In this document: positions 1 to 64,000 of the stretch, one piece after another
Layout of the letters: each line of letters starts with the position of its first letter
How positions within the stretch are numbered: position 1 is the stretch's first letter
Origin: Geomonas subterranea
GTDB taxonomy: Bacteria > Desulfobacterota > Desulfuromonadia > Geobacterales > Geobacteraceae
Reading direction: 5' to 3'
DNA length: 64,000 nt
Assembly (NCBI RefSeq): GCF_019063845.1
Contig: NZ_CP077683.1
Span: 2,046,001 to 2,110,000, forward strand
Position numbers and translations under genes: made by a program
Notes under the pieces: generated by a model
What the model saw: the letters and a program-made list of their open reading frames with translations, nothing else
The model's database searches: none
Told to the model about the DNA's origin: nothing

Positions 1-3000
1 CGTCCGTCCACACCGGTCCCGAGAGAGCCGCGGGTGTTGTCGCCCCACCCCCAGACGGTGCCGTCATTCTTGACGGCGTAGGAATGGTTGGGGCCGGCAG
101 CGATACGCACCACCCCCGACAGGCCGGCTACCTGGACCGGCGTGTTGCGCTGGGTCGTGGTGGTGCCGTCGCCGATCTCGCCGAAGGGGTTGTACCCCCA
201 GGCCCAGACGGTGCCGTCGGACTTAAGTGCGAGAGTGTGGGAATCCCCCGTCGCTATGGCAACGACTCCTGAAAGGGTGGTGACCTTCGCGGGCACCTTG
301 CTGGTGGCTGTGGAGCCGGTACCGAGCTTCCCCGAGGCACCGTCGCCCCAGGTCCAGACGGTCCCGTCGCTCTTGAGAGCTACCGCGTGTGACGAACCAG
401 CCGAGACCGCTACCACTCCGGTCAGCGAGTTGGTCTGTACCGGGCTCAAGCGGTTGGTGAGGGTGTTATCGCCAAGCTGGCCGGACAAGTTGAATCCCCA
501 CCCCCAGACCGTGCCGTCGTTTTTCAAAGCCAGGGTGTACCCGGTCCCGGTAGAAACAGCCGCCACCCCCGTGATGCCTGCGTGAACCGGCGTCAGGCGC
601 TGGGCCGTGGTGCCGTCACCCATGGCGCCGGTACTGTTGCTTCCCCACCCCCAGACCGTGCCGTCGCTCTTGACCGCGGCGCTGTGCCAGTAGCCCGCGG
701 AAATGCCGACCATGCCCGTTAGCCCCGACACCTGGTGCGGAGCAGGCTGATTGACGAGGGTGCCGTCGCCTAATTGCCCGTAATCGTTCTTGCCCCAGCT
801 CCAGACCGTTCCGTCATCTTTCAGCGCCAGTGTATGGTTGTAGGCATCCACGGAAATCCCCCCTGTTAAGACGGGGTTGGCGGTCGCCGTCATGCGGTAT
901 CCGGCGGTGCCGTCGCCCAGGGCGCCGTCAACGTTGTCGCCCCAGGTGGAGAGTGTGCCGTCCCCCCTGAGCACGGCGCCGGACCAATTCCCGCTGGCGA
1001 TGAGCGGCAGGTCCGGGCCCGCAGGCTGGAATTTCGCAAACACCAGGCGTTCCGTGGTCATGGCCAGGGTGCATGCCGCCACCCCGGTGCAGGCCCCACC
1101 CCATCCCGCAAACACCGAGCCGGCTGCTGGGGTAGCCGTCAGGGTCACTTCCGTGCCGAAGTCGTAGATCTGGGAGCAGCTGCCAGTGCACGGGATTCCA
1201 GGCGAGAGCTGGACCGTTCCCGAACCGGTTCCGTGGGGGCGATTCAGGGTGAGCGTGGTGGTCAGCTTTTTAAATCCGACGCCCACTTCCCTGGTGCCGT
1301 TCATGGTCACCGTGCAGCCACCGGTACCGGAGCAGGCACCGCCCCAGCCGGTGAAGACGGAATCAAAGCCGGCTGAAGCGCTCATGGTGACCACGGTGCC
1401 CGGCTCGAAGGAAAGGCTGCACGGGCCGGAACAGCTTGCGCCGCTGGAGAAGTCGACCCTGCCGGTCCCGTTGTCGGTGTAGGCGAGCTCCAGCGGCTCG
1501 TGGACGCGGAGCACCGTCTCGGCCAGATTATGGGTACCCGACGCGTCGCGCAGTTGTAGCGTGAACGGGAAGGTGCCGCTGGCGGTCGGGGTGCCGGTGA
1601 TCGCCTGGGTAGCCGCGTCGATTGCGAGCCCTGGCGGCAGTGCCCCGGCCGCCAGGGAGGCCGTGTAGGGAGCCGCGCCTCCTTTTACCGGCAGGCTCCG
1701 GCTGTACGGCTTCCCCTTCACCGCCACCGGAAGGGGCTCCACGACCAGCGGCTCGGTGTAGACGCTGACAAGCATGCCCCGGTCAAAGGGACGGGAAACG
1801 TAGAGCGCATCGTTGTTGTCGAGGGTTAAAGCTATGATGATGTAGCCCTTGGTGCTGCCGGTTATCTCCTTGGTCCAAAGGATGGTGCCGGCCGCGTCCA
1901 GCTTGGCTATGGCATACCCCGTCCCGGATCCGGTGTAAAAACTCCCTGCAGCGTAGATCTGCCCCTTCTTCCCGACGGCAAGACTCCTGATGGTCAGCTC
2001 GTGTCCGTTCACGCCGTTCACCGGAACCACCTTGGACCAGACAAACTCCCCCTGTGGGGTGTACTTCACCAGGCGCAGCCCCTCGCCAGACACATACACC
2101 GAACCATCTGCGCCCGCAGCTACCGCAGTCGCGATCCACCAGTCACTACCGGTCGCTTCGCTGTAATTTCTGGACCAGAGCAGCGTTCCGTCCGGGCTGT
2201 ACTTCAAGGTCTGGTACTGGTACCGGTACCAGCCGTCCGCGCCGTGAACGCCGCTGGTGCCGCCCAGGTAGACGTTTCCGGAGCCGTCCAGGGCGACCGA
2301 GAAGATGCGGTCGACATCGGCGGCATGAAGGCTGGTCGACCAGAGCTGGTTCCCTGCGGCATCGTACTTAACCAGCAGTGCGTCGTGAAGGTAAGGGTAT
2401 CCGTAGGTGTTGTATCCCGCGACATAGGCGTTGCCGGCCGCGTCGACGACGACCCCCGTGGCGGTGTCCACCTTCCCGTCGCCGAAGGTGCGGTTCCAGA
2501 GCTGGTCCCCCTGCGGGGTGTACTTGATCGTGGCGAAGGGGACGTCGGTAAAGAAGTCTATGACGGAGGTCGGGTCGTGAACACCGCCGGTGACGTAGAC
2601 GCTACCGCCACTGTCCAGCGCCACCCCCCGGGCCCACTCGTCGTTACCGTTGTGGTAGCTCTGGCTCCAAAGCGGTGAACCCGAGGGACCGAATTTCACG
2701 GTAAGGTAATCCCCCTGTGCGCCGTTTTCCACTCCGCCGGCCAGGTAGGTGTTGCCTTCTCCATCCACGGACACCGCGAACGGGAAGCTGTTCGTGGGGG
2801 CGCGGCTGGTCATGGCGCGCTCCTCGATGACCTGGTCGCTGGTTACACGGACTGAGTACTGCTTGGTACTGTTGCGCCCTTCCGCGTCGGTAACGGTGAT
2901 ACCAAAGGGATAGCTGCCCGGGTTTCCCGGGAATCCTGATATCTCGCCGCTGCCGCCGTTCAAGGTAAGGCCGTCGGGAAGAGTTCCGGAACTGAGCGAC

Positions 3001-4706
3001 CAGGTGTAGGGAGCGGTGCCGCCGGCGGCTTGAACGTACTGCCGGTAGACGTGGTTCAGGTTCCCCTCGGGGAGGTAGCTGGAAACGTTCAGCGAGGGGA
3101 CGAAGGCCACTCCGGCGGGCGATGAGAACTTCAGGTAGTGCACCGGCTTGGGCATGAAGTAGAGGGGGGTGGCCCACGAGGCGGTGAAGATGCCGTCGCC
3201 GGCGATGAGGTCGGGGAAGACGCCGTCATCGTGGAGCGTGACGCTATCTCCCACCGAAGTGGTCACCGTCACCGCCCCTGCGGGACTGCCGCAGTTGATG
3301 CTCAGCGCGGAGAGCGTGTAGGTGCCGGAGGTAAAGGGGAAGTAGTCCGGGTACTGCAGGGGGATCAGCAGCGGCTTGTCACTGCAACTGAGGGCCCCCA
3401 GGGCGCTGATGCGCCGGCCGGTCAGGGTGTCCTCCGTCAAGGAGGAGACCTTGTCGCCACCGGCGAGAATGAGGTTACGGATCTCGCGCCAATCCCGGGC
3501 CGGCTGCTGCGCCTTGAGCAGGGCGGCGAGGCCGGATACGTGCGGCGCAGCCATCGAGGTGCCGGAGAGCGTTCCGTAGCCGCCGGAGATGTTCCAGGTG
3601 TTGACGGCAGGGAGGGTGCTCAGGATATCGACCCCGGGCGCCCCGACGTGAACGGAATGGCTCCCGTAGTTCGAGAAATAAGCTTCGCCATCGTTGTGAT
3701 CGGTCGCCGCCACCGCGATGACGTTGGGAAGGTCGTAACGCGCCGGGTAGCTGGGGGTGCTGTCGATGTCGGTACTGTCGTTTCCGGCAGCAGCGACGAA
3801 AAGGATGTCGCGCTGCGCGTCGATGGCGTCGTAAAGCGCCTGGGAGTAGGCACCGCCCCCCCAGCTGTTGTTGGTTGCCACGATGTTGGCGCCTGCGTCC
3901 TTGAGCGCCTTGATGTGTTCCAGGCACTGGACCGCGCCGGCGGTGTCGCCGGCCCCATTGGCCCCCAGGAATTTGCAGGCGGTGAGCTTCACGTTCCAGT
4001 TGAGCCCGGCCACGCCCAGACCGTTGTTGCCGCGCGCACCGATGATGCCGGCGACATGGGTGCCGTGGCCGTGGTCATCGAATGGGCTGGAGTCCTGGTT
4101 CACGACGTCCAGGCCGCCGCCGGTCCAGACGTTGGCCGAGAGGTCGGCATGGGTGTGGTCGATGCCGGTATCGATGATGGCCACAACCACGTCACTGCTC
4201 CCCGTGGCCAGGTCCCAGGCGGCTGTCGCATTTATGTCGGCTCCCGGCGTGCCTCCGGTCTGCCCCGTGTTCCGCAGCGCCCACTGCTCCATGAACCTCG
4301 GGTCGTTGGGCTGCTGCAGGACCGAGTACAGGAAGTTCGGTTCCGCGTACTCCACCTCGGGCTCCCCCCGGTACTGCTTCAGCGCCTCCTCGACGCTCAT
4401 CCCCTTTTTCAGCTTCACGTGATGCAGGCGCAACCGGGGAAACTCCCTGACGACGGTCCCTCCCCGCCTGCCGTGCACGCTTTTGCTATTTTGTCCGGAC
4501 GTACCCGCCTTGAATTTGACCAGCAGTTCGTCGCTTTTGTATTTCGGGTGCTGCGCCTTTGGTTTAGAGGGGTCCAGCAGGGAATACCTGCCGTCACCTT
4601 TTCGGTTCCCCGGCGCGGACTTGCTGTCAAAGCCCCCATGGGCGACGGTACAGCTGAGAAAGATGATGAGAAGCGTAAGGCTCTTCATTCCGAAGACCGG
4701 TCGCAT
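1..4706 (-). CDS. Secreted S8 (subtilisin-like) serine protease with propeller, Ig-like, InlB-type and RCC1 repeats; 3' end outside window
   Basis: The frame is open from ATG 4706 to the left edge (1568 codons), so the C-terminus is missing. A strong SD (AGGAGGGGG) lies just upstream; an in-frame ATG at 4688 is the alternative. A signal peptide (about residues 1-24) is followed by an inhibitor-like prodomain (about 55-125) and a peptidase S8 domain with Asp179 (IIDTGID), His214 (HGHGTHVAG) and Ser384 (SGTSMAAPH). Then come an Ig-like domain (about 540-615), beta-propeller repeats (about 630-970), a second Ig-like domain (about 985-1060), two InlB-B-type repeats with paired cysteines (GGAC/GGC) and at least seven RCC1-type units (DGTVWGWG...LGDGT) from about 1240 onward. 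Likely exported and cell-surface or extracellular. The protease call is secure; the role of the repeat tail (binding, anchoring) is inference. Confidence 0.9.
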   Translation of the reverse strand, partial: MRPVFGMKSLTLLIIFLSCTVAHGGFDSKSAPGNRKGDGRYSLLDPSKPKAQHPKYKSDELLVKFKAGTSGQNSKSVHGRRGGTVVREFPRLRLHHVKLKKGMSVEEALKQYRGEPEVEYAEPNFLYSVLQQPNDPRFMEQWALRNTGQTGGTPGADINATAAWDLATGSSDVVVAIIDTGIDHTHADLSANVWTGGGLDVVNQDSSPFDDHGHGTHVAGIIGARGNNGLGVAGLNWNVKLTACKFLGANGAGDTAGAVQCLEHIKALKDAGANIVATNNSWGGGAYSQALYDAIDAQRDILFVAAAGNDSTDIDSTPSYPARYDLPNVIAVAATDHNDGEAYFSNYGSHSVHVGAPGVDILSTLPAVNTWNISGGYGTLSGTSMAAPHVSGLAALLKAQQPARDWREIRNLILAGGDKVSSLTEDTLTGRRISALGALSCSDKPLLIPLQYPDYFPFTSGTYTLSALSINCGSPAGAVTVTTSVGDSVTLHDDGVFPDLIAGDGIFTASWATPLYFMPKPVHYLKFSSPAGVAFVPSLNVSSYLPEGNLNHVYRQYVQAAGGTAPYTWSLSSGTLPDGLTLNGGSGEISGFPGNPGSYPFGITVTDAEGRNSTKQYSVRVTSDQVIEERAMTSRAPTNSFPFAVSVDGEGNTYLAGGVENGAQGDYLTVKFGPSGSPLWSQSYHNGNDEWARGVALDSGGSVYVTGGVHDPTSVIDFFTDVPFATIKYTPQGDQLWNRTFGDGKVDTATGVVVDAAGNAYVAGYNTYGYPYLHDALLVKYDAAGNQLWSTSLHAADVDRIFSVALDGSGNVYLGGTSGVHGADGWYRYQYQTLKYSPDGTLLWSRNYSEATGSDWWIATAVAAGADGSVYVSGEGLRLVKYTPQGEFVWSKVVPVNGVNGHELTIRSLAVGKKGQIYAAGSFYTGSGTGYAIAKLDAAGTILWTKEITGSTKGYIIIALTLDNNDALYVSRPFDRGMLVSVYTEPLVVEPLPVAVKGKPYSRSLPVKGGAAPYTASLAAGALPPGLAIDAATQAITGTPTASGTFPFTLQLRDASGTHNLAETVLRVHEPLELAYTDNGTGRVDFSSGASCSGPCSLSFEPGTVVTMSASAGFDSVFTGWGGACSGTGGCTVTMNGTREVGVGFKKLTTTLTLNRPHGTGSGTVQLSPGIPCTGSCSQIYDFGTEVTLTATPAAGSVFAGWGGACTGVAACTLAMTTERLVFAKFQPAGPDLPLIASGNWSGAVLRGDGTLSTWGDNVDGALGDGTAGYRMTATANPVLTGGISVDAYNHTLALKDDGTVWSWGKNDYGQLGDGTLVNQPAPHQVSGLTGMVGISAGYWHSAAVKSDGTVWGWGSNSTGAMGDGTTAQRLTPVHAGITGVAAVSTGTGYTLALKNDGTVWGWGFNLSGQLGDNTLTNRLSPVQTNSLTGVVAVSAGSSHAVALKSDGTVWTWGDGASGKLGTGSTATSKVPAKVTTLSGVVAIATGDSHTLALKSDGTVWAWGYNPFGEIGDGTTTTQRNTPVQVAGLSGVVRIAAGPNHSYAVKNDGTVWGWGDNTRGSLGTGVDG

Positions 4707-5060
4707 ACCCCCTCCTAAGACAAGTCGGCTCGAGCCGCAGGATAACCATCACATGACACTGCCCCGAGCGCACAGACTAATGGATGCGGAGCACCAAGTC
4801 AAAAGAAAAGCTAATGTGCACGGGCACTTTATCGTTCTTTAACCGCTGTTTTCGTTTTTCCTGATCCCGATCCGCAGACACTCCCTCCGTTGGCAGGAAA
4901 GCAGAGCCAGCCGGGTCGCTTCCCCCCCAGCACCGGTGCGGACGAAACAAGGCCCTCCCCGTTGCAATCCCCGCGATCCCGGTTACCTTTTCCCGGTCAT
5001 GCGCCTGTCATGTGACACTTCGTGATCGAAGGACGCCCGAAGAGTGAAAGGAGGTCCACG
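4707..5060. other. Intergenic region between divergent genes
   Basis: This stretch separates the divergent protease gene and the small secreted protein gene, so promoters for both should lie here. I see no clear sigma-54 element, hairpin terminator, RNA gene or repeat. Only the SD of each flanking gene stands out. Confidence 0.5.
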
Positions 5061-5387
5061 ATGAAGAGCACAGTGTTGCGCATCGCCCTGATCGCTGTTT
5101 TCCTCGCGCCCCCAGCGCACGCGCTTATCGGCGTGAACCAGTGCGGTCCCGGCACCAAGCCCCCCGCCGGGATCCGCTGCGGCCACGACCAACTCCTCCT
5201 TGGCTACCGCGACGCCGCAGGGACCTGCGTCTGGGCCTGCTGCCCACCCAACAGCGACGGCCAGACCTACGACTGTTCCGCAGAACCCGCACCGTCGGAC
5301 TTCAAGCTCGACCTGCGCAGCGTTGCGCCGAAACCGTGGCGGGGCGTCTTTACCCCGGCACCGTCCTTTGAAAAGCCTGATCAATGA
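5061..5387 (+). CDS. Small secreted Cys-containing protein of unknown function
   Basis: 108 aa. The ATG at 5061 is chosen over an upstream GTG (5022) because AAAGGAGG sits 6-7 nt before it and translation then opens with a typical signal peptide (MKSTVLRIALIAVF, cleavage near HA-L, about residue 22). The mature part has six cysteines in three clusters (NQCGPG, IRCGHD, TCVWACCPP...YDCS), suggesting disulfides in the periplasm or outside the cell. No family recognised. It stands alone between the protease gene and a CsbD-like gene. Being a real gene is supported by SD, signal peptide and codon use; function is unknown. Confidence 0.65.
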   Translation: MKSTVLRIALIAVFLAPPAHALIGVNQCGPGTKPPAGIRCGHDQLLLGYRDAAGTCVWACCPPNSDGQTYDCSAEPAPSDFKLDLRSVAPKPWRGVFTPAPSFEKPDQ

Positions 5388-5557
5388 ACCTGGTTTATTG
5401 GTTCCAGAAAATTTGCCGTTATATCAGTTCCACCTTATATTCATCGTCACAACATAACACTATGTTTCGATGAACGGTACGTGGTAAGATAACGATGTAG
5501 TGGCGGATAAACTTCAACAGGTAAAACGAAGTAGCGGCGCAAGCCGGGAGGTAGGCC

Positions 5558-5773
5558 ATGAGATCCAGCACAAGGGATACATCAAAGGGTATACTTCATG
5601 AAACAAAGGGCAAAGTGAAGGAAACTACCGGCAAGATCTTCGGCAACGTTTCGCTGGAAGCCGAAGGCAAAGCGGAGAAAATAGCCGGTAAGGTGCAAAA
5701 ACACGCCGGCAAGGCGGAAAAAAACATCGAAGAAGACCTCGATGTGAAGGAAACCCGTCGCGGCAAATACTAA
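5558..5773 (+). CDS. CsbD-like stress protein
   Basis: 71 aa, very hydrophilic and lysine/glutamate rich. Repeated GK-V/I motifs (KGKVKETTGKIFGN, EGKAEKIAGKVQ) are characteristic of the CsbD family of small general-stress proteins, usually 60-70 aa. GGGAGG-type SD (GGGAGGTAGGCC) precedes the ATG. It is a single-gene unit closed by the hairpin at 5797-5825. In other bacteria the family is stress-induced and cytoplasmic, with no known enzymatic function. Confidence 0.8.
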   Translation: MRSSTRDTSKGILHETKGKVKETTGKIFGNVSLEAEGKAEKIAGKVQKHAGKAEKNIEEDLDVKETRRGKY

Positions 5774-5796
5774 TCTGATTGATTAGCGGATACAAC

Positions 5797-5825
5797 AAAG
5801 GGACGGCAACCGCGCCGTCCCTTTT
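5797..5825 (+). terminator. Rho-independent terminator after the CsbD-like gene
   Basis: Perfect stem AAAGGGACGGC / GCCGTCCCTTT with a 6-nt loop, followed by T-rich sequence. It lies 24 nt after the CsbD stop. In the other direction it would also serve the minus-strand zinc-ribbon gene that ends at 5890, so it is probably bidirectional. Confidence 0.8.
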
Positions 5826-5889
5826 CTTTTGCCTGAATAATCCCTCCCCGCCCCCCGCATGGAGACGTGGCGATCAGGTGGGCGAGCCC

Positions 5890-6153
5890 TCAATCGGGCA
5901 AGGGGGTACCGCAGTAGGGGCAGGCCTTGCAGGAAGGATCGAGGTAGCGCCCGCAAGGGGGAAAGGTGCACTGCTTCGGCTGCTTTTTCGTTACCGGCCG
6001 CGACTGAAACTCATCGGCGTCCTTGAGCGGCGTGGGGGGGACCGGGTCGCTTTGGGCGGCCTCCTTGAGGGGAAGGCACTCCAGTGCCTCCTCCATCTGG
6101 AGGCGGCGTTTCTCCACGTTCTTGGCTTTCTTCAATTTACCGTTTTTCGACAT
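5890..6153 (-). CDS. Small protein with C-terminal zinc-ribbon-like motif
   Basis: 87 aa. The N-terminal half is charged, beginning MSKNGKLKKAKNVEKRR, and the middle is proline rich. The C-terminus carries CTFPPC...CKACPYCG, a five-cysteine cluster resembling a zinc ribbon. No enzymatic domain is visible. SD is weak. A hairpin followed by T5 (6172-6200) lies 20-47 nt upstream of the ATG on the same strand, so the gene may be attenuated. Function unknown. Confidence 0.55.
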   Translation of the reverse strand: MSKNGKLKKAKNVEKRRLQMEEALECLPLKEAAQSDPVPPTPLKDADEFQSRPVTKKQPKQCTFPPCGRYLDPSCKACPYCGTPLPD

Positions 6154-6171
6154 CTCGACATTTCCAGACGC

Positions 6172-6200
6172 AAAAAGGGGTTACCTGGCTGGGTAACCCC
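6172..6200 (-). terminator. Minus-strand intrinsic terminator or attenuator upstream of the zinc-ribbon gene
   Basis: Read on the minus strand, GGGGTTACC-CAGCCA-GGTAACCCC is a perfect 9-bp stem followed directly by TTTTT. It ends a minus-strand transcript just before the ATG of the 87-aa gene. No minus-strand gene lies in the 400 nt upstream, so it is either a 5'-leader attenuator or the end of an unannotated short RNA. Confidence 0.6.
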
Positions 6201-6615
6201 TGCTTTGTCATTTTTGGGGCAGCTTAAACCTGTGGTTATCATCTTCACGCTTGGCCTATCCAGGAACCGATGTTCCGCCAGCTATAGCACACATCCAGCA
6301 TCCACGCAACTTTCGGCTTCCCAACGCGTAAAGGGGACAGGCACCTGCGGAGCCAGTCCCCTTTGAATCCTGTAGCAGCGCACGGGGTGATGATTGGACA
6401 AGCAGATGGTGGAACTCTCACAGCATCAGTTGCGTACTGAATCAGCAAAACGCATCTCTGACTGTCGCGCCTCCCGTTCTACGTCATAGCGAACTTCCTT
6501 TTACGAAATCACCTACAAAGGATCAATTATTAGCATGATATAAATTGCGCTATACCAAATCAACACCAAGCTGCACGCGAGCCAGTCTCAATCTCATTCC
6601 ACACAGGAGTATACG
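6201..6615. other. Non-coding stretch upstream of the hybrid kinase
   Basis: No convincing coding frame. It contains the REP-like palindrome at 6330-6364 and an A+T-richer stretch (about 6480-6560) that probably holds the kinase promoter. No sigma-54 consensus was recognised. Confidence 0.4.
6330..6364. repeat. REP-like palindrome
   Basis: AAAGGGGAC ... GTCCCCTTT form a perfect 9-bp outer stem. Inside is a GGC/GCC inner stem separated by one mismatch and a short loop. From memory, similar palindromes with GGGGACAGGCACC...GAGCCAGTCCCC arms are dispersed in Geobacter-group genomes. No second copy was noticed in this window. Confidence 0.5.
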
Positions 6616-9600
6616 TTGCCAGTGCCGCCACTCCTCAAGCAACAGCGCCCCCTTCTGCTGTTAATCCTAATGGCCGCCGGTCTTGCCGGCAACTACTTCA
6701 AGTTCACCCTATTCCTCAACATAGACTTTCTCTTCGGCAGCATCTTCGCGATGCTGGCCCTCCAGGCCCTGGGCTGGGGCCGCGGCGTCCTCGCGGCAGT
6801 GGTCATCGGCAGCTACACCTACTTCCTGTGGAACCACCCCTACGCCACCATCATCCTCGTAGCCGAGACCGCGCTGGTCGGGTTCCTGATGCAGCGGCGC
6901 CGTCTGGGCCTGATCGTCGCGGACGGGCTGTACTGGACCCTCCTCGGCATGCCGCTGGTCTTCCTTTTTTACCACGTGGTGATGCAGGTCCCCTTGAGCA
7001 ACACCTACATCGTCATGACCAAGCAGGCGATCAACGGCATCGCCAACGCCATCGTGGCCCGGCTCATTTTCACCGGTTTCGCCCTGAGCACGAGGTCGGT
7101 TCGCATCTCGTTCGCGGAGATCATCGCCACGCTGCTGGCCTGCTTCGTCCTGGCCCCGTCCCTGATACTGCTGGCCATCGGCTGCCGCAGCGAATTCACC
7201 GAGACGGATCGCACGATCCGGCAGGGGCTGCTGCAAGATATAGGGAGGGAGGCGAAGCGCTTGGAGACCTGGGTCGACAACCGGAGGGAGCCGGTCGTGC
7301 AGCTTGCCGTGACGGCAGCCTCCCACTCTCCCCAACAGGTACAGCCTCTCCTTGAGCAGGCCACCAAAAACGACCAGAATTTCAGGCGCATGGGACTCCT
7401 CGACCGTGATGCGACGACCACCGCCTTCTGGCCCTTGGTGGACGACATGGGGCAGAACTGCATCGGCAAGAATTTTGCCGACCGTCCTTTCATCCCCCAA
7501 ATGAAACAGACGCTAAAGCCGAGGCTCACGGAAGTGGTAATGGGACGGGTGGGGACGCCCGCGCCGGCTGTTTCCGCAGTAGCCCCCGTGGTGAGGAACG
7601 GCCGTTACGACGGCTACGTTATCGGCGTACTGAGCCTGCAGCAGGTCAAGGAACAGTTGGACAAGGTTTCAACCAACAGCGACATGCTTTACACGCTGCT
7701 GGACAAAAACGGCAGGGTCATCATGAGCAACCGGCCCGGGCAGCAGGTCATGACCGCGCTGCAAAGGGGTGACGGAACCTTCAGTAGCCTCGACGGGGGG
7801 ATAAGCCAGTGGGTGCCGGTCGCGGCCCGGAACGTCCCGGTATCGGAACGGTGGAAGAAATCCTTCTACGTCGCCGAGGCTACCATCGGCGACCTCGCTG
7901 AATGGAAGCTGATCCTGGAGCAGCCGGTGGCCCCGTTCCAAAAGCGGCTCAACGACAGCTACACCGGAAAACTCGCCATACTATTCGTCATACTTCTCCT
8001 GTCGCTCGCGCTCGCCGAACTGTTGAGCCGACGCATCATGGCAACCCTCGAAGACCTGCGCAGGATCACCAGCGACGTCCCGTCGAAGCTGGCATCCGGC
8101 GGGAGCGTCACCTGGCCTGAGAGCGCCATCACCGAAACCAGCGACCTGATCGCCAACTTCAAGGAGATGAGCGGCAGCATCGAGCAGTACCTGGCGGAGC
8201 TCAAGCAACTGAACGACTCCCTGGAACAACGGGTCGAGGAACGGACCCGTCAGGTGGAGAGGCTTGCGAGCGAGCAGCGCACCATCCTGAGCACCATGCC
8301 CCTGGGCGCCTGCCTGATCATGGACCGGAAGATCCACATGACCAACCCCGCCTTCGACAGGATCATGGGGTTCAAACCGGGTGAGACGTTGGGCAGGGAC
8401 ACATCGATGCTGTACGCGGACCCGGGGTGGTACCAGCGGGTGGGAGAATCGGGATACCTGGCGCTCGAGGAGGGGGAAATCTACAGCTCGGATGTCCAGA
8501 TGAGGCGCAAGGACGGGTCGCGGATCTGGTGCAACATCGTAGGGCAGATGGTCAACCCGGGCGTGCCGGCGGACGGGTCCATCTGGATCTTTCAAGACAT
8601 CACGGAGCGAAAGGCGATGGAATCGCAACTGCGCGCCAGCGAGAGCCACTACCGCCTGCTCACCGAGGACGTGGCCGACGTGGTCTGGAAACTCGACGGG
8701 GAGTTCCGCTTCGCCTACATAAGCCCCGCCGACGAGAAGCTGCGCGGGTTCCCGGCGGCAGAGGTCCTTGGTCACACCATCTTCGAGCAGACCACCGAGG
8801 CGTGCCATGACGCCATAACCGCGGCGATGGAATCGCACGGCGTTGACCAGGCGGCCTGCACCTCCCTCGAGATCCAGCAGCGTTGCAAGGACGGGTCCCT
8901 GATCTGGACCGAGGTATCGATCACTCCGGAGCGCGACGGAGACCGGGCGGTAACGGGGTACCACGGCATCACCAGGGACATCACGCAAAGAAAGCAGGCG
9001 GTCCAGCTCGAGCAGCAGTTGCTGCACGCCCAGAAACTTGAAAGCCTCGGGGTGCTGGCCGGCGGCATCGCCCACGACTTCAACAACATCCTCATGGCCA
9101 TAGTGGGGAACGCGGATCTGGCGCTGATGCGCACGCCCGAGGGATCGGCCGTGGCCGACAACCTGCACCGGATCCAGGATTCGGCCGCCCGGGCGGCGGA
9201 CCTGACAAAGCAGATGCTCGCCTACTCGGGCAAGGGGAAGTTCGTCGTGCAGACGGTGGACCTGAACCGGCTCATCGAAGAGCTGGTGCACCTGTTGGAG
9301 GTCTCGATCTCCAAGAAGGTCACACTGACCCTCGACCTGCACCGGCCGCTGCCGCTCACCGACGCCGACCCGACGCAACTGCGCCAAATCGTCATGAACC
9401 TGGTGATAAATGCCTCCGAAGCGATAGGGGACGCCACCGGGCACATCGTCATTGCGACCGGCTGCGCGGAAGGCAAACAGCTACGGCTGCAAGGGGGGCA
9501 GCAGGAGGCGGAACTGAGCGACGCCCCTTACATCTACCTGATGGTATCCGACAACGGCTGCGGCATGGACCCGGAGACGCAGGCGAGGCTCTTCGACCCG

Positions 9601-10173
9601 TTTTTCACCACGAAGTTCACAGGACGGGGACTGGGGATGGCAGCGGTACAGGGGATCGTGAAGGGCCACAAGGGGGCCATCAGCATCGACAGCAAGCCGG
9701 GCCAGGGGACGATCTTCAAGGTCTTCCTACCGGCCGGAGCCCCTGCCACGACGCTAGTTCAAACCGGCTCAACCGCAGCGGCGCAATCTCATGGCAGCGG
9801 GACCGTGCTGCTGGTGGACGACGAGGAGAACGTGCGCAGCGTCGGAACCCTGATGCTGAGGCACCTGGGATACACCGTACTGCAGGCCAGGGACGGGCTG
9901 GAAGCGCTGAAGATCTTCAAGGAGACACAGGGGATAACGTTCGTGCTCCTTGACCTGGTCATGCCCCGGATGGACGGCAGGGAGTGCCTGCGCGAGTTGC
10001 GCCGGCTTGCGCCTGACGTCCCCGTGATCATGTCCAGCGGTTATAATGAGCAGGAACTGGCGAGGGAATTCGGCGACATCGTCCCCGAGGGGTTCCTGCA
10101 AAAACCCTACGACGTGGCCGCCCTACGGGAAACGGTGGCGAGATCGTTGCCGGGGGAGGGTGTCACAGCCTGA
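6616..10173 (+). CDS. Membrane hybrid sensor histidine kinase (dCache-like, two PAS, HisKA/HATPase, receiver)
   Basis: 1185 aa from a TTG start with CAGGAG 9 nt upstream; a GTG at 6622 is possible. The N-terminus has a bundle of hydrophobic helices (about residues 10-200). An extracytoplasmic sensing region (about 210-450) resembles a Cache domain, with [15 protein letters not shown]. Next are a further TM helix (about 455-475), a HAMP-like linker and coiled coil, and two PAS domains (about 560-670 and 680-795). The kinase core has phospho-acceptor His820 in IAHDFNN and an ATPase lobe with DNGCGMD and [13 protein letters not shown]-terminal receiver carries Asp1113 ([11 protein letters not shown]). 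Input is unknown. The gene overlaps the convergent chemoreceptor gene by 11 nt. Confidence 0.92.
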
Positions 10174-11341
10174 ACTGCCGGACCAGCCGCTGCAGTTCCT
10201 CGGACTGCAGCGCCAGCGTGGTGGCCGCGGCCGCGGTATCGTTCACCCCCCGCGCCGTCTGCTGCACCACGTCGGTGATCTTCTGGATGCTGCGGGTGAT
10301 CTCGTCGGTGGTGGAGGTCTGCTGCTGCGCCGCCGCGGTGATCTGACCGATCTGGCCATTCACCTCGCCCACCTGGGTCAGGATCTCCTCGAGTGCCTGC
10401 CCGGAACGCGCCGAGAACTCGGCCCCCTTCCCCACCTCGGCCACCCCTTCCTCTATGGCCGCGATCGCCCCCCGTGTCCCTCCCTGGATCGCCTTGATCA
10501 TCTCGCCGATCTCCCTGGTGGCGCTGGTGGTCCGCTCGGCGAGAGCTCGCACCTCGTCTGCGACCACGGCGAAGCCCCTCCCCTGCTCGCCGGCACGCGC
10601 CGCCTCGATGGCGGCGTTGAGCGCGAGGAGGTTGGTCTGGTCCGCGATATCCTGGATGGTCCCGATGATCTGGTCGATCTCATCCGACCGCGCCCCCAGC
10701 TCCTCCACGGTCCTGGCAGCACCCTGCACCCTCCCCGCGATCCGCTCCATCCCCAGCGTGGTCTGGCGCACCACGTCGGCCCCGAGGCCGGCCGTCTGGC
10801 TGGCGCGCTTGGAGTTGTCTGCGGCGCTCATGCAGTTGCGCGCGATGTCGCCGGAGGTGGCCGCCATCTGTTCACTGGCAACGGCCACGGCGTTGGTCTG
10901 CGCGGCGGCGTCATCGGTTCCGGCCGAAATCCGCTCGGCGTTTTGCTGCAACTGGTGCGAGGTCAGGGCCACCTGTTCGGAGTTCTGCTGTATCTGGCGG
11001 ATGATGTCGCGCATGGTGGTCTGGAGCGCGTCGATGGACCGGATAATGGTGCTGATCTCGTTGTTGCGCTTGGCCGAGACGGGCTGGGACAGATCCCCCC
11101 CGATCATCGTCTTCAGGATGTCGATGATCCGCCGCAGGGCGTCGTTCACCGACCAGAACAGCAGCGCGCTGAAGAAGACTCCCAGGACCAGGAAGAGCGT
11201 GGTCGAGACCACCGAGAGTGCCAGTGAAAACGATCTCCCCGCCACCACCGCGAAGACGATGCAGAAGCTGTAACTGACACACAGCAGGATGATACGGGTG
11301 CGGATCCGGAGGTGGAGGTAGAGATCGATTAGAAATTTCAT
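10163..11341 (-). CDS. Methyl-accepting chemotaxis protein lacking a periplasmic ligand domain
   Basis: 392 aa. Two TM helices near the N-terminus (about 15-37 and 43-66) leave almost no periplasmic loop. They are followed by a HAMP segment and a long helical signalling domain whose hairpin tip contains [19 protein letters not shown], the CheA/CheW-contacting signature. Because no external sensor domain exists, the signal may come from the membrane, the cytoplasm or a partner. The stop lies inside the end of the convergent hybrid-kinase gene. It is monocistronic here. Confidence 0.92.
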
Positions 11342-11840
11342 AGGCTGTCCTCTACAAGTTTCAGTGGGGGCAATTTCTCACTCATTGCAGACAGTTGCCG
11401 TCTCCCTTGCAGACTCTATTCGGTGCAACTAGCGAACTCTTGAGCGTTTATCAATACATTAAATATTATAAATCATGAGCGAGACGGTCAATCTGGTCGA
11501 AATTTGATACAGATGCGGGTAAGCTGTTTCAGTGCGACGGCGAACTCCTTCTTGTCCACGGCCGGACGTTCACGGGCTATGCGCCTGCGAACGAAATGTG
11601 TGGGGTTGCCGAAAACCGCGGTGCCGCCGGCGACGCCGACTGAGTACTCAACTGTGTCACTGTTGTAATCAGGCGTATGACAATTCCCGTATCACCCGGG
11701 CGAGAGGCGGCAAGCCGCCGCTTCGTAAATTCATTAGTTAGACCGTAAACATTTAAATTCCTTCCGCCGCGACGAACTGGCATGGTAACTGCTTTTTATC
11801 GCTCATCGATCGCCAGAATACCCTCGCAAAAGGTTGCATC
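11342..11840. other. Intergenic region upstream of gltB
   Basis: About 500 nt between the divergent chemoreceptor gene and gltB. Contents seen: an A+T-rich patch (about 11450-11480) suited to the chemoreceptor promoter, a small GGCGGC/GCCGCC hairpin near 11707-11720, and the sigma-54-like element at 11778-11793. No convincing gene. Confidence 0.5.
11778..11793 (+). promoter_or_regulatory. Candidate sigma-54 promoter of gltB
   Basis: TGGCATGGTAACTGCT matches the -24/-12 consensus TGGCAY-N6-TGCW with GG and GC 12 nt apart; one base of the -12 element (C for T) differs. A start site about 12 nt downstream would leave a leader of roughly 35 nt before the gltB ATG. Nitrogen control by an NtrC-type activator is the natural reading. 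No enhancer site was identified. Confidence 0.5.
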
Positions 11841-16421
<4,581 letters not shown>

Positions 16422-16468
16422 AGACAGGTTGACGACCTCAACCTCAACCTGATTTTAAGGATAGAGCT

Positions 16469-17950
16469 ATGGGAAAACCTACCGGATTCATGGAATATAA
16501 ACGCGAGCTCCCGGCCGACCGCGAGCCGCTTGAGAGGCTCAAGGACTGGAACGAGTTCCACCTGCACCTGCCGGAAGATCATCTGCGCACCCAGGGTGCC
16601 CGCTGCATGGACTGCGGCATCCCGTTCTGCCACACCGGCATGCTGGTGAGCGGGATGGCCTGCGGCTGCCCCATCAACAACCTGATCCCCGAGTGGAACG
16701 ACCTGGTGTACCGCGGCCTGTGGAAGCAGGCCCTGGCCCGGCTGCTCAGGACCAATAACTTCCCCGAGTTCACCGGCCGGGTCTGTCCCGCGCCGTGCGA
16801 GGGATCCTGCACCCTGGGGTCGATCGATCCGGCGGTCACCATCAAGAACATCGAGGTGAGCATCATCGACCGCGCCTGGGCTGAGGGGTGGATCGCCCCC
16901 AACCCGCCGCAGGTAAGGACCGGCAAGAAGGTCGCCGTGGTCGGCTCCGGCCCGGCCGGCCTCTCCGCCGCCGCCCAGCTCAACAAGGCCGGGCACCAGG
17001 TCACCGTGTTCGAGCGGGCCGACCTCCCCGGCGGGCTTTTGATGTACGGCATCCCCAACATGAAACTCGACAAGCGTGAAGTGGTGCTGCGCCGCGTGAA
17101 GCTCATGGAGCAGGAAGGGATCAACTTCGTCTGCAACACCGCCATCGGCGGCGCCGAATACCCGGTCGAGAAGCTCAAAGGCGAGTTCGACGCCGTGGTC
17201 CTCGCGACCGGTGCCACCCTCCCCCGCGACCTCCCCATCGACGGGCGGCAGCTGAAGGGGATCCACTTCGCCATGGATTTCCTGACCGCCAACACCAAGG
17301 CCGTCCTGAACGAAGGGGCCGAGTTCATCTCCGCGGCAGGGAAGGACGTCATCATCATCGGCGGCGGCGACACCGGCACCGACTGCGTCGGCACCTCGCT
17401 GCGCCACGGCTGCAATTCGGTGACCCAGCTCGAGATCATGCCCCGCTTCCCCGACACCCGCGCCGCCGACAACCCGTGGCCCGAGTGGCCCAAGCTGCAC
17501 AAGGTCGACTACGGCCAGGAGGAAGCCGCGGCCAAGTTCGGAGCAGACCCGCGCGTCTTCGTCACCACAGCGACCAGGTTCGAAGGGGATGCCGAGGGGA
17601 ACGTGAAGGCCGTGCACACGGTCCAGGTGGAATGGAAGCAGAACGAGAAGGGGCAGTTCATCCCGGTCCCGGTGCCGGGGACCGAGCAGGTCCGCCCCGC
17701 GGGCCTCGTGCTCCTCGCCATGGGCTTTCTCGGCCCCGAGCAGGAGCTTCCCGAGGCGCTCGGGCTTGAGCGCGACGGCCGCAGCAACATCAAGGCCGAG
17801 TTCAACCGCTACGCCACCAGCATCCCGGGTGTCTTCGCCGCTGGCGACTGCCGTCGCGGCCAGAGCCTCGTGGTCTGGGCTTTCAACGAGGGGCGCGGCG
17901 CCGCGCGCGAATGCGACCGTTTCCTCATGGGAGAGACCGAGCTTCCGTAA
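16469..17950 (+). CDS. gltD: Glutamate synthase small (beta) subunit
   Basis: 493 aa. It oxidises NAD(P)H and passes electrons to GltB through FAD and two [4Fe-4S] clusters. N-terminal cysteines for the clusters are visible in [16 protein letters not shown] and [14 protein letters not shown]-binding Rossmann motif [12 protein letters not shown] (about 155) and an NAD(P)-binding motif [12 protein letters not shown] (about 290) follow. The C-terminal GD-x(n) FAD segment [15 protein letters not shown] is intact. ATG at 16469 has TAAGGATAG upstream. It is cotranscribed with gltB and ends at a strong terminator. Confidence 0.97.
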
Positions 17951-17972
17951 CACTTCTTCACGGCAGCAACGC

Positions 17973-18006
17973 AAAAAGGCACCCGGATGCACCGGGTGCC
18001 TTTTTT
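17973..18006 (+). terminator. Rho-independent terminator of gltBD
   Basis: Stem GGCACCCGG / CCGGGTGCC with a 5-nt loop, extended by A5/T5 pairing and ending in a T6 run, 22 nt after the gltD stop. The A-run on the 5' side also allows function for the minus-strand regulator gene that ends at 18125. Confidence 0.9.
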
Positions 18007-18124
18007 GTCTGCCTCCCCTTCCCGCAGCCCCCCTGCACCGGCACACCCCTGTGCCAGCACCTATCTAAAACCGAAGCCAACGGACCGGCTGACCCCACAA
18101 AAATATTCATTTCTGCCCCTGTTA

Positions 18125-19540
18125 CTAGGGGCAATTTTCATCTACCTTGAGGCAGGTGTCGGCGAGGAGTCTGATACCCACCTCGATATCGGTGGCGGTC
18201 ATGCCGCCGAAGCCGAGCATGAGGCGGGTCATGGCGGGCGCGCTACCGGCGCAGGTCGCGCTGAACGGGAAGAGGTAGATCCCGTTGGCCGCTGCTTTGC
18301 TGATAATGGCACTCTCTGCTGAAGCGCATGCACGCAACTGCAGGACCATGTGCAGACCAGCGCCTGCGCCGAGCACGGTGCCCATGGCGCCGAAATACCG
18401 GTCGATGGCTTTGAGCATGGCATCATGCTTCTTCTGGTAAACGATGCGCATGCGCCGGATGTGGCGTTCCCAGTACCCCTGTGCCATGAACTTAGCCATC
18501 GTTTTCTGTTCGACGGACGGGACCGTTGGAAAATAATCACGGTACCTGGCGCTGAAGCCATCGAGCAGCGAGGGGGGCAGCACCATGTAGGAAAGGCGCA
18601 GCGCGGGCGAGAGCACCTTGGAGAAGGTCCCGAGGTAGATGATCTCCCCCTCCGGACGCAGCCCCTGAAGGGAGGGGATAGGCTTGCCGTGGTAGCGAAG
18701 CTCGCTGTCGTAATCGTCCTCGATGATCAGCTTCCCCCCCGACCCGGCCCAGTCGATCAGGTTCAGGCGGTTGGCTATCGGCATCACGCACCCCATGGGG
18801 AGCTGGTGGGACGGGGTGACATAGGCGATGGTCCCCCCGCTGGCCTTCAGCGCCTCCAGATCCATCCCCCCGGGTCCGACATCTACCGGGGCGATCCGGA
18901 ACCCGCTGTTTTGAAAGACCGCTCGCGGCAGGTGGTATCCCGGATTTTCCACGGCCACCGTCGAGTGGGCGTCCTTGAGCAGGTGGGCCACCAGGTCCAG
19001 GCTGTGCTGCAGACCGGCACAGACGAAAATCCGTTCGGGGCCGCAGACGACCCCACGCGAGCGCTCCAGGTACTTTTGCAGGTTGCAGCGCAGCTCCCAG
19101 TCCCCCTGGAAGTCTCCGTAGTGGGAAAACTCTCCCGCCCCCTCGCGCAGCGACTCCAGGAGACAGCCGCGCCACTGCGCCAGGGGAAAGCCGGCGGGGT
19201 CGAGGCGTGCGGGATGGAAGTCGAACCGGGCCGGTTTCTCGGGCCTCGGGGGGCGCTCCTCCCCAACCGGCGCACGCCCCCGAGTCGCGGGCGCAACCAG
19301 TTGATCCAGCGCCGACACGAAATACCCGATTCGTTGTCTGCTGTAGATGTAGCCTTCGGCGAAGAGTTCCTGATAGGCACCCTCCACCGTGTTGCGACTG
19401 ATGGAGAGCTCGGTGGCCAGGTCCCTGACTGAAGGGAGCTTGGCATGCGCGGGCAGCCTCCCTGACAGCACCTGCTCCCGGATCTGGTGGTAGAGCTGCC
19501 TGTAGAGAGGGACGTTGTCGTTCTGATCGATGATAAACAT
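18125..19540 (-). CDS. MocR/PdxR-type transcriptional regulator (GntR helix-turn-helix fused to aminotransferase fold)
   Basis: 471 aa from ATG 19540 (MFIIDQND...), preferred over longer in-frame starts because the GntR domain begins at once (about 9-75: PLYRQLYHQIREQVLSG, LPSVRDLATELSISRNTV). The rest (about 110-460) is a class I aminotransferase-like domain with the PLP-lysine context GTFSKVLSPALR and EDDYDSELRY. Known family members bind PLP and regulate vitamin B6 or amino-acid genes. It is divergent from a PNPOx-like gene only 56 nt away, so that flavoprotein gene is its likely target and the short gap its operator. Confidence 0.9.
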   Translation of the reverse strand: MFIIDQNDNVPLYRQLYHQIREQVLSGRLPAHAKLPSVRDLATELSISRNTVEGAYQELFAEGYIYSRQRIGYFVSALDQLVAPATRGRAPVGEERPPRPEKPARFDFHPARLDPAGFPLAQWRGCLLESLREGAGEFSHYGDFQGDWELRCNLQKYLERSRGVVCGPERIFVCAGLQHSLDLVAHLLKDAHSTVAVENPGYHLPRAVFQNSGFRIAPVDVGPGGMDLEALKASGGTIAYVTPSHQLPMGCVMPIANRLNLIDWAGSGGKLIIEDDYDSELRYHGKPIPSLQGLRPEGEIIYLGTFSKVLSPALRLSYMVLPPSLLDGFSARYRDYFPTVPSVEQKTMAKFMAQGYWERHIRRMRIVYQKKHDAMLKAIDRYFGAMGTVLGAGAGLHMVLQLRACASAESAIISKAAANGIYLFPFSATCAGSAPAMTRLMLGFGGMTATDIEVGIRLLADTCLKVDENCP

Positions 19541-19596
19541 AACTGTTCCAGTCACACCCTTTGGTTGAGCAACATCAATAACAGGAGGTAGCAAAG

Positions 19597-19968
19597 ATGA
19601 TACCCGAAAAGCTGCTTGAGATTCTGAAACAGGATGGCGTCGTCGCCATCGCCACCCTGGGCCAGGACGGCCCGCACCTGGTCAACACCTGGAACAGCTA
19701 CATCCGCATATCGGACGACGGCCGTCTGCTGATTCCCGCAGGCTACATGCAGCGCACCGAGGCCAACGTCGCCTTTAACCCCGAACTCCTCATCACCGTC
19801 GGAAGCAGCAAGGTTCAGGGACTGCATGGACCGGGCGCGGGTTTTCTCATCAAGGGTAAAGCAGCGTTTATAACGTCGGGACCGGAATTCGATCAACTGA
19901 AATCGAAGTTCGGCTGGCTGCGCGCCACGCTGGCAGTCACCCCCGTGACGGTGACTCAGACCAGGTAG
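19597..19968 (+). CDS. Pyridoxamine 5'-phosphate oxidase-like FMN-binding protein
   Basis: 123 aa with AGGAGG SD. The split-barrel pattern GVVAIATLGQDGPHLVNTW at the N-terminus is typical of small PNPOx-like flavin or heme binding proteins. It is much shorter than true PdxH (about 210 aa), so it need not oxidise pyridoxamine phosphate. Divergence from the MocR-type regulator (PLP-sensing family) suggests a link to B6 or redox control. Substrate unknown. Confidence 0.8.
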   Translation: MIPEKLLEILKQDGVVAIATLGQDGPHLVNTWNSYIRISDDGRLLIPAGYMQRTEANVAFNPELLITVGSSKVQGLHGPGAGFLIKGKAAFITSGPEFDQLKSKFGWLRATLAVTPVTVTQTR

Positions 19969-19998
19969 AGGTTGGCGGTAAGGGGTGCGGAAGCGGGA

Positions 19999-21141
19999 TC
20001 AGCTGGGCGTTTTCAGATCCGAAAGCATCTGGAAGAAATTCCGCGTCAGCACCGGGTGCAACTCGGTGCCGGACATATCGAGCATCATGGTCGTGATCTG
20101 GTCAAGCTCCAACGGCTCACGGTAGGACCTCCTGGTCCGGGTGGCATCGAAAAAATCGGAAACCATGGTCAGGTGGCTGCAGAGGTTGAGCCGCCAGGAT
20201 GGGGGGAGTTTCGGGTAGCCGGCGAGGTTGAATTTCGCATGGTGCTCATAGGCGCAGATCGCGGCCATGCGCGGCACACCCGGGATATCCATCAGGTAGC
20301 GCGCCCCCCTGACCGGGTGCTGCCTGATAAGGTCGAACTCCTCGTCGGTCAGTTTCCCGTTCTTGTTGATGATCTCCTCAGGGACGAACAACTTTCCGAT
20401 GTCGTGCAGCATGGCGGCCACGCCGATATCCTTCAGCTGCTGCCCCTCGATACCGAGCGCCATCGCCTGCGCCAGGTTGAGGATGCAGACATTGGCGGAA
20501 TGGGTGAAGGTGTACTCGTCGCTGTCCCTCAGGGCCGCAAGTATGAGCAGGGGAGCCCCTTCCTGGCGGAACAGATCGACAAACCCGGAGACGACATCGG
20601 CGATCCCCGAGACCTTGAGCTTCTGGCGCCGCTGCACCGCCCGGTAGATCTCGGTGAACCGGTCCAGCTCCTTCAGGCTGAGTTCCTTGAGGACCTCGGC
20701 GGCGCACCGCTCTCCTCCTTTACTGTCGGAAGGAGGTCCACCCGCGGCCACCGTGAGGTAGCCAAAGCGCAGGTGCCCGGTCGATGCGATCTCGCCTGGC
20801 TCCCCGGCGGCGCCGCTCAGGAATTCGACGAGGCTTGCGACCTCCTGCCGGGTGATCCCCTTCTGGAACTTGAGGTACTCTACCCCCCGCGCCTTGAGCA
20901 GGGCGGTGAAGCGGTTTATGAACAGGCTGTACTCCTGTGGTCTGCCGTCGATGATGAGCTCGTTCTCCACCACGATCAGGGACAGCTCACCGCAGGCTTC
21001 GAGCAGGGCGCTCAGCTCCTCGAAGAGCTGGTTTCCCAGCCGGACGACCTGGAGGTGCCCGCTTTCATACAGCGCCGCGTTGGCGCTCGCCGACTGAAGG
21101 AGGCGGATGATGTTGCCGGAGCTGTGATTCGCGCCGTTCAT
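19999..21141 (-). CDS. HD-GYP-type phosphohydrolase domain protein
   Basis: 380 aa. The C-terminal half carries HD-GYP landmarks: His214, the His246-Asp247 pair in MLHDIGK, His275 in RQHPVRGA, His300-His301 in YEHHAKF and a GYP triad (308-310, NLAGYP). The usual HHExxxGxGYP is modified here (HHAKFNLAGYP). Activity would be hydrolysis of cyclic di-GMP or a related nucleotide. The N-terminal 150 residues match no domain I recognise. The ATG overlaps the stop of the upstream HEAT-repeat gene (ATGA), so the two are translationally coupled. Confidence 0.82.
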   Translation of the reverse strand: MNGANHSSGNIIRLLQSASANAALYESGHLQVVRLGNQLFEELSALLEACGELSLIVVENELIIDGRPQEYSLFINRFTALLKARGVEYLKFQKGITRQEVASLVEFLSGAAGEPGEIASTGHLRFGYLTVAAGGPPSDSKGGERCAAEVLKELSLKELDRFTEIYRAVQRRQKLKVSGIADVVSGFVDLFRQEGAPLLILAALRDSDEYTFTHSANVCILNLAQAMALGIEGQQLKDIGVAAMLHDIGKLFVPEEIINKNGKLTDEEFDLIRQHPVRGARYLMDIPGVPRMAAICAYEHHAKFNLAGYPKLPPSWRLNLCSHLTMVSDFFDATRTRRSYREPLELDQITTMMLDMSGTELHPVLTRNFFQMLSDLKTPS

Positions 21142-23294
21142 GAGGTTATCCCCGGTGCGCCCCGCAGCAGCAGCGCGGCCTGCCGCCCCAGCGCCCCCTT
21201 TTTCGCGGCGAGCTTTTTCAGAAGTGGCCGCGACATTTCCGCAGGGTAGCGCCGCAGGGAACTGACCGCTTCCAGCTTCAGCTTGGCGAGCTGGTTCGGG
21301 CGCAGGAGGCTCACGGAGGTCAGCAGCTTCTCCAGCAAGGGGAGCGACGCGGGATTCCCGATCTCGCCCAGCGCCTGCACGACCAGGTTCTTCACCTGGA
21401 GATCCTTGGCGGAAAGACCCGGCCTGGCCAGCATGGCGTGCAAGGCCCCAAGGACGTTGGCCGATCCCGCCATTCCGGCGACCTCGAGAGCTGCTAATTG
21501 AGTCTGCCGGTTCGGACTCTCCAGGTCCTGCACCAGGCTCAGCTCCGCCGCGAAGTCACCGAATTCCAGCAACGCCCGGAAGGCCTCCTGCGCGACCCTC
21601 CGGTCGCGATGGCGCGCCAGCATGCGCAGCTTCTCCTCGGCGTCGGACAGCTCCAGGCGCCGGATAAGGGCGATCAGGTTGCGCAGGAAGTACCAGCGAC
21701 GATCAGAGAGCCGCTTCATTATGGCCGGGGCGGCCGGGGGGCCTATTTCGACCAGCCGGTCCATCATGAAGCGTCGCAGCGACATGCTGTCGCTTTCGGC
21801 CAGCCGCTCCAGCAGCTCCTCGGTGAAGGGGGCGCCCACCGTCGCGATCACCTCGGTGATTTCATCGAACCTCGGTTTTCCCCACGTCTCGAGGCCGTCC
21901 AGCACCTCGTTGATGAATTCCTCGCAGGCGAAGAGCGCCATTACGTCCTCGCGCACCCCGGTGGGCACTCCCCCGCCAACCACTTCCCGCAGAATCTTGA
22001 GGAATTCCAGATAATCGCCGGTGCGCAGGAAAAAGATCCCGATATCGTAGAGGTTGCGGGCGTACCCCCCCAGTTCCCCTCCCTCTCCCTCGCCCGATTT
22101 CAGGAACAGAAGCAGGATCTCGCAGGTGGCCTTTTCCATGGAGGCTTGATCCAAGGTTTCCAGAAGATCCCGCACCCCTTCACTTCCCACCAGGGGGACC
22201 TGGTCCGGCTCCATCATCTTATGCAGCTTTTGGAGATAACTCTCGGGAATATACTCTTCGCTTGCATGCTCCCTGAGGATGGTCCGTATCCTGCCCGGCA
22301 GCCCACCCTCGGGGGTGACCGGCGCTGCGGAGGGGGAAGCTATGCGGCTGAACTGCCGCAGCAACTGCAGAACCAGGGGGGGGATGCTCTCCTGGTTGGC
22401 GCCGATTTCCTCAAGGGTCTCGAGCACCGCCTCGGCGGGTAATTGCCGGACGATCCATTCCAGATCGGGTGCGGCAATCGCCTTGGACACACAGGCTGCG
22501 TTAAGGAACTGCTGACGCATGGCGGGATTGAGCTTGCCCACGAAACCGGCGAACCTGCGGTTGGTCAGTTCCCTGGCCTGGGGGGCCGCCGCTTCGTCCC
22601 GTGCGAAAGCCTCAAGCAGTACGGATGTGAAATTTGCCGCATCAAAAGAAGCATCCTGTCCGGCTTGGCGGTTGAGTGCTTCGGCCACGAGTTCCGGGTC
22701 CAGCAGATCCTCGTCGAGCGCCCCTCCCGCCGTATGCCCGTTCTTCAACGCGACAAGGAAGCGCTCCCAGAGGTCACCGGAACCGTTCCCCGCCTCCCCT
22801 GGCTGAAGGAGCGGCTCTTCGGACGCACTGAAGAGATCGTAGCGTACCTCCCTGATGGCAAGGGAGGTGATGCCGGCCTTTTCCCACACGGCCCGAATCC
22901 CGCCGGCGCCATAGATCTTTTCGCGCTTGCTACCAAGGATGATGATAAAACGCCGCAGTTCCTCCTTGGTGAGGCCGCGGTTGAGAACAAGCATCCCGAT
23001 GCCGCGCTCGTACAGCACTCGCGCGAACTCCCTGATCACCAGGTTGGACCTGTCGACGGTTCTCCCCCCGAAAACGAGCGCCGAGCCGGCCACCCCGAAC
23101 ACCACCTCATCCCGCTCGCCCATGAAGGCGGCGTAGCTCTGCAGGGCTTTGGTAAGAGAAACATCTACTACCTGATGCCCCTGCGGGTACGCGCCCATGT
23201 TGCGCCGCGAGACTTCCAACTCGCGGATCAGCCTCACAAGTAACGGTGAGGCTGCCGTGCCAGGTGATGTGTCAGTTCTTCGTCGATTGCTCAT
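21138..23294 (-). CDS. HEAT-repeat protein, partner of the HD-GYP protein
   Basis: 718 aa from ATG 23294 (MSNRRRTDT); the frame stays open upstream to a TTG at 23342 and no SD decides the start. The C-terminal third has HEAT-like alpha repeats (DRRVAQEAFRALLEFGD, RQTQLAALEVAGMAGS, VQALGEIGNPASLPLLEKLL), a scaffold for protein contacts. The N-terminus (ELEVSRRNMGAYPQGHQVV, TKEELRRFIIILG) resembles the start of the downstream HD-GYP protein (FINRFTALL, ITRQEVASLVEFLSG), suggesting a shared sensory or interaction module. The 4-nt overlap with the HD-GYP gene indicates joint function. Confidence 0.75.
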   Translation of the reverse strand: MSNRRRTDTSPGTAASPLLVRLIRELEVSRRNMGAYPQGHQVVDVSLTKALQSYAAFMGERDEVVFGVAGSALVFGGRTVDRSNLVIREFARVLYERGIGMLVLNRGLTKEELRRFIIILGSKREKIYGAGGIRAVWEKAGITSLAIREVRYDLFSASEEPLLQPGEAGNGSGDLWERFLVALKNGHTAGGALDEDLLDPELVAEALNRQAGQDASFDAANFTSVLLEAFARDEAAAPQARELTNRRFAGFVGKLNPAMRQQFLNAACVSKAIAAPDLEWIVRQLPAEAVLETLEEIGANQESIPPLVLQLLRQFSRIASPSAAPVTPEGGLPGRIRTILREHASEEYIPESYLQKLHKMMEPDQVPLVGSEGVRDLLETLDQASMEKATCEILLLFLKSGEGEGGELGGYARNLYDIGIFFLRTGDYLEFLKILREVVGGGVPTGVREDVMALFACEEFINEVLDGLETWGKPRFDEITEVIATVGAPFTEELLERLAESDSMSLRRFMMDRLVEIGPPAAPAIMKRLSDRRWYFLRNLIALIRRLELSDAEEKLRMLARHRDRRVAQEAFRALLEFGDFAAELSLVQDLESPNRQTQLAALEVAGMAGSANVLGALHAMLARPGLSAKDLQVKNLVVQALGEIGNPASLPLLEKLLTSVSLLRPNQLAKLKLEAVSSLRRYPAEMSRPLLKKLAAKKGALGRQAALLLRGAPGITS

Positions 23295-23739
23295 GGCATT
23301 GGTCAAAATCAGTCTCAGCAAGACCTGTCGCCAACACGGCAAGGTCGTACGGGCAATAGCTACTGCAGGAAGCGGGGCCTACAGTGAAGCAGGATGAACT
23401 CAGCATGAGAAGTTGCTGTTATAGCACCACCATGAGCGGTAGTACTATCAACATCAAAGGCTGGGATAGGGAGAATATAGCTCACGCCGTGGCGCAATAA
23501 AAGAAATATTAGACGCCCCAAAATGTTGGGTACTGTTGACCACGCGGAGAGGCCGCTTTCTGAGTGCGGGGACAGGCAGAGGCCTTGAGAGACATCGTCT
23601 CCCGTCCGGTTTCAGAGTTCGGAGAGCGAAGGCACCGATAACATACGGCGGCATTACTTGCCAGCCTTCTACCGACCTCACCTTCGGTTCGCACGAGCCC
23701 GCCCTCACTTTTCCGCCCGGGGTGCGAACGGCGCCGCGT

Positions 23740-24003
23740 TTACCTGGCATCTGACACTCCCCCCCGGATTCCAGGATGACCTCCCCTCTCGGCGGGAGCT
23801 GCCTCATCAGAGCCGATGCAAAGCTGCACTATGTGGTTAGAGGGTGCAAGTCGTTGCTTTGATTCTGCCTCGCAGACCATAGACATATGACCACATTGCG
23901 TACAGAAGAACCCAAAGTGTAACGGTTCGTCAGAGTGTAAAGGATCGGCTTTACACATAGCATTTGCCGCATCCTTGACCTGTAGCTCTTCTCTCAACTC
24001 CAC
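23740..24003 (-). CDS. Doubtful small protein with Cys pairs
   Basis: 87 codons from a GTG start with no clear SD. The middle has CTQCGHMSMVC, a possible metal-binding cluster, and the rest is unremarkable. It has no homolog I recognise and stands alone between unrelated genes. It may be a decayed fragment. Confidence 0.25.
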   Translation of the reverse strand: MELREELQVKDAANAMCKADPLHSDEPLHFGFFCTQCGHMSMVCEAESKQRLAPSNHIVQLCIGSDEAAPAERGGHPGIRGGVSDAR

Positions 24004-24271
24004 GCTCGCTGGTCACCGGCTCGCGTGCCCCGCCTGGATGTGCCAACATGATACCTTTGAAATCACTTGGAAATCGTGGTTATAGGCTCCTATTTATCGA
24101 GGTTCCCCCCTGGCCCTCATCAATTCCCGGCAGAGCCCTCCGGGCAAGATGCATTTCTGGCACCGCATCACCGCAAAGCGTTTTAGGTATGCCGTCCGGC
24201 TGGCGCTGTCGGAATATTAAACACAGCAATCAACTCGCACAAAATTTATATATTTATCAGATACTTAGATG

Positions 24272-24287
24272 TGGCACCTCGATTGCT
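24272..24287 (+). promoter_or_regulatory. Consensus sigma-54 promoter of the PEP-CTERM gene
   Basis: TGGCACCTCGATTGCT fits TGGCAC-N5-TTGCW at every conserved position. The start site would be near 24298, giving a leader of about 40 nt before ATG 24337. PEP-CTERM genes in several proteobacteria are known to be driven by sigma-54 with the PrsK/PrsR two-component pair. Neither protein is encoded in this window. Confidence 0.75.
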
Positions 24288-24336
24288 ATAGTGAATTCAC
24301 GTGTGAGCGTACAACTTCGTTGAGAGGAGGAACAGC

Positions 24337-24894
24337 ATGAATAAGACAATTTTGGCTGTGCTGGTTGTGGGACTGTCAATGGTATGTGCCGTCGGAACCG
24401 CAGGTGCTACTTCCTTTACGAGCACGACTGATGTGGACAGGTGGGTGATCGGCAACGGCACCCTGACATGGGCCCAGGCGATGCCGTCGGACTTCGAAAT
24501 GCCATATGACACCATCAACAGTGCCACGTTGAAAATCTATTCTAATTTTGTCGACGGTAATAACGACATGGTAAGCGTTGAAAACACTTTCGTAGGGAAT
24601 CTCAAGAACGACACGGGGTGGTTTTTGATCTGGAACCCTCTTGAATCACGCAGTTTTGATATCGCCTCGGCCATAACTGCCCCGTGGTCAACCGGACAGT
24701 CCCTTGATATATCTCTGGCATACGATGAAAGAGGGTTATTCAACTGTCTCCTCTATGTAGACGAATCTATATTGTGCCTGGACTACAACAACGGGGCATC
24801 TCCGGTCCCCGAACCGGGCACCGTACTGCTGCTTGGCATCGGCATGGCCGGTATTGCGATCTGTGGCAAGCGTCGCTTGAACAACAATGCCTAA
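24337..24894 (+). CDS. PEP-CTERM sorting-signal protein
   Basis: 185 aa with SD GAGAGGAGG. An N-terminal signal peptide (cleavage near AGA-TS, about residue 25) exports it. The C-terminus has the tripartite exosortase signal: Pro-Glu-Pro at 158-160 (VPEPGTVLLL), a hydrophobic helix and a basic tail (CGKRRLNNNA). The body is a beta-rich domain of unknown function. Exosortase-processed proteins are linked to exopolysaccharide or biofilm matrix. The gene stands alone between a sigma-54 promoter and a terminator. Confidence 0.9.
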   Translation: MNKTILAVLVVGLSMVCAVGTAGATSFTSTTDVDRWVIGNGTLTWAQAMPSDFEMPYDTINSATLKIYSNFVDGNNDMVSVENTFVGNLKNDTGWFLIWNPLESRSFDIASAITAPWSTGQSLDISLAYDERGLFNCLLYVDESILCLDYNNGASPVPEPGTVLLLGIGMAGIAICGKRRLNNNA

Positions 24895-24918
24895 ACGTAC
24901 AGTATGGCAGCGACTTGC

Positions 24919-24946
24919 AGGGCGTTACCTACGGTAGCGCCCTTTT
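24919..24946 (+). terminator. Rho-independent terminator of the PEP-CTERM gene
   Basis: An 11-bp stem AGGGCGTTACC / GGTAGCGCCCT (one wobble pair) with a 3-nt loop, then TTTCTTTT, 25 nt after the stop codon. Confidence 0.85.
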
Positions 24947-25034
24947 CTTTTGCCCCGTCTTCCCTTGGCGTAATAGATGCCGCTGCAGACCAGCCATGGC
25001 GAGCCTCCACGATCACCGCGCGACATTGCTATCG

Positions 25035-25535
25035 TTAAGTGAACCTGTCACCCAATTTCCCTTGGCTTTTTGTCACCACTCGCCGGCCGACCTCATCCAC
25101 CTCAGGCACTTCACAAATCAGCCAGAAAGCGGCAATGGCCTTTAGAAGTTCAATCAATTGACTGGGGTCCTGTGGTTTGACGATATAGGCGCTGGCTCCA
25201 AGTAAATAAGCCCTTTTTATGTCGTCTGAGTCATTTGACGATGAAAGTACGATGGTGGGAATGATGGCGGAGTCCGGCGTACTTTGCAGGAAGGTAAGAA
25301 TCGAAAACCCGTCACCGGGAAACATTTTCAAGTCAGTGAGAAGAAATGAAGGGTACTGATAAATTGAACGGTCAGCGAACACTCCTTCTCCTTTAAGGTA
25401 TGCAATGGCTTCATCTCCGCATGTCACTAATCGAAGCTCTGCCTGTACAAGGCTGGCCTTAAAAGCTCGTTCCATCAGCATCCGATCATTTGGGTCGTCA
25501 TCTGCCACGAGAATGGTGTACTTTTTGTGCAACAT
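25035..25535 (-). CDS. Stand-alone response regulator receiver protein
   Basis: 166 aa from ATG 25535 (MLHKKYTILVADDDPNDR). A single receiver domain: acidic pair VADDDPND, phospho-acceptor Asp in FLLTDLKMFPGDG, and the Lys in YIVKPQDP. The family resembles Rcp1-like regulators that partner phytochrome or PAS kinases. No output domain follows, only a short tail. No kinase gene adjoins it. A pyrimidine-rich leader gives no obvious SD. Confidence 0.85.
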   Translation of the reverse strand: MLHKKYTILVADDDPNDRMLMERAFKASLVQAELRLVTCGDEAIAYLKGEGVFADRSIYQYPSFLLTDLKMFPGDGFSILTFLQSTPDSAIIPTIVLSSSNDSDDIKRAYLLGASAYIVKPQDPSQLIELLKAIAAFWLICEVPEVDEVGRRVVTKSQGKLGDRFT

Positions 25536-25733
25536 AGGGCGAATTCCCACTCGAAACCGGCACGGACTGCGGATCAGCGACCGGGGCAAGTGGCTGCTGC
25601 ATTCATCGGCTCACTCCGATCAAGATGGATTGCCCGCATCCTTGTTGTCGAAAGCGCGGGCCTGGGCTGCGGAGGGGAAAGGAAGCACTCAGGGAAAAGG
25701 AACCATTGGAGGGGAGGAGGAAACGGATCATCC

Positions 25734-25916
25734 ATGTCGGCTATCGGCCGTGCAGTCGGATTTAACCCGTTCTCTATCCGCTTACCGCTCCTGTTCCGTT
25801 TTACCATTGTAACACGTTTCATGGCAGTTATACTGACAGTGGGTTGTGTCTCAGATAAGGAAAGCCAGGAATTGGGCACCCTACCGATTCCTCCTGTAAG
25901 TGAACCTGAAAGCTAG
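25734..25916 (+). CDS. Possible small lipoprotein
   Basis: 60 codons from ATG 25734, with GGGGAGGAGG 11-13 nt upstream. A hydrophobic stretch ends in a lipobox-like ILTVGC, after which the tail is polar (SDKESQELGTLPIPP). If real it would be lipidated at that Cys. No family recognised; it may be chance. Confidence 0.35.
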   Translation: MSAIGRAVGFNPFSIRLPLLFRFTIVTRFMAVILTVGCVSDKESQELGTLPIPPVSEPES

Positions 25917-25952
25917 AGAAGCGGCTTAGATGCAAAAAGGGAGGCTAGTGAT

Positions 25953-26132
25953 ATGACCAGGCTTGAGCTGACTGAAAAAGAGACGGGCATTCTGATCGAA
26001 ATACTCGAGTCATCCCTCTCCAACTTGAAGACTGAGAGAGTAGGCACCGACAACCGGGCGTGGCACTTAGGGCTTTTGGAACGTGAAGAATTCGTGAGTG
26101 ACCTCCTTTCGCGCCTGACTAGCAAGCCCTGA
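25953..26132 (+). CDS. Small helical protein of 59 aa
   Basis: Begins MTRLELTEKETGILIEIL and ends LLSRLTSKP. GGGAGG lies about 9 nt before the ATG. The pattern LTE.E..IL.E.LE..LS.L..E....D.R resembles a recurrent family of short helical proteins of unknown function seen in many Desulfuromonadales. Codon use and SD support translation. Confidence 0.55.
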   Translation: MTRLELTEKETGILIEILESSLSNLKTERVGTDNRAWHLGLLEREEFVSDLLSRLTSKP

Positions 26133-26175
26133 GCGATTGCCCCGGTGGCAACGCCTTGCTGGCAGCAGAGAGCCC

Positions 26176-26802
26176 ATGGCCGAAAGCTTTACAAGAAAGG
26201 AAACAGGACGCATTGAGGCGTTCAGCGACGGGGTTTTCGCCATCGCCATAACACTGCTGGTCCTGACTATCAAAGTGCCAACGGCTTCCGAACTCGGTGT
26301 CGACCAGAGCCTGAGTTCTGCCTTGCTGGCGCTGTGGCCCCATTACCTTGCCTTCGTGACGAGCTTTGTCACGGTCCTTGCCAAGTGGGTGAACCATCAC
26401 AGGATTTTCACCTTCGTCCAGAGAAGCGATCACACGTTCCTGTACTTGAACGGTTTGGTGCTGATGCTGGTTACCTTCCTGCCGTTTCCGACCGCCTTGG
26501 TGGCAGAATACCTGCTTCACCCTGAAGCGAAGATTGCCGGTGCGATCTTTTCCGGCACCTTCTTCGCAATAGCAGTGGCATTCAAGTTGTTGTGGCACTA
26601 CGCCTCAAAAAATGGGAGGTTGCTCGGGGGGGGACGAAGCGTGGATCCTGAGCACATTGAGCAGATCACCAGGCAGTTCAGCTTCGGGCCGTTCATGTAC
26701 CTTGCCGCGTTCGTCGCTTCTTTCGTGTCGGCAGGGTTGAGCGTTGTTTTCTGCCTCTCCCTGGCGGTAATCGTCGGCTTCAAAGGATGGCCACGGAAGT
26801 AG
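26176..26802 (+). CDS. TMEM175-like membrane protein (DUF1211)
   Basis: 208 aa from ATG 26176; a longer TTG start at 26137 is less likely. The first helix has the family signature RIEAFSDGVFAIAITLLVL (the FSD motif). About six hydrophobic helices follow, e.g. YLAFVTSFVTVLAKWVNHH and LNGLVLMLVTFLPFPTALV. Bacterial members form potassium-permeable channels as tetramers in the inner membrane. It is the last gene before the tRNA-fMet scar. Confidence 0.85.
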   Translation: MAESFTRKETGRIEAFSDGVFAIAITLLVLTIKVPTASELGVDQSLSSALLALWPHYLAFVTSFVTVLAKWVNHHRIFTFVQRSDHTFLYLNGLVLMLVTFLPFPTALVAEYLLHPEAKIAGAIFSGTFFAIAVAFKLLWHYASKNGRLLGGGRSVDPEHIEQITRQFSFGPFMYLAAFVASFVSAGLSVVFCLSLAVIVGFKGWPRK

Positions 26803-26916
26803 CAAGTTACAACCCGCCTGATGTTCCAGCCATGACCAGGGTGTTCTTGAATTTAGCGATGATTTGCAGGACCAGTCTCTACTTGAGCTGAACGCTGATA
26901 GGGGTGGGCGAACAAC

Positions 26917-26951
26917 AAAAAGGCCACTTAGCTTTTCAAGTCTAAGTGGCC
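26917..26951 (-). terminator. Terminator of the (displaced) tRNA-fMet gene
   Basis: On the minus strand GGCCACTTA ... TAAGTGGCC forms a 9-bp stem followed by TTTTTGTT, 10 nt past the CCA end of the tRNA remnant. It is the former terminator of the tRNA transcript. Confidence 0.8.
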
Positions 26952-26960
26952 GTTATATTT

Positions 26961-27008
26961 TGGTTGCGGGGACAGGATTTGAACCTGTGACCTTCGGGTT
27001 ATGAGCCG
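26961..27008 (-). pseudogene. 3' half of initiator tRNA-fMet(CAT): attachment-site scar
   Basis: The minus strand reads from the anticodon loop (GGCTCATAACCCG) through the variable loop, a perfect T-arm (ACAGG-TTCAAAT-CCTGT), the acceptor 3' strand CCCCGCA and encoded CCA. CCC after the anticodon loop and an acceptor ending in A72 are initiator features. The 5' half is absent: the sequence beyond 27008 is A/T-rich and cannot pair with the anticodon or acceptor strands. The intact terminator stays on the 3' side. This is the pattern left when an element integrates into a tRNA 3' end, so the intact tRNA should lie at higher coordinates beyond the element. Confidence 0.85.
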
Positions 27009-27426
27009 TTTTTGTTGTGCTTGTGTTATGTAGCCCGATTAGCTACTTACAGGTATATCAAAGATTTAGCTCCTGTGCAAGCCTTTCCATCTTTGCCATA
27101 TTCATCAACTTTTCCTGATTTTGGTACACACTTTGGGACACACTTCCGCCCGCCAACAGACGGACAGCCCATTATATTTATTAACGCCTCAGCCTCCACA
27201 TCTCAACATGCACCAAGGTTTAATTGATCAGGGCTCCTCCCTCCCCCCAGCCCCTGTATTATTAGAGGATCTCATCCAGCAGAGAGCAGAAGATATCGCC
27301 CTAGCTTGAGGAGCCGGTTTTTAGCTTCATAACTCGCGGTAAATTTTCGGCAATTTTATCATACAGTAATGATGAAATAGGTTCCGCTGTTACACTTTTC
27401 TGTGACGACTACTTAGTATTAACAAC
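27009..27426. other. Junction-proximal non-coding stretch
   Basis: About 420 nt between the tRNA scar and the Detocs operon, where an element integrase gene would be expected. No intact frame exists. A short minus-strand reading near 27080-27170 and the repeated GTGTG(T)CCCAAA / GTGTGTACCAAA are the only features seen. Confidence 0.4.
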
Positions 27427-28626
27427 TTAGTTAAATAGATGATTTTGTATGAGTTTTATGGCAAAAGCGGCGCTAGTAAAAGCTGCATAAGGCTGTAAAT
27501 CATCATTTTTATCAATATTTGCAAAGTCGCATACGGATTTAATAACTATTGAATTTGTGGGATTCGAATAAGCATAATTTGCAGAGGCCATGACCCCATA
27601 AGCTTCCATATCGATACCAATTGTATCTCTGTTTTGAGCCTTGATGAGTTCAACTGTCTCGGGTTCCTCTAAGACAACAGCTCCTGAAGCTACAGGGCCT
27701 ACGTGCATGTTTAGCTGATTTGAGCATTCTAGTCCCAGTTCTTTTGCAGAATGTTGGATTTCATCAAGATAAGTACGTTGGGCAGACAAATCAGATAAAA
27801 TTGGACTCAGGTTAGAATGTATATGCAGCTGATGTGGCGAGGACAAAAATGTCGGTTTTCCTTCTCTCACAGTAAGCTTCCCACTTCCCCACTCCCAAGA
27901 TGGTTCTGCAACTAAAATGTCGCCCAATTTAACCTTGCCCTTTATCCCAGCAGCAATACCGGTCATTATAATATACTCTGGATTGTGCCTCAAGAGTATC
28001 CGAGTTGAAAGCGCAGTTGCAGCGGCAATACCCATTCTAGGACAGGATGTTGCTATGACTGACTTAATTTCTCCGCTGGAAATCGTAATGGAACCTATGT
28101 AGTATATATTGCTATCATTTTTAAATTGTACTTTACTCAAATCGTGCAAAAGTGACAAAATTGCCTCAAATTCAGTTTTTCTCAAAGCTGTAATAATAGC
28201 AATATCAAATTTTTGAAACTCTTTTCTGGTATAATTTATTATTGTCGAAAACAAGGATTCAAAAAAAGTCTCACTTTCAGTTCCTTGAACTAAGCGCCAC
28301 CCCCTATTTTCGAAGTATTCTTTATATTCGCAGTAACTTTCAGCATACGCTGTAGCGCCTACCACATGTTTAGGTAATTGGTATGATGTGTTTAATTCAA
28401 TATACTCAAGAAATTTAACACCACCATCAACCAAAACATCTCCACCAAGTACTTCTGGAATTTGGAGATCAACTATCAACAAATCTACATCTGAATTATC
28501 ATATAAATATTTCAGTGCATCTTTAGAATTGCTGACGTGATCGATTTTACAAGGCGTCAATTTATTAAGGACACGACAAAAAGTTTCCACCTTAGAATAT
28601 TGGTCATCCAATATCAACACTTTCAT
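27427..28626 (-). CDS. dtcC: Detocs effector DtcC: receiver domain fused to nucleoside phosphorylase-type ATP-cleaving domain
   Basis: 399 aa. The N-terminal receiver has LILDDQ and phospho-acceptor Asp53 (LLIVDLQIPE). The C-terminal domain (about 140-399) is of the PNP/MTA-nucleosidase type: IAIITALRKTEFEA, MTGIAAGI, GIDMEAYGV with Glu341, and Asp367 in SVCDFAN. In Detocs systems the effector, once phosphorylated, cleaves ATP to adenine and ribose-5'-triphosphate to abort phage infection. The gene is third in a dtcA-dtcB-dtcC order, overlapping dtcB by 4 nt. Its A+T-rich composition differs sharply from the host flank. Confidence 0.88.
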   Translation of the reverse strand: MKVLILDDQYSKVETFCRVLNKLTPCKIDHVSNSKDALKYLYDNSDVDLLIVDLQIPEVLGGDVLVDGGVKFLEYIELNTSYQLPKHVVGATAYAESYCEYKEYFENRGWRLVQGTESETFFESLFSTIINYTRKEFQKFDIAIITALRKTEFEAILSLLHDLSKVQFKNDSNIYYIGSITISSGEIKSVIATSCPRMGIAAATALSTRILLRHNPEYIIMTGIAAGIKGKVKLGDILVAEPSWEWGSGKLTVREGKPTFLSSPHQLHIHSNLSPILSDLSAQRTYLDEIQHSAKELGLECSNQLNMHVGPVASGAVVLEEPETVELIKAQNRDTIGIDMEAYGVMASANYAYSNPTNSIVIKSVCDFANIDKNDDLQPYAAFTSAAFAIKLIQNHLFN

Positions 28627-29078
28627 TTTCCCACTCCGCTTATTAAATGATACAACTGTGCTTTCCAGAGATCGGTAGCTGAGTTGTAATAAACAGTGCC
28701 TTTGTAAAAGTCGGAATATAACAAGGAAAACTCCGACATAAGCTGTTCAAGAGTTATGCGTCCACCTTCGAATTGACTATATTGAGTCACAACAATAACT
28801 GGAATATTTAAATTTCTCAGCTTCATTTGAGCCATCAGTTCTTTGCCAGCAAAACTTTCAGGGGTCCCACCTCCTGGTTCGTCAGCATTGACATCAAAGT
28901 TAGGAAGGCTCATGTCCAAAATAATAAGATCAAAGTCTGTGTTGAGAATAATTTCCTTCAAAGCCGATCGTAGAGAAACTCTTTCAGTTAGCTGTATTTC
29001 CTGCTGGAAGCGTTCAACAAAAAAGTCTATCAATGCATGCAGCTTGTCTATTGAGTCTTCAGCTATTAATATTTTCAT
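28623..29078 (-). CDS. dtcB: Detocs receiver protein DtcB (phosphate buffer)
   Basis: 151 aa from ATG 29078 (AAGAAGG upstream). A lone receiver domain with MKILIAEDS and Asp55 (LIILDMSLPNFD). In described Detocs systems the second component drains phosphate from the kinase to prevent accidental activation. It overlaps the end of dtcA by 20 nt and the start of dtcC by 4 nt, a fully coupled operon. Confidence 0.85.
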   Translation of the reverse strand: MKILIAEDSIDKLHALIDFFVERFQQEIQLTERVSLRSALKEIILNTDFDLIILDMSLPNFDVNADEPGGGTPESFAGKELMAQMKLRNLNIPVIVVTQYSQFEGGRITLEQLMSEFSLLYSDFYKGTVYYNSATDLWKAQLYHLISGVGK

Positions 29079-32000
29079 AAAAAAGTACCTTCTTGAAATT
29101 ATAAAAAACAAATTTAACCGCAAAAGTACCGTCGTTACAGTGTTTAAAATCGACAAGATGAGTGATGTTTAGGACCCGAAAAAGGATATTCCAAATCTTA
29201 AAGAAACCAGTTCCTCCTTCAGATTGAATTCCTTCTCTGCCAACAGTGTCTTTACCGTAATTCACTCGGTAATATTCAACTCTCGAGTTCGCGTTTTCCA
29301 AAGTTTCGTCCAGGCTGCAATTGTTTACTATTTCAAGGACAACGGTGCCATCAACGGTGCTCAAGCTAATTTTCAAACCGAGATTTTCTTTGGAAACTCT
29401 CGATTTGGAAATTGCATTTTCCATGAGTATGTATAAGAAATCAACAAAATGGGTTAGTGTCCAGCCTTGAAGTTTGTAATCTTTATCTTTTTCGAATTCA
29501 AGTGCAATGCAAGCTGTTCTTTTGGCAATTTCTACTGCTATCTCGATGTCGTACTGAGGCACTGTATTTTCATTACTTCGTGTAAACCATGTTATAAGTT
29601 GGTCAATATTATTAGATAGGTCAGTACGAGCTCGTGCAATAGCATCATTTAATTCAGAGAAAAATGTTTTGCCATGTAAAAGTTCATAAACCTCGTATTG
29701 GAGTTTATCAAGGTAACCTAGGAAAGCTTTCTTAGCATCGATTGACAATTTATCTCTGACCTTTAATAGGTTAGAATCTGTCCTTTCCCATAGCCAGTCT
29801 ACAACATACTTGATTAGTTCGGAGTATGAAGCTGTGAGTGGTATTTTTTGTTGTAGTACATATGCCTCTAAATTAAAAATCGAGTAGTTAAATAAGGATT
29901 CGGTTTTGCTTATTTTATCGCCTAATGTTGATAAGTTTTGATCTAAAAAATATATTTGCAACCAGTTATCATTTATTTCAGAAATTTTATTCTCAAATGA
30001 CTTGCTGAATTCAGTAAAAGCTAAATCAAGTTTCTTTGACACCTTATCTTCAAGGCCGTTTAATTTATTTAGCCAGTATTCGTTTGAACAGTAAGTTTTT
30101 TTATACGGGTCTATTTGTGAAAGCAAATTTTGATTAACTACGGATTTCCTTATCATTGTTGGTAAGTAGCCATGCCTAATTCTTGTACTCAAATATGTAT
30201 TTAGTCCTTTATCTCCAAAAGTAAAATCGTCTCGCATTCTTTGAAGAAGATTTAGAAACGAAGCGTTTTTTTCGTTCAGTCCAGTTAGTACCAACACTGA
30301 CCTAGATGTCCGATCAATTATACCTTGTTGTTTTAAACTATTGTAAATTCCTTTAAATTCAACTTCATCATCATAGTCACTAAAATCCTGTCGCCTTAAT
30401 TCTTGAATTTTGTTGAACAGATTCTCTAATTTCTTCTTTCCAACTTCGCTATAAAATATAGTCGAATCGGAATAAATTTTACTATTTTCAACACACTTGA
30501 TTGCATCACTTATAACCAACTTTTTTGTCAGTTCTTTTACTTCGTGGACTAACGACTGTTTATTGAACAAATTCTTTTCAATTAAAAAATTACATATATT
30601 TATTCGATGGTAGTCAATATCTTTAGAAGTTTCGAAACCAAAATATAGTTTCATTGTGTCTGGTACGCAAACGTTTGTTAAAAAATAATCAGCAACAAAC
30701 TCTGGATACTTTTCATAACATTTCAATCCGTTAAGTGGAAAATCTATTTTGTTTTTTAACAAATAGTTCTCGAATGCGTACCTGAGAGCTGATAAATATT
30801 TATCATTTACATAATTAGAATGAAGAGAAAGAGATATTGGGATATACAATGAACTGCTAAATTTTGCGGCCTCTATCGCCTTTTCGCAGATAAGTGATGT
30901 ATCGTAATTCGTAATCAGGAATGGATTTTTTATACATCTAATAGCGAACTCATTCAAAGCTCCCTCAGTGTCCCCTGTCTTCAAATAGCAATCTACTAGG
31001 AGTCTAGAGGCTTCCTGTTTAATAAGAATGTCTTCGCACTCGATCAGACCATTTAGTAAAGGTATGGCATCGATGTGCTGATTGTCTCGTATAAGAGTTT
31101 TGCTAAGATATTTGATTAATCTGTTGCTTTCGATCGGCACTGTAATGTTTTGAAGCAAATTTGAATCGTTTTTATCACTATAAAAAGTCCAAGCGATTGA
31201 CTGGCCTATTATTTCCCTAAAAGTACTTGTGTACGACTCTAGAATGTCAGAATCCATAATATCGATTTTTCTAGGAGATGAGATACCAGAGAATAAAATT
31301 CGGATTTTATTGAGAAAAACACTTCGGTCATGGCTCAACAATTTGCTTTCATTTTCGACGAAGAGGTGCAATTCTCTGAAATACCTTAGAGCGCTGAATC
31401 CATGACATAGGTTGACCAAGAAACCCAGGCTTCTCTCATATTTCTCAGATTTAATCGTTAACGTCACGAGTGAATCTATAATGCGTTTTTTTAAACCTGA
31501 GGTCTCAATAGCTGAGGACCTTGCGGCAGATTTCGCCACTAACTCAAATATTTGGAATTCATATGAAGGATCATTTTTGAATCTTACTATTACATCAGCA
31601 TACGCACCTTTAGTATATAAATCTAATAACTCATAGTAGTCCTTACTAAATTTCCACTCAGTTTTTATGCCATAATGATTTGCTAGGTATTTGATCTCAG
31701 TCGACTCAAACAGAGTGGCCAATCTCTTCAAAATAAACTTGATATCTCCATTGTCTTGCTCGTCAAAAATGCAAAAAACTAAACAGTCCACACATGCTAT
31801 ATAAAAATCAATGATGGACATGTTCTTCTCTACATTTAGAATATTATCATAATTATATTGGTAATCGAAATTTTTAAGACATAATTTATAAAGTAAAAAG
31901 TCTAGAAGTTCTCCCTTTACATGCCTTTTGATCTGAGTTTCAAGGGAACTTAAATCTGATGCCAAGACTTCGCTATCGTCATATTTCAAGCTCACGTTGT

Positions 32001-32520
32001 TGGCAATCGCGAAGAAAAAGCTGTTTATATTACTTTTATCACCAATATCTTTTATAAAATCTCTTTTTTGATCTGTATTTCCAGCTAAAGTATATATTGA
32101 GCATCTAGTTGAAATCGACCAAGTAGATATACCTAAATCATTATCGATTTCGTCCAATATTTGAATGCATGAGCCGAAATCACTTTCTAAAAGAGCTTTC
32201 GTCAATTCACCTTCTTGGCGTATAAATGTTTTAATTATTTGGCTGTGTTTTTCGAAAAGACCGAGTCCCCAGTAAAGGCTTTTTAAAGTATCAGTACTAG
32301 GTACTGACCCAAATCTTTCCAGCACTTGATTTTTGTCAGCGTAAAATGAGATTAAAGTGTGAAAAAATCTGTGATTATATATCGTGCTAAAGTTAAGATA
32401 AATCTCCTTGGCGCTTAATTCATTGAAATACCTTGCTATTGCAGTGTGAGGTTTATTTGAGGAGTAAATAATACCTTGAGCTTTATTAAGTTTTCTATGG
32501 TTGGATGTTTTTTTTGACAT
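29059..32520 (-). CDS. dtcA: Detocs sensor kinase DtcA with large helical-repeat region
   Basis: 1153 aa. The first about 800 residues are helical and repeat-like (for instance INSFFFAIANNVSLKY, DAIPLLNGLIECEDILIK), as expected for the TPR-type sensor region. The C-terminus has a degenerate histidine-kinase ATPase fold: N box LYILMENAISKSR with Asn1035 and a G box EGGTGFFKIWNIL (about 1101-1113). I cannot point to the phospho-accepting His. No TM helix is present, so it senses inside the cell. It is first in the operon and A+T-rich. The assignment rests on architecture and on the two partners downstream. Confidence 0.82.
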   Translation of the reverse strand: MSKKTSNHRKLNKAQGIIYSSNKPHTAIARYFNELSAKEIYLNFSTIYNHRFFHTLISFYADKNQVLERFGSVPSTDTLKSLYWGLGLFEKHSQIIKTFIRQEGELTKALLESDFGSCIQILDEIDNDLGISTWSISTRCSIYTLAGNTDQKRDFIKDIGDKSNINSFFFAIANNVSLKYDDSEVLASDLSSLETQIKRHVKGELLDFLLYKLCLKNFDYQYNYDNILNVEKNMSIIDFYIACVDCLVFCIFDEQDNGDIKFILKRLATLFESTEIKYLANHYGIKTEWKFSKDYYELLDLYTKGAYADVIVRFKNDPSYEFQIFELVAKSAARSSAIETSGLKKRIIDSLVTLTIKSEKYERSLGFLVNLCHGFSALRYFRELHLFVENESKLLSHDRSVFLNKIRILFSGISSPRKIDIMDSDILESYTSTFREIIGQSIAWTFYSDKNDSNLLQNITVPIESNRLIKYLSKTLIRDNQHIDAIPLLNGLIECEDILIKQEASRLLVDCYLKTGDTEGALNEFAIRCIKNPFLITNYDTSLICEKAIEAAKFSSSLYIPISLSLHSNYVNDKYLSALRYAFENYLLKNKIDFPLNGLKCYEKYPEFVADYFLTNVCVPDTMKLYFGFETSKDIDYHRINICNFLIEKNLFNKQSLVHEVKELTKKLVISDAIKCVENSKIYSDSTIFYSEVGKKKLENLFNKIQELRRQDFSDYDDEVEFKGIYNSLKQQGIIDRTSRSVLVLTGLNEKNASFLNLLQRMRDDFTFGDKGLNTYLSTRIRHGYLPTMIRKSVVNQNLLSQIDPYKKTYCSNEYWLNKLNGLEDKVSKKLDLAFTEFSKSFENKISEINDNWLQIYFLDQNLSTLGDKISKTESLFNYSIFNLEAYVLQQKIPLTASYSELIKYVVDWLWERTDSNLLKVRDKLSIDAKKAFLGYLDKLQYEVYELLHGKTFFSELNDAIARARTDLSNNIDQLITWFTRSNENTVPQYDIEIAVEIAKRTACIALEFEKDKDYKLQGWTLTHFVDFLYILMENAISKSRVSKENLGLKISLSTVDGTVVLEIVNNCSLDETLENANSRVEYYRVNYGKDTVGREGIQSEGGTGFFKIWNILFRVLNITHLVDFKHCNDGTFAVKFVFYNFKKVLFYENINS

Positions 32521-32742
32521 TTATACGCCTTTTTTTACCAAGCTGTATTGTAGCTGGACCCACCTCGTTCGGTTTTTCAAGCATGGATGATGTCACATAT
32601 TCAGAGTGCTAATAGGCAATCATGATGAAGGTAACAGACTTAAAAGCTAAAGAATGCTCCACCTTCGTTTGACTCTTGTCACTCATGCTCCCCCTGAAGT
32701 CAACTTTTATAACTCAGGAGTGTCCAGGAAACCATTGGCGAT

Positions 32743-33668
32743 TCATTCCCGCTTTTCATCGTAGTCCACTGAGATCTCTTTCACGTCATCAATAAGGTCT
32801 GCCAGCCTATTGGCAACCTTCGCATAGATCGCGGCAGCTGAATCGTCTTCGATATCACCTTGCGTATGAGGCTCTTGGAAAGATGGTAAAGCGTTGCAGC
32901 AATATGGGATTCATCGCCCCCCCAGTTTCGTCGGTGCGGAAAAAACTCCTCCGGCTTCCGCAATGAAGCCGGTTCAAGCTGCAGCAAACGCCACGATTGC
33001 ATTTCCCTCTTCGCCATAAGAGCCGTCGGGTTCTCAGCTGCATTCGCCGTGGACAGAACTGTCCTCGGTAAAGCAGCAGCCAGAATAGATCGCAGCATTC
33101 CCGCTCCGCCGCCCTGATGTAGTTTTATGACTCGATCTTCCCCTCTCCCTTAGTGGAAATGAAGTCACCGCCGCTTCTTCTTCCTTGCTGCGCTGTTTCG
33201 CCAAGTTAATGCCGTGTGAGGGAAGAGCAAGTGTTTCACCGGTTCGCCCTTTGCGTGAGTTAGTTCCTCTCGCAGCAGTTCCAGCCCACCAGTTTTGTGA
33301 TTGTTGTCGGTTCGATAACCCAACGCCAGCGAGTACCGCAGCGAGGTGATGCTGGCCGTCGCCTCCTGCCCCGGATCATCAAGAACGCGAAGAGGGACAA
33401 TCATTTCTGTCTCAAATGTCATCTTACTACCGAACCCATTGCCTACACGATGGGAAAGAGATCGAATATCGGAAGTACGCCCTTCTTCATCACGCAATGA
33501 TTTCGCGGCATCCAGGCGGTTTTTCTGATAGTGCGCTCAAAAACATCATCACGTCGAATAGGTTCGATTTGCCGGCGCCATTCACGCCAGCAATGCATGT
33601 AAATGGCCCGAACTTAACATCCACGTCGATTAAGTTTGAAGCCGGATACCCTTAGTCTGGTTAGCATA
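32743..33668 (-). pseudogene. Decayed AAA-family ATPase gene (SMC/RecF-like N-terminus), several frameshifts and truncated
   Basis: Minus-strand reading starts MLTRLRVSGFK at 33668. After a 1-nt frameshift it continues FGPFTCIAGVNGAGKSN (Walker A). A second shift near 33515 leads to DAAKSLRDEEGRTSDIRSL and on to HLLFPHTALTWRNSA. Further shifts link GGGAGMLRSILAAALP with SLRKPEEFF and finally VANRLADLIDDVKEI, ending at a stop at 32743. The Walker B/signature half is missing. Each frame is collinear with one ancestral predicted-ATPase protein, so this is one dead gene. Confidence 0.72.
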
Positions 33669-34090
33669 TTGCTATCTCCCGTGAATACACGCTGCACCCT
33701 TGTCGCTCGAACTGAATAACATCGGAAGGTATTTTTGCGGCGTCCCCTCTCTCCCGGTTGCTGACCTGCCCTCTTCCTCCAGCATTGGCAAACTATCATG
33801 CCGAGACACACCGGTCAACCCACATCGCAGAAAACATTCCAGTTTACAGAATGTTGTGAGCACCGCAGTTTGTAGTCATAGCGATGAGCAACTGGAATTC
33901 ATGCAGTGGCACTCTGACTTTTTTGGCGCCATTTGCTTGCCATGAAAAAGCGATGCTCCTCCAGAACCCTTAGGTTATTACATAGTGAGGAAAACGGGGC
34001 AATGAACTGCTGGGGCATGCTTGTGAACCATCCCATCTCCTCCCTGTGTCGCCGCCTCGTACCTCGCCTGCCTCCTTCTAGAAGTTTGAG

Positions 34091-34099
34091 TTTTCCACA
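34091..34099 (+). other. DnaA-box-like 9-mer
   Basis: TTTTCCACA differs from the consensus TTATCCACA at one position. It lies 9 bp before the first iteron. Confidence 0.4.
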
Positions 34100-34107
34100 G
34101 CCTTCCT

Positions 34108-34272
34108 TGAAAATTTGTCACAATAGCCTGAAAATTTGTCACAATAGGAACTGCTGTGGATAACTCCAGAAGGCATTGTCTTACAACACATAATTTCAAT
34201 TTTGGAGCAGAAACTTCATTTTCGCGAGCTTGAAAATTTGTCACAATAGGGGGTGAAAATTTGTCACAATAG
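34108..34272 (+). repeat. Four 19-bp iterons
   Basis: TGAAAATTTGTCACAATAG occurs exactly at 34108-34126, 34129-34147, 34231-34249 and 34254-34272. The pairs have periods of 21 and 23 bp (about two helical turns), with all copies on one strand. Such phased direct repeats are typical binding sites of plasmid replication initiators. They are too few and too close for a CRISPR array (2-4 bp gaps). Confidence 0.75.
34155..34163 (-). other. Perfect DnaA box
   Basis: The minus strand reads TTATCCACA, the consensus DnaA box, between iterons 2 and 3. It supports an origin-like function of the repeat region. Confidence 0.55.
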
Positions 34273-34466
34273 CCTTCGCCTATTTATATACTAAACGTTT
34301 TTATAAACTAAAAAACAACAACTACTGTGACGTTGTCGTTTTTAAGCAAAAAACCCCGTTAGAACGACCACATCACGTCCCAGTCCCGTTAGTAAGCGCC
34401 GATATCCCTCGACTCATCCCCCCTTGGCCGTCAAAGCTCGATATAACGGTCCTTGAATCCCCACTC

Positions 34467-34706
34467 CTACCCCAGAACCTGCCCGTCGCAATCACTCAAA
34501 ATCTTCTGAAAAATTGGCGCCATTCTTTTGGCGTCAAAAAGTCTGTTGCGCTTGTACATATCCGAGGCCCCCCTAGGGCCTTCAATAGGCATTTCAACTA
34601 GAATCTGAAATTCTGATTTGATAATGCTATCTTGCGAGAGAAAAATTGGAGTCCAGCCCTTCCTTCTAATCCTAAATCCATCGTCGGGACTACGGATATT
34701 TCCCAT
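34467..34706 (-). CDS. Doubtful 79-aa frame
   Basis: Opens MGNIRSPDDGFRIRRKG and closes FQKILSDCDGQVLG. No SD is visible and no family is recognised. It lies in an otherwise non-coding accessory stretch and may be a fragment of an element gene. Confidence 0.25.
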   Translation of the reverse strand: MGNIRSPDDGFRIRRKGWTPIFLSQDSIIKSEFQILVEMPIEGPRGASDMYKRNRLFDAKRMAPIFQKILSDCDGQVLG

Positions 34707-34865
34707 AAACCAAGAGGCTTGTGGTTATTGGCCACACCGCCCTCTCCACCACCTTGAGCGCGCCACCACAGCAACATATAAATCCGTAAAAACTGGCATT
34801 TAGCACATTGGCACACTTCTAGCTTTTAACAAAAAAAACCGAACAACATTTCAAAGGAGTAAAAA

Positions 34866-35129
34866 ATGCGACGTACTATTGATGGCAGGCGCTATGACAC
34901 GGAAACTGCAAACCAATTAGGCGCACGGCAGGGTGAGTTGAATCCATTCCTAGTTGAAGCGCTATATAGGACCCGGAGCGGTTGCTTTTTCAGAACGTAT
35001 GTCGACGATAAACATGAGCTGTACTCTCTGTGCCCCATGTCGAGAGAAGAGGCTCTGAGGTTTGCAGAGGAGAAGGGACTGGAAAGTGTAATTGATAAGG
35101 AATTCGCTGATCTCATACTGCCAGCATAA
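34866..35129 (+). CDS. Small plasmid/ICE-type hypothetical protein
   Basis: 87 aa, preceded by AAAGGAG at good distance. It begins MRRTIDGRRYDTETANQLG and continues VEALYRTRSGCFFRTYVDD and PMSREEALRFAEEKGLE. This layout (a TIDG.RYDTETA start, ALYRT..G.FF, then SREEAL) recalls a small family common on plasmids and integrative elements and of unknown function. It follows the iteron region, consistent with an element backbone gene. Confidence 0.6.
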   Translation: MRRTIDGRRYDTETANQLGARQGELNPFLVEALYRTRSGCFFRTYVDDKHELYSLCPMSREEALRFAEEKGLESVIDKEFADLILPA

Positions 35130-35275
35130 TTCGTTTGAATGGCAAAAAGCTCACTTCCATGAACTGGGGTGACTTTGTAAAGTTTCTCGATAACTGGCGT
35201 TACCATAGCGAGAGCGGAAGATTCTTCAACCGGAAGGCTCGCAGCACTGAGACAGCTAAAGGCTTAAATCGAATT

Positions 35276-35300
35276 GCGGCGGGGGAAGCCCCCCCGCCGC
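35276..35300. terminator. Strong G+C hairpin between converging genes
   Basis: GCGGCGGGGG-AAGCC-CCCCCGCCGC is a perfect 10-bp stem between the plus-strand 87-aa gene and the end of the minus-strand aminotransferase gene. T-runs are short on both sides (TCAATTT; AATTCG), so terminator efficiency is uncertain. Confidence 0.5.
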
Positions 35301-35443
35301 TCAATTTCTGTGGACCCTCAGCTGGCCGCGCCAACGGATTGCAAGGCAGACAGGCTTCGCGAATAGGTAGGAATTTGTCCTTCCGATGGAGCGTGGCACG
35401 AGGAATGTCTCCCGTTAAACAGATTTCCGCCCGCCCGCTACCT

Positions 35444-36682
35444 CTAGAACACGAGTTCGAGCTCCTGCAAACGCCTTTCGATCTCACCCACTATACGCCG
35501 TTCCTCTGCTTCATCTCCGGCGACGAAAGTGACGGAGAAGCGTATGTAATGGCCCACATCATCCCAGGGAACTGTGGAAATGAGGCTCCTGGTGGTGAGA
35601 AATTCGGAAAAAACTTCCGCCGAGCTAAACACGACTCCCGCTGCGGTCCCTTTTGGAATCTTGGCGTAAAGATAAAAGGATGCCTTCGGTTTCCGTACGG
35701 AAAAACCGACACGCCGAAGGGCGGCCACCAACAGTTCGTGACGACGTGAATATTTCGCGGCCGTCCGTGCTGAGATTTCTGGATGTTCCAGACAATAGAC
35801 GCCAGCCTTCTGGATGGCGGCAAACTGACCGGAGTCATTATTGTCTTTCACTGCCGCAAAGCCTTTGACAACCAACTCGTTACCGGCAAGGAAGGCGAGG
35901 CGCCATCCAGTCATATTGAAGGACTTGGAGTGCGAATGGATCTCGACGGCTACCTCCTTGGCACCGTTAATCGACAGGATGCTAAGAGGAGGTTCGCCAT
36001 CGAAGGTCAGGCCGGCATATGCAGCGTCTGCCACCACGATGATCTGGTTTTGGTGGGCGAAGTCTACTACCTTCTCATAGAATGCCTTGGTAGCCGTCGC
36101 CCCGGTGGGATTGTTAGGATAGTTCAGGTAGAGGAGTTTTGCGCGGCGACGCTGTTCCGCACTCAGGGAGTCCAAATCGGGAAGGAATCCGTTCTCCTCC
36201 AGGAGCGGCAGCTTGACAACGTTGCCCATCAAGGCCTCCGTCATGGTCCCTAGGACGGGATAGCCAGGCACCGTCAGGATTGCGATGTCACCAGGGTTGA
36301 TGAAGGCCAGGGGTAAGAGGGCCAGAATCGGTTTCGATCCGATGCCGTGGGTGACCTCACAGCTCGGATCGATGTCACGCACATCGTAAACCTTTTCCAG
36401 ATATTTGGCGGCAGCCTCCTTGAAGACTTCGATGCCATTGTCGGTGTAGCCACGGTTCTCAGGTTTCCCGGCTTCAATCCTGAGCACGTCAACGACTGCC
36501 TCATCAGCACCCCAGTCAGGCTCTCCTACTCCGAGGTCGATCAATTCAATGCCAGGGTTATTTCCCATGGCCTGCCGCTTCGCTCGCTTGATCTTTTCAA
36601 ACTTGTATAGGACAGTTTCCTTCCCAAAGCGACTCCCCCCGATTCGCTCTGCAAATAAAGTCTGAATGTAATTATTCGACAT
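35444..36682 (-). CDS. dapL: LL-diaminopimelate aminotransferase-type PLP enzyme
   Basis: 412 aa from ATG 36682 with AGGGAGG 8 nt upstream; TTG 36685 is discounted. Class I aminotransferase fold, fully DapL-like in length and motifs: DLGVGEPDWGAD, the N-terminal GIEVFKEAAAKYL, NYPNNPTGA and the PLP lysine in SHSKSFNMTGWR. DapL converts tetrahydrodipicolinate to LL-diaminopimelate for lysine and peptidoglycan. Because it lies in an accessory region next to an MFS transporter and not in a dap operon, a second copy or a different amino-acid substrate is possible. The MFS gene ends 49 nt upstream. Confidence 0.8.
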   Translation of the reverse strand: MSNNYIQTLFAERIGGSRFGKETVLYKFEKIKRAKRQAMGNNPGIELIDLGVGEPDWGADEAVVDVLRIEAGKPENRGYTDNGIEVFKEAAAKYLEKVYDVRDIDPSCEVTHGIGSKPILALLPLAFINPGDIAILTVPGYPVLGTMTEALMGNVVKLPLLEENGFLPDLDSLSAEQRRRAKLLYLNYPNNPTGATATKAFYEKVVDFAHQNQIIVVADAAYAGLTFDGEPPLSILSINGAKEVAVEIHSHSKSFNMTGWRLAFLAGNELVVKGFAAVKDNNDSGQFAAIQKAGVYCLEHPEISARTAAKYSRRHELLVAALRRVGFSVRKPKASFYLYAKIPKGTAAGVVFSSAEVFSEFLTTRSLISTVPWDDVGHYIRFSVTFVAGDEAEERRIVGEIERRLQELELVF

Positions 36683-36731
36683 CAACGAACCTCCCTTTTG
36701 TCTTCACAATAAACCACGATGTAACCTGAGA

Positions 36732-37973
36732 TTAAGACTGCTCTGCTTCAGCAACACCAACAGCGCGTGCCTCCCGACGAGGGATCTCTGAACGGAATAA
36801 CAGGACAGAGCATGCAGCTGCAGCCAACTCCAGTACGGCAAAGACGCTTAAAGCTGCGGGGAACCCGAAGCGAAGGATCTCACCGAATATGAGACTGCCA
36901 AGCCCGAATCCGATGAATAGAGTGAAGACGTTCAACCCCATCGCTTGCCCCGGCCTTTCTCTTCCCAGGAACGTGACAACCCCGGCTAGCATCGGCTGGG
37001 TCATATCGTAACCGAGTGAAAGTATGGTGGCGACCAGGGCGGCGGCCACGAGCGGCAGATCCGCGAGCATCAACACAGCGGCGATACCGCCAAGGCCCAG
37101 CCCGATCGGCAGCAACCGACCGCGCCCCCATTTATCTGCCGCACGACCGATCACCGGTCCCAACAGGAACCCGGGAACCCCATACCCCAAGAGGGCGACA
37201 CCAATACCAACGGGCCCGAGTCCATACCTCCTCTCTAAATACACGCCCAGCCAGGTGAACAGACCAGAGTGGAAAATTGAGTTCAAGAATACATAGCCAT
37301 AAGTGCATCGTCCGCGGGGTGTGCTCAACAGGCTCTTATACCCCCGCAGTAGATCTCGGAGTGAGCCGGCCACCGGATTAAAGGACGCAGCCAGAAACGG
37401 CCGATGCGGCAGGAACAGCAGCAGGATAAGTAGCCCTACGCCTCCAATCACCAGGAAAATGCCTCGCCAACCGATAACTGGCACCATAACCGCCCCCAAT
37501 GTCGATCCGAAGGCCATCCCTCCAGCCATGGCACCAAAGAGCCAACCGAGCGGTCGCCCCCGTTCCTCGGAAGGGAACATCCTGGCAACGACCACAAGAG
37601 CAAGCGGCACCACACCGCTGGCCCCTACTCCGGTAAGGAGTCGCCACAGCAGCATCTGCCCAACGGAGGTTGCTGTCGCCGTTAATGCAGTTAAGACCGC
37701 AAACGCAGCTAGCGACGCCGGGATGATGCGATGAACTCCTACCCTGTCAGCAAGGAGTCCGTACATGAGTGTCGCAATACCGTAAGGGATAAGGTAAGCG
37801 GGGATGACAGCGCCGACACCTTGAACCGATGCACCAAAAGTACGGGCCAATTCGGGTATAATCGGTGCGACCATAAAGGCTTGAAAAAATATTATGAAGG
37901 TTGCGAATGCCAGTATCCGCAGCAGTCGCTCCCGTTCGTCATTACCGGAATGTGGGGTTGTATGATCTGTCAT
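36732..37973 (-). CDS. MFS transporter
   Basis: 413 aa with about 12 hydrophobic helices and the MFS loop motif LLADRVGVHRIIP between helices 2 and 3; the equivalent in the second half is IGRAADKWGRGRLLP. SD GGAGGAG precedes ATG 37973. The fold resembles drug or small-metabolite exporters. Substrate unknown. It sits upstream of the DapL-like gene (49-nt gap), probably cotranscribed, and has a candidate sigma-54 promoter at 38044-38059. Confidence 0.85.
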   Translation of the reverse strand: MTDHTTPHSGNDERERLLRILAFATFIIFFQAFMVAPIIPELARTFGASVQGVGAVIPAYLIPYGIATLMYGLLADRVGVHRIIPASLAAFAVLTALTATATSVGQMLLWRLLTGVGASGVVPLALVVVARMFPSEERGRPLGWLFGAMAGGMAFGSTLGAVMVPVIGWRGIFLVIGGVGLLILLLFLPHRPFLAASFNPVAGSLRDLLRGYKSLLSTPRGRCTYGYVFLNSIFHSGLFTWLGVYLERRYGLGPVGIGVALLGYGVPGFLLGPVIGRAADKWGRGRLLPIGLGLGGIAAVLMLADLPLVAAALVATILSLGYDMTQPMLAGVVTFLGRERPGQAMGLNVFTLFIGFGLGSLIFGEILRFGFPAALSVFAVLELAAAACSVLLFRSEIPRREARAVGVAEAEQS

Positions 37974-38043
37974 ATCTGCTCCTCCGTACGGTCGAATGGT
38001 CTTTCCACCAACCTATTCCTTTAACTCAACTAGAAATACCTTT

Positions 38044-38059
38044 GGCAGCTTCTATGCCA
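38044..38059 (-). promoter_or_regulatory. Candidate sigma-54 promoter of the MFS-dapL pair
   Basis: The minus strand reads TGGCATAGAAGCTGCC, with GG and GC 12 nt apart as in -24/-12 promoters and one deviation from TTGC. A start near 38032 would give a leader of about 60 nt. It is the same variant type as the gltB element. Confidence 0.4.
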
Positions 38060-38222
38060 GCCTGATTCGCGCTAGATAAACCACTGATATTCAATATGAG
38101 CCACCCTCCCCCTCTGCAGGCCCACTCCCTTCTTGCAAGAGAATATTCTTCACATATCGCAATATTCCGCATTTCTCAGCCCCCAGTCAGGTTCTACAAA
38201 TTTCAGCGAGAGCGTGGGTGGG

Positions 38223-38384
38223 ATGTCGAACTCGAAAAAACGGCGCGAGGACGGAAGGAGTCTTGGCAAGTTTCAGCAGCAGTCAGAGCGGATGATGGCG
38301 ATCCAGGAACAACTTCGCCATGCAGAGAAATTTGTTGGAGAGATGGCTGCGATCCTAGCACATGAGATATGCAATCAGGCGATG
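38223..38384 (+). pseudogene. Fragment of a histidine-kinase dimerisation domain
   Basis: In one plus frame MAIQEQLRHAEKFVGEMAAILAHEICNQ matches, split over two halves, the usual HisKA pattern (L..AEK...GEMAAG.AHE). Before and after, similarity stops and no ATPase lobe follows. It overlaps nothing on this strand but abuts the end of the minus-strand operon. Likely debris left by rearrangement. Confidence 0.35.
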
Positions 38385-38385
38385 C

Positions 38386-38898
38386 TCAAGGGTAGTCTTT
38401 CGGGCCTACTATCGCGCTTCCTTTTAGAACGCTTAGCGTCAGTGAAAGGTTGCCTTTGTCGATGGGGCGGCACGACTCGATGATCGCTTTGAGGGACTTG
38501 TAAAGTAGGGTACCTCCGACGACTTCAGAGAGAACTTCACAAAATCTATTACGTGGTACCAGGGTCTCAAGTTCCATCAGTCCTTCGATGTTTTCCAAGG
38601 TGATGTCCCTGCATATCTGGCGAACAGACTCCTTGTTGCATATGTCCGGGTAGGCTCCGGCAAGATGCCTAATGGACCTTTCGCCGGCAAGATACCTGAG
38701 CATGGCACTCACCTGCATATTCGTGGCAGCCGCAAGTTCAGATACCCAAGCATCGAAGGAATTAGCCTCACTTTTCCATAAGCCTTGGTCCTCAACCGAA
38801 CAGAGTTCTGCGGCTATCTCCCTCCACCCCTTGGCCCCTCCGCGTATTCGACCGATCACCTCGTTCTGCCGAGGCTTTTCGCTACTTCTTTGTTCCAT
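38386..38898 (-). CDS. Hypothetical protein at the end of the nitrogen operon
   Basis: 170 aa with SD GGGGAAGGG, 21 nt after the LOG gene stop, so probably the last gene of the long operon. Helical, with motifs such as SFDAWVSELAAATNMQVSAM and YLAGERSIRHLAG that look like a small helical DNA- or protein-binding region. No family recognised. It may be truncated, since unrelated HisKA debris lies just beyond its stop. Confidence 0.55.
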   Translation of the reverse strand: MEQRSSEKPRQNEVIGRIRGGAKGWREIAAELCSVEDQGLWKSEANSFDAWVSELAAATNMQVSAMLRYLAGERSIRHLAGAYPDICNKESVRQICRDITLENIEGLMELETLVPRNRFCEVLSEVVGGTLLYKSLKAIIESCRPIDKGNLSLTLSVLKGSAIVGPKDYP

Positions 38899-38919
38899 TC
38901 AAACCCTTCCCCTGTGACC

Positions 38920-39510
38920 TCAAGTGTCGGCAAATCCGAGTGCCCATCCAACCTTGTCGAGATGAGGCTGCTGGAAACGTGACATAGCCTGAAGTAATTC
39001 CGCGGGTTCAGCTGAAACCGCGAGGGTTTCGATCGTAGCTGGCGGCGCAAACTGTTCTTCGATCATATGGCTGAAGAACCCTAGGAACCGGTCGTAGTAC
39101 CCTTCAATGTTCAGCAGCCCGCAAGCCTTATGGTGAATGCCGAGCTGAGACCAAGTGAGGATCTCGACGAGTTCCTCGAGAGTGCCAATGCCGCCGGGCA
39201 AGGCGATGAAGCCGTCTGCGAGTTGCGCCATCAGTGCCTTGCGCTGGTGCATCGACTCTACGATGTGAAGCTCGCTCAGGTGCTTGTGGGCCAGCTCCTT
39301 CTCAACGAGCAACCGTGGAATGACGCCAGTCACCCTGCCGCCTGCATCCAAGACGGATTGCGCCAGAGCCCCCATGAGTCCTACGCCCCCCCCGCCGTAC
39401 ACGAGTTCCATGTCGGCATGTACCAGTGAGCGGCCAAGTTCCCGCGCGGCATCCACATAGGCCGGTCGCATACCGGGACTGGATCCGCAAAAGACACAGA
39501 TACGTTTCAT
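38920..39510 (-). CDS. LOG-family nucleoside-monophosphate phosphoribohydrolase
   Basis: 196 aa from ATG 39510 (ATGA overlap with pyrR; GGAGG SD). Family landmarks: VFCGSSPG, YGGGGVGLMGALA and the PGGIGTLEE catalytic loop. LOG enzymes cleave the N-glycosidic bond of AMP or cytokinin ribotides, releasing base and ribose-5-phosphate. Coupling to a phosphoribosyltransferase gene suggests handling of a nucleotide or base related to the pathway upstream. This last point is inference. Confidence 0.88.
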   Translation of the reverse strand: MKRICVFCGSSPGMRPAYVDAARELGRSLVHADMELVYGGGGVGLMGALAQSVLDAGGRVTGVIPRLLVEKELAHKHLSELHIVESMHQRKALMAQLADGFIALPGGIGTLEELVEILTWSQLGIHHKACGLLNIEGYYDRFLGFFSHMIEEQFAPPATIETLAVSAEPAELLQAMSRFQQPHLDKVGWALGFADT

Positions 39511-40067
39511 GCACAAGCCTCCGATAACTCTGCCATGCGGACCAAGGCGACGGTCTGGGGTACGCGATCATCTCCGTACTTCACCTCAATATCCTCAGCC
39601 CGAGACGTCGGGAGACTGCGCCCCACATAATCCGGGCGTATCGGAAGCTCGCGATGGCCACGGTCGATTAGGACTGCGACCTGTATGTTACGCGGGCGCC
39701 CCAACTCGAAAATTGCGTCAATCGCAGCCCGAACGGTGCGCCCGGTGAAAAGTACGTCATCGATCAGAATCACCTGGCAGTCGTTGACCGAAAAGTTCAT
39801 CTCGGTCTTCCCCACTACTACCTTACGACGACTTGCAATGTCATCTCGGTGCATGGCGATGTCGACCGTTCCTATTGGCACCTTGCAACTGGTTATGTCC
39901 TGAAGCTTGTGCTGCAGCAATACAGCCATGTAGTCGCCGCCGTTTGATATGCCGACCAATACCAGCTTGTCGCCCCCCTTGTTGCGCTCAAAAATTTCAT
40001 GGGCGATCCTGGTGAGAATTCTGTCTATGCCCGCCGCGTCCAACAGCTCATTTCTGTTCGTGACCAC
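39507..40067 (-). CDS. pyrR: PyrR-type uracil phosphoribosyltransferase
   Basis: 186 aa from GTG 40067, chosen because GGGGAGGG lies 5 nt before it and the length then matches PyrR (about 180 aa). The PRPP loop VILIDDVLFTGRTVRAA and the following RPRNIQVAVLIDRGHRELP are near-typical PyrR. Known PyrR binds pyr leader RNA and makes UMP from uracil and PRPP. No pyrBC genes adjoin, so here it may act as a salvage enzyme or as a repurposed regulator. It overlaps the LOG gene by 4 nt. Confidence 0.82.
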   Translation of the reverse strand: MVTNRNELLDAAGIDRILTRIAHEIFERNKGGDKLVLVGISNGGDYMAVLLQHKLQDITSCKVPIGTVDIAMHRDDIASRRKVVVGKTEMNFSVNDCQVILIDDVLFTGRTVRAAIDAIFELGRPRNIQVAVLIDRGHRELPIRPDYVGRSLPTSRAEDIEVKYGDDRVPQTVALVRMAELSEACA

Positions 40068-40104
40068 GCTTCCCTCCCCCAGTGCACCGCCCAATCCATT
40101 CGTC

Positions 40105-40524
40105 CTATTCACTTTTGTCACCCTTGGCTGCCGTCAAGATGGCTTCGGCCAGCCGCTTTTTTCGGGAAAAATATTCTCTGAGCACATCTTCCCACTGCAT
40201 GCCCGGATAGACCCTGCGCAGGGCCTCATCGCGGCCTGGGCAGCCATTGCTGCGCATGCAGCAGTAAGCAAGGGACCCGTAGCAGACTTCACTGGCGCTC
40301 CAGTCCGGAAGATTCTCCGCAGAGAATTCCTCCTTCAACCGCACAAAGTCCCCGGCGGGCATCCCGATCTCGGCCAGCATCTCATCTCTGGTGCATTTAA
40401 AGCCAGGTGGCATTGCGTGAACCTCTTTGCAGCAAAAGGCCAACGCACGGGCATCGCCCCCCATACAGACGGGGACAGGCGCGTCCTCCCACCCTGGCTG
40501 GTTTCTTGTCTTATGTTGATTCAT
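40105..40524 (-). CDS. Cysteine-rich protein of unknown function
   Basis: 139 aa from ATG 40524 (GGAAG SD; GTG 40533 possible). Cysteine groups VCMGGDARALAFCC, FKCTRDEM, VCYGSLAYCCM and NGCPGRDEA (eight Cys) suggest a bound metal or Fe-S cluster. The CMGGD.RAL..CC start recalls Cys-rich proteins of methanogens, but I am not sure of the family. It lies inside the long operon before pyrR. Confidence 0.6.
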   Translation of the reverse strand: MNQHKTRNQPGWEDAPVPVCMGGDARALAFCCKEVHAMPPGFKCTRDEMLAEIGMPAGDFVRLKEEFSAENLPDWSASEVCYGSLAYCCMRSNGCPGRDEALRRVYPGMQWEDVLREYFSRKKRLAEAILTAAKGDKSE

Positions 40525-40572
40525 GCCAGTCACTTCCGATCATTTCTTTTGTCATCTCTGCACACCCTCAGC

Positions 40573-40791
40573 CTAAGACTGAGCAACTGCGGCAGCCCCG
40601 TTAACCGCAGCCTGCTGTCTCTCCGTCGCAAACAGGATCTGATAGGACAACTGGTTCAGCCGCCCCGACAGATTCATTACCCTCGCGGCAAGCGCATGCC
40701 CCTCAGCCGTAGAAAGTAGCGACAGATCCGGAATCTTGAGAAGCCCGGCCTTTAGTTCCAACTCTTGTAATTGGCTGTTTATCTCGTTCAT
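40573..40791 (-). CDS. Small helical operon protein
   Basis: 72 aa from ATG 40791, with GGAG 6 nt upstream; the alternative ATG 40803 directly follows the previous stop. One long amphipathic helix pair (LQELELKAGLLKIPDLSLL, LSGRLNQLSYQILFATERQ). No family recognised. Tight spacing with the ribbon-helix-helix-like gene upstream suggests a paired role. Confidence 0.5.
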   Translation of the reverse strand: MNEINSQLQELELKAGLLKIPDLSLLSTAEGHALAARVMNLSGRLNQLSYQILFATERQQAAVNGAAAVAQS

Positions 40792-40803
40792 GCTGTTCTC
40801 CAT

Positions 40804-41004
40804 TCAACCTTGCACAACGTCAGTCTGCGTGTACCGGTGGACGAGCTTGCCGAAAGCCTCCCTCAGCACGTCAGAAATGCCTGGCCCACCTTTACTTGAA
40901 ATATCGTGGAAGTTCTCCAACTCAACATCGCTCACCCTGAATGAGATGACGTGCTTGCGGGACGGCTCCCGGTCACTTTCCCTCATCGCTCTTCTTCTCG
41001 CCAT
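40804..41004 (-). CDS. Small ribbon-helix-helix-like protein
   Basis: 66 aa from ATG 41004 (AAGGAG SD). The segment KHVISFRVSDVELENFHDIS then GISDVLREAFGKLV fits a ribbon-helix-helix DNA-binding unit with a basic N-terminal arm. It starts within the end of the MBL-fold gene (32-nt overlap). A local repressor role is plausible but unproven. Confidence 0.5.
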   Translation of the reverse strand: MARRRAMRESDREPSRKHVISFRVSDVELENFHDISSKGGPGISDVLREAFGKLVHRYTQTDVVQG

Positions 41005-41632
41005 ATCCTGTTCTCCTTACCCTGAATGGTGCATCATGCCCAGGCACCACCCATTCAGCCATTGCTACTATTTGGTTAATCGACTCAACGCAGTGGTCAC
41101 GATCCCAGTGAATGGAGGGAGGGACACGTTTTTCGTAGTTGGCTGCCAACGGAAGTGCGTCCCCAGCAATTACGACATCAGCCCCGCTTCCTCCAAATGA
41201 AGAAATGGCATCCTTCACGACCACACTCAGGGACCCACAGCTGTGCCCTGGGGTGGGATGCAGTTCGATACCTGGTCCTATCGTGAAGGCTGATCGAACC
41301 AAACAACTCCCCGCCGATACCGGAATTCGTGAGCCGATCTCCGGCTCCAGAAGGTGGGCCATAAAAACGGCTCTCGGAAAAAGGTGGTTGCATCCAACGT
41401 GGTCCCAATGTCCATGAGTATTCACCACGATGTCTATATCCACAGGCGCCAGGTGCAACCGCCACAGAGCCTCTGTCACCGCCAAAGCATCTTCAGGTGC
41501 CCCGGTATCAACTACTATTAACCCTTGGCCGGAGCGAATAAGACATATGGACGAATGGGCATCCAGAATGTTTCCATCTTCCCGCCGCAGCAGGCTCCCC
41601 TGCTGCAGCAAATGCACTTCAGGCTGCCTCAT
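40973..41632 (-). CDS. Metallo-beta-lactamase-fold hydrolase
   Basis: 219 aa from ATG 41632, which overlaps the stop region of the ABC ATPase gene by 14 nt; the longer frame has no support. The zinc motif THGHWDH is present, with further ligands expected in TPGHSCGS, AGDALPLA and PGHDAPF. Glyoxalase II-like small hydrolases and lactonases share this layout. Located directly behind the importer genes, it may hydrolyse an ester, lactone or thioester in the pathway. Confidence 0.8.
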   Translation of the reverse strand: MRQPEVHLLQQGSLLRREDGNILDAHSSICLIRSGQGLIVVDTGAPEDALAVTEALWRLHLAPVDIDIVVNTHGHWDHVGCNHLFPRAVFMAHLLEPEIGSRIPVSAGSCLVRSAFTIGPGIELHPTPGHSCGSLSVVVKDAISSFGGSGADVVIAGDALPLAANYEKRVPPSIHWDRDHCVESINQIVAMAEWVVPGHDAPFRVRRTGYGEKKSDEGK

Positions 41633-42443
41633 GGCGTGCCTGTTGCGTATTGGTGACATGCCGGCCCGGCTTTTCGGATAGGGGGTCGGACGACGATGCC
41701 AGCAGTTCCAAAATGGTGCGCCGCATCTGGTTAAACTCAAAACTTGTCCTGTCACGTGGATGCGGCATATCGATGTCAAATGTCCGAAGGACCCGGGCTG
41801 GGCTGGGTGAGAAAACTACTATTCGGTCGCTGAGAAAGACTGCCTCATCCACGTTATGAGTGACAAAAAGGATCGTGTCGCGCCGGACCAGCCACAGTTT
41901 GATAAGGAAGGCGTGCAGTGCGTTGCGCATCTGGCAGTCCAAGGCGCCGAAGGGTTCGTCCATAAGGACCAATTGCGGGTTGTTGATCAGAGTTCTGGCG
42001 ATGGCGACCCGTTGTTTCATCCCCCCCGACAGTTCTTTCGGCAGACAGGACTCGAAGCCGGAAAGTCCGAACGCAGCGATGTACTCCATGGCCGCTCGAC
42101 GCCGCTCCTTTTTAGGGACTCCGGCGAATTCAAGCCCGGCCTCGATATTCTCCAGCGTGGTCCGCCAAGGGAACAGGGCGAACTCCTGGAATACCATCCC
42201 AACCCGGGGGTCCCGGCCGGTTACGGAGGCACCATCTAGAAGAATTTCCCCTTGGTAGTCTTGGTCCAGCCCGGCGAGGATCCTGAGCAGCGTGCTCTTG
42301 CCGCTGCCGCTTGGGCCTAGCAAGGAAACGAATTCTCCCCGCCTGACCTGCAGGTCCAGGCAATCCAAGGCCCGGTAGTCGCTCCGGTTGTCGCTTCCCG
42401 CGAAGGTCTTTGACAGACCACGTATTTCAACGTTCACTGCCAT
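41619..42443 (-). CDS. ABC transporter ATP-binding protein, SsuB/TauB type
   Basis: 274 aa; SD AGGAG 5 nt before ATG. Walker A GPSGSGKST, Q loop QEFALFPW, signature LSGGMKQR, Walker B LVLMDEPFGALD and H-loop THNVDEA are all intact. It energises the permease encoded 12 nt upstream. Family members import sulfonates, taurine, nitrate or related small anions and N-compounds. Confidence 0.9.
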   Translation of the reverse strand: MAVNVEIRGLSKTFAGSDNRSDYRALDCLDLQVRRGEFVSLLGPSGSGKSTLLRILAGLDQDYQGEILLDGASVTGRDPRVGMVFQEFALFPWRTTLENIEAGLEFAGVPKKERRRAAMEYIAAFGLSGFESCLPKELSGGMKQRVAIARTLINNPQLVLMDEPFGALDCQMRNALHAFLIKLWLVRRDTILFVTHNVDEAVFLSDRIVVFSPSPARVLRTFDIDMPHPRDRTSFEFNQMRRTILELLASSSDPLSEKPGRHVTNTQQARHEAA

Positions 42444-42455
42444 GCCAACTCCTAC

Positions 42456-43211
42456 TCACTGCCAGGCGGCACATCGATCCCGGACGACACGCAGTCCCTT
42501 GTCCAGTATGATGCCGACGAAGCCAATCACGCACATCCCAGCTACGATCAGGTCCGGCCGCTGAATGTCCCGGGCAGTCATGATCATATAGCCAAGCCCG
42601 TACCCTTCCCGGACCCCTGTGAACTCAGCAGCGACCAAGGTCATCCAGCCAATGCCAAGTCCAATCCTCACTCCAGTGAATATTGAGGGGACTGTGGCCG
42701 GAATGAGGATTTTGAAAAAGACGGTCCGCCTTGCAGCATTGAGGGTTCTTGCAGCATCCAGAATTACGGGGTCGATGGACTTCACACCCGCCATGGTATT
42801 TAGAAGAACCGGAAAGAAAGCGCCGAGAAAGATGATGAACGCGGCAGCCTTGTTGCCAATGCCGAACCAAAGGATGGATATCGGGATCCAGGCCATCGGT
42901 GGCACCGGCCGCAGCAGTTCCAGTGGCGCTTCTAGGCAGCTCCGCACCCGGCGCGACCATCCCATCGTAAGCCCCAGCGGCACCCCGATGGCCACCGCCA
43001 GCGAAAACCCCCACCCTACACGAGCCAGGCTGTAGTAAATGTGCGGCAGGAGTTTGCTTCCCGGGGGCATCCCATTCAACGCTAGCTCCACCATTCCTTC
43101 CAAGACCTGCGAGGGCGCTGGCGCCTTGATGGGCGAGACGATGCCCGCCTGACAAAAAGCCTGCCATAGGGCGACCAAACAGACAGAGGATATGAGAGCC
43201 TTGGGTCTCAT
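42456..43211 (-). CDS. ABC transporter permease, SsuC/TauC type
   Basis: 251 aa with about six TM helices. The EAA loop is recognisable as DAARTLNAARRTVFFKILIP. The gene overlaps the binding-protein gene by 4 nt and precedes the ATPase, forming a complete ABC importer in the inner membrane. Confidence 0.9.
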   Translation of the reverse strand: MRPKALISSVCLVALWQAFCQAGIVSPIKAPAPSQVLEGMVELALNGMPPGSKLLPHIYYSLARVGWGFSLAVAIGVPLGLTMGWSRRVRSCLEAPLELLRPVPPMAWIPISILWFGIGNKAAAFIIFLGAFFPVLLNTMAGVKSIDPVILDAARTLNAARRTVFFKILIPATVPSIFTGVRIGLGIGWMTLVAAEFTGVREGYGLGYMIMTARDIQRPDLIVAGMCVIGFVGIILDKGLRVVRDRCAAWQ

Positions 43212-44206
43212 CGTCCGGCGCGCTGTGCCGCTGATTCCTGCCGCACGAACTTGCCAATGAAACCGTCTACGTCCTTGATGCGGATGTACCCCAGGCCGGT
43301 AAGAAAGCGCGCGTAACGGCGGACCCCGTCTGCATCCAGAGTGGGGTTATAGTGGACTGTTTTCATAGCGCTCCGGATGGTCTTTTCGTCCATCCCCGTG
43401 TATTTCACCGCGATGTCGACAGCCTTATCCCTGTTCTTACCAATCCACTCGACAGCCTGTCGGTGGGCCCGCAATACTGCGTTGACCTGATCGGGGTGGG
43501 AAGCGAGGAATTTAGCATCGGCGACCACTACACAGCAGGGATGGCCGGGCCACATCTCGCCCGATGAGACGAGGGTGCGCCCTACCCCCATCTGGGACGC
43601 CTTGGCGGGATACGGCTCCCATGCTATGAATGCGTCGACATCGCCGTTGCGCAGAGCGCTGATCATTTCAGGGGGCTTGACCACCAAAAACTTAACCCGG
43701 TCAAGCCGCACCCCCTGCTTGGTGAGCGACTCCTTGAGGAGGAAATCCTGCACCGTGGACAGGCCGGGGATGGCAACACTCTTCCCTTCCAGATCCTTGA
43801 CCGTCTTCACCAGATGCCTGCCGTTCGAGGCGACCACCAAGGCCGACCCCTCGGCGTTAGATTGTGATAGCACCACCACGTCGGCCGTGCCGTTGGCAAC
43901 GGCTGCGGTTGCCGGTGCGACCCCTACGTACGCCATGTCCAAGGCCCCGGCGGCGAAGGCCGACATGATATCCGGGCCGGAGCGAAACACCCCCGCTACC
44001 TCGACGTTTGCCCCCTGGCGTGCCAGAAAGCCCATGTCGCGGGCGACCCAAAACGGCAGGTGGTGAATGTCGTTTTGCAGGTAAGCGACCCGAACAGGTT
44101 TCTCCGCGGCATTACCGGCGCTCCAGCAGGCCATCGCCGCAAGGATAAACACTGCACAAACCAGGACGGCCGCCTTCTTCATACCAACAGCATTCAAGAT
44201 CTTCAT
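43208..44206 (-). CDS. ABC transporter periplasmic binding protein, NMT1/SsuA/TauA type
   Basis: 332 aa with signal peptide (AAVLVCAVFILAAMACWS...AEKPVRVAY). The fold is a type II binding protein of the SsuA/TauA family: KSVAIPGLSTVQDFLLKE and DVDAFIAWEPYPAKA, the latter a ligand-pocket segment. It confers import specificity; the ligand cannot be read from sequence. Expected substrate from context: a small anionic or ureido nitrogen compound. SD GAGGAG about 9 nt before ATG. Confidence 0.88.
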   Translation of the reverse strand: MKILNAVGMKKAAVLVCAVFILAAMACWSAGNAAEKPVRVAYLQNDIHHLPFWVARDMGFLARQGANVEVAGVFRSGPDIMSAFAAGALDMAYVGVAPATAAVANGTADVVVLSQSNAEGSALVVASNGRHLVKTVKDLEGKSVAIPGLSTVQDFLLKESLTKQGVRLDRVKFLVVKPPEMISALRNGDVDAFIAWEPYPAKASQMGVGRTLVSSGEMWPGHPCCVVVADAKFLASHPDQVNAVLRAHRQAVEWIGKNRDKAVDIAVKYTGMDEKTIRSAMKTVHYNPTLDADGVRRYARFLTGLGYIRIKDVDGFIGKFVRQESAAQRAGR

Positions 44207-44245
44207 CCTTTAAACTCCTCTGTCGGCTCTCTAGTCGACGTTAAA

Positions 44246-45022
44246 TCAGCACGGCATCAAAAGCACTACGCGACCCCTTCGGTTCCAGACACGCTTCAGG
44301 TTGAAGGCGCCTAAGCCGCTGTTCTGCTCGGTCAGGTCGCCAGTGGCAGGGTGCTCACGGTACCCCACCCTCTCCCAGGCTGCGCGGACCTTTCCCGCAT
44401 CGGGACAGGCTTCCGTCAAAAGCAGGTAGACCGGCGCTCCGCGTAGCCTGCAGGCGGCGAAGAGGTCTGGAAGCCGCTCCTGCGGGAGATAATCCGGAAC
44501 ATTGCTCAGGTAGGCGAAGTCGTAGTCGCGTGCCGGCTCGGTCAGGAAGGCAGCTATGTCCTGCTCGTGCACCCGGATCCGCCCTAAAAGCGGCTTGATT
44601 CCGTCTAGAGGCTCCTCCTCAAAAAAGAACCGGATATGAAACAGCTCCTTGAGCGCCTGGAGTACACCCTCCAGGGGATACTCATGTCCGCGCCCTTTCG
44701 AAAAGTGGTAGTGCAGTTGCGGGTAGATAATTTCGGAAAACCATCCGGTAAGGGCGCTCGGAGTGGAACACCCCTTGAGCGCCAGCAAAAGCGACTTGAA
44801 ATAGGCGACTTGAAATTCGGAGATGTCCACGAAGGCGATCTCCTCAAGACGGGGAAGCTCGGACAGGGCATCGAGCAGGACCATACCGGAGCCACCTACG
44901 AAAACGGGCCTGCGTGGTGAGGCATCCAAAAGGTTCAGCGCGGCCCTCACCGTCCTGGCATCCTCGTTGGGGATGTAAAAGCGGCTTTTGTCGCCCCATT
45001 GTTTGCTGTTTGTTTTGGTCAT
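44246..45022 (-). CDS. Putative Rossmann-fold protein, methyltransferase-like, unknown function
   Basis: 258 aa. The segment PVFVGGSGMVLLDAL then EEIAFVDISEFQVAYFKSL is arranged like the SAM-binding part of Rossmann methyltransferases, and DYDFAYLSNVPDYLP could be the motif IV equivalent. The glycine loop GGSG is not canonical, so substrate binding is unsure. It resembles BtaA-type proteins only in general layout. Its ATG overlaps the stop of the AIR-synthase-like gene. Confidence 0.5.
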   Translation of the reverse strand: MTKTNSKQWGDKSRFYIPNEDARTVRAALNLLDASPRRPVFVGGSGMVLLDALSELPRLEEIAFVDISEFQVAYFKSLLLALKGCSTPSALTGWFSEIIYPQLHYHFSKGRGHEYPLEGVLQALKELFHIRFFFEEEPLDGIKPLLGRIRVHEQDIAAFLTEPARDYDFAYLSNVPDYLPQERLPDLFAACRLRGAPVYLLLTEACPDAGKVRAAWERVGYREHPATGDLTEQNSGLGAFNLKRVWNRRGRVVLLMPC

Positions 45023-45999
45023 TTACCGAATCCTGTGAATTCTTCCTCGGACCAGTCCCACAGGGTCCGCTCGACTCCCCCCATGGCCAGCCCCAGTTGC
45101 GAGCCCCCACGGAACCGGCCGATCTGATCGGCCCGGAGCCCCCGGGAGGCGAAGAGGTCCTGCACCTCGGCGAGATTTTGTGGGGGGACGGCGAGGAGAA
45201 ACCCGTAAGAGAAGAACGCCAGAAGCCACTTCTCGACCGGAACCGCCGGCGGAGCGGCGAGACGCTCCAGATCTATCGAGAGACCAAGCCGTGAACTTTC
45301 AGCTAACATCAGAGCCGTCCCCGCCACTCCCGCCATGCTGACATCCTTACCGGCCCGGGAAAGCCCCAGCTCCGCCACCTGCGGCAGCAGCTCCAGGTCG
45401 CCGCGCAGCTCCAAGTCGCCTCGCTCCCCGCTGGAATTCCAGAAGCCGTGCTGCTCCAGGAAGGTCCCTTTCTGGTTGTAGGCCAGTACCAGCAGGTCGC
45501 CTGCACAGGCGTCGAAACTCGTCAGCAGTCGCCGGGCCCGTCCCAAAATGGCGAGCGCGAGGGAGGCCTCTCCGTCACCATCGGAGGTATGCCCGCCGAC
45601 CAGCGGCACTCCCAGGCGGTCGGCGTTGTCCTGCATGCCGCGGAAGATGGCGCGGGTCCGCTCCTCGGAGGCATTGCAGATCACGTCGACCATCGCCAGC
45701 GGACGCCCCCCCATGGCGTAGATGTCGTTCACGTTGGCAAGGACGGCGGAACGTCCGGCAAGATACGGATCCGACTCGATGAGCCACGGAGCGATCCCCT
45801 CGGCGGCCAGAAGCAGATAGCCGTCACCGTCCGGGATGGCAGCAGCATCGTCGCCATTGAGAATCCCATGGGATGGAACCTGCCCCCCGAACTGACGAGC
45901 GATTGTGCTTATGGCCCGCTTTCCGGCAAACACACGGGAGGAGCGTAGTTCCTCCACGAGTTGGGCTAGTTGGTGCGCCGGTCTCTCTTGCTGTGGCAT
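45019..45999 (-). CDS. AIR-synthase-related protein, Sll0787/MSMEG_0567 C-terminal family
   Basis: 326 aa. ATP-binding PurM/SelD-like fold: GILNGDDAAAIPDGDGYLL, the ANVNDIYAMGGRPLAMVDV segment and GGHTSDGDGEASLAL. Family members accompany the Nit1C radical SAM and GNAT genes in cyanobacteria and mycobacteria; in mycobacteria it is fused to the GNAT domain. The reaction is unknown; PurM-like enzymes make acyl-phosphate intermediates and amidines. It overlaps the DUF2877 gene by 34 nt. Confidence 0.85.
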   Translation of the reverse strand: MPQQERPAHQLAQLVEELRSSRVFAGKRAISTIARQFGGQVPSHGILNGDDAAAIPDGDGYLLLAAEGIAPWLIESDPYLAGRSAVLANVNDIYAMGGRPLAMVDVICNASEERTRAIFRGMQDNADRLGVPLVGGHTSDGDGEASLALAILGRARRLLTSFDACAGDLLVLAYNQKGTFLEQHGFWNSSGERGDLELRGDLELLPQVAELGLSRAGKDVSMAGVAGTALMLAESSRLGLSIDLERLAAPPAVPVEKWLLAFFSYGFLLAVPPQNLAEVQDLFASRGLRADQIGRFRGGSQLGLAMGGVERTLWDWSEEEFTGFGK

Positions 46000-46913
46000 G
46001 TTTCACCTATCACTGGCGGTGTATAAAACTGAAAAGAATCCCTCTTGTTCACCACCTTACTGCGCAGAAGACTTTCAAGGGTCGTAACTAGACCGCAAAG
46101 TTGATCAGTTCCGCTGGTGTGCCCGAAGCTGGCAATTTTGCGCGTTAGATCAAAAATCCCCTCTGGCCTGCCTAGATGAACTGCTGTGAGCCAAGCGGCC
46201 ACTTCCTCGGTCACAAGTCCCCGGGCCGCACAGCGAATCATCTGGCCAGAGAAAGTGGAGGTTCCGGCCGCTGCCAACTGTGCCCATCTGTCGATATCCT
46301 CCTTCGAAGGCCCCCACAGTCCGCTTTCCCTGCGGAAAACGAGGGAGGCGAAAAAGCCGCAGAGGAAATCGTCTCCAGATGGGGTTAGCCCCACCCCCAG
46401 GCCGGCCAGTCCGCCGATCGGTCCAATAAGCGCCCCCCAGGCCTCACGCTCCAGCGCGTTCTTCAAAGTGGCGACCTGCGCCTCGGCAGCCATAGCGAAC
46501 GGGCTCTGGTCATGAGCACAGAAGAGAAGTTCCCCCAGCCCTCCTTGGCGGTAACATCCTCCAAGCGCACGCCTGGTCTCGGCAAGACAGTGAAGCTGGC
46601 AAATACTCAGGGCCGGCCGACAAACCCCGGCTTGCGGAGAAAATTCTTCAAGGCCTCTCAGATTGAACCAGCCCCTGCGTTCGAACATGAGGCCAGCTTC
46701 TTCGAACCGGAAACGCTCTCCCAGCTCAAGAGAGGGAAGGCAACCGGCGAGGCTTATGGTGTAGGGGTGGCGGGAAATACTTGAATCCCCCACGGTGACC
46801 ACCTCGCCGCCTGCCTCAAGGTGGGCCGCACGCGCGAAGACACCGACTACCCTCCCCGCAGCATTGTGACGGGACAGGCGCAGCGCCTCGCAACCGATGC
46901 TTCCCGCCTGCAC
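45966..46913 (-). CDS. DUF2877 protein, AllH/YlbF-type component of oxamate carbamoyltransferase
   Basis: 315 aa from GTG 46913 (GGAGGAG 5 nt upstream); the apparently longer frame runs through the preceding gene. The DUF2877 hallmark GLGVGLTPSGDDFLCGF is present. In E. coli, FdrA, YlbE and YlbF (AllFGH) form the enzyme that converts oxalurate plus phosphate to oxamate and carbamoyl phosphate. All three partners plus carbamate kinase are in this operon, so a carbamoyl-transfer role is likely; the acceptor may differ. Confidence 0.82.
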   Translation of the reverse strand: MQAGSIGCEALRLSRHNAAGRVVGVFARAAHLEAGGEVVTVGDSSISRHPYTISLAGCLPSLELGERFRFEEAGLMFERRGWFNLRGLEEFSPQAGVCRPALSICQLHCLAETRRALGGCYRQGGLGELLFCAHDQSPFAMAAEAQVATLKNALEREAWGALIGPIGGLAGLGVGLTPSGDDFLCGFFASLVFRRESGLWGPSKEDIDRWAQLAAAGTSTFSGQMIRCAARGLVTEEVAAWLTAVHLGRPEGIFDLTRKIASFGHTSGTDQLCGLVTTLESLLRSKVVNKRDSFQFYTPPVIGETCHSKRDRRTN

Positions 46914-46915
46914 AG

Positions 46916-48100
46916 TTACTCCTCCATGGACTGGAGCAGCAACTCCTCCACCCCGACCAACTGCAGAGGATTGCCCATCTTCTGCAGCAGTGGAGCGAAG
47001 CTCGACTGGCAGAAGGGGCACATGGTAGCGAGGGTGTCGGCCCCCGTGGCGATCGCTTCCTTGATCCGCTTCTCTGCGATGTCGTTTGCCATCGCGGCGT
47101 AATTGGCGCGGACCCCGCCGCCGGCCCCGCAGCAACGGGAATCAGCACGCACGTTCTCCATTTCCACAAGCTCGACGCCGGGAATGGCCGCCAGGATTTC
47201 GCGCGGTTCGTCGAATATCCCTTGAGAGCGCCCCAGGTGGCAGGGGTCGTGGTAGGTGATCTTGCGATTGATCGCCTTCTTCGGCTTCAGCCGTCCTTCC
47301 CTGAGCAGCCGCACGTAGATCTCGGAGAAGTGCAGAACCTCCACTTCCCAGGGTTTGCCGAGTTCTTTGGCCCAGCGCGGGTAGTCGTGCTTGAGCGTCT
47401 TCGAGCATCCGCCGCAGGGGGTGACCACCTGCTTCACGCCGAGCCGGTGGAAGGTGTCGAGGTTCCCGGCGATGAGCCTTTTGGCACTGTCGATCTGCCC
47501 GGTACGCAGAATGGGGCTGCCGCAGCAGAGCTCGCCCGGGCCGGCATAGGCGAACGGGATCCCCTGGCGCTGGAGTATCGAGACCCCGGTCCTCAGCATT
47601 GCGGGCATCTTGAAGGAACCGGTGCAGCCGCCGAAGACCAGGAGCTCCGCCCCCTCGGCGGGCCTGTGCTCGGGGAGCATCCAGCGTCCGCGCTCCTCGT
47701 TGGGCTCGCCGTAGGCGTTGCCGTTTTTGTCGGCGAACTCCTTGAATTTCAGATGGACCGGCATGGGGCCCAGCCCCCGCTTGACCGTCTCGGCCCTGGC
47801 CGCCTCCCAAAGCTCGACCAACGGGATGTCCGTCTGGCAGACCTCCTGGCACCGCTCGCAGGTGGTGCACTGGTACAGGCGGTCCACCCACTCCGGGGTC
47901 AGCTCGGCGCGGCCGTTGCGCAGCTCGTTTAAAAAGTGCACCTTCGCCCGCGGGGAGAAGGCCTCGAATCCGTTGCCGTAGGGGTGCGTGGTGCAAACCT
48001 GCTTACAATAGCCGCACCTGGCGCAGGTGCTGACGGCGTAATCCAGCTCTTCGCTCTCCCCAAGTCCTGTGAGGGGGGAGCTGTCGTGGTTAGTGCTCAT
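46916..48100 (-). CDS. GlcF/HdrD-like iron-sulfur oxidoreductase subunit
   Basis: 394 aa. Two [4Fe-4S] ferredoxin motifs near the N-terminus (TCARCGYCKQVC and QCTTCERCQEVC) and two CCG domains (GCTGSF...CCGSP...CGGCSK and HDPCHL...CCGAGGG...CPFC). It passes electrons from the partner flavoprotein to quinone or another carrier. It overlaps the GlcD-like gene by 11 nt and ends 2 nt before the DUF2877 start codon. The pair looks like a 2-hydroxy-acid dehydrogenase. Confidence 0.9.
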   Translation of the reverse strand: MSTNHDSSPLTGLGESEELDYAVSTCARCGYCKQVCTTHPYGNGFEAFSPRAKVHFLNELRNGRAELTPEWVDRLYQCTTCERCQEVCQTDIPLVELWEAARAETVKRGLGPMPVHLKFKEFADKNGNAYGEPNEERGRWMLPEHRPAEGAELLVFGGCTGSFKMPAMLRTGVSILQRQGIPFAYAGPGELCCGSPILRTGQIDSAKRLIAGNLDTFHRLGVKQVVTPCGGCSKTLKHDYPRWAKELGKPWEVEVLHFSEIYVRLLREGRLKPKKAINRKITYHDPCHLGRSQGIFDEPREILAAIPGVELVEMENVRADSRCCGAGGGVRANYAAMANDIAEKRIKEAIATGADTLATMCPFCQSSFAPLLQKMGNPLQLVGVEELLLQSMEE

Positions 48101-49550
48101 GGTGTTCTCCGCTAGGTGAGGGGCCCTTACCCCGGTAACTCAAGAAACGTGCGAAGGGGGACGCCAGCGCCGAACCGAGATGGACCACCGTCCCGAGGTT
48201 CAGGATGGGGAGCCAACGCATGCCGGGGGCGACGATCTTGCCCGGGTTCAACAGGTTCTCCGGGTCGAGCTCTTTTTTAAGGCGCCGGTAACCGGCGTAT
48301 TTCGCTTTTCCGAGGACCTCTTTCGATTCGGCGGCGAACCACATCCCCGCCGTGTACGGGCGCCCCCCGTGCCGGCGGGCGATGGCGGCGGGACGCACGG
48401 CCTTCGCCATCCGCACCGGATAGAGCAGGTCCTTGGAACATTCGGGGAGGTAGACCAGAACCGTCAGCTCGCTCTTGGAGATAGCCAGCGCTTCCATGCC
48501 GATGCAGTCACGGCTGAGGTCCCCGGCGATCTCCTCCCAGGCGGCGGCGAAGTTGTCGACGGGAAGATAGAATTCGCCGACCAGCACCGTCGGCCCGACC
48601 TTTTTGATGCGCATGGGGTAGAATCGGTCTCCCCATTCCTCGCGGGCTACCTGCTCCGAGAACTGCTCGCCTTTGTGCATCTTGGTCAGCAGGGCCAGTT
48701 TGGCGTCGTCCGCCTGCGACTCGGGGATCGCCAGGATGGCCAGGAAATGCCCTTTCGCAAGGCTGTGGTGCCCGCCAGCGGCCTTGCGCATCGCCACGTA
48801 TCCATCCGAATGCAGGATTGCAGTGTCGATATCAAAGGAGCGGATGGCCTCCTGCATGAAGGCCTGGAGCGAGAACGCATCCGGAAACTCGATGGCATAT
48901 GGACGCAGCGCCTCGGCTTTACGGCATTTGAGCCGGAGCCTCGTGATGATCCCCAAGCTGCCGCAGGTCTGGTAGTAGGGTTGCATCCTGTCCCCCCTGC
49001 AGGTGACCGTGCGTCCGTCCAGCCCGACGACATCTATCTCCTCCACCACGTCAGCTACACTTCCATAACGCAGGCTGCCTATGCCGACTCCCCCCATGGC
49101 GAACCATCCGCCGACGGTCGCGGAAGGGGCGCTGGTCGGACAGATCCGGTTGTCGAGGCCGCATCGCTGCAGCTCTTTGGAGAGCCCCTGCCAAACCACA
49201 CCCGGCTCCACGTCCACGGTCATCGCCTCCTGGTCCACCGCGAGCACGCGGTTTAGGGAGGAGAGGTCGAGCAAAAGACCGCCGCGGGTCGGGATGGCCC
49301 CGCCGAAACCGGAGCTCGCCTGCCCCCTCGGGGTGACCGGGGTCCCGGTCTCGCCGGCGAAGGTCAGGGCTTTTACGACATCCTGCGTGGTTTTGGGGAC
49401 CACAACGGCGGTAGGACAGGCCTTTATCTGGGCCATGAGCACGCCCGGCATTTCACCCAGATCGTGGTCGTAGGCCGCACAGATCTGTTGATCGAAACTT
49501 ACGCTGTCGCCCAATAGCTGCGTGAGTCGACGTCGATATTCATCTTTCAT
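48090..49550 (-). CDS. GlcD-like FAD-linked 2-hydroxy-acid dehydrogenase
   Basis: 486 aa. FAD-binding type 4 (PCMH) fold: VVVPKTTQDVVKALTFAGE, PRGQASSGFGGAIPTRGG, VGIGSLRYGSV and C-terminal DPENLLNPGKIV. Such enzymes oxidise glycolate, lactate or related 2-hydroxy acids. In this operon ureidoglycolate to oxalurate would feed the FdrA set; this is inference. A hydrophobic tail (RWLPILNLGTVVHLG) may aid membrane association with the Fe-S partner. Confidence 0.88.
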   Translation of the reverse strand: MKDEYRRRLTQLLGDSVSFDQQICAAYDHDLGEMPGVLMAQIKACPTAVVVPKTTQDVVKALTFAGETGTPVTPRGQASSGFGGAIPTRGGLLLDLSSLNRVLAVDQEAMTVDVEPGVVWQGLSKELQRCGLDNRICPTSAPSATVGGWFAMGGVGIGSLRYGSVADVVEEIDVVGLDGRTVTCRGDRMQPYYQTCGSLGIITRLRLKCRKAEALRPYAIEFPDAFSLQAFMQEAIRSFDIDTAILHSDGYVAMRKAAGGHHSLAKGHFLAILAIPESQADDAKLALLTKMHKGEQFSEQVAREEWGDRFYPMRIKKVGPTVLVGEFYLPVDNFAAAWEEIAGDLSRDCIGMEALAISKSELTVLVYLPECSKDLLYPVRMAKAVRPAAIARRHGGRPYTAGMWFAAESKEVLGKAKYAGYRRLKKELDPENLLNPGKIVAPGMRWLPILNLGTVVHLGSALASPFARFLSYRGKGPSPSGEHHEH

Positions 49551-49596
49551 GGCGCTTCTCCGGCGCTTCAGGACGTGCCTGAAGGTTGCACCGGGG

Positions 49597-51111
49597 CTAA
49601 GCCCCGGTGACGATGTTGAGCGCGGCGCGTACCGCCGCGGCGTTGGTCGAGAAGGTGAAGATGCCCGCTGCCTTCAGTTTTTCTTCCTGGGCGTGCAACG
49701 ACTGAGGATCCTGGTCGGTGCCGCAGACGTGGGCAATGACGACAGGACCGCCATCTTTTGCGGCCGCCCTCCCCTCGCAGACCGCTGCTACCATGTCCTG
49801 CGCGGGGTCGCTGTTGGCGCCGTAACCAATGACGACGTCGATCAGGAGCACCTTGGTGTCCGGCGCGGAGACCGCGGCTACGATCCTCTCCTGGCGCAGC
49901 GTGGAGTCGATCATGGGGTGAGGACGCCCCTGGGTGAACTCATCCTCGCCCAGATCGATGGCGTAGTGCGCCGACCCGTGCGCCGGGTAGGCGAGCTTCA
50001 TTTCCTTGTCCAGAGCGATGTTGGAGTGGACCGGCAACTTGCCGTCCAGGATGAGCAGGGCCTCGTAGCAGAGGGTTCCGCCGGAGTACAGCGCCCGGAA
50101 GAACTGCCGGTCGGAGGCGAGCGCGGCGGCCTGGCCGCGGAGCGTGTCGCAGGCGCACGAAACCGGGGGCTGCATCTTCAAGGCGGCGCAGGCGGCCTCC
50201 TCAAGTGTGCTCACCACCGTGATGTTGTCCGAAACCTCCGCGTATTTTGCGGCGTCGCGCCCCAGGAGGCAAGCCACCACCGGCAGCCCGCAGTTGGCGG
50301 CCTCCGCCAGGACATCGGCCATCACCTGCGGCGCGCCCGGCTTCGAGATGAGCACCAGGGATTTCGTTGCCGGGTCCTTGGCGAGCTTCTTGATGGCCAG
50401 GCGCATCATCGCCCCGCCTACTTCCTTTTTCAGGTCGCGGCCGCCCACCCCGATGGCGTGGGAGATCCCGCCGCCGGCCCGGTCGATAAGGCAGGTGACT
50501 TCCTGCACCCCGGTCCCCGAGGCGCCGACGATCCCGATGGAACCACGGCGGATCACGTTGGCGAACCCGAGCGGGGTCCCGTTGATGATCGCCGTGCCGC
50601 AGTCAGGCCCCATGAGGAGGAGGTCCTTCTCCACGGCGAGCCGCTTCAGCTCCACCTCGTCCTCAATGGCGATGTTGTCGGAAAAGAGCATCACGTTCAG
50701 CCCGCGGTCGAGCGCGGTGACCGCGTCGAGCTTGGCGAACTGTCCCGGAACCGAGAAGAGCGCGAGGTTTGCGCCGGGCAGGCGCAGGTGCGCCTCCTCC
50801 AGGGATTCCGGGTTCTTCTCTTGCGCTGTTGCGCCGCCGGCGTCGGCAAGCAGACGGTCGATCTCTTCGAGCGCCTTCCTGCAGGACTCCTCCGAGTCCG
50901 CCTCGATGCAGATGACCAGATCGTTGGGAGTGGCGGAGCGCACCTCGTCATCCAGCTGGCCCAGGCCGTCCAGCACCTTCTTGTTCCCTTCCGTACCGAG
51001 CAGTGCCTGGGCGGTCCTCACCCCCTCCAGCGCCGTTGCCTGGCGGGAGATAGTCATGAGGCGGACCGAATCCTTGTATTCGTTCTTCCTTACGATTGTT
51101 GTAATAGCCAC
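49597..51111 (-). CDS. fdrA: FdrA-family acyl-CoA-synthetase-like protein (AllF)
   Basis: 504 aa, the usual FdrA length. The two CoA-ligase-type halves are visible in LLMGPDCGTAIINGTPLGF, GIVGASGTGVQEVTCLIDR and KVLLIDVVIGYGANSDPAQ. FdrA with DUF1116 and DUF2877 proteins makes the carbamoyl-phosphate-forming enzyme of purine-ring catabolism in E. coli. It sits between carbamate kinase (39 nt upstream) and the GlcD-like gene. Confidence 0.9.
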   Translation of the reverse strand: MAITTIVRKNEYKDSVRLMTISRQATALEGVRTAQALLGTEGNKKVLDGLGQLDDEVRSATPNDLVICIEADSEESCRKALEEIDRLLADAGGATAQEKNPESLEEAHLRLPGANLALFSVPGQFAKLDAVTALDRGLNVMLFSDNIAIEDEVELKRLAVEKDLLLMGPDCGTAIINGTPLGFANVIRRGSIGIVGASGTGVQEVTCLIDRAGGGISHAIGVGGRDLKKEVGGAMMRLAIKKLAKDPATKSLVLISKPGAPQVMADVLAEAANCGLPVVACLLGRDAAKYAEVSDNITVVSTLEEAACAALKMQPPVSCACDTLRGQAAALASDRQFFRALYSGGTLCYEALLILDGKLPVHSNIALDKEMKLAYPAHGSAHYAIDLGEDEFTQGRPHPMIDSTLRQERIVAAVSAPDTKVLLIDVVIGYGANSDPAQDMVAAVCEGRAAAKDGGPVVIAHVCGTDQDPQSLHAQEEKLKAAGIFTFSTNAAAVRAALNIVTGA

Positions 51112-51150
51112 GATATCTTTGCCTCTCTTAAGTGGTTTGGGCGGGGGCGC

Positions 51151-52095
51151 CTAGCAGCTCACGATACGGGTGCAGTTCCCGTTTTCCATCGCGTCCACGA
51201 TCCCTTTTTCCGTGGTAATGATGACTTCTTTCCCTCCGTGGGTGAGGTACTCGATGGATGCCTCGATCTTCGGCCCCATGCTGCCCGGGGGGAACTGCCC
51301 ATCGGCAAGCCACTGCTTGGCCTCGGTGGCGGTCATCAGGTCGATGGAGCGCTGTGTCGGTTTGCCGAAATCGAGCGCCACCTTGGGCACGCCGGTCAGC
51401 ACGACGAACAGTTCCGCACCGAGGTTGTAGGCGAGCAGGGATGCCGCGAAATCTTTGTCGATGACACCCTCGGTGCCCATCACCTCGCCGGTATGGTAGT
51501 TGACCGGGATGCCTCCGCCGCCGCAGGCCACGACGATGACGCCGCTCTCGGCCAGCTGCCGGATCACGTTAAGGGCAAGCACCTTCTTCGGCTGCGGGGA
51601 GCAGACCGTGCGGCGGTATCCCCTCCCGGAATCCTCCACGATGGCCCACCCCTCCTTGTCCCTGAAGCGTTCCGCCTCCTCCTGGGTAAAGAAGGGGCCG
51701 ATCGGCTTGGTCGGGTTCTGGTAGGCCGGGTCTTTCTCGTCGACTACCACCTGGGTCATGATGGTGGCGACCTCCTTGTGCAGGCGGTCCTCCTCAAGCA
51801 CCGAGCGCATGCCGATCTCGATCATGTGTCCCAGAAGCCCCTGAGATGAGGCGACGGCCACATCCAGCGGCGGAACCGGGATCTGGTCGCGTGCCTTCTC
51901 GAACTGAAGCAGCAGGTTGCCGACCTGCGGGCCGTTGCCGTGCACGATCACCAGTTCGTAACGCTTGTGCAGGATGGCGAGCATCTGGCGGCACGCCGCC
52001 TTGACGTTCTTCAACTGGGTCTCGAACGACCCGTCCTCGTTGGCGGCGAGAATCGCGTTCCCCCCCAGGGCGACTACTGCTATCGGTTTAGGCAT
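51151..52095 (-). CDS. arcC: Carbamate kinase
   Basis: 314 aa, full length. Family motifs: VALGGNAILAA, VIVHGNGPQVGNLL, VVACGGGGIPV and KDFAASLLAYNLGAELFVVLTGV. It uses carbamoyl phosphate and ADP to make ATP, CO2 and ammonia, the energy-conserving end of arginine, allantoin or creatinine catabolism. No arginine deiminase or ornithine carbamoyltransferase gene is near, so carbamoyl phosphate must come from the neighbouring FdrA/DUF1116/DUF2877 proteins. It overlaps the DUF1116 gene by 8 nt. Confidence 0.95.
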   Translation of the reverse strand: MPKPIAVVALGGNAILAANEDGSFETQLKNVKAACRQMLAILHKRYELVIVHGNGPQVGNLLLQFEKARDQIPVPPLDVAVASSQGLLGHMIEIGMRSVLEEDRLHKEVATIMTQVVVDEKDPAYQNPTKPIGPFFTQEEAERFRDKEGWAIVEDSGRGYRRTVCSPQPKKVLALNVIRQLAESGVIVVACGGGGIPVNYHTGEVMGTEGVIDKDFAASLLAYNLGAELFVVLTGVPKVALDFGKPTQRSIDLMTATEAKQWLADGQFPPGSMGPKIEASIEYLTHGGKEVIITTEKGIVDAMENGNCTRIVSC

Positions 52096-53488
52096 GGTAG
52101 TTCTCCTTATCCTTGAGTGCTTTCACGAACACCTCCATCGGTGCGCGCGCGATACCGGCTCCGATCTGGCCCTTGCCCGACGACTTGTGGATCACGCCGG
52201 TGTCTATGATCGGGGTAAGTCCGTTCTGAACTACCTTGCGGATGTCTATACCAAGCGGGGCGGGCATAAAGTCGGCCGCAGCCGGGGCGAAGCGTGGGTT
52301 GGAGCCGACGCAGATGGTCTGCATCTTCTTCATGGTGGACCAGAGGTCCGCCATGCTCCCTCCGACGAAGGAACTCAGGGTGCAGGCCGCGCCGATCACC
52401 ATGCCCCCAAGCCCCAGGGTCTCCACGATCGCCGAGTCACCGATGTCGCCGGCCGCGTCATCCACGGAGTAGCCGGCGTAGTAGATCGCCTCGTCCATCG
52501 GCGCGGTCTTGGCGATGTACCAGCGGTCCGAGCCGCCGATCCTGAGGGCAAAGTCGACACCGTTTCTGGACATGGCGGTAACCACGGTCGAGTTCTTCAC
52601 CCCGTGGGCGGCCTCGGCGGCAACCTTGCACGCGGTGAGGGTTAGATTGAGGAAGAAGTGGCTGTTCGCGTCGATCGTTTTGGCTATGGCCAGGATGCTT
52701 TCCTTGTCGAGGTCCGTCTGCAGCAGCAGGGGCAGGAGCTTCTTGAACAGTAGCGACGTGCATGCGCCGCTTCTCGCGTGCACCTCGTCACCCATCTGAA
52801 CACCCTCGGCGATGATCTGGAAGATATCGATCCCGGTCTCACTCTGCGCCAGCGCCTTCTTGAGCCCCGGGCCGAAGTGGTCGCGGAACCAGCGCAGACG
52901 CTCGATGGTCCCCTGGTCGTAGGTGCCCATCCAGAGCACGTTCCCCTTCCCTTCGTTGAACGGGGACCAGGCGCGCTTGCCGGAGGCGGCATCCTCGGTG
53001 ACGATCACCGGCATGGAGGGGGAGATGGGACCGCACATGGGGCCGATGCTGCCCAGCATGTAGTTGGGGCAAAGCTCTATCTCGCCCCTCTCCAGCTTCT
53101 GCACCAGTTCATCGCGGTTTTCCACCCACCCCTCGAAGATGGCGGCACCTTCAATGGCGCGCTGCTGCGGATCGCACATGGTCTCGAAGGCGATAGGAGG
53201 ACCGGAGTGCAGAAGGTGATTGGGCTTCATCCCCGGGATCACGTCGATGGCGCGCTCCACGTCGATCCACAGGGGACGCGCGTCGATCATGCGCTGCACC
53301 GTTTCGCGGTTCGCCTTATCCACCTCGGGGCCGCGTAACCTGATCAGGGCCTCGACCAACTCCTGGTCGCCACCTGCGGGGGGGCGCCAGTCCACTTGCA
53401 CGACCGGCACGGATTGGCTCTTGAGATCCTGGCAGAACCCCTCCAGGCCAAGGTTAATGACATTGACACTTTGCTGTAGAATGCTCAT
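52088..53488 (-). CDS. DUF1116 protein, AllG/YlbE-type component of oxamate carbamoyltransferase
   Basis: 466 aa from ATG 53488 (GGAGG 4-5 nt upstream); the longer reading overlaps the GNAT gene without need. DUF1116 features: NVINLGLEGF, LLHSGPPIAFETMCDPQ, HARSGACTSLLFKKLLP and RNGVDFALRIGG. Part of the carbamoyltransferase that also needs FdrA and the DUF2877 protein. The start lies 35 nt inside the GNAT gene. Confidence 0.88.
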   Translation of the reverse strand: MSILQQSVNVINLGLEGFCQDLKSQSVPVVQVDWRPPAGGDQELVEALIRLRGPEVDKANRETVQRMIDARPLWIDVERAIDVIPGMKPNHLLHSGPPIAFETMCDPQQRAIEGAAIFEGWVENRDELVQKLERGEIELCPNYMLGSIGPMCGPISPSMPVIVTEDAASGKRAWSPFNEGKGNVLWMGTYDQGTIERLRWFRDHFGPGLKKALAQSETGIDIFQIIAEGVQMGDEVHARSGACTSLLFKKLLPLLLQTDLDKESILAIAKTIDANSHFFLNLTLTACKVAAEAAHGVKNSTVVTAMSRNGVDFALRIGGSDRWYIAKTAPMDEAIYYAGYSVDDAAGDIGDSAIVETLGLGGMVIGAACTLSSFVGGSMADLWSTMKKMQTICVGSNPRFAPAAADFMPAPLGIDIRKVVQNGLTPIIDTGVIHKSSGKGQIGAGIARAPMEVFVKALKDKENYHA

Positions 53489-54041
53489 GGTCCTCCACCC
53501 TAACTTTCGTTGTTTTTTCACCGTCGACCGAGTGCCGCACCGTTGCTGGCTCACGGCCGAGAAGATGCTCCATCACCTGATGCTTCACTCCTACCAACAT
53601 GATGGGATGCCCCAAGGGAAACCACCCCAGTCTCTTGAAAAACCTTACGTTCTGGATTTGCACCGTCGCCAGGAAGCGGTCCGCCTCCGGGTGGCAGGAC
53701 ATCACCTCGACCGCTTTGCGCACCAGCATCGCCCCGATGTTGTAGATCCGGTACTCGGGGAGCACCGCAAGCCTGCCGCCATACCAAAGCGTGCCGCTCT
53801 TACGGTAGCAGCGCACCGCTCCCACCACCCGCTCGTTCATGATAGCGACCAGTGGGATCGCGTCCCCGTCGTGGTCGTCGAGGTCCGTTACGCTGTAGAT
53901 CTCCTGCTCGTTTACGAAAACCTCCTTGCGGACCTGAAAGTAGCCTGAAAGCTTCCAGGAGGAGTTGGCGACTTCGATACGGAAGGACGGTTCCGAATGC
54001 ATTCCGGCTGCGGCAGGATCTGTTGTGCGAGTATTTCCCAT
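53454..54041 (-). CDS. GNAT-family N-acetyltransferase of the nitrogen-starvation (MSMEG_0567/Sll0786) type
   Basis: 195 aa from ATG 54041 (GGGGG 5 nt upstream, 8 nt after the radical SAM stop). GNAT core: FQVRKEVFVNEQEIY, WYGGRLAVLPEYR, IGAMLVRKAVEV and VQIQNVRFFKRLGW. In Nit1C loci this protein always accompanies the radical SAM gene. Substrate unknown. Unlike mycobacteria, the AIR-synthase-like part is a separate gene 8 kb further on. Confidence 0.87.
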   Translation of the reverse strand: MGNTRTTDPAAAGMHSEPSFRIEVANSSWKLSGYFQVRKEVFVNEQEIYSVTDLDDHDGDAIPLVAIMNERVVGAVRCYRKSGTLWYGGRLAVLPEYRIYNIGAMLVRKAVEVMSCHPEADRFLATVQIQNVRFFKRLGWFPLGHPIMLVGVKHQVMEHLLGREPATVRHSVDGEKTTKVRVEDHEHSTAKCQCH

Positions 54042-54049
54042 ATTGCCCC

Positions 54050-55147
54050 CTACTCGATCATCTGAAGGATGGAGCATGCCTTGCACTTGGCGCATCCGGC
54101 TGCGCATCCGTCGGCGCTCATATCCTTTTCTTTAAGCATCTGGGCCACTGCGAGGTACATGCGCTGTAGGTACTCCGCGTCGGGGGGCTTCACCTTGGCC
54201 ATGTAGGTGTTGTCCACCGGTCGCAAGGGGACCAGGAAAGGGTAGACCCCTATCTCCACGGCCTTTCGGCACTGTTCGAGGGTGAGCGCCTCATCCTCGC
54301 CAAGCCCGAGGATCACATAGGTGCTCACGCGGTTGCGGCCGAAGACGGCCACGGCGTCCTCGAAGGCCTTGAAGTAAGCCGCTTCGCTGATGGTGGACTT
54401 CCCCGGCGTACAGCGTCTGCGCACGACGGGGTCGAAACTCTCGATATGAATCCCCACGTCATCGACGCCGAGGGACTTCAGGTAGTCGTAGATCGCCGGG
54501 TCCTCCGGCGGCTCAAACTGGATCTGGACAGGCAGCCCCGAGGCCTCTTTGACCGCAGCCGCACATTGTCCGAGATACCTGACGCCGTCGCTCACCGGTT
54601 CGGTGGTACCCGATGTAAGTGTCACGTGGGTCACGCCGTCCAGGTCCCGCGCGGCAACCGCGGCCTCCGCCAGTTGCTGCGGTGTTTTGGTGTGAATCGT
54701 ACCCCCTGCCTCCAGAGAAGTGCCGATGCTGCAGAAGCGGCAACGCATCCGGGTATCGTTGTAGCGGACGCATTCTTGGATGACGGTCGAGGCTAGGCAG
54801 TCGCTGCCGTGCAGCCGCGCAATCTTGCGAAAGGGGATTCCGTCGCTACTGGAACGCTCGTAGAAGCGGGGCTGCGCCACCTCCTGCGCAGTCTCGATTA
54901 CTTGGCCATCTTTCTTAATGACGAATCCATCGCCGCACGCTTCGAAAGTGAACCGTGATTCCCGTACGGCGCTGTTGAGCGTCGGCACCATCAGTGCGTG
55001 ATCACCGAATTTGAAGGTCTTCGCACCACTTGGGCCGGCTCCTCCCTTGCGCCCCATCTCCTCACACGTTCCAACGGCACCAAAGCTCTGTAGCTCGATC
55101 AGGTCCCGCAATCTTTCTGCCATCGCCTCGTTTTTCATGTTCTCCAT
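54050..55147 (-). CDS. Radical SAM protein, MSMEG_0568/Sll0785 family
   Basis: 365 aa from ATG 55147; ATG 55138 with GGAG is an alternative. The cluster cysteines are Cys126, Cys136 and Cys139 (CVRYNDTRMRCRFCSIG), a CX9CX2C spacing that replaces the usual CX3CX2C. The C-terminal tail holds four more (348, 352, 355, 358: CAAGCAKCKAC), probably a second Fe-S cluster. Family members belong to the nitrogen-starvation / Nit1C locus; chemistry unknown. A paralog lies at 63107. Confidence 0.9.
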   Translation of the reverse strand: MENMKNEAMAERLRDLIELQSFGAVGTCEEMGRKGGAGPSGAKTFKFGDHALMVPTLNSAVRESRFTFEACGDGFVIKKDGQVIETAQEVAQPRFYERSSSDGIPFRKIARLHGSDCLASTVIQECVRYNDTRMRCRFCSIGTSLEAGGTIHTKTPQQLAEAAVAARDLDGVTHVTLTSGTTEPVSDGVRYLGQCAAAVKEASGLPVQIQFEPPEDPAIYDYLKSLGVDDVGIHIESFDPVVRRRCTPGKSTISEAAYFKAFEDAVAVFGRNRVSTYVILGLGEDEALTLEQCRKAVEIGVYPFLVPLRPVDNTYMAKVKPPDAEYLQRMYLAVAQMLKEKDMSADGCAAGCAKCKACSILQMIE

Positions 55148-55238
55148 CCTGAGCCTGTCCGCCCTCGCCTGGTAATCATCCCGTCCATGCGACCAGTTGC
55201 CGCCGCATGGACGGGACCCGTATATGCCCTGCCAGGTG

Positions 55239-56111
55239 TTACCTCACCCCGTACAGGTTTTCTGCGTTCTGCCAGAAGATGTTGTTCTTCAGCTCCTCCG
55301 AGATCTCGGCGCCCTCGATCTTGTAGAACTCGCTCCAGAAATCGCTCCAGGGCTCGTCAGAGCTGAACATGACGCGGTCGTGGCCGAGCCCCTGCTTCTC
55401 GATCTCGTCCAGCAGGTAACGTACGCCGAAGCCTACCGCCCACGAGGTGTCGGTGTAGACTTGGTACCCTTCGCGAATGAGGTTGAAGAATTCGGGCACG
55501 AACTTTATATGCCCCGAAACTCCGCCGCCGGCGTGAACGGCGTGAACCTTCACACGCTTTCCGAATGCGCGAATGAACTTGATGCAGTTGCTTATGTCCG
55601 ATCCGCCGCCCGGGCTCGTGTGCAGGTGCAGCACGTGGTCGTGCTTCTCGGCGGTCTCGATGACCTTAGCCCACATCCCGGCTGTCTCCTCGTCCCACTC
55701 CTCCGGGTTCCAAGTGCCACCAAGAAGACAGGTCGCCTTCAGCACCTTGACGCCCGGCTCGCCGGCCAGGGTCATCGCGTTCAGGGTCGCCTCCTTCATC
55801 TTGGCCATCGGCGAGAACCAGACCCCACCTAGGATGCGCTTGTCTTCCTTAGCACAGGCGTCCAGCACGACCGAGTTGAGGCCGAAGGGCTGGCTCGGGT
55901 CAGGAATGCCGTAGTTCGACATGACGATGGCGCGGTCGACGCCGATGAGGTCCATCTGCCTGACCTTGGACTCGCGGTCCGGGTCTTGGAACACGGTGGG
56001 GTCGAGCGGAGCAGGCGCACCGTAGTAGGGGTACGGCTTCATTTCACCTATGTGGTTGTGGACGTCGAAAACCTTCCTTCCGGTCTTCAACCCTTTTTTC
56101 CAGCGGTCCAT
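55239..56111 (-). CDS. Amidohydrolase-2 (TIM-barrel metal-dependent hydrolase) in nitrilase position
   Basis: 290 aa. Metal ligands expected at His18 and His20 (DVHNHIG), then LHLHTSPG, VHAVHAGGG and the Asp in FSSDEPWSDF. Amidohydrolase-2 enzymes hydrolyse or decarboxylate C-N or C-C bonds. In canonical Nit1C loci a nitrilase gene (MSMEG_0571/Sll0784) occupies this slot between the MSMEG_0572-like and radical SAM genes. Its replacement suggests a different substrate bond, such as an amide, ureide or cyclic imide. Confidence 0.82.
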   Translation of the reverse strand: MDRWKKGLKTGRKVFDVHNHIGEMKPYPYYGAPAPLDPTVFQDPDRESKVRQMDLIGVDRAIVMSNYGIPDPSQPFGLNSVVLDACAKEDKRILGGVWFSPMAKMKEATLNAMTLAGEPGVKVLKATCLLGGTWNPEEWDEETAGMWAKVIETAEKHDHVLHLHTSPGGGSDISNCIKFIRAFGKRVKVHAVHAGGGVSGHIKFVPEFFNLIREGYQVYTDTSWAVGFGVRYLLDEIEKQGLGHDRVMFSSDEPWSDFWSEFYKIEGAEISEELKNNIFWQNAENLYGVR

Positions 56112-56174
56112 AACATCCTCCTTTTGATGGAAGTTGGCGCGGCGCCGACGGCTGCCGGAGCCGCGCGACAGGAT

Positions 56175-56660
56175 CTACACGGTCCAGGTCTGGATAATCA
56201 ACGCACCGGACCTCTGGTGCTCGATGAGGCAGTCCAGGACGTCCAGCTGGTGAATGATCTCGACACCCTCGATCATGTCTTCTTCCCTGTGCCCATAGAG
56301 TGCAGCCATAGCGAAGCGGCAAGCCAGAACGCGCCCACCTTCCTTAAGGATGGTCTTGATCTGGTTGTTGATTGCCTGGTTCCCCGGGAAGGCGTCATCG
56401 CCAACATTCGGGTAGCCGCGGGTCTCCGCTGCCATCAAGACGCCCGGTCCGTACAGGAGCAGCGTGACTTTGTACCCCTTGCGTACCAAGCGGGTACAGG
56501 TCAGCAGGTTGATCAGCCCGACCGACCCCTCGAACGGTACGGTGTGCATGGTGATGAGGGCTTTGTCTCCCTCACGCGCTTTGTAGTCCTCGTACATCTT
56601 GGGGTTGTCATTGACGATTGCGTCCCCCGGCTGCGGCCTCTGAATCTTCACTCTTGCCAT
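56175..56660 (-). CDS. MSMEG_0572/Sll0783-family nitrogen-starvation response protein
   Basis: 161 aa from ATG 56660 (AAGGAGG 7 nt upstream); the frame extends further but without support. Family sequence is clear: KALITMHTVPFEGSVGLINL, LLYGPGVLMA, DDAFPGNQAI, LACRFAMAALYGH and LDVLDCLIEH. The fold is DsrE-like. In Synechocystis sll0783 is strongly induced by nitrogen starvation and needed for polyhydroxybutyrate build-up. It is the first gene of the long operon, 110-120 nt after the sigma-54 promoter. Confidence 0.92.
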   Translation of the reverse strand: MARVKIQRPQPGDAIVNDNPKMYEDYKAREGDKALITMHTVPFEGSVGLINLLTCTRLVRKGYKVTLLLYGPGVLMAAETRGYPNVGDDAFPGNQAINNQIKTILKEGGRVLACRFAMAALYGHREEDMIEGVEIIHQLDVLDCLIEHQRSGALIIQTWTV

Positions 56661-56782
56661 GTTGCTTCCTCCTTGGGATATGTTGCCCGGCTCGCGCCGA
56701 ACCCGTAGTTCTTTGTCGTGTCCCGCCCGGGCATCCGCAGGCTTCGCCGCAGCGGGTTTTTGTCTGCAACAGATTTCTAATT

Positions 56783-56798
56783 GGCAACAGATGTGCCA
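56783..56798 (-). promoter_or_regulatory. Sigma-54 promoter of the nitrogen operon
   Basis: The minus strand reads TGGCACATCTGTTGCC, matching TGGCAC-N5-TTGC at every conserved base. The start site would be near 56771, giving a leader of about 110 nt. It lies in the 272-nt divergent region shared with the activator gene, so regulation is probably exerted by that activator. Confidence 0.85.
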
Positions 56799-56855
56799 AT
56801 CGCGGACAAAAACGGAAGCTGCCGTATACACGAAGGTTTTCACTTTCCCCCGTCG

Positions 56856-56908
56856 GTTGTCACCGCAACGTATTTCCGTTGACAACTTTTTCCCGTTGCA
56901 GCAGCAAC
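56856..56908. promoter_or_regulatory. Three GTTG/CAAC inverted repeats, likely activator binding sites
   Basis: GTTGTCACCGCAAC (56856-56869), GTTGACAAC (56878-56886) and GTTGCAGCAGCAAC (56895-56908) share GTTG...CAAC arms at 16-22 nt spacing. They lie 58-125 bp upstream of the -24/-12 promoter and immediately before the activator gene, the usual place for sigma-54 enhancers and autoregulation. Confidence 0.6.
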
Positions 56909-56932
56909 TGAATTCCGTTTATACTGCCAGCC

Positions 56933-58570
56933 ATGAAATCTTTTGACGCGATGTACGGTATAGACGAGGCGATTAACTCACTCCTGCTCGAAATGGCGCA
57001 GCAGCGCTCAATGGACCGGCTGTTCCAGTTGGTGACCACAAGACTTGCCGAGTTCCCCACGGTCGCCTTGGCCAGGATCTGGCTCATCAAGCCCGGCGAC
57101 GTTTGCCAAACCTGCAACATGATGGCTGAGTGTTACGATCAGGAAACCTGTCTGCACCTCGTCGCCAGCGCCGGGAGATCGATCTGCGACTTGGAGGCAG
57201 ACTGGACACGCCTCGACGGCGAACACAGAAGGTTCCCCATGGGCGCACGCAAGGTGGGGCACATCGCGTCGACAGGGAAACCGGTCGTGGTCGAAAACAT
57301 GGAGCAGGACACCAAGTGGATCGCCTATCGCGACTGGGCCCGGAAGGAAGAGATTCTTGGTTTTGCTGGGCAGCCCTTGGTCTTTAGGGGCGAGGTACTC
57401 GGTGTCTTGGCGATCTTCACCCACGTCACCTTGAACCACTCCATCCTCTATAACCTCAGGTTGATTGCGGACCACACTGCATCGGCGCTGGCAAACGCCC
57501 TCGCCTTTGATGAAATCGAGCAGCTACGGAAAAAATTGGAGCTGGAAAACACCTACCTAAGGGATGAACTGCTTGAGGTCGCATCGCTGGGAGGGATCGT
57601 CGGTAAGAGTGCGGTGCTGCAAAAAGTCCTGAACCAGGTTGAGCTGGTTGCGCCCACCAATGCGAGCGTGCTGGTCCTAGGTGAATCCGGGACTGGGAAG
57701 GAACTAGTGGCAAGGGAGATCCACCACAGGAGCCTCCGTCACAACAAGACGATGATCAAGGTGAACTGTGCATCCTTCCCAAGGGAACTTTTCGCAAGCG
57801 AATTCTTTGGGCACGCTAAGGGCTCTTTCACCGGTGCCATGACCGCGCGGGAGGGGAGGTTCAGCGCTGCGGACGGCAGCACCCTTTTCCTGGATGAGGT
57901 GGGCGAGATTCCGCTTGAGCTGCAGAGCAAGTTGCTTCGTGTTCTTCAGGAGGGGGAATACGAACGGGTGGGAGAAAACCTGACCAGGAAGGTCGACGTG
58001 CGCATCATCGCCGCCACCAATAGGGATCTGAAGCACGAAGTGAAGGCCGGGCGCTTTAGGGAGGATCTTTATTTCCGCCTCAACGTGTTCCCGATCGAGG
58101 TGCCCCCCTTGAGGGCGCGCAGAGAGGACATAGGACTTCTCGCCGATCACTTCCTGCAACTGTCCACGCGCAAAATGAATCGCACAGACCTGAAGCTGAC
58201 AGTGGGACAAATCGCCGAATTGCAACAGTACGACTGGCCGGGGAACGTGCGTGAATTACACAACCTTATTGAGCGCGCCGTCATTGCCACGCGGTCCGGG
58301 ACGCTGAAGCTTGAGCTTCCTAAAAATGCAGAAGGTGTGCAGGAAGCAATTGGTAAAGCTGCGGGTCCGGCAGACACCAAGCAAGGCGTACTGACCGAAG
58401 CGGAAATGGTAAAGCTGCAGCGGGCAAACACCCTTGCCGCGCTACAGCAGTGCGATTGGAAGATCTATGGCGAGGGAGGTGCTGCCGAAATCCTGGGGAT
58501 CAAGCCGACCACGCTTACCACGAGGATGAAGACAATGGGCTTGAGCAGACCCCTAAATATCACTAGATGA
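56933..58570 (+). CDS. Sigma-54-dependent activator (GAF, AAA+, Fis-type HTH)
   Basis: 545 aa. A GAF sensor domain (about 15-190) contains a cysteine group [10 protein letters not shown]...C that could hold a metal or Fe-S cluster. The AAA+ domain has Walker A GESGTGKE (250-257), the sigma-54-contact loop as GSFTGA (297-302; usual GAFTGA), Walker [12 protein letters not shown] and an R-finger region. A C-terminal helix-turn-helix ([20 protein letters not shown]) resembles FhlA/NorR. No SD is obvious at ATG 56933. It is divergent from the 22-gene operon and is the obvious regulator of it. The ligand is unknown. Confidence 0.93.
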
Positions 58571-58764
58571 TGTTTCAGCTCCTTTCGAGACTTGTTTGCA
58601 ACTTCCAGTCGTCCACACGGAAACAACCGGATGAAGAGGTAGCCAGCAGGATAAACCCAAACCAATTGCCGGTAGAAAACCTTAACTGGCGGCTCGGAGT
58701 TTGATTGCCGTAGTGAAAGGAGTGGTATCCTTCACGGGGAACGATATCTTCAATCGCTGCATCC

Positions 58765-59949
58765 TCATCGTGAAAAAGTCTCTACGGATAAAACCCCATC
58801 AAGGATTCCGATCATTTCGTCTATATCCTTTTTAGAGACATTCAGGGCCGGCATGAAGCGCAGCAGGGTTGGCCGTGGCGCGTTCAGCAGCAGCCCCCAA
58901 TCCCTTGCCCTCTCCACTACTGCCTCAGCAATTTCGTATTTCAGGTCAAGCGCCAACAACAACCCCCTCCCCTGAACTGTCCCCAATCCATGCCTTCGAG
59001 CCAGTTCTTCCAACCGGAGAGCAAGATAGTCTCCGTGTTCGCGAACTCGCTCCAGAAACTGAGGCTCAATAAGCGCATCCAACACAGCACAACCAACTGC
59101 AGCCATAAGAGGATTACCGTTGTAGGTCCCGCCCTGGTCACCAGGATCGAAACAGCTGACTTCCTCTTTCGCCAAGACCGCGGCAAGGGGGACACCTGCA
59201 CCTATTCCTTTGCCGAGCGTCATGATATCCGGTTCCACTCCGGACTGCTCATAGGCGAAAAGCTTTCCTGTGCGCCCCATGCCGGTCTGAACCTCGTCGA
59301 GGATGAGAAGTACCCCCCTCTCTCTGGTCAACTTACGTAACTCTTTCAGGAAGCATTCTGAGGCAGGGATCACTCCCGCCTCCCCAAAAATGGGCTCCAA
59401 CATAACCGCAGCAGTCTTCTCGGTTACAACAGCATCTACCGCGTCAATGTCGTTGAGAGGAACCTTGAGGAAACCCGGCACTTTTGGCTCGAAAAGTTCC
59501 TTCCACTGGGGCTTGCCAGAGGCGGACATGGTGGCCAACGTCCTCCCGTGGAAGCTGTTCTCCATGGTGACTATCTCGTAGGCACCACCGCGGTATTTGC
59601 AGCCCCATTTGCGCGCCAGCTTAATAGCGCCTTCGTTAGCCTCGGCTCCGCTATTCGTAAAAAACACCCTGTCAAAGCAGCTATTCTTCGAGAGTTTGGT
59701 CGCGAGATCGAGGGCTGGTCCATTGTAGAAGGCGGGGCTTGGATTGATCAGGCTATTGGCTTGACGAGTTAACGCATCGACTACAATTTCGGGCGAATGC
59801 CCAAACGTGTTAACGGCCCACCCTTGGATGAAATCCAGATACTCCTTCCCGTGCTGATCTACAAGCCTTGCCCCTTTCCCATGTGTCATTATGATCGGAG
59901 GCCGTTTGGCAATGGCCATCAACGAATCGAACTGATCCTGTTCTGTCAT
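58765..59949 (-). CDS. Class III PLP aminotransferase, ArgD-like
   Basis: 394 aa from ATG 59949; the 15-codon longer frame is less likely. Acetylornithine aminotransferase-like features: [57 protein letters not shown] and PLP lysine in [15 protein letters not shown]. It would transfer an amino group from an omega-amino acid to 2-oxoglutarate. It is last in a minus-strand set (48 nt after lrgB) and convergent with the activator gene. Confidence 0.88.
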
Positions 59950-59997
59950 ACTCTGTCCTATTGCAAAGAATGGATTTAAGCGACGCCGTTTCAAGTA

Positions 59998-60684
59998 TCA
60001 GGGGGCGATCGCCACTACTAACGGCACGAGAGCCGCAGTGATAATTCCGGCAAGCGTCATTGCCAATCCAGCCATCGCGCCCTGTTGTTCACCTTCAACA
60101 AATGCCATTGCCGTGCCTTGCCCGTGTGCTGCTGTGCCCAGTGCAAGACCTCTCGCAATTGGGCTGCTGATCCCGAAAAAAGTCAGCAAACTACCGCCGA
60201 AAACCGACCCAAGAGTCCCAGTCGCAATAACAAACGCCGAAGCTAACGCAGGAACACCTCCATTAATCCCAGCTATTTCGACTGCAAAAGGGATCGTAAC
60301 GCCTTTGGGTAGGATAGAAATCACTACCTCTCGTGGCAATTTCCCAAGGGATGCAGTTAATCCTGCAATTGAAATCGACACCATCGAACCAATACCTACA
60401 CAAGCCACTATAGTAAAAAAATACTGTTGTAGAATCTTGCGCTGCCTGAATAGAGGGACCGCAAGGCCTACCGTCGCCGGCCCCAGCAGGTATGTCATAA
60501 AATTTTTTGCAGGGATATAAGCCTTATAAGGAACTTTCGTGATGAGCAGTATGGTAATAACTAAGCTGGCGCTCAAAAGTACAACATTTATAAATGGATG
60601 CTTATATTTCAGATACAATTTTCGAAAAAACAAATAAGGACAAGTGGTCAGAATGATGCCACACACAATATTTAATTCTGGCAT
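59998..60684 (-). CDS. lrgB: LrgB/CidB-family membrane protein
   Basis: 228 aa, strongly hydrophobic with about six TM helices. Family blocks: LGPATVGLAVPLFRQRKIL, PKGVTIPFAVEIAGINGG and GTAAHGQGTAMAF. It partners LrgA; together they act as a holin-like or pyruvate/glycolate export pair in other bacteria. It overlaps lrgA by 13 nt. Confidence 0.9.
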   Translation of the reverse strand: MPELNIVCGIILTTCPYLFFRKLYLKYKHPFINVVLLSASLVITILLITKVPYKAYIPAKNFMTYLLGPATVGLAVPLFRQRKILQQYFFTIVACVGIGSMVSISIAGLTASLGKLPREVVISILPKGVTIPFAVEIAGINGGVPALASAFVIATGTLGSVFGGSLLTFFGISSPIARGLALGTAAHGQGTAMAFVEGEQQGAMAGLAMTLAGIITAALVPLVVAIAP

Positions 60685-61043
60685 TTCACCTTTCCTTTTT
60701 CGATGAACTGGGTGGTGTAGCCAACCGACAGCAATGTCAATGCCGTGCTGACAATGATTGCCGCAACCAGTGCCAATCCATAGAGGTAAAAAGTGGTTCC
60801 CCAGTTCATTAAATCAACAGCTATCGGGATAAAGAAAAACATCAAGTGCTTAATCAGAAAATCTGCAGCGGTTTGTACATCGTCCAACTTGAGAACACCG
60901 AGAGACAGTAGTGCAAAAAGCAGACACACACCCACTACATTTCCTGGGACAGGAATATGCAGTGAGGATGCTAATAAGTTGCCGATCCAGTATATGACAC
61001 ACAGAATCACTACCTGCCTTGCGAAAACCCATGACTTTGCCAT
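60672..61043 (-). CDS. lrgA: LrgA/CidA-family holin-like membrane protein
   Basis: 123 aa with four TM helices. LrgA signature IPVPGNVVGVCLLFALLSLG and FLIKHLMFFFIPIAVDLM. Encoded just ahead of lrgB with overlap. In plants and some bacteria LrgAB homologs transport glycolate or pyruvate, which would suit a locus with 2-hydroxy-acid oxidation nearby; this link is speculative. Confidence 0.88.
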   Translation of the reverse strand: MAKSWVFARQVVILCVIYWIGNLLASSLHIPVPGNVVGVCLLFALLSLGVLKLDDVQTAADFLIKHLMFFFIPIAVDLMNWGTTFYLYGLALVAAIIVSTALTLLSVGYTTQFIEKGKVKCQN

Positions 61044-61078
61044 CCATTCCCCTTTCGGTCGCCAATCACAAAATGGCG

Positions 61079-61384
61079 CTAGCCGTGCTTGAAGAAGTGC
61101 CAGAGCAGGTCAACCCTCCCCCTCAGCAGCAAGCGACGTCCGGAGTACGCCATAACCTCTCGGATCTTGGCCCTCTGGATGTTTCCGTAGCAGTGGATTT
61201 TGCAATCATTGCAGGTAGGTTTGGGATCAAGCGGGCACTTCTTGCGCCGCGATTCGGAATAGGCAAGCAACTCCCGACACTCCTGGCACAGTGCCCCCTT
61301 TGGAGATTGGTGCTTGCCTCTGCAGTAGGTCTCGATGAAAAGCACCAAGGTCCGAAGGTCATCATCAATATTGGCTTTACTCAT
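61079..61384 (-). CDS. YgbA-type nitric-oxide-responsive Cys-rich protein
   Basis: 101 aa. Pattern FIETYCRGKHQ, LCQECRELLAYSESRRKKCP, PTCNDCKIHCY and IREVMAYSGRRLL is that of the YgbA_NO family, whose E. coli member is induced by NO and sits in NsrR regulons. Six or more conserved Cys suggest metal binding. Its role is thought to relate to recovery of amino-acid synthesis after NO stress. Confidence 0.85.
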   Translation of the reverse strand: MSKANIDDDLRTLVLFIETYCRGKHQSPKGALCQECRELLAYSESRRKKCPLDPKPTCNDCKIHCYGNIQRAKIREVMAYSGRRLLLRGRVDLLWHFFKHG

Positions 61385-61428
61385 TCATCACACTCGATGC
61401 ATTCGAATTTGGGGACATGCTTACCAAG

Positions 61429-62373
61429 CTAAGGCGTTGTCGTGTCTGCATATTGGGTTGCAACAGTTTGGGGAGCGATCGTCGTGCCTAGGGTGTACTC
61501 AGGAAACTTTCCGCTAAGATGAGCCAAAAGGGACTCTGCCCCCTCACGGACGATGATGTCACCGAGCCTGATCCGACCGAGACCTTCAGCTTTCTCTATG
61601 TACCAGTCCAGCACCTCTTTGATGAACCCGATCACCTGTTCCTCGGGGAGGAATGTTGCATACAGGGTTCCGATGAGCGGGTGGCGTCCCCATTTCCCAC
61701 CTATCCTTACCGAGTATCCTCGCTTGGCCACTTTCCAGGCTCCGGTCGGGCAGGACTTGACACAGTCCCCGCAATTGACGCATTTGCTCGGGCAGTAGAC
61801 GACACAGCCTCCGTCCATTGAAATGGCCCCTTCACGGCATGCCTTGGCGCACACTCCACAACCGACACACTCGTCGGGAGTCAAGGCTGGCGAAAGTGCA
61901 CCCTGGAATCCGACGTCGTTCAACGCTGACTTTGGACAATCGATGGGACAACCGGCAAAACACACCTTGAATTTGTGATGGGTGGTCTCGGTCCCAAACA
62001 ACTTCTCGTCAACCTCAAGAGCCGCTTTCTGGGTGTCGACCAAGCCATTGGGGTTGTACTCGCAACCGCCGCAGGCGGTCGGCACCCTGACCCTGGCGCC
62101 TACCGACGCAACCTTCTGCTGTTCTTCTCCCAATTCAGCGACCACCTTGTCAAAGTCAGCATGGTTTATGTTGACCAGTTCAATGGACTGGCGCACCGAT
62201 AAATGCACGTGGCCTTTGCCGTACTTCTGTGCAACCTCTGCGATCCTCATCAGGCGGTCGACCGACAAGCGCCCCCCTGGTACGCGCATCCTCACGGTGA
62301 AAAGATCCTTTCCCCGCTCCTTTATGAAGCCGTCCGACTTAAGCTTTTCAATGTCGACCTTGTTCAGCGTCAC
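61429..62373 (-). CDS. Siroheme/4Fe-4S sulfite-reductase-like protein with ferredoxin domain
   Basis: 314 aa. An N-terminal nitrite/sulfite reductase ferredoxin-like half-domain (LFTVRMRVPGGRLS) leads to the siroheme-cluster cysteines (TACGGCEYNP and CFAGCPIDCPKS). Two ferredoxin motifs follow (CVGCGVCAKAC and CVNCGDCVKSC). It resembles AsrC-like or small assimilatory reductases of anaerobes. Substrate (sulfite, nitrite or hydroxylamine) cannot be told apart from sequence. The gene lies between the methyltransferase and YgbA genes with gaps of 59 and 44 nt. Confidence 0.82.
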   Translation of the reverse strand: MTLNKVDIEKLKSDGFIKERGKDLFTVRMRVPGGRLSVDRLMRIAEVAQKYGKGHVHLSVRQSIELVNINHADFDKVVAELGEEQQKVASVGARVRVPTACGGCEYNPNGLVDTQKAALEVDEKLFGTETTHHKFKVCFAGCPIDCPKSALNDVGFQGALSPALTPDECVGCGVCAKACREGAISMDGGCVVYCPSKCVNCGDCVKSCPTGAWKVAKRGYSVRIGGKWGRHPLIGTLYATFLPEEQVIGFIKEVLDWYIEKAEGLGRIRLGDIIVREGAESLLAHLSGKFPEYTLGTTIAPQTVATQYADTTTP

Positions 62374-62432
62374 GTGTAATTCTCCTTAGAGTATTCTGCC
62401 CCGGCTGGGGGCAATATCTCGTTTTATTATGT

Positions 62433-63113
62433 TTAGTTGCGACGCCTGCATAGAACAATCCAAAACCAGTTCCCACAAGTGTCGCGTTCAGAGGTATAAC
62501 TGGTGTGTTCCAGTTCCCGCTCTTCCATTGCTTCAATTTCGAAATGCTCCGAAAACCTCCATAGTATCTCTTCGCGTGTGAAGAAGTGATAAACCAGCCC
62601 GTCCAGTCCTTCTGATCCCATGACAAAGGTATCTTGCTCAATTTCGCGCCCCTGGGCCCTGGCTTTTGGGTACAGTGCATTCGATGTCGACCGCACGGAA
62701 CAGAACAATGCTCCGCCGGGCCTGAGCACTCGGTTTATCTCGCGAAGCATGACGTCTATCTGATTGGTCTGCCCAAGGTGGATCATTCGCCAGGCAAGAG
62801 CGAGATCAAATGAATCCGAAGCCACTTCCATGCGCGTTGCATCACCCGCAATCACATGGGCACCGGGATAGGCGGTCACCTGCTCCAGCGATGTGGCTAC
62901 GGCATTGGCGGATATGTCGAGTCCGAGGACGGAAAAACCGTGTTCAGCAAACAAGGCGACGTGGCGTCCCAAGCCGCAGCCGACATCAATTACCCTTTTC
63001 ACCCCCATGCCCTTGAATCGGTCAATTGATTTGACCACAATCTCGTCCGGTGATTCGAGGCCGTACCGCCTGCTCGTTATCACCTGGTCCCAGGCCTCTG
63101 CCTGTGTCAACAT
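62433..63113 (-). CDS. SAM-dependent methyltransferase
   Basis: 226 aa from ATG 63113, which overlaps the radical SAM stop by 7 nt. Class I motifs: VIDVGCGLGRHVALFAEHG (motif I), LGLDIS, GDATRMEV, SFDLALAWRMIHL and LRPGGALFCSV. Substrate unknown. Coupling to the radical SAM gene suggests that both act on the same molecule. Confidence 0.85.
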   Translation of the reverse strand: MLTQAEAWDQVITSRRYGLESPDEIVVKSIDRFKGMGVKRVIDVGCGLGRHVALFAEHGFSVLGLDISANAVATSLEQVTAYPGAHVIAGDATRMEVASDSFDLALAWRMIHLGQTNQIDVMLREINRVLRPGGALFCSVRSTSNALYPKARAQGREIEQDTFVMGSEGLDGLVYHFFTREEILWRFSEHFEIEAMEERELEHTSYTSERDTCGNWFWIVLCRRRN

Positions 63114-64000
63114 GGTGCGTCCACCAATTGGGCCAAAGCTTCTACGCTGGCAGCGCAACAGTTACATTTGGCGCATCCGCCTTTCCCTTGGGAGGGATCT
63201 AAGCCGTATCTCTTCAATATTTTCCCGACTTCGGTATAGATGGCACTCATAGTCTCACTCTTAGGAGGAAGGGCATCCTCCATTTGCGACCCGATGATCG
63301 GTCTGAAAGCCGTGACAAAGGGGACAACACCGCGCTTGGCGATCTCTTCAGCCCCCTTTATCGTCGATTGGTGAGGTTCTAGGCCGCCGATTAGCCAGGA
63401 CGAGACGTTCGGGGCCCCGAAAACCTTCCCTGAGTATTCAAGAATGTCGAGGTATTCACTCTGTGTCGTTTTACCTTTGCCGGGGATGATGGCACGGCGC
63501 AGTTCCTCATCCCATATCTCGATGTTGAAACTGATCGAATCGAGTCCCGCCTCCTTGAACCTATCGATCCAACCATAGTCCGACATCGGTGCGATTTGCG
63601 CTGCCAGAGGGATGCCGCTCACCTCGCGTACCGCCTTTATCACCTCGAGGTACATGGCGGCCCCTTTATCGCTCCCGGCAAGGGTCCCTGCGTTGATGTT
63701 CAACTCATGATAACGGCCCGGCTCAGCGTCCTCGATGCTGGCTACTATCCGCGCCAGCTTCTCGGGATCTTTTCTGGCACCCTCCCGGTCATGAGTGAGG
63801 CCGCAGAAAGCGCAACCTTCTTCATCATGCTTGAACACGCAGAAGTTCGTCAGCGAGGTTGCCAGAATGTTGTTCCCGTGAATCTGGACGTAAGAGCCAA
63901 AGCTGGTCCCGTCCTCCAGGCAGCTGCTGTACCAGGCAGGATCGGGAACTAGGTTCATCTCGCAGATGAATTCGCCGTCCCTAAGCAATGCGCCCGCGAG
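63107..64000 (-). CDS. Second radical SAM protein of MSMEG_0568-like type; 5' end outside window
   Basis: At least 297 codons; the frame remains open to the edge, so the start is missing. Cluster cysteines CVFKHDEEGCAFCG have CX8CX2C spacing, near that of the paralog at 54050 (CX9CX2C). The C-terminus has GGCAKCNCCAAS, again like the paralog. Further shared logic: NINAGTLAGSDKGAAMYLEV and SFNIEIWDEELRRAIIPGK correspond to the paralog's TLTSGTTEPVSD and GIHIESFDPVVRRR. A divergent paralog with its own methyltransferase. Confidence 0.8.
   Translation of the reverse strand, partial: LAGALLRDGEFICEMNLVPDPAWYSSCLEDGTSFGSYVQIHGNNILATSLTNFCVFKHDEEGCAFCGLTHDREGARKDPEKLARIVASIEDAEPGRYHELNINAGTLAGSDKGAAMYLEVIKAVREVSGIPLAAQIAPMSDYGWIDRFKEAGLDSISFNIEIWDEELRRAIIPGKGKTTQSEYLDILEYSGKVFGAPNVSSWLIGGLEPHQSTIKGAEEIAKRGVVPFVTAFRPIIGSQMEDALPPKSETMSAIYTEVGKILKRYGLDPSQGKGGCAKCNCCAASVEALAQLVDAPC

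Follow-up and report, generated by a model that had tools for sequence, protein, structure and literature searches.

The Nit1C gene cluster was named in 2005 and its chemistry has been open since; in the definition of Podar et al. (PMC1199592) it comprises NitB (ORF1), a subfamily 1 nitrilase, a radical SAM protein, a GNAT protein, an AIR-like protein, ORF6 (NitG) and the flavoprotein ORF7 (NitH). According to two later papers, the cluster is required for cyanide use in Pseudomonas (PMC11049912), and in M. smegmatis a lack of nitrogen induces it strongly (PMC6039565); both place it under nitrogen control. The AllFGH reaction, which belongs to a separate system of E. coli, is described in PMC11326118.

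Families of both systems lie together in the window (the whole stretch of 64,000 nucleotides from Geomonas subterranea analysed here). A run of 22 minus-strand genes occupies 38386-56660, as the initial annotation had reported, and this total includes two small ORFs at about 40576-41004. The genes overlap or are closely spaced, again as described: from NitB to the metallo-beta-lactamase gene, 16 genes are separated by 15 gaps of -35 to 91 bases. The four Nit1C families, the FdrA/DUF1116/DUF2877 set and carbamate kinase all score over their family cut-offs (Table 1). Every gene named in that annotation is found at its place on the minus strand; the Amidohydro_2 gene, which is present in many related loci, had been left out.

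Table 1. Features of the locus. Positions are those of the window; paired figures are bit score / family cut-off (NCBIfam, Pfam).
Feature	Position	Strand	Evidence or remark
NitA-like sigma-54-dependent activator, divergent from NitB	56933..58570	+	activator family matches; AAA+ domain identity
Sigma-54 promoter-like site TGGCAC-N5-TTGC	56783..56798	-	10/10 consensus bases; upstream of NitB
NitB (TIGR04044, MSMEG_0572/Sll0783), putatively DsrE-like	56175..56660	-	TIGR04044 211.3/109.85; invariant Cys114
AmdH, Amidohydro_2 metal-dependent hydrolase	55239..56111	-	invariant H18, H20, K125, H164, H193, D252
NitD, MSMEG_0568-family radical SAM protein	54050..55147	-	TIGR04043 397.7/303.7
NitE, MSMEG_0567-family GNAT	53454..54041	-	TIGR04045 130.4/68.45; start chosen, ATG 54041
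AllG (DUF1116), carbamoyltransferase subunit	52088..53488	-	Pfam AllG 233.7/27; alternative start GTG 53554
AllK/ArcC carbamate kinase	51151..52095	-	arcC 362.6/358.25
AllF/FdrA, carbamoyltransferase subunit	49597..51111	-	FdrA NF004760 495.1/433
GlcD-like FAD-binding dehydrogenase	48090..49550	-	
GlcF-like protein	46916..48100	-	4Fe-4S and two CCG stretches; best NCBIfam TfrB 248.3/385, below cut-off
AllH (DUF2877), carbamoyltransferase subunit	45966..46913	-	Pfam AllH 78.7/25; start GTG 46913 inferred from sequence
NitF, Sll0787-type AIR-synthase-like protein	45019..45999	-	TIGR04049 356.3/321.3; invariant residues without Cys
Family-less protein, predicted class I SAM-dependent methyltransferase fold	44246..45022	-	
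Periplasmic binding protein, SsuA/sulfonate family	43208..44206	-	TIGR01728 189/163.5
ABC permease, TauC/SsuC type	42456..43211	-	below equivalog cut-offs
ABC ATPase, TauB/SsuB type	41619..42443	-	below equivalog cut-offs
Metallo-beta-lactamase-fold protein	40973..41632	-	overlaps ABC ATPase gene
Other distal genes: two small ORFs, methanogenesis-marker-9-like, PyrR-like phosphoribosyltransferase, LOG-family protein, hypothetical 170 aa	38386..41004	-	methanogenesis-marker-9-like 83.6/96.2, below cut-off

Several of these proteins were analyzed further. An identification of GlcD/GlcF as glycolate oxidase was rejected (91.2/567.9 and 70.4/333 bits), as was that of NitF as selenophosphate synthase, which lacks support from any invariant Cys. 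In the radical SAM protein C126, C136, C139 and C352, C355, C358 are invariant in the alignment, and solved structures gave no match at 1e-5. NitB may be DsrE/DsrF-like: PF02635 matches 11 of 14 members at E values up to 1 (best 6.7e-6), the window copy scoring 19.4 bits, below the 22.7 cut-off; structure 3mc3 is matched with an E value of 0.0023, and C114 is invariant among aligned members. For the 258-aa family-less protein, Foldseek and a second comparison of the predicted model both give the SAM-methyltransferase fold; many methyltransferases tie, so that the substrate is not readable from the fold, and among PDB sequences the family profile finds just weak, seemingly unrelated matches. 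The metallo-beta-lactamase gene is likely on the ABC ATPase transcript; together with the other distal genes (seven in all, 38386-41632) it probably lies outside the shared Nit1C-All module. Five of these seven were used as tblastn queries against related loci, the sole match being a weak one to the metallo-beta-lactamase (30%, L150).

The joining of the two gene sets had been presented both as one pathway and as a local novelty. Their association is upheld, being found in the window's host, Desulfovibrio, Desulfosporosinus, Chloroflexota and many Actinomycetota; for the same reason it is widespread and not novel to this genome. AllF/AllG is nearby in 41 of 80 Nit1C radical-SAM loci and a Nit1C nitrilase in 13, with both modules in none and neither in 26 (Fisher 2.6e-5), counts that represent related sequences and not independent events. 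Beyond the 41, AllG is on the radical-SAM contig in two Desulfovibrio loci (L075, L077) and one of Chloroflexota (L118). The initial annotation had proposed a search for the two families within 15 kb of each other, and had regarded a lack of co-occurrence elsewhere as fatal; the linkage in these other hosts removes that objection. Among 346 Actinomycetota genomes, drawn evenly, TIGR04043 is over cut-off in 20 and AllG in 43; with the centre genome dropped, AllG lies within 15 kb of the radical SAM gene in 8 of the 19 genomes with TIGR04043; a rough figure for the probability by chance, based on 18 genomes, is 2e-20. The pairing is not a product of chance. The insertion of the carbamoyl genes between GNAT and AIR-like genes is less general, since it is seen in the window and L076 and not in the other linked loci mapped.

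Radical SAM distances correlate with those of AllG and AllF over 26 loci (r 0.94 and 0.92, Mantel 0/999; L078 and L133 excluded beforehand). In a tree of 51 AllG sequences the linked rows make up 33 of 34 in one clade and 3 of 3 in an anaerobe clade, and the window copy groups with Desulfovibrio and Desulfosporosinus (98/95). E. coli AllG belongs to a neighbouring set of 14, forming with the anaerobe clade a starred set of 17; under midpoint rooting the anaerobe clade thus joins the E. coli-type set and not the actinobacterial clade. Linked AllG is not one group, with three label changes on the tree, and by sequence these proteins appear mostly to form clades apart from E. coli AllG. Of 30 genomes from the same phylum, 25 of them over the radical-SAM cut-off, none has AllG, so the Nit1C core does not need AllFGHK. 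A search of 38 further relatives, including 18 congeners, found the radical SAM protein over cut-off in none, and the locus was therefore probably acquired. AmdH occurs in 14 of 41 All-positive loci versus 11 of 39 of the rest (p 0.63), and in 0 of 13 nitrilase loci. Eight Pseudonocardia loci (L095, L100, L109, L111, L120, L125, L128, L144) have neither module nearby, and three of five of these genomes searched throughout are without AllG. Neighbours in these loci, probably unrelated, are glutamine amidotransferase/SIS, ABC exporter and GAF proteins. For the related-locus families u224, u85 and DUF7714 no function was found, and family f31 has the appearance of an antisense artefact. The linkage is solid; the mechanism is what we infer.

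The end enzymes of classical Nit1C are missing here. No nitrilase, NitG or NitH was found in the window, NitG and NitH having been sought by tblastn with cyanobacterial copies from L122; the subfamily 1 nitrilase model (TIGR04048) has no significant match in the window, and in the whole genome no Nit6803-type nitrilase is over cut-off (best 60.3/502.6). On the radical-SAM tree 12 of 13 nitrilase-type rows share one branch. Paraburkholderia elongata (L119) lies inside the actinobacterial All-type clade of this tree, yet has NitB and a nitrilase in a genome without AllG, a natural swap. AllFGHK looks like an alternative nitrogen-release module replacing nitrilase. We give an even chance to the reading that the locus is a member of a widespread 'All-type' Nit1C form, for which no earlier description was found, with AllFGHK as an exchangeable end module releasing nitrogen from the core product.

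Under this preferred reading the Nit1C core would convert a small nitrogen compound to an intermediate whose nitrogen is freed by the end module. In the known form that module would be the nitrilase NitC, yielding acid and ammonia from a nitrile; in the All-type form AllFGHK, probably with AmdH, would split an acyl-urea by phosphorolysis into an amide and carbamoyl phosphate, and carbamate kinase would convert the latter to ATP, CO2 and ammonia. In anaerobic hosts a prior oxidation of a 2-hydroxy acyl-urea to its 2-oxo counterpart may fall to GlcD/GlcF, much as E. coli AllD oxidises ureidoglycolate; the sulfonate-type importer may take up the substrate or a sulfonate co-substrate. Breakdown of an imported small nitrogen compound to carbamoyl phosphate with gain of ATP, as first suggested, is still plausible; anaerobic energy gain is not supported as its general purpose, because most hosts found are Actinomycetota and presumably aerobic. 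If AllFGHK is an alternative to nitrilase, the core product is narrowed to one that can give up its nitrogen in the form of a nitrile or, alternatively, of a carbamoyl group. Against the preferred reading, carbamoyl transfer is reversible, so AllFGHK could be anabolic, and the mycobacterial peroxide/NADPH phenotype, like the coenzyme M genes and the DsrE-like protein, points to redox or cofactor chemistry. The missing NitC, NitG and NitH, the genomes and Pseudonocardia loci that have the core but no AllG, the split of linked AllG into several groups and an AmdH that is no commoner in All-positive loci also count against it. No paper pairing 'Nit1C' with 'carbamate kinase' or 'coenzyme M' was found, which is weak evidence since subscription papers were thinly covered.

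The AAA+ domain of the NitA-like activator is 63% identical to activators adjoining NitB in three Pseudomonas loci, 58-62% to those of three Desulfovibrio loci and 41-50% to three other activators. Sigma-54-like sites comparable to that in Table 1 precede NitB in Desulfovibrio, Pseudomonas and Afipia loci. When up to 2 mismatches are allowed, the pattern occurs 30 times in the whole window versus 32.4 expected, so the weight of the site upstream of NitB lies in where it stands and how complete it is, and in nothing else. In shuffle controls the Desulfovibrio scores were reached in 60 of 500 (L075) and 24 of 500 (L077), and those of L074, L076, Pseudomonas and Afipia in 0 to 6 of 500. Predicted sigma-70 promoters and terminators (38000-57000) were set aside, at 4 and 17 versus 4.8 and 15.7 in shuffles.

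Related actinobacterial and chloroflexotal loci also contain coenzyme M biosynthesis-like genes (ComA, XcbC/D/E-like); the bacterial coenzyme M pathway is XcbB1-E1 of Xanthobacter. ComA is found in 20 of the 80 loci, 17 of them AllF/AllG-positive, and in 7 of 8 AllG-linked actinobacterial genomes versus 25 of 336 others (Fisher 2e-7). The XcbD model is passed in L096 (623.3/600); XcbC and XcbE are best matches below cut-off, and the XcbC-like protein of L086 passes the argininosuccinate lyase cut-off (284.1/279.5). ComA has 0 matches in the window's genome. Of the other genomes tested, 3 of 4 from Desulfovibrio, both of the other anaerobe Bacillota and all 7 of nitrilase type are without it. 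Since B. subtilis, taken as control, and 4 of 5 Bacilli-form genomes have members of this family too, a ComA match by itself is no proof of coenzyme M. The GT4 protein of L099 is TIGR04047 over cut-off, with a weak likeness to MshA/BshA, and OsmC and CoA-disulfide-reductase-like proteins are neighbours in related loci. The papers that bring together three of the four subjects coenzyme M, carbamate kinase, radical SAM and phosphosulfolactate synthase have titles that point elsewhere.

These genes allow a different reading, less likely in our judgement, in which the product of the core is a redox cofactor or a small molecule containing sulfur, which carbamoyl phosphate serves to carbamoylate, coenzyme M being precursor or partner, and a disulfide-reductase-like flavoprotein (in anaerobes the GlcF-like CCG protein) keeps it reduced. 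The enrichment of ComA with AllF/AllG, the Xcb matches, the DsrE-like NitB, the GT4, OsmC and disulfide-reductase-like neighbours and the predicted methyltransferase fold are consistent with it, as is the peroxide resistance and raised NADPH/NADP that the mycobacterial cluster confers (PMC6039565). The patchy distribution of ComA, the lyase match of L086 and the AIR-like protein without invariant Cys speak against it, and so does the tie of nitrilase-type Nit1C to cyanide use (PMC11049912). A coenzyme-M-dependent nitrogen pathway is rather unlikely: here a small compound would be attached to coenzyme M or to a similar sulfonate thiol, the core would transfer or release its nitrogen, and carbamoyl phosphate would be the product retained, Actinomycetota and Chloroflexota making the coenzyme and anaerobes importing it by the sulfonate-type transporter. 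If true, coenzyme M would gain a third role, beyond those in methane/alkane and in alkene metabolism.

It is improbable that AllFGHK performs ordinary oxalurate/allantoin salvage and has no more in common with Nit1C than a nitrogen-controlled locus. In favour of salvage, E. coli relies on AllFGHK to use allantoin anaerobically (PMC11326118), nitrifiers have these genes next to those for biuret (PMC12625717), the AllG of the anaerobe clade falls in with the E. coli-type set, and allantoinase is over cut-off in three actinobacterial genomes tested; set against these are the recurrent linkage in several phyla and the lack of nitrilase in those loci. Allantoin, named initially as a candidate substrate, is unlikely, no allantoinase being over cut-off in the window's genome (G000; best 256.5/357.85); the same holds for two other anaerobes (G332, G334), which weakens salvage as the whole story. 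That the neighbours are passengers, brought together by chance after horizontal transfer, accords with the probable acquisition of the locus and is very improbable for the Nit1C-All pairing, which linkage in distant genomes and correlated distances contradict; they do not contradict it for the distal genes (38386-41632). The joining of Nit1C and AllFGHK, often beside coenzyme M genes, looks like one overlooked pathway, and the coenzyme M-like genes are an unexpected, testable handle in Nocardioides, Kribbella and Nonomuraea.

Compared with nitrilase-type Nit1C (Podar 2005, Pseudomonas nitBCDEFGH, M. smegmatis gpr), the window has NitB, radical SAM, GNAT and AIR-like families over cut-off and, of the Podar 2005 set, lacks nitrilase, NitG and NitH, with AmdH and AllFGHK in their stead; it shares the sigma-54 activator divergent from NitB with Pseudomonas, and adds GlcD/GlcF, the sulfonate-type importer and the methyltransferase-fold protein. 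The coenzyme M pathway is represented by ComA, XcbC-, XcbD- and XcbE-like genes inside related All-type loci, the window's genome having no ComA. E. coli allFGHK (oxamic transcarbamylase and catabolic carbamate kinase) differs in gene order, the window having G-K-F-(GlcD-GlcF)-H, and in its AllG, which appears to fall in another clade, and the window's genome has no allantoinase over cut-off; a short C-terminal segment of E. coli FdrA matches the N-terminus of the window AllG, and all four families stand in one run in the window too.

The Nit1C and All gene sets are linked. The initial annotation had read a single minus-strand run of 22 genes here, which we recover, and Pfam and NCBIfam searches bear out the content it assigned: the Nit1C families TIGR04044 (NitB), TIGR04043 (radical SAM), TIGR04045 (GNAT) and TIGR04049 (AIR-like) share one run with AllG, carbamate kinase, FdrA/AllF and AllH. 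AllF is separated from AllH by two genes, one for a GlcD-like flavoprotein and one for a GlcF-like protein; for the latter the top NCBIfam model is TfrB (248.3 bits, below the cut-off of 385). The AIR-like gene is followed by a protein without family and then by an ABC importer, whose binding protein scores above the SsuA family cut-off (189/163.5). Neighbouring genes from NitB through the metallo-beta-lactamase gene meet at 15 junctions of -35 to 91 bases, with the AllH start, GTG 46913, taken from the sequence. E. coli FdrA has at its C-terminus a short segment whose match here lies at the N-terminus of AllG instead.

Coordinates of features in the window
Feature	Position	Strand	Remark
Gene run	38386-56660	minus	22 genes; NitB start at 56660
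Sigma-54 activator	56933-58570		divergent from NitB
AllG	52088-53488	minus
AllF	49597-51111	minus
258-aa protein	44246-45022	minus	without family
Small Cys-rich protein	40105-40524		methanogenesis marker 9-like (83.6/96.2 bits, below cut-off); PyrR-like and LOG-family genes adjoin
Second radical SAM gene	63107-64000		MSMEG_0568-related; continues in locus L041, 108-1361
Methyltransferase	62433-63158		beside second radical SAM gene
Sulfite/nitrite-reductase-like gene	61429-62373		beside second radical SAM gene
Low-G+C stretch	~28000-32000		G+C down to 0.34 (window mean 0.57); holds 1153-aa ORF

Upstream of the NitB start lies TGGCACATCTGTTGC, with 10 of 10 sigma-54 promoter consensus bases; over the whole window, sites with at most two mismatches are not commoner than in shuffles. 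Identity of the activator's AAA+ domain to NitB-adjacent activators is 63% in three Pseudomonas loci and 58-62% for three loci of Desulfovibrio; to three further activators of the sample it is 41-50%. Sites with 8-10 of the 10 bases precede NitB in four Desulfovibrio, three Pseudomonas and one Afipia loci, their scores being reached in 60 of 500 shuffles for L075 and 24 of 500 for L077 (both Desulfovibrio) and in 0-6 for the others. In the tested loci of Actinomycetota, cyanobacteria, Chloroflexota, Paenibacillus and Desulfosporosinus the match is 4-7 of the 10 bases. For Pseudomonas, NitA and the divergent arrangement are described in an excerpt of PMC11049912.

TIGR04043 exceeded its cut-off in none of 38 other relatives searched and in 26 of 297 genomes of the phylum, the window's own included. 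AllG was absent from all 30 genomes taken from these searches (25 over the TIGR04043 cut-off, 5 below); in their 28 loci (L042-L069) an importer of the same type is joined to the radical SAM gene in 16 and a GlcF-like gene in 19. Scanning species genomes with a profile brought up 573 relatives, and the locus survey covered the best 80 of these 573, scored by tblastn. AllF or AllG was present in 41 of these 80, a Nit1C-type nitrilase in 13, and both in none. The Amidohydro_2 hydrolase AmdH occurs in 25 (14 of 41 AllF/AllG-positive loci, 11 of 39 others, 0 of 13 nitrilase loci), nitrile hydratase alpha in 14, every one AllF/AllG-positive, and ComA in 20, 17 of them AllF/AllG-positive. By tblastn 26 of the 80 had neither All genes nor nitrilase; among these, L075, L077 and L118 carry AllG farther along the same contig, and in the genome of L082 a separate short contig bears GlcD-GlcF-AllK-AllG-AllF. 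Of 50 locus genomes searched whole, 30 contain AllG. Gene order in Desulfovibrio locus L076 matches that of the window from NitB through the 258-aa gene, apart from insertions of OsmC and other genes; AllH was not detected in this locus. The Bacilli form (L079-L081, L083, L084) contains radical SAM, GNAT, AmdH, NitB, MTHFR-like and AIR genes, a long nitrilase-superfamily protein and an MsuE-like FMN reductase, with no AllFGHK or classical nitrilase within the fetched stretch.

Co-occurrence within 15 kb, which the initial annotation had proposed as a check, was also found within a sample of 346 Actinomycetota genomes taken evenly around genome G354, in which TIGR04043 is over cut-off in 20, AllG present in 43 and ComA in 33. 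With G354 dropped, AllG lies 2.5-13.2 kb from the radical SAM gene in 8 of 19 genomes, one of which (G546) is the genome of L112, already among the best-80 loci. Significance was computed with 18 genomes, G366 also being dropped as its AllG is on another contig, and the p-values are too small because genomes were treated as independent. ComA is present in 7 of the 8 linked genomes vs 25 of 336 others; NitB is in all eight loci, AmdH in seven, and five show ComA or Xcb-like lyases inside the fetched 20 kb.

Linked AllG copies from the window, Desulfovibrio and Desulfosporosinus form an anaerobe group (support 98/95), and an actinobacterial group has 34 rows, 33 linked to radical SAM. A further set holds E. 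coli AllG and 12 of the 13 other unlinked copies, plus a single linked copy, that of L133, where a second AllF is present. Under midpoint rooting this E. coli-type set and the anaerobe group come together (17 rows, 100/98), and thus linked AllG does not form a single group. In the radical-SAM tree, made by a quick method, the window groups with Desulfovibrio (99). A single group takes in 12 of the 13 nitrilase-type rows and neighbours two Chloroflexota loci that bear coenzyme M-like genes as well as AmdH; the remaining row is L119 of Paraburkholderia elongata, inside the actinobacterial All-type clade. Radical SAM distances over 26 loci, L078 and L133 having been excluded beforehand, correlate with those of AllG (r 0.94), AllF (r 0.92) and AIR (r 0.88), values partly raised by the split of 2 anaerobe vs 24 other loci.

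In L107, L099, L118/L178 and others, ComA and XcbC-, XcbD- and XcbE-like genes lie in the same locus as the All genes, radical SAM, and either NitB or genes neighbouring it. Such coenzyme M-like genes lie inside All-type loci L086, L088, L090, L096, L099, L107, L118 and others, in Actinomycetota, Chloroflexota and one bin labelled Bacillota; many of these loci also hold glycosyltransferase (TIGR04047 in L099), OsmC, DUF7714 and CoA-disulfide-reductase-like genes. XcbD is over its cut-off of 600 in L096 (623.3) and below it in L107 (596.9), L090 (597.7) and L086 (575.4). The XcbC, XcbE and ComA models are the top matches for the locus proteins, yet below cut-off, and the L086 XcbC-like protein also exceeds the argininosuccinate lyase cut-off. 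ComA was not found in the window's genome; among the tested anaerobe genomes with All-type loci, one of four Desulfovibrio and neither of two Bacillota carry it. Of the other genomes tested, none of 7 with the nitrilase type has it, against 4 of 5 with the Bacilli form and 3 of 10 with the transporter form. Since B. subtilis also matches ComA, this family alone is no proof of coenzyme M.

NitB shows a likeness to DsrE by Pfam, seen under a permissive threshold in 11 of 14 members, its profile matches 3mc3 (E 0.0023), and its predicted structure has pLDDT 84; the likeness was noted independently in PMC1199592 (as YchN-like) and in PMC6039565. The metal-site residues of AmdH are invariant across ten members. 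For the 258-aa protein there are 71 matching proteins at 1e-5, itself counted, those with names coming from Desulfovibrio, Solidesulfovibrio or Deltaproteobacteria, and its predicted structure (pLDDT 91) suggests a methyltransferase fold.

Elsewhere in the window, the second radical SAM protein scores 200.6 bits, below cut-off; its pairing with the methyltransferase recurs in L069, and a B12-binding radical SAM protein and an RND pump lie upstream. The 1153-aa ORF has no NCBIfam or Pfam match, and the low-G+C stretch around it is possibly a recent insertion.

Which way carbamoyl is transferred, what the substrate is, where coenzyme M fits and what AmdH, GlcD/GlcF and the importer do are all inferred. 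The mycobacterial cluster's redox phenotype keeps a cofactor reading alive. Replacement of the nitrilase of classical Nit1C by AllFGHK is the simplest account of the two never sharing a locus, and of L119.
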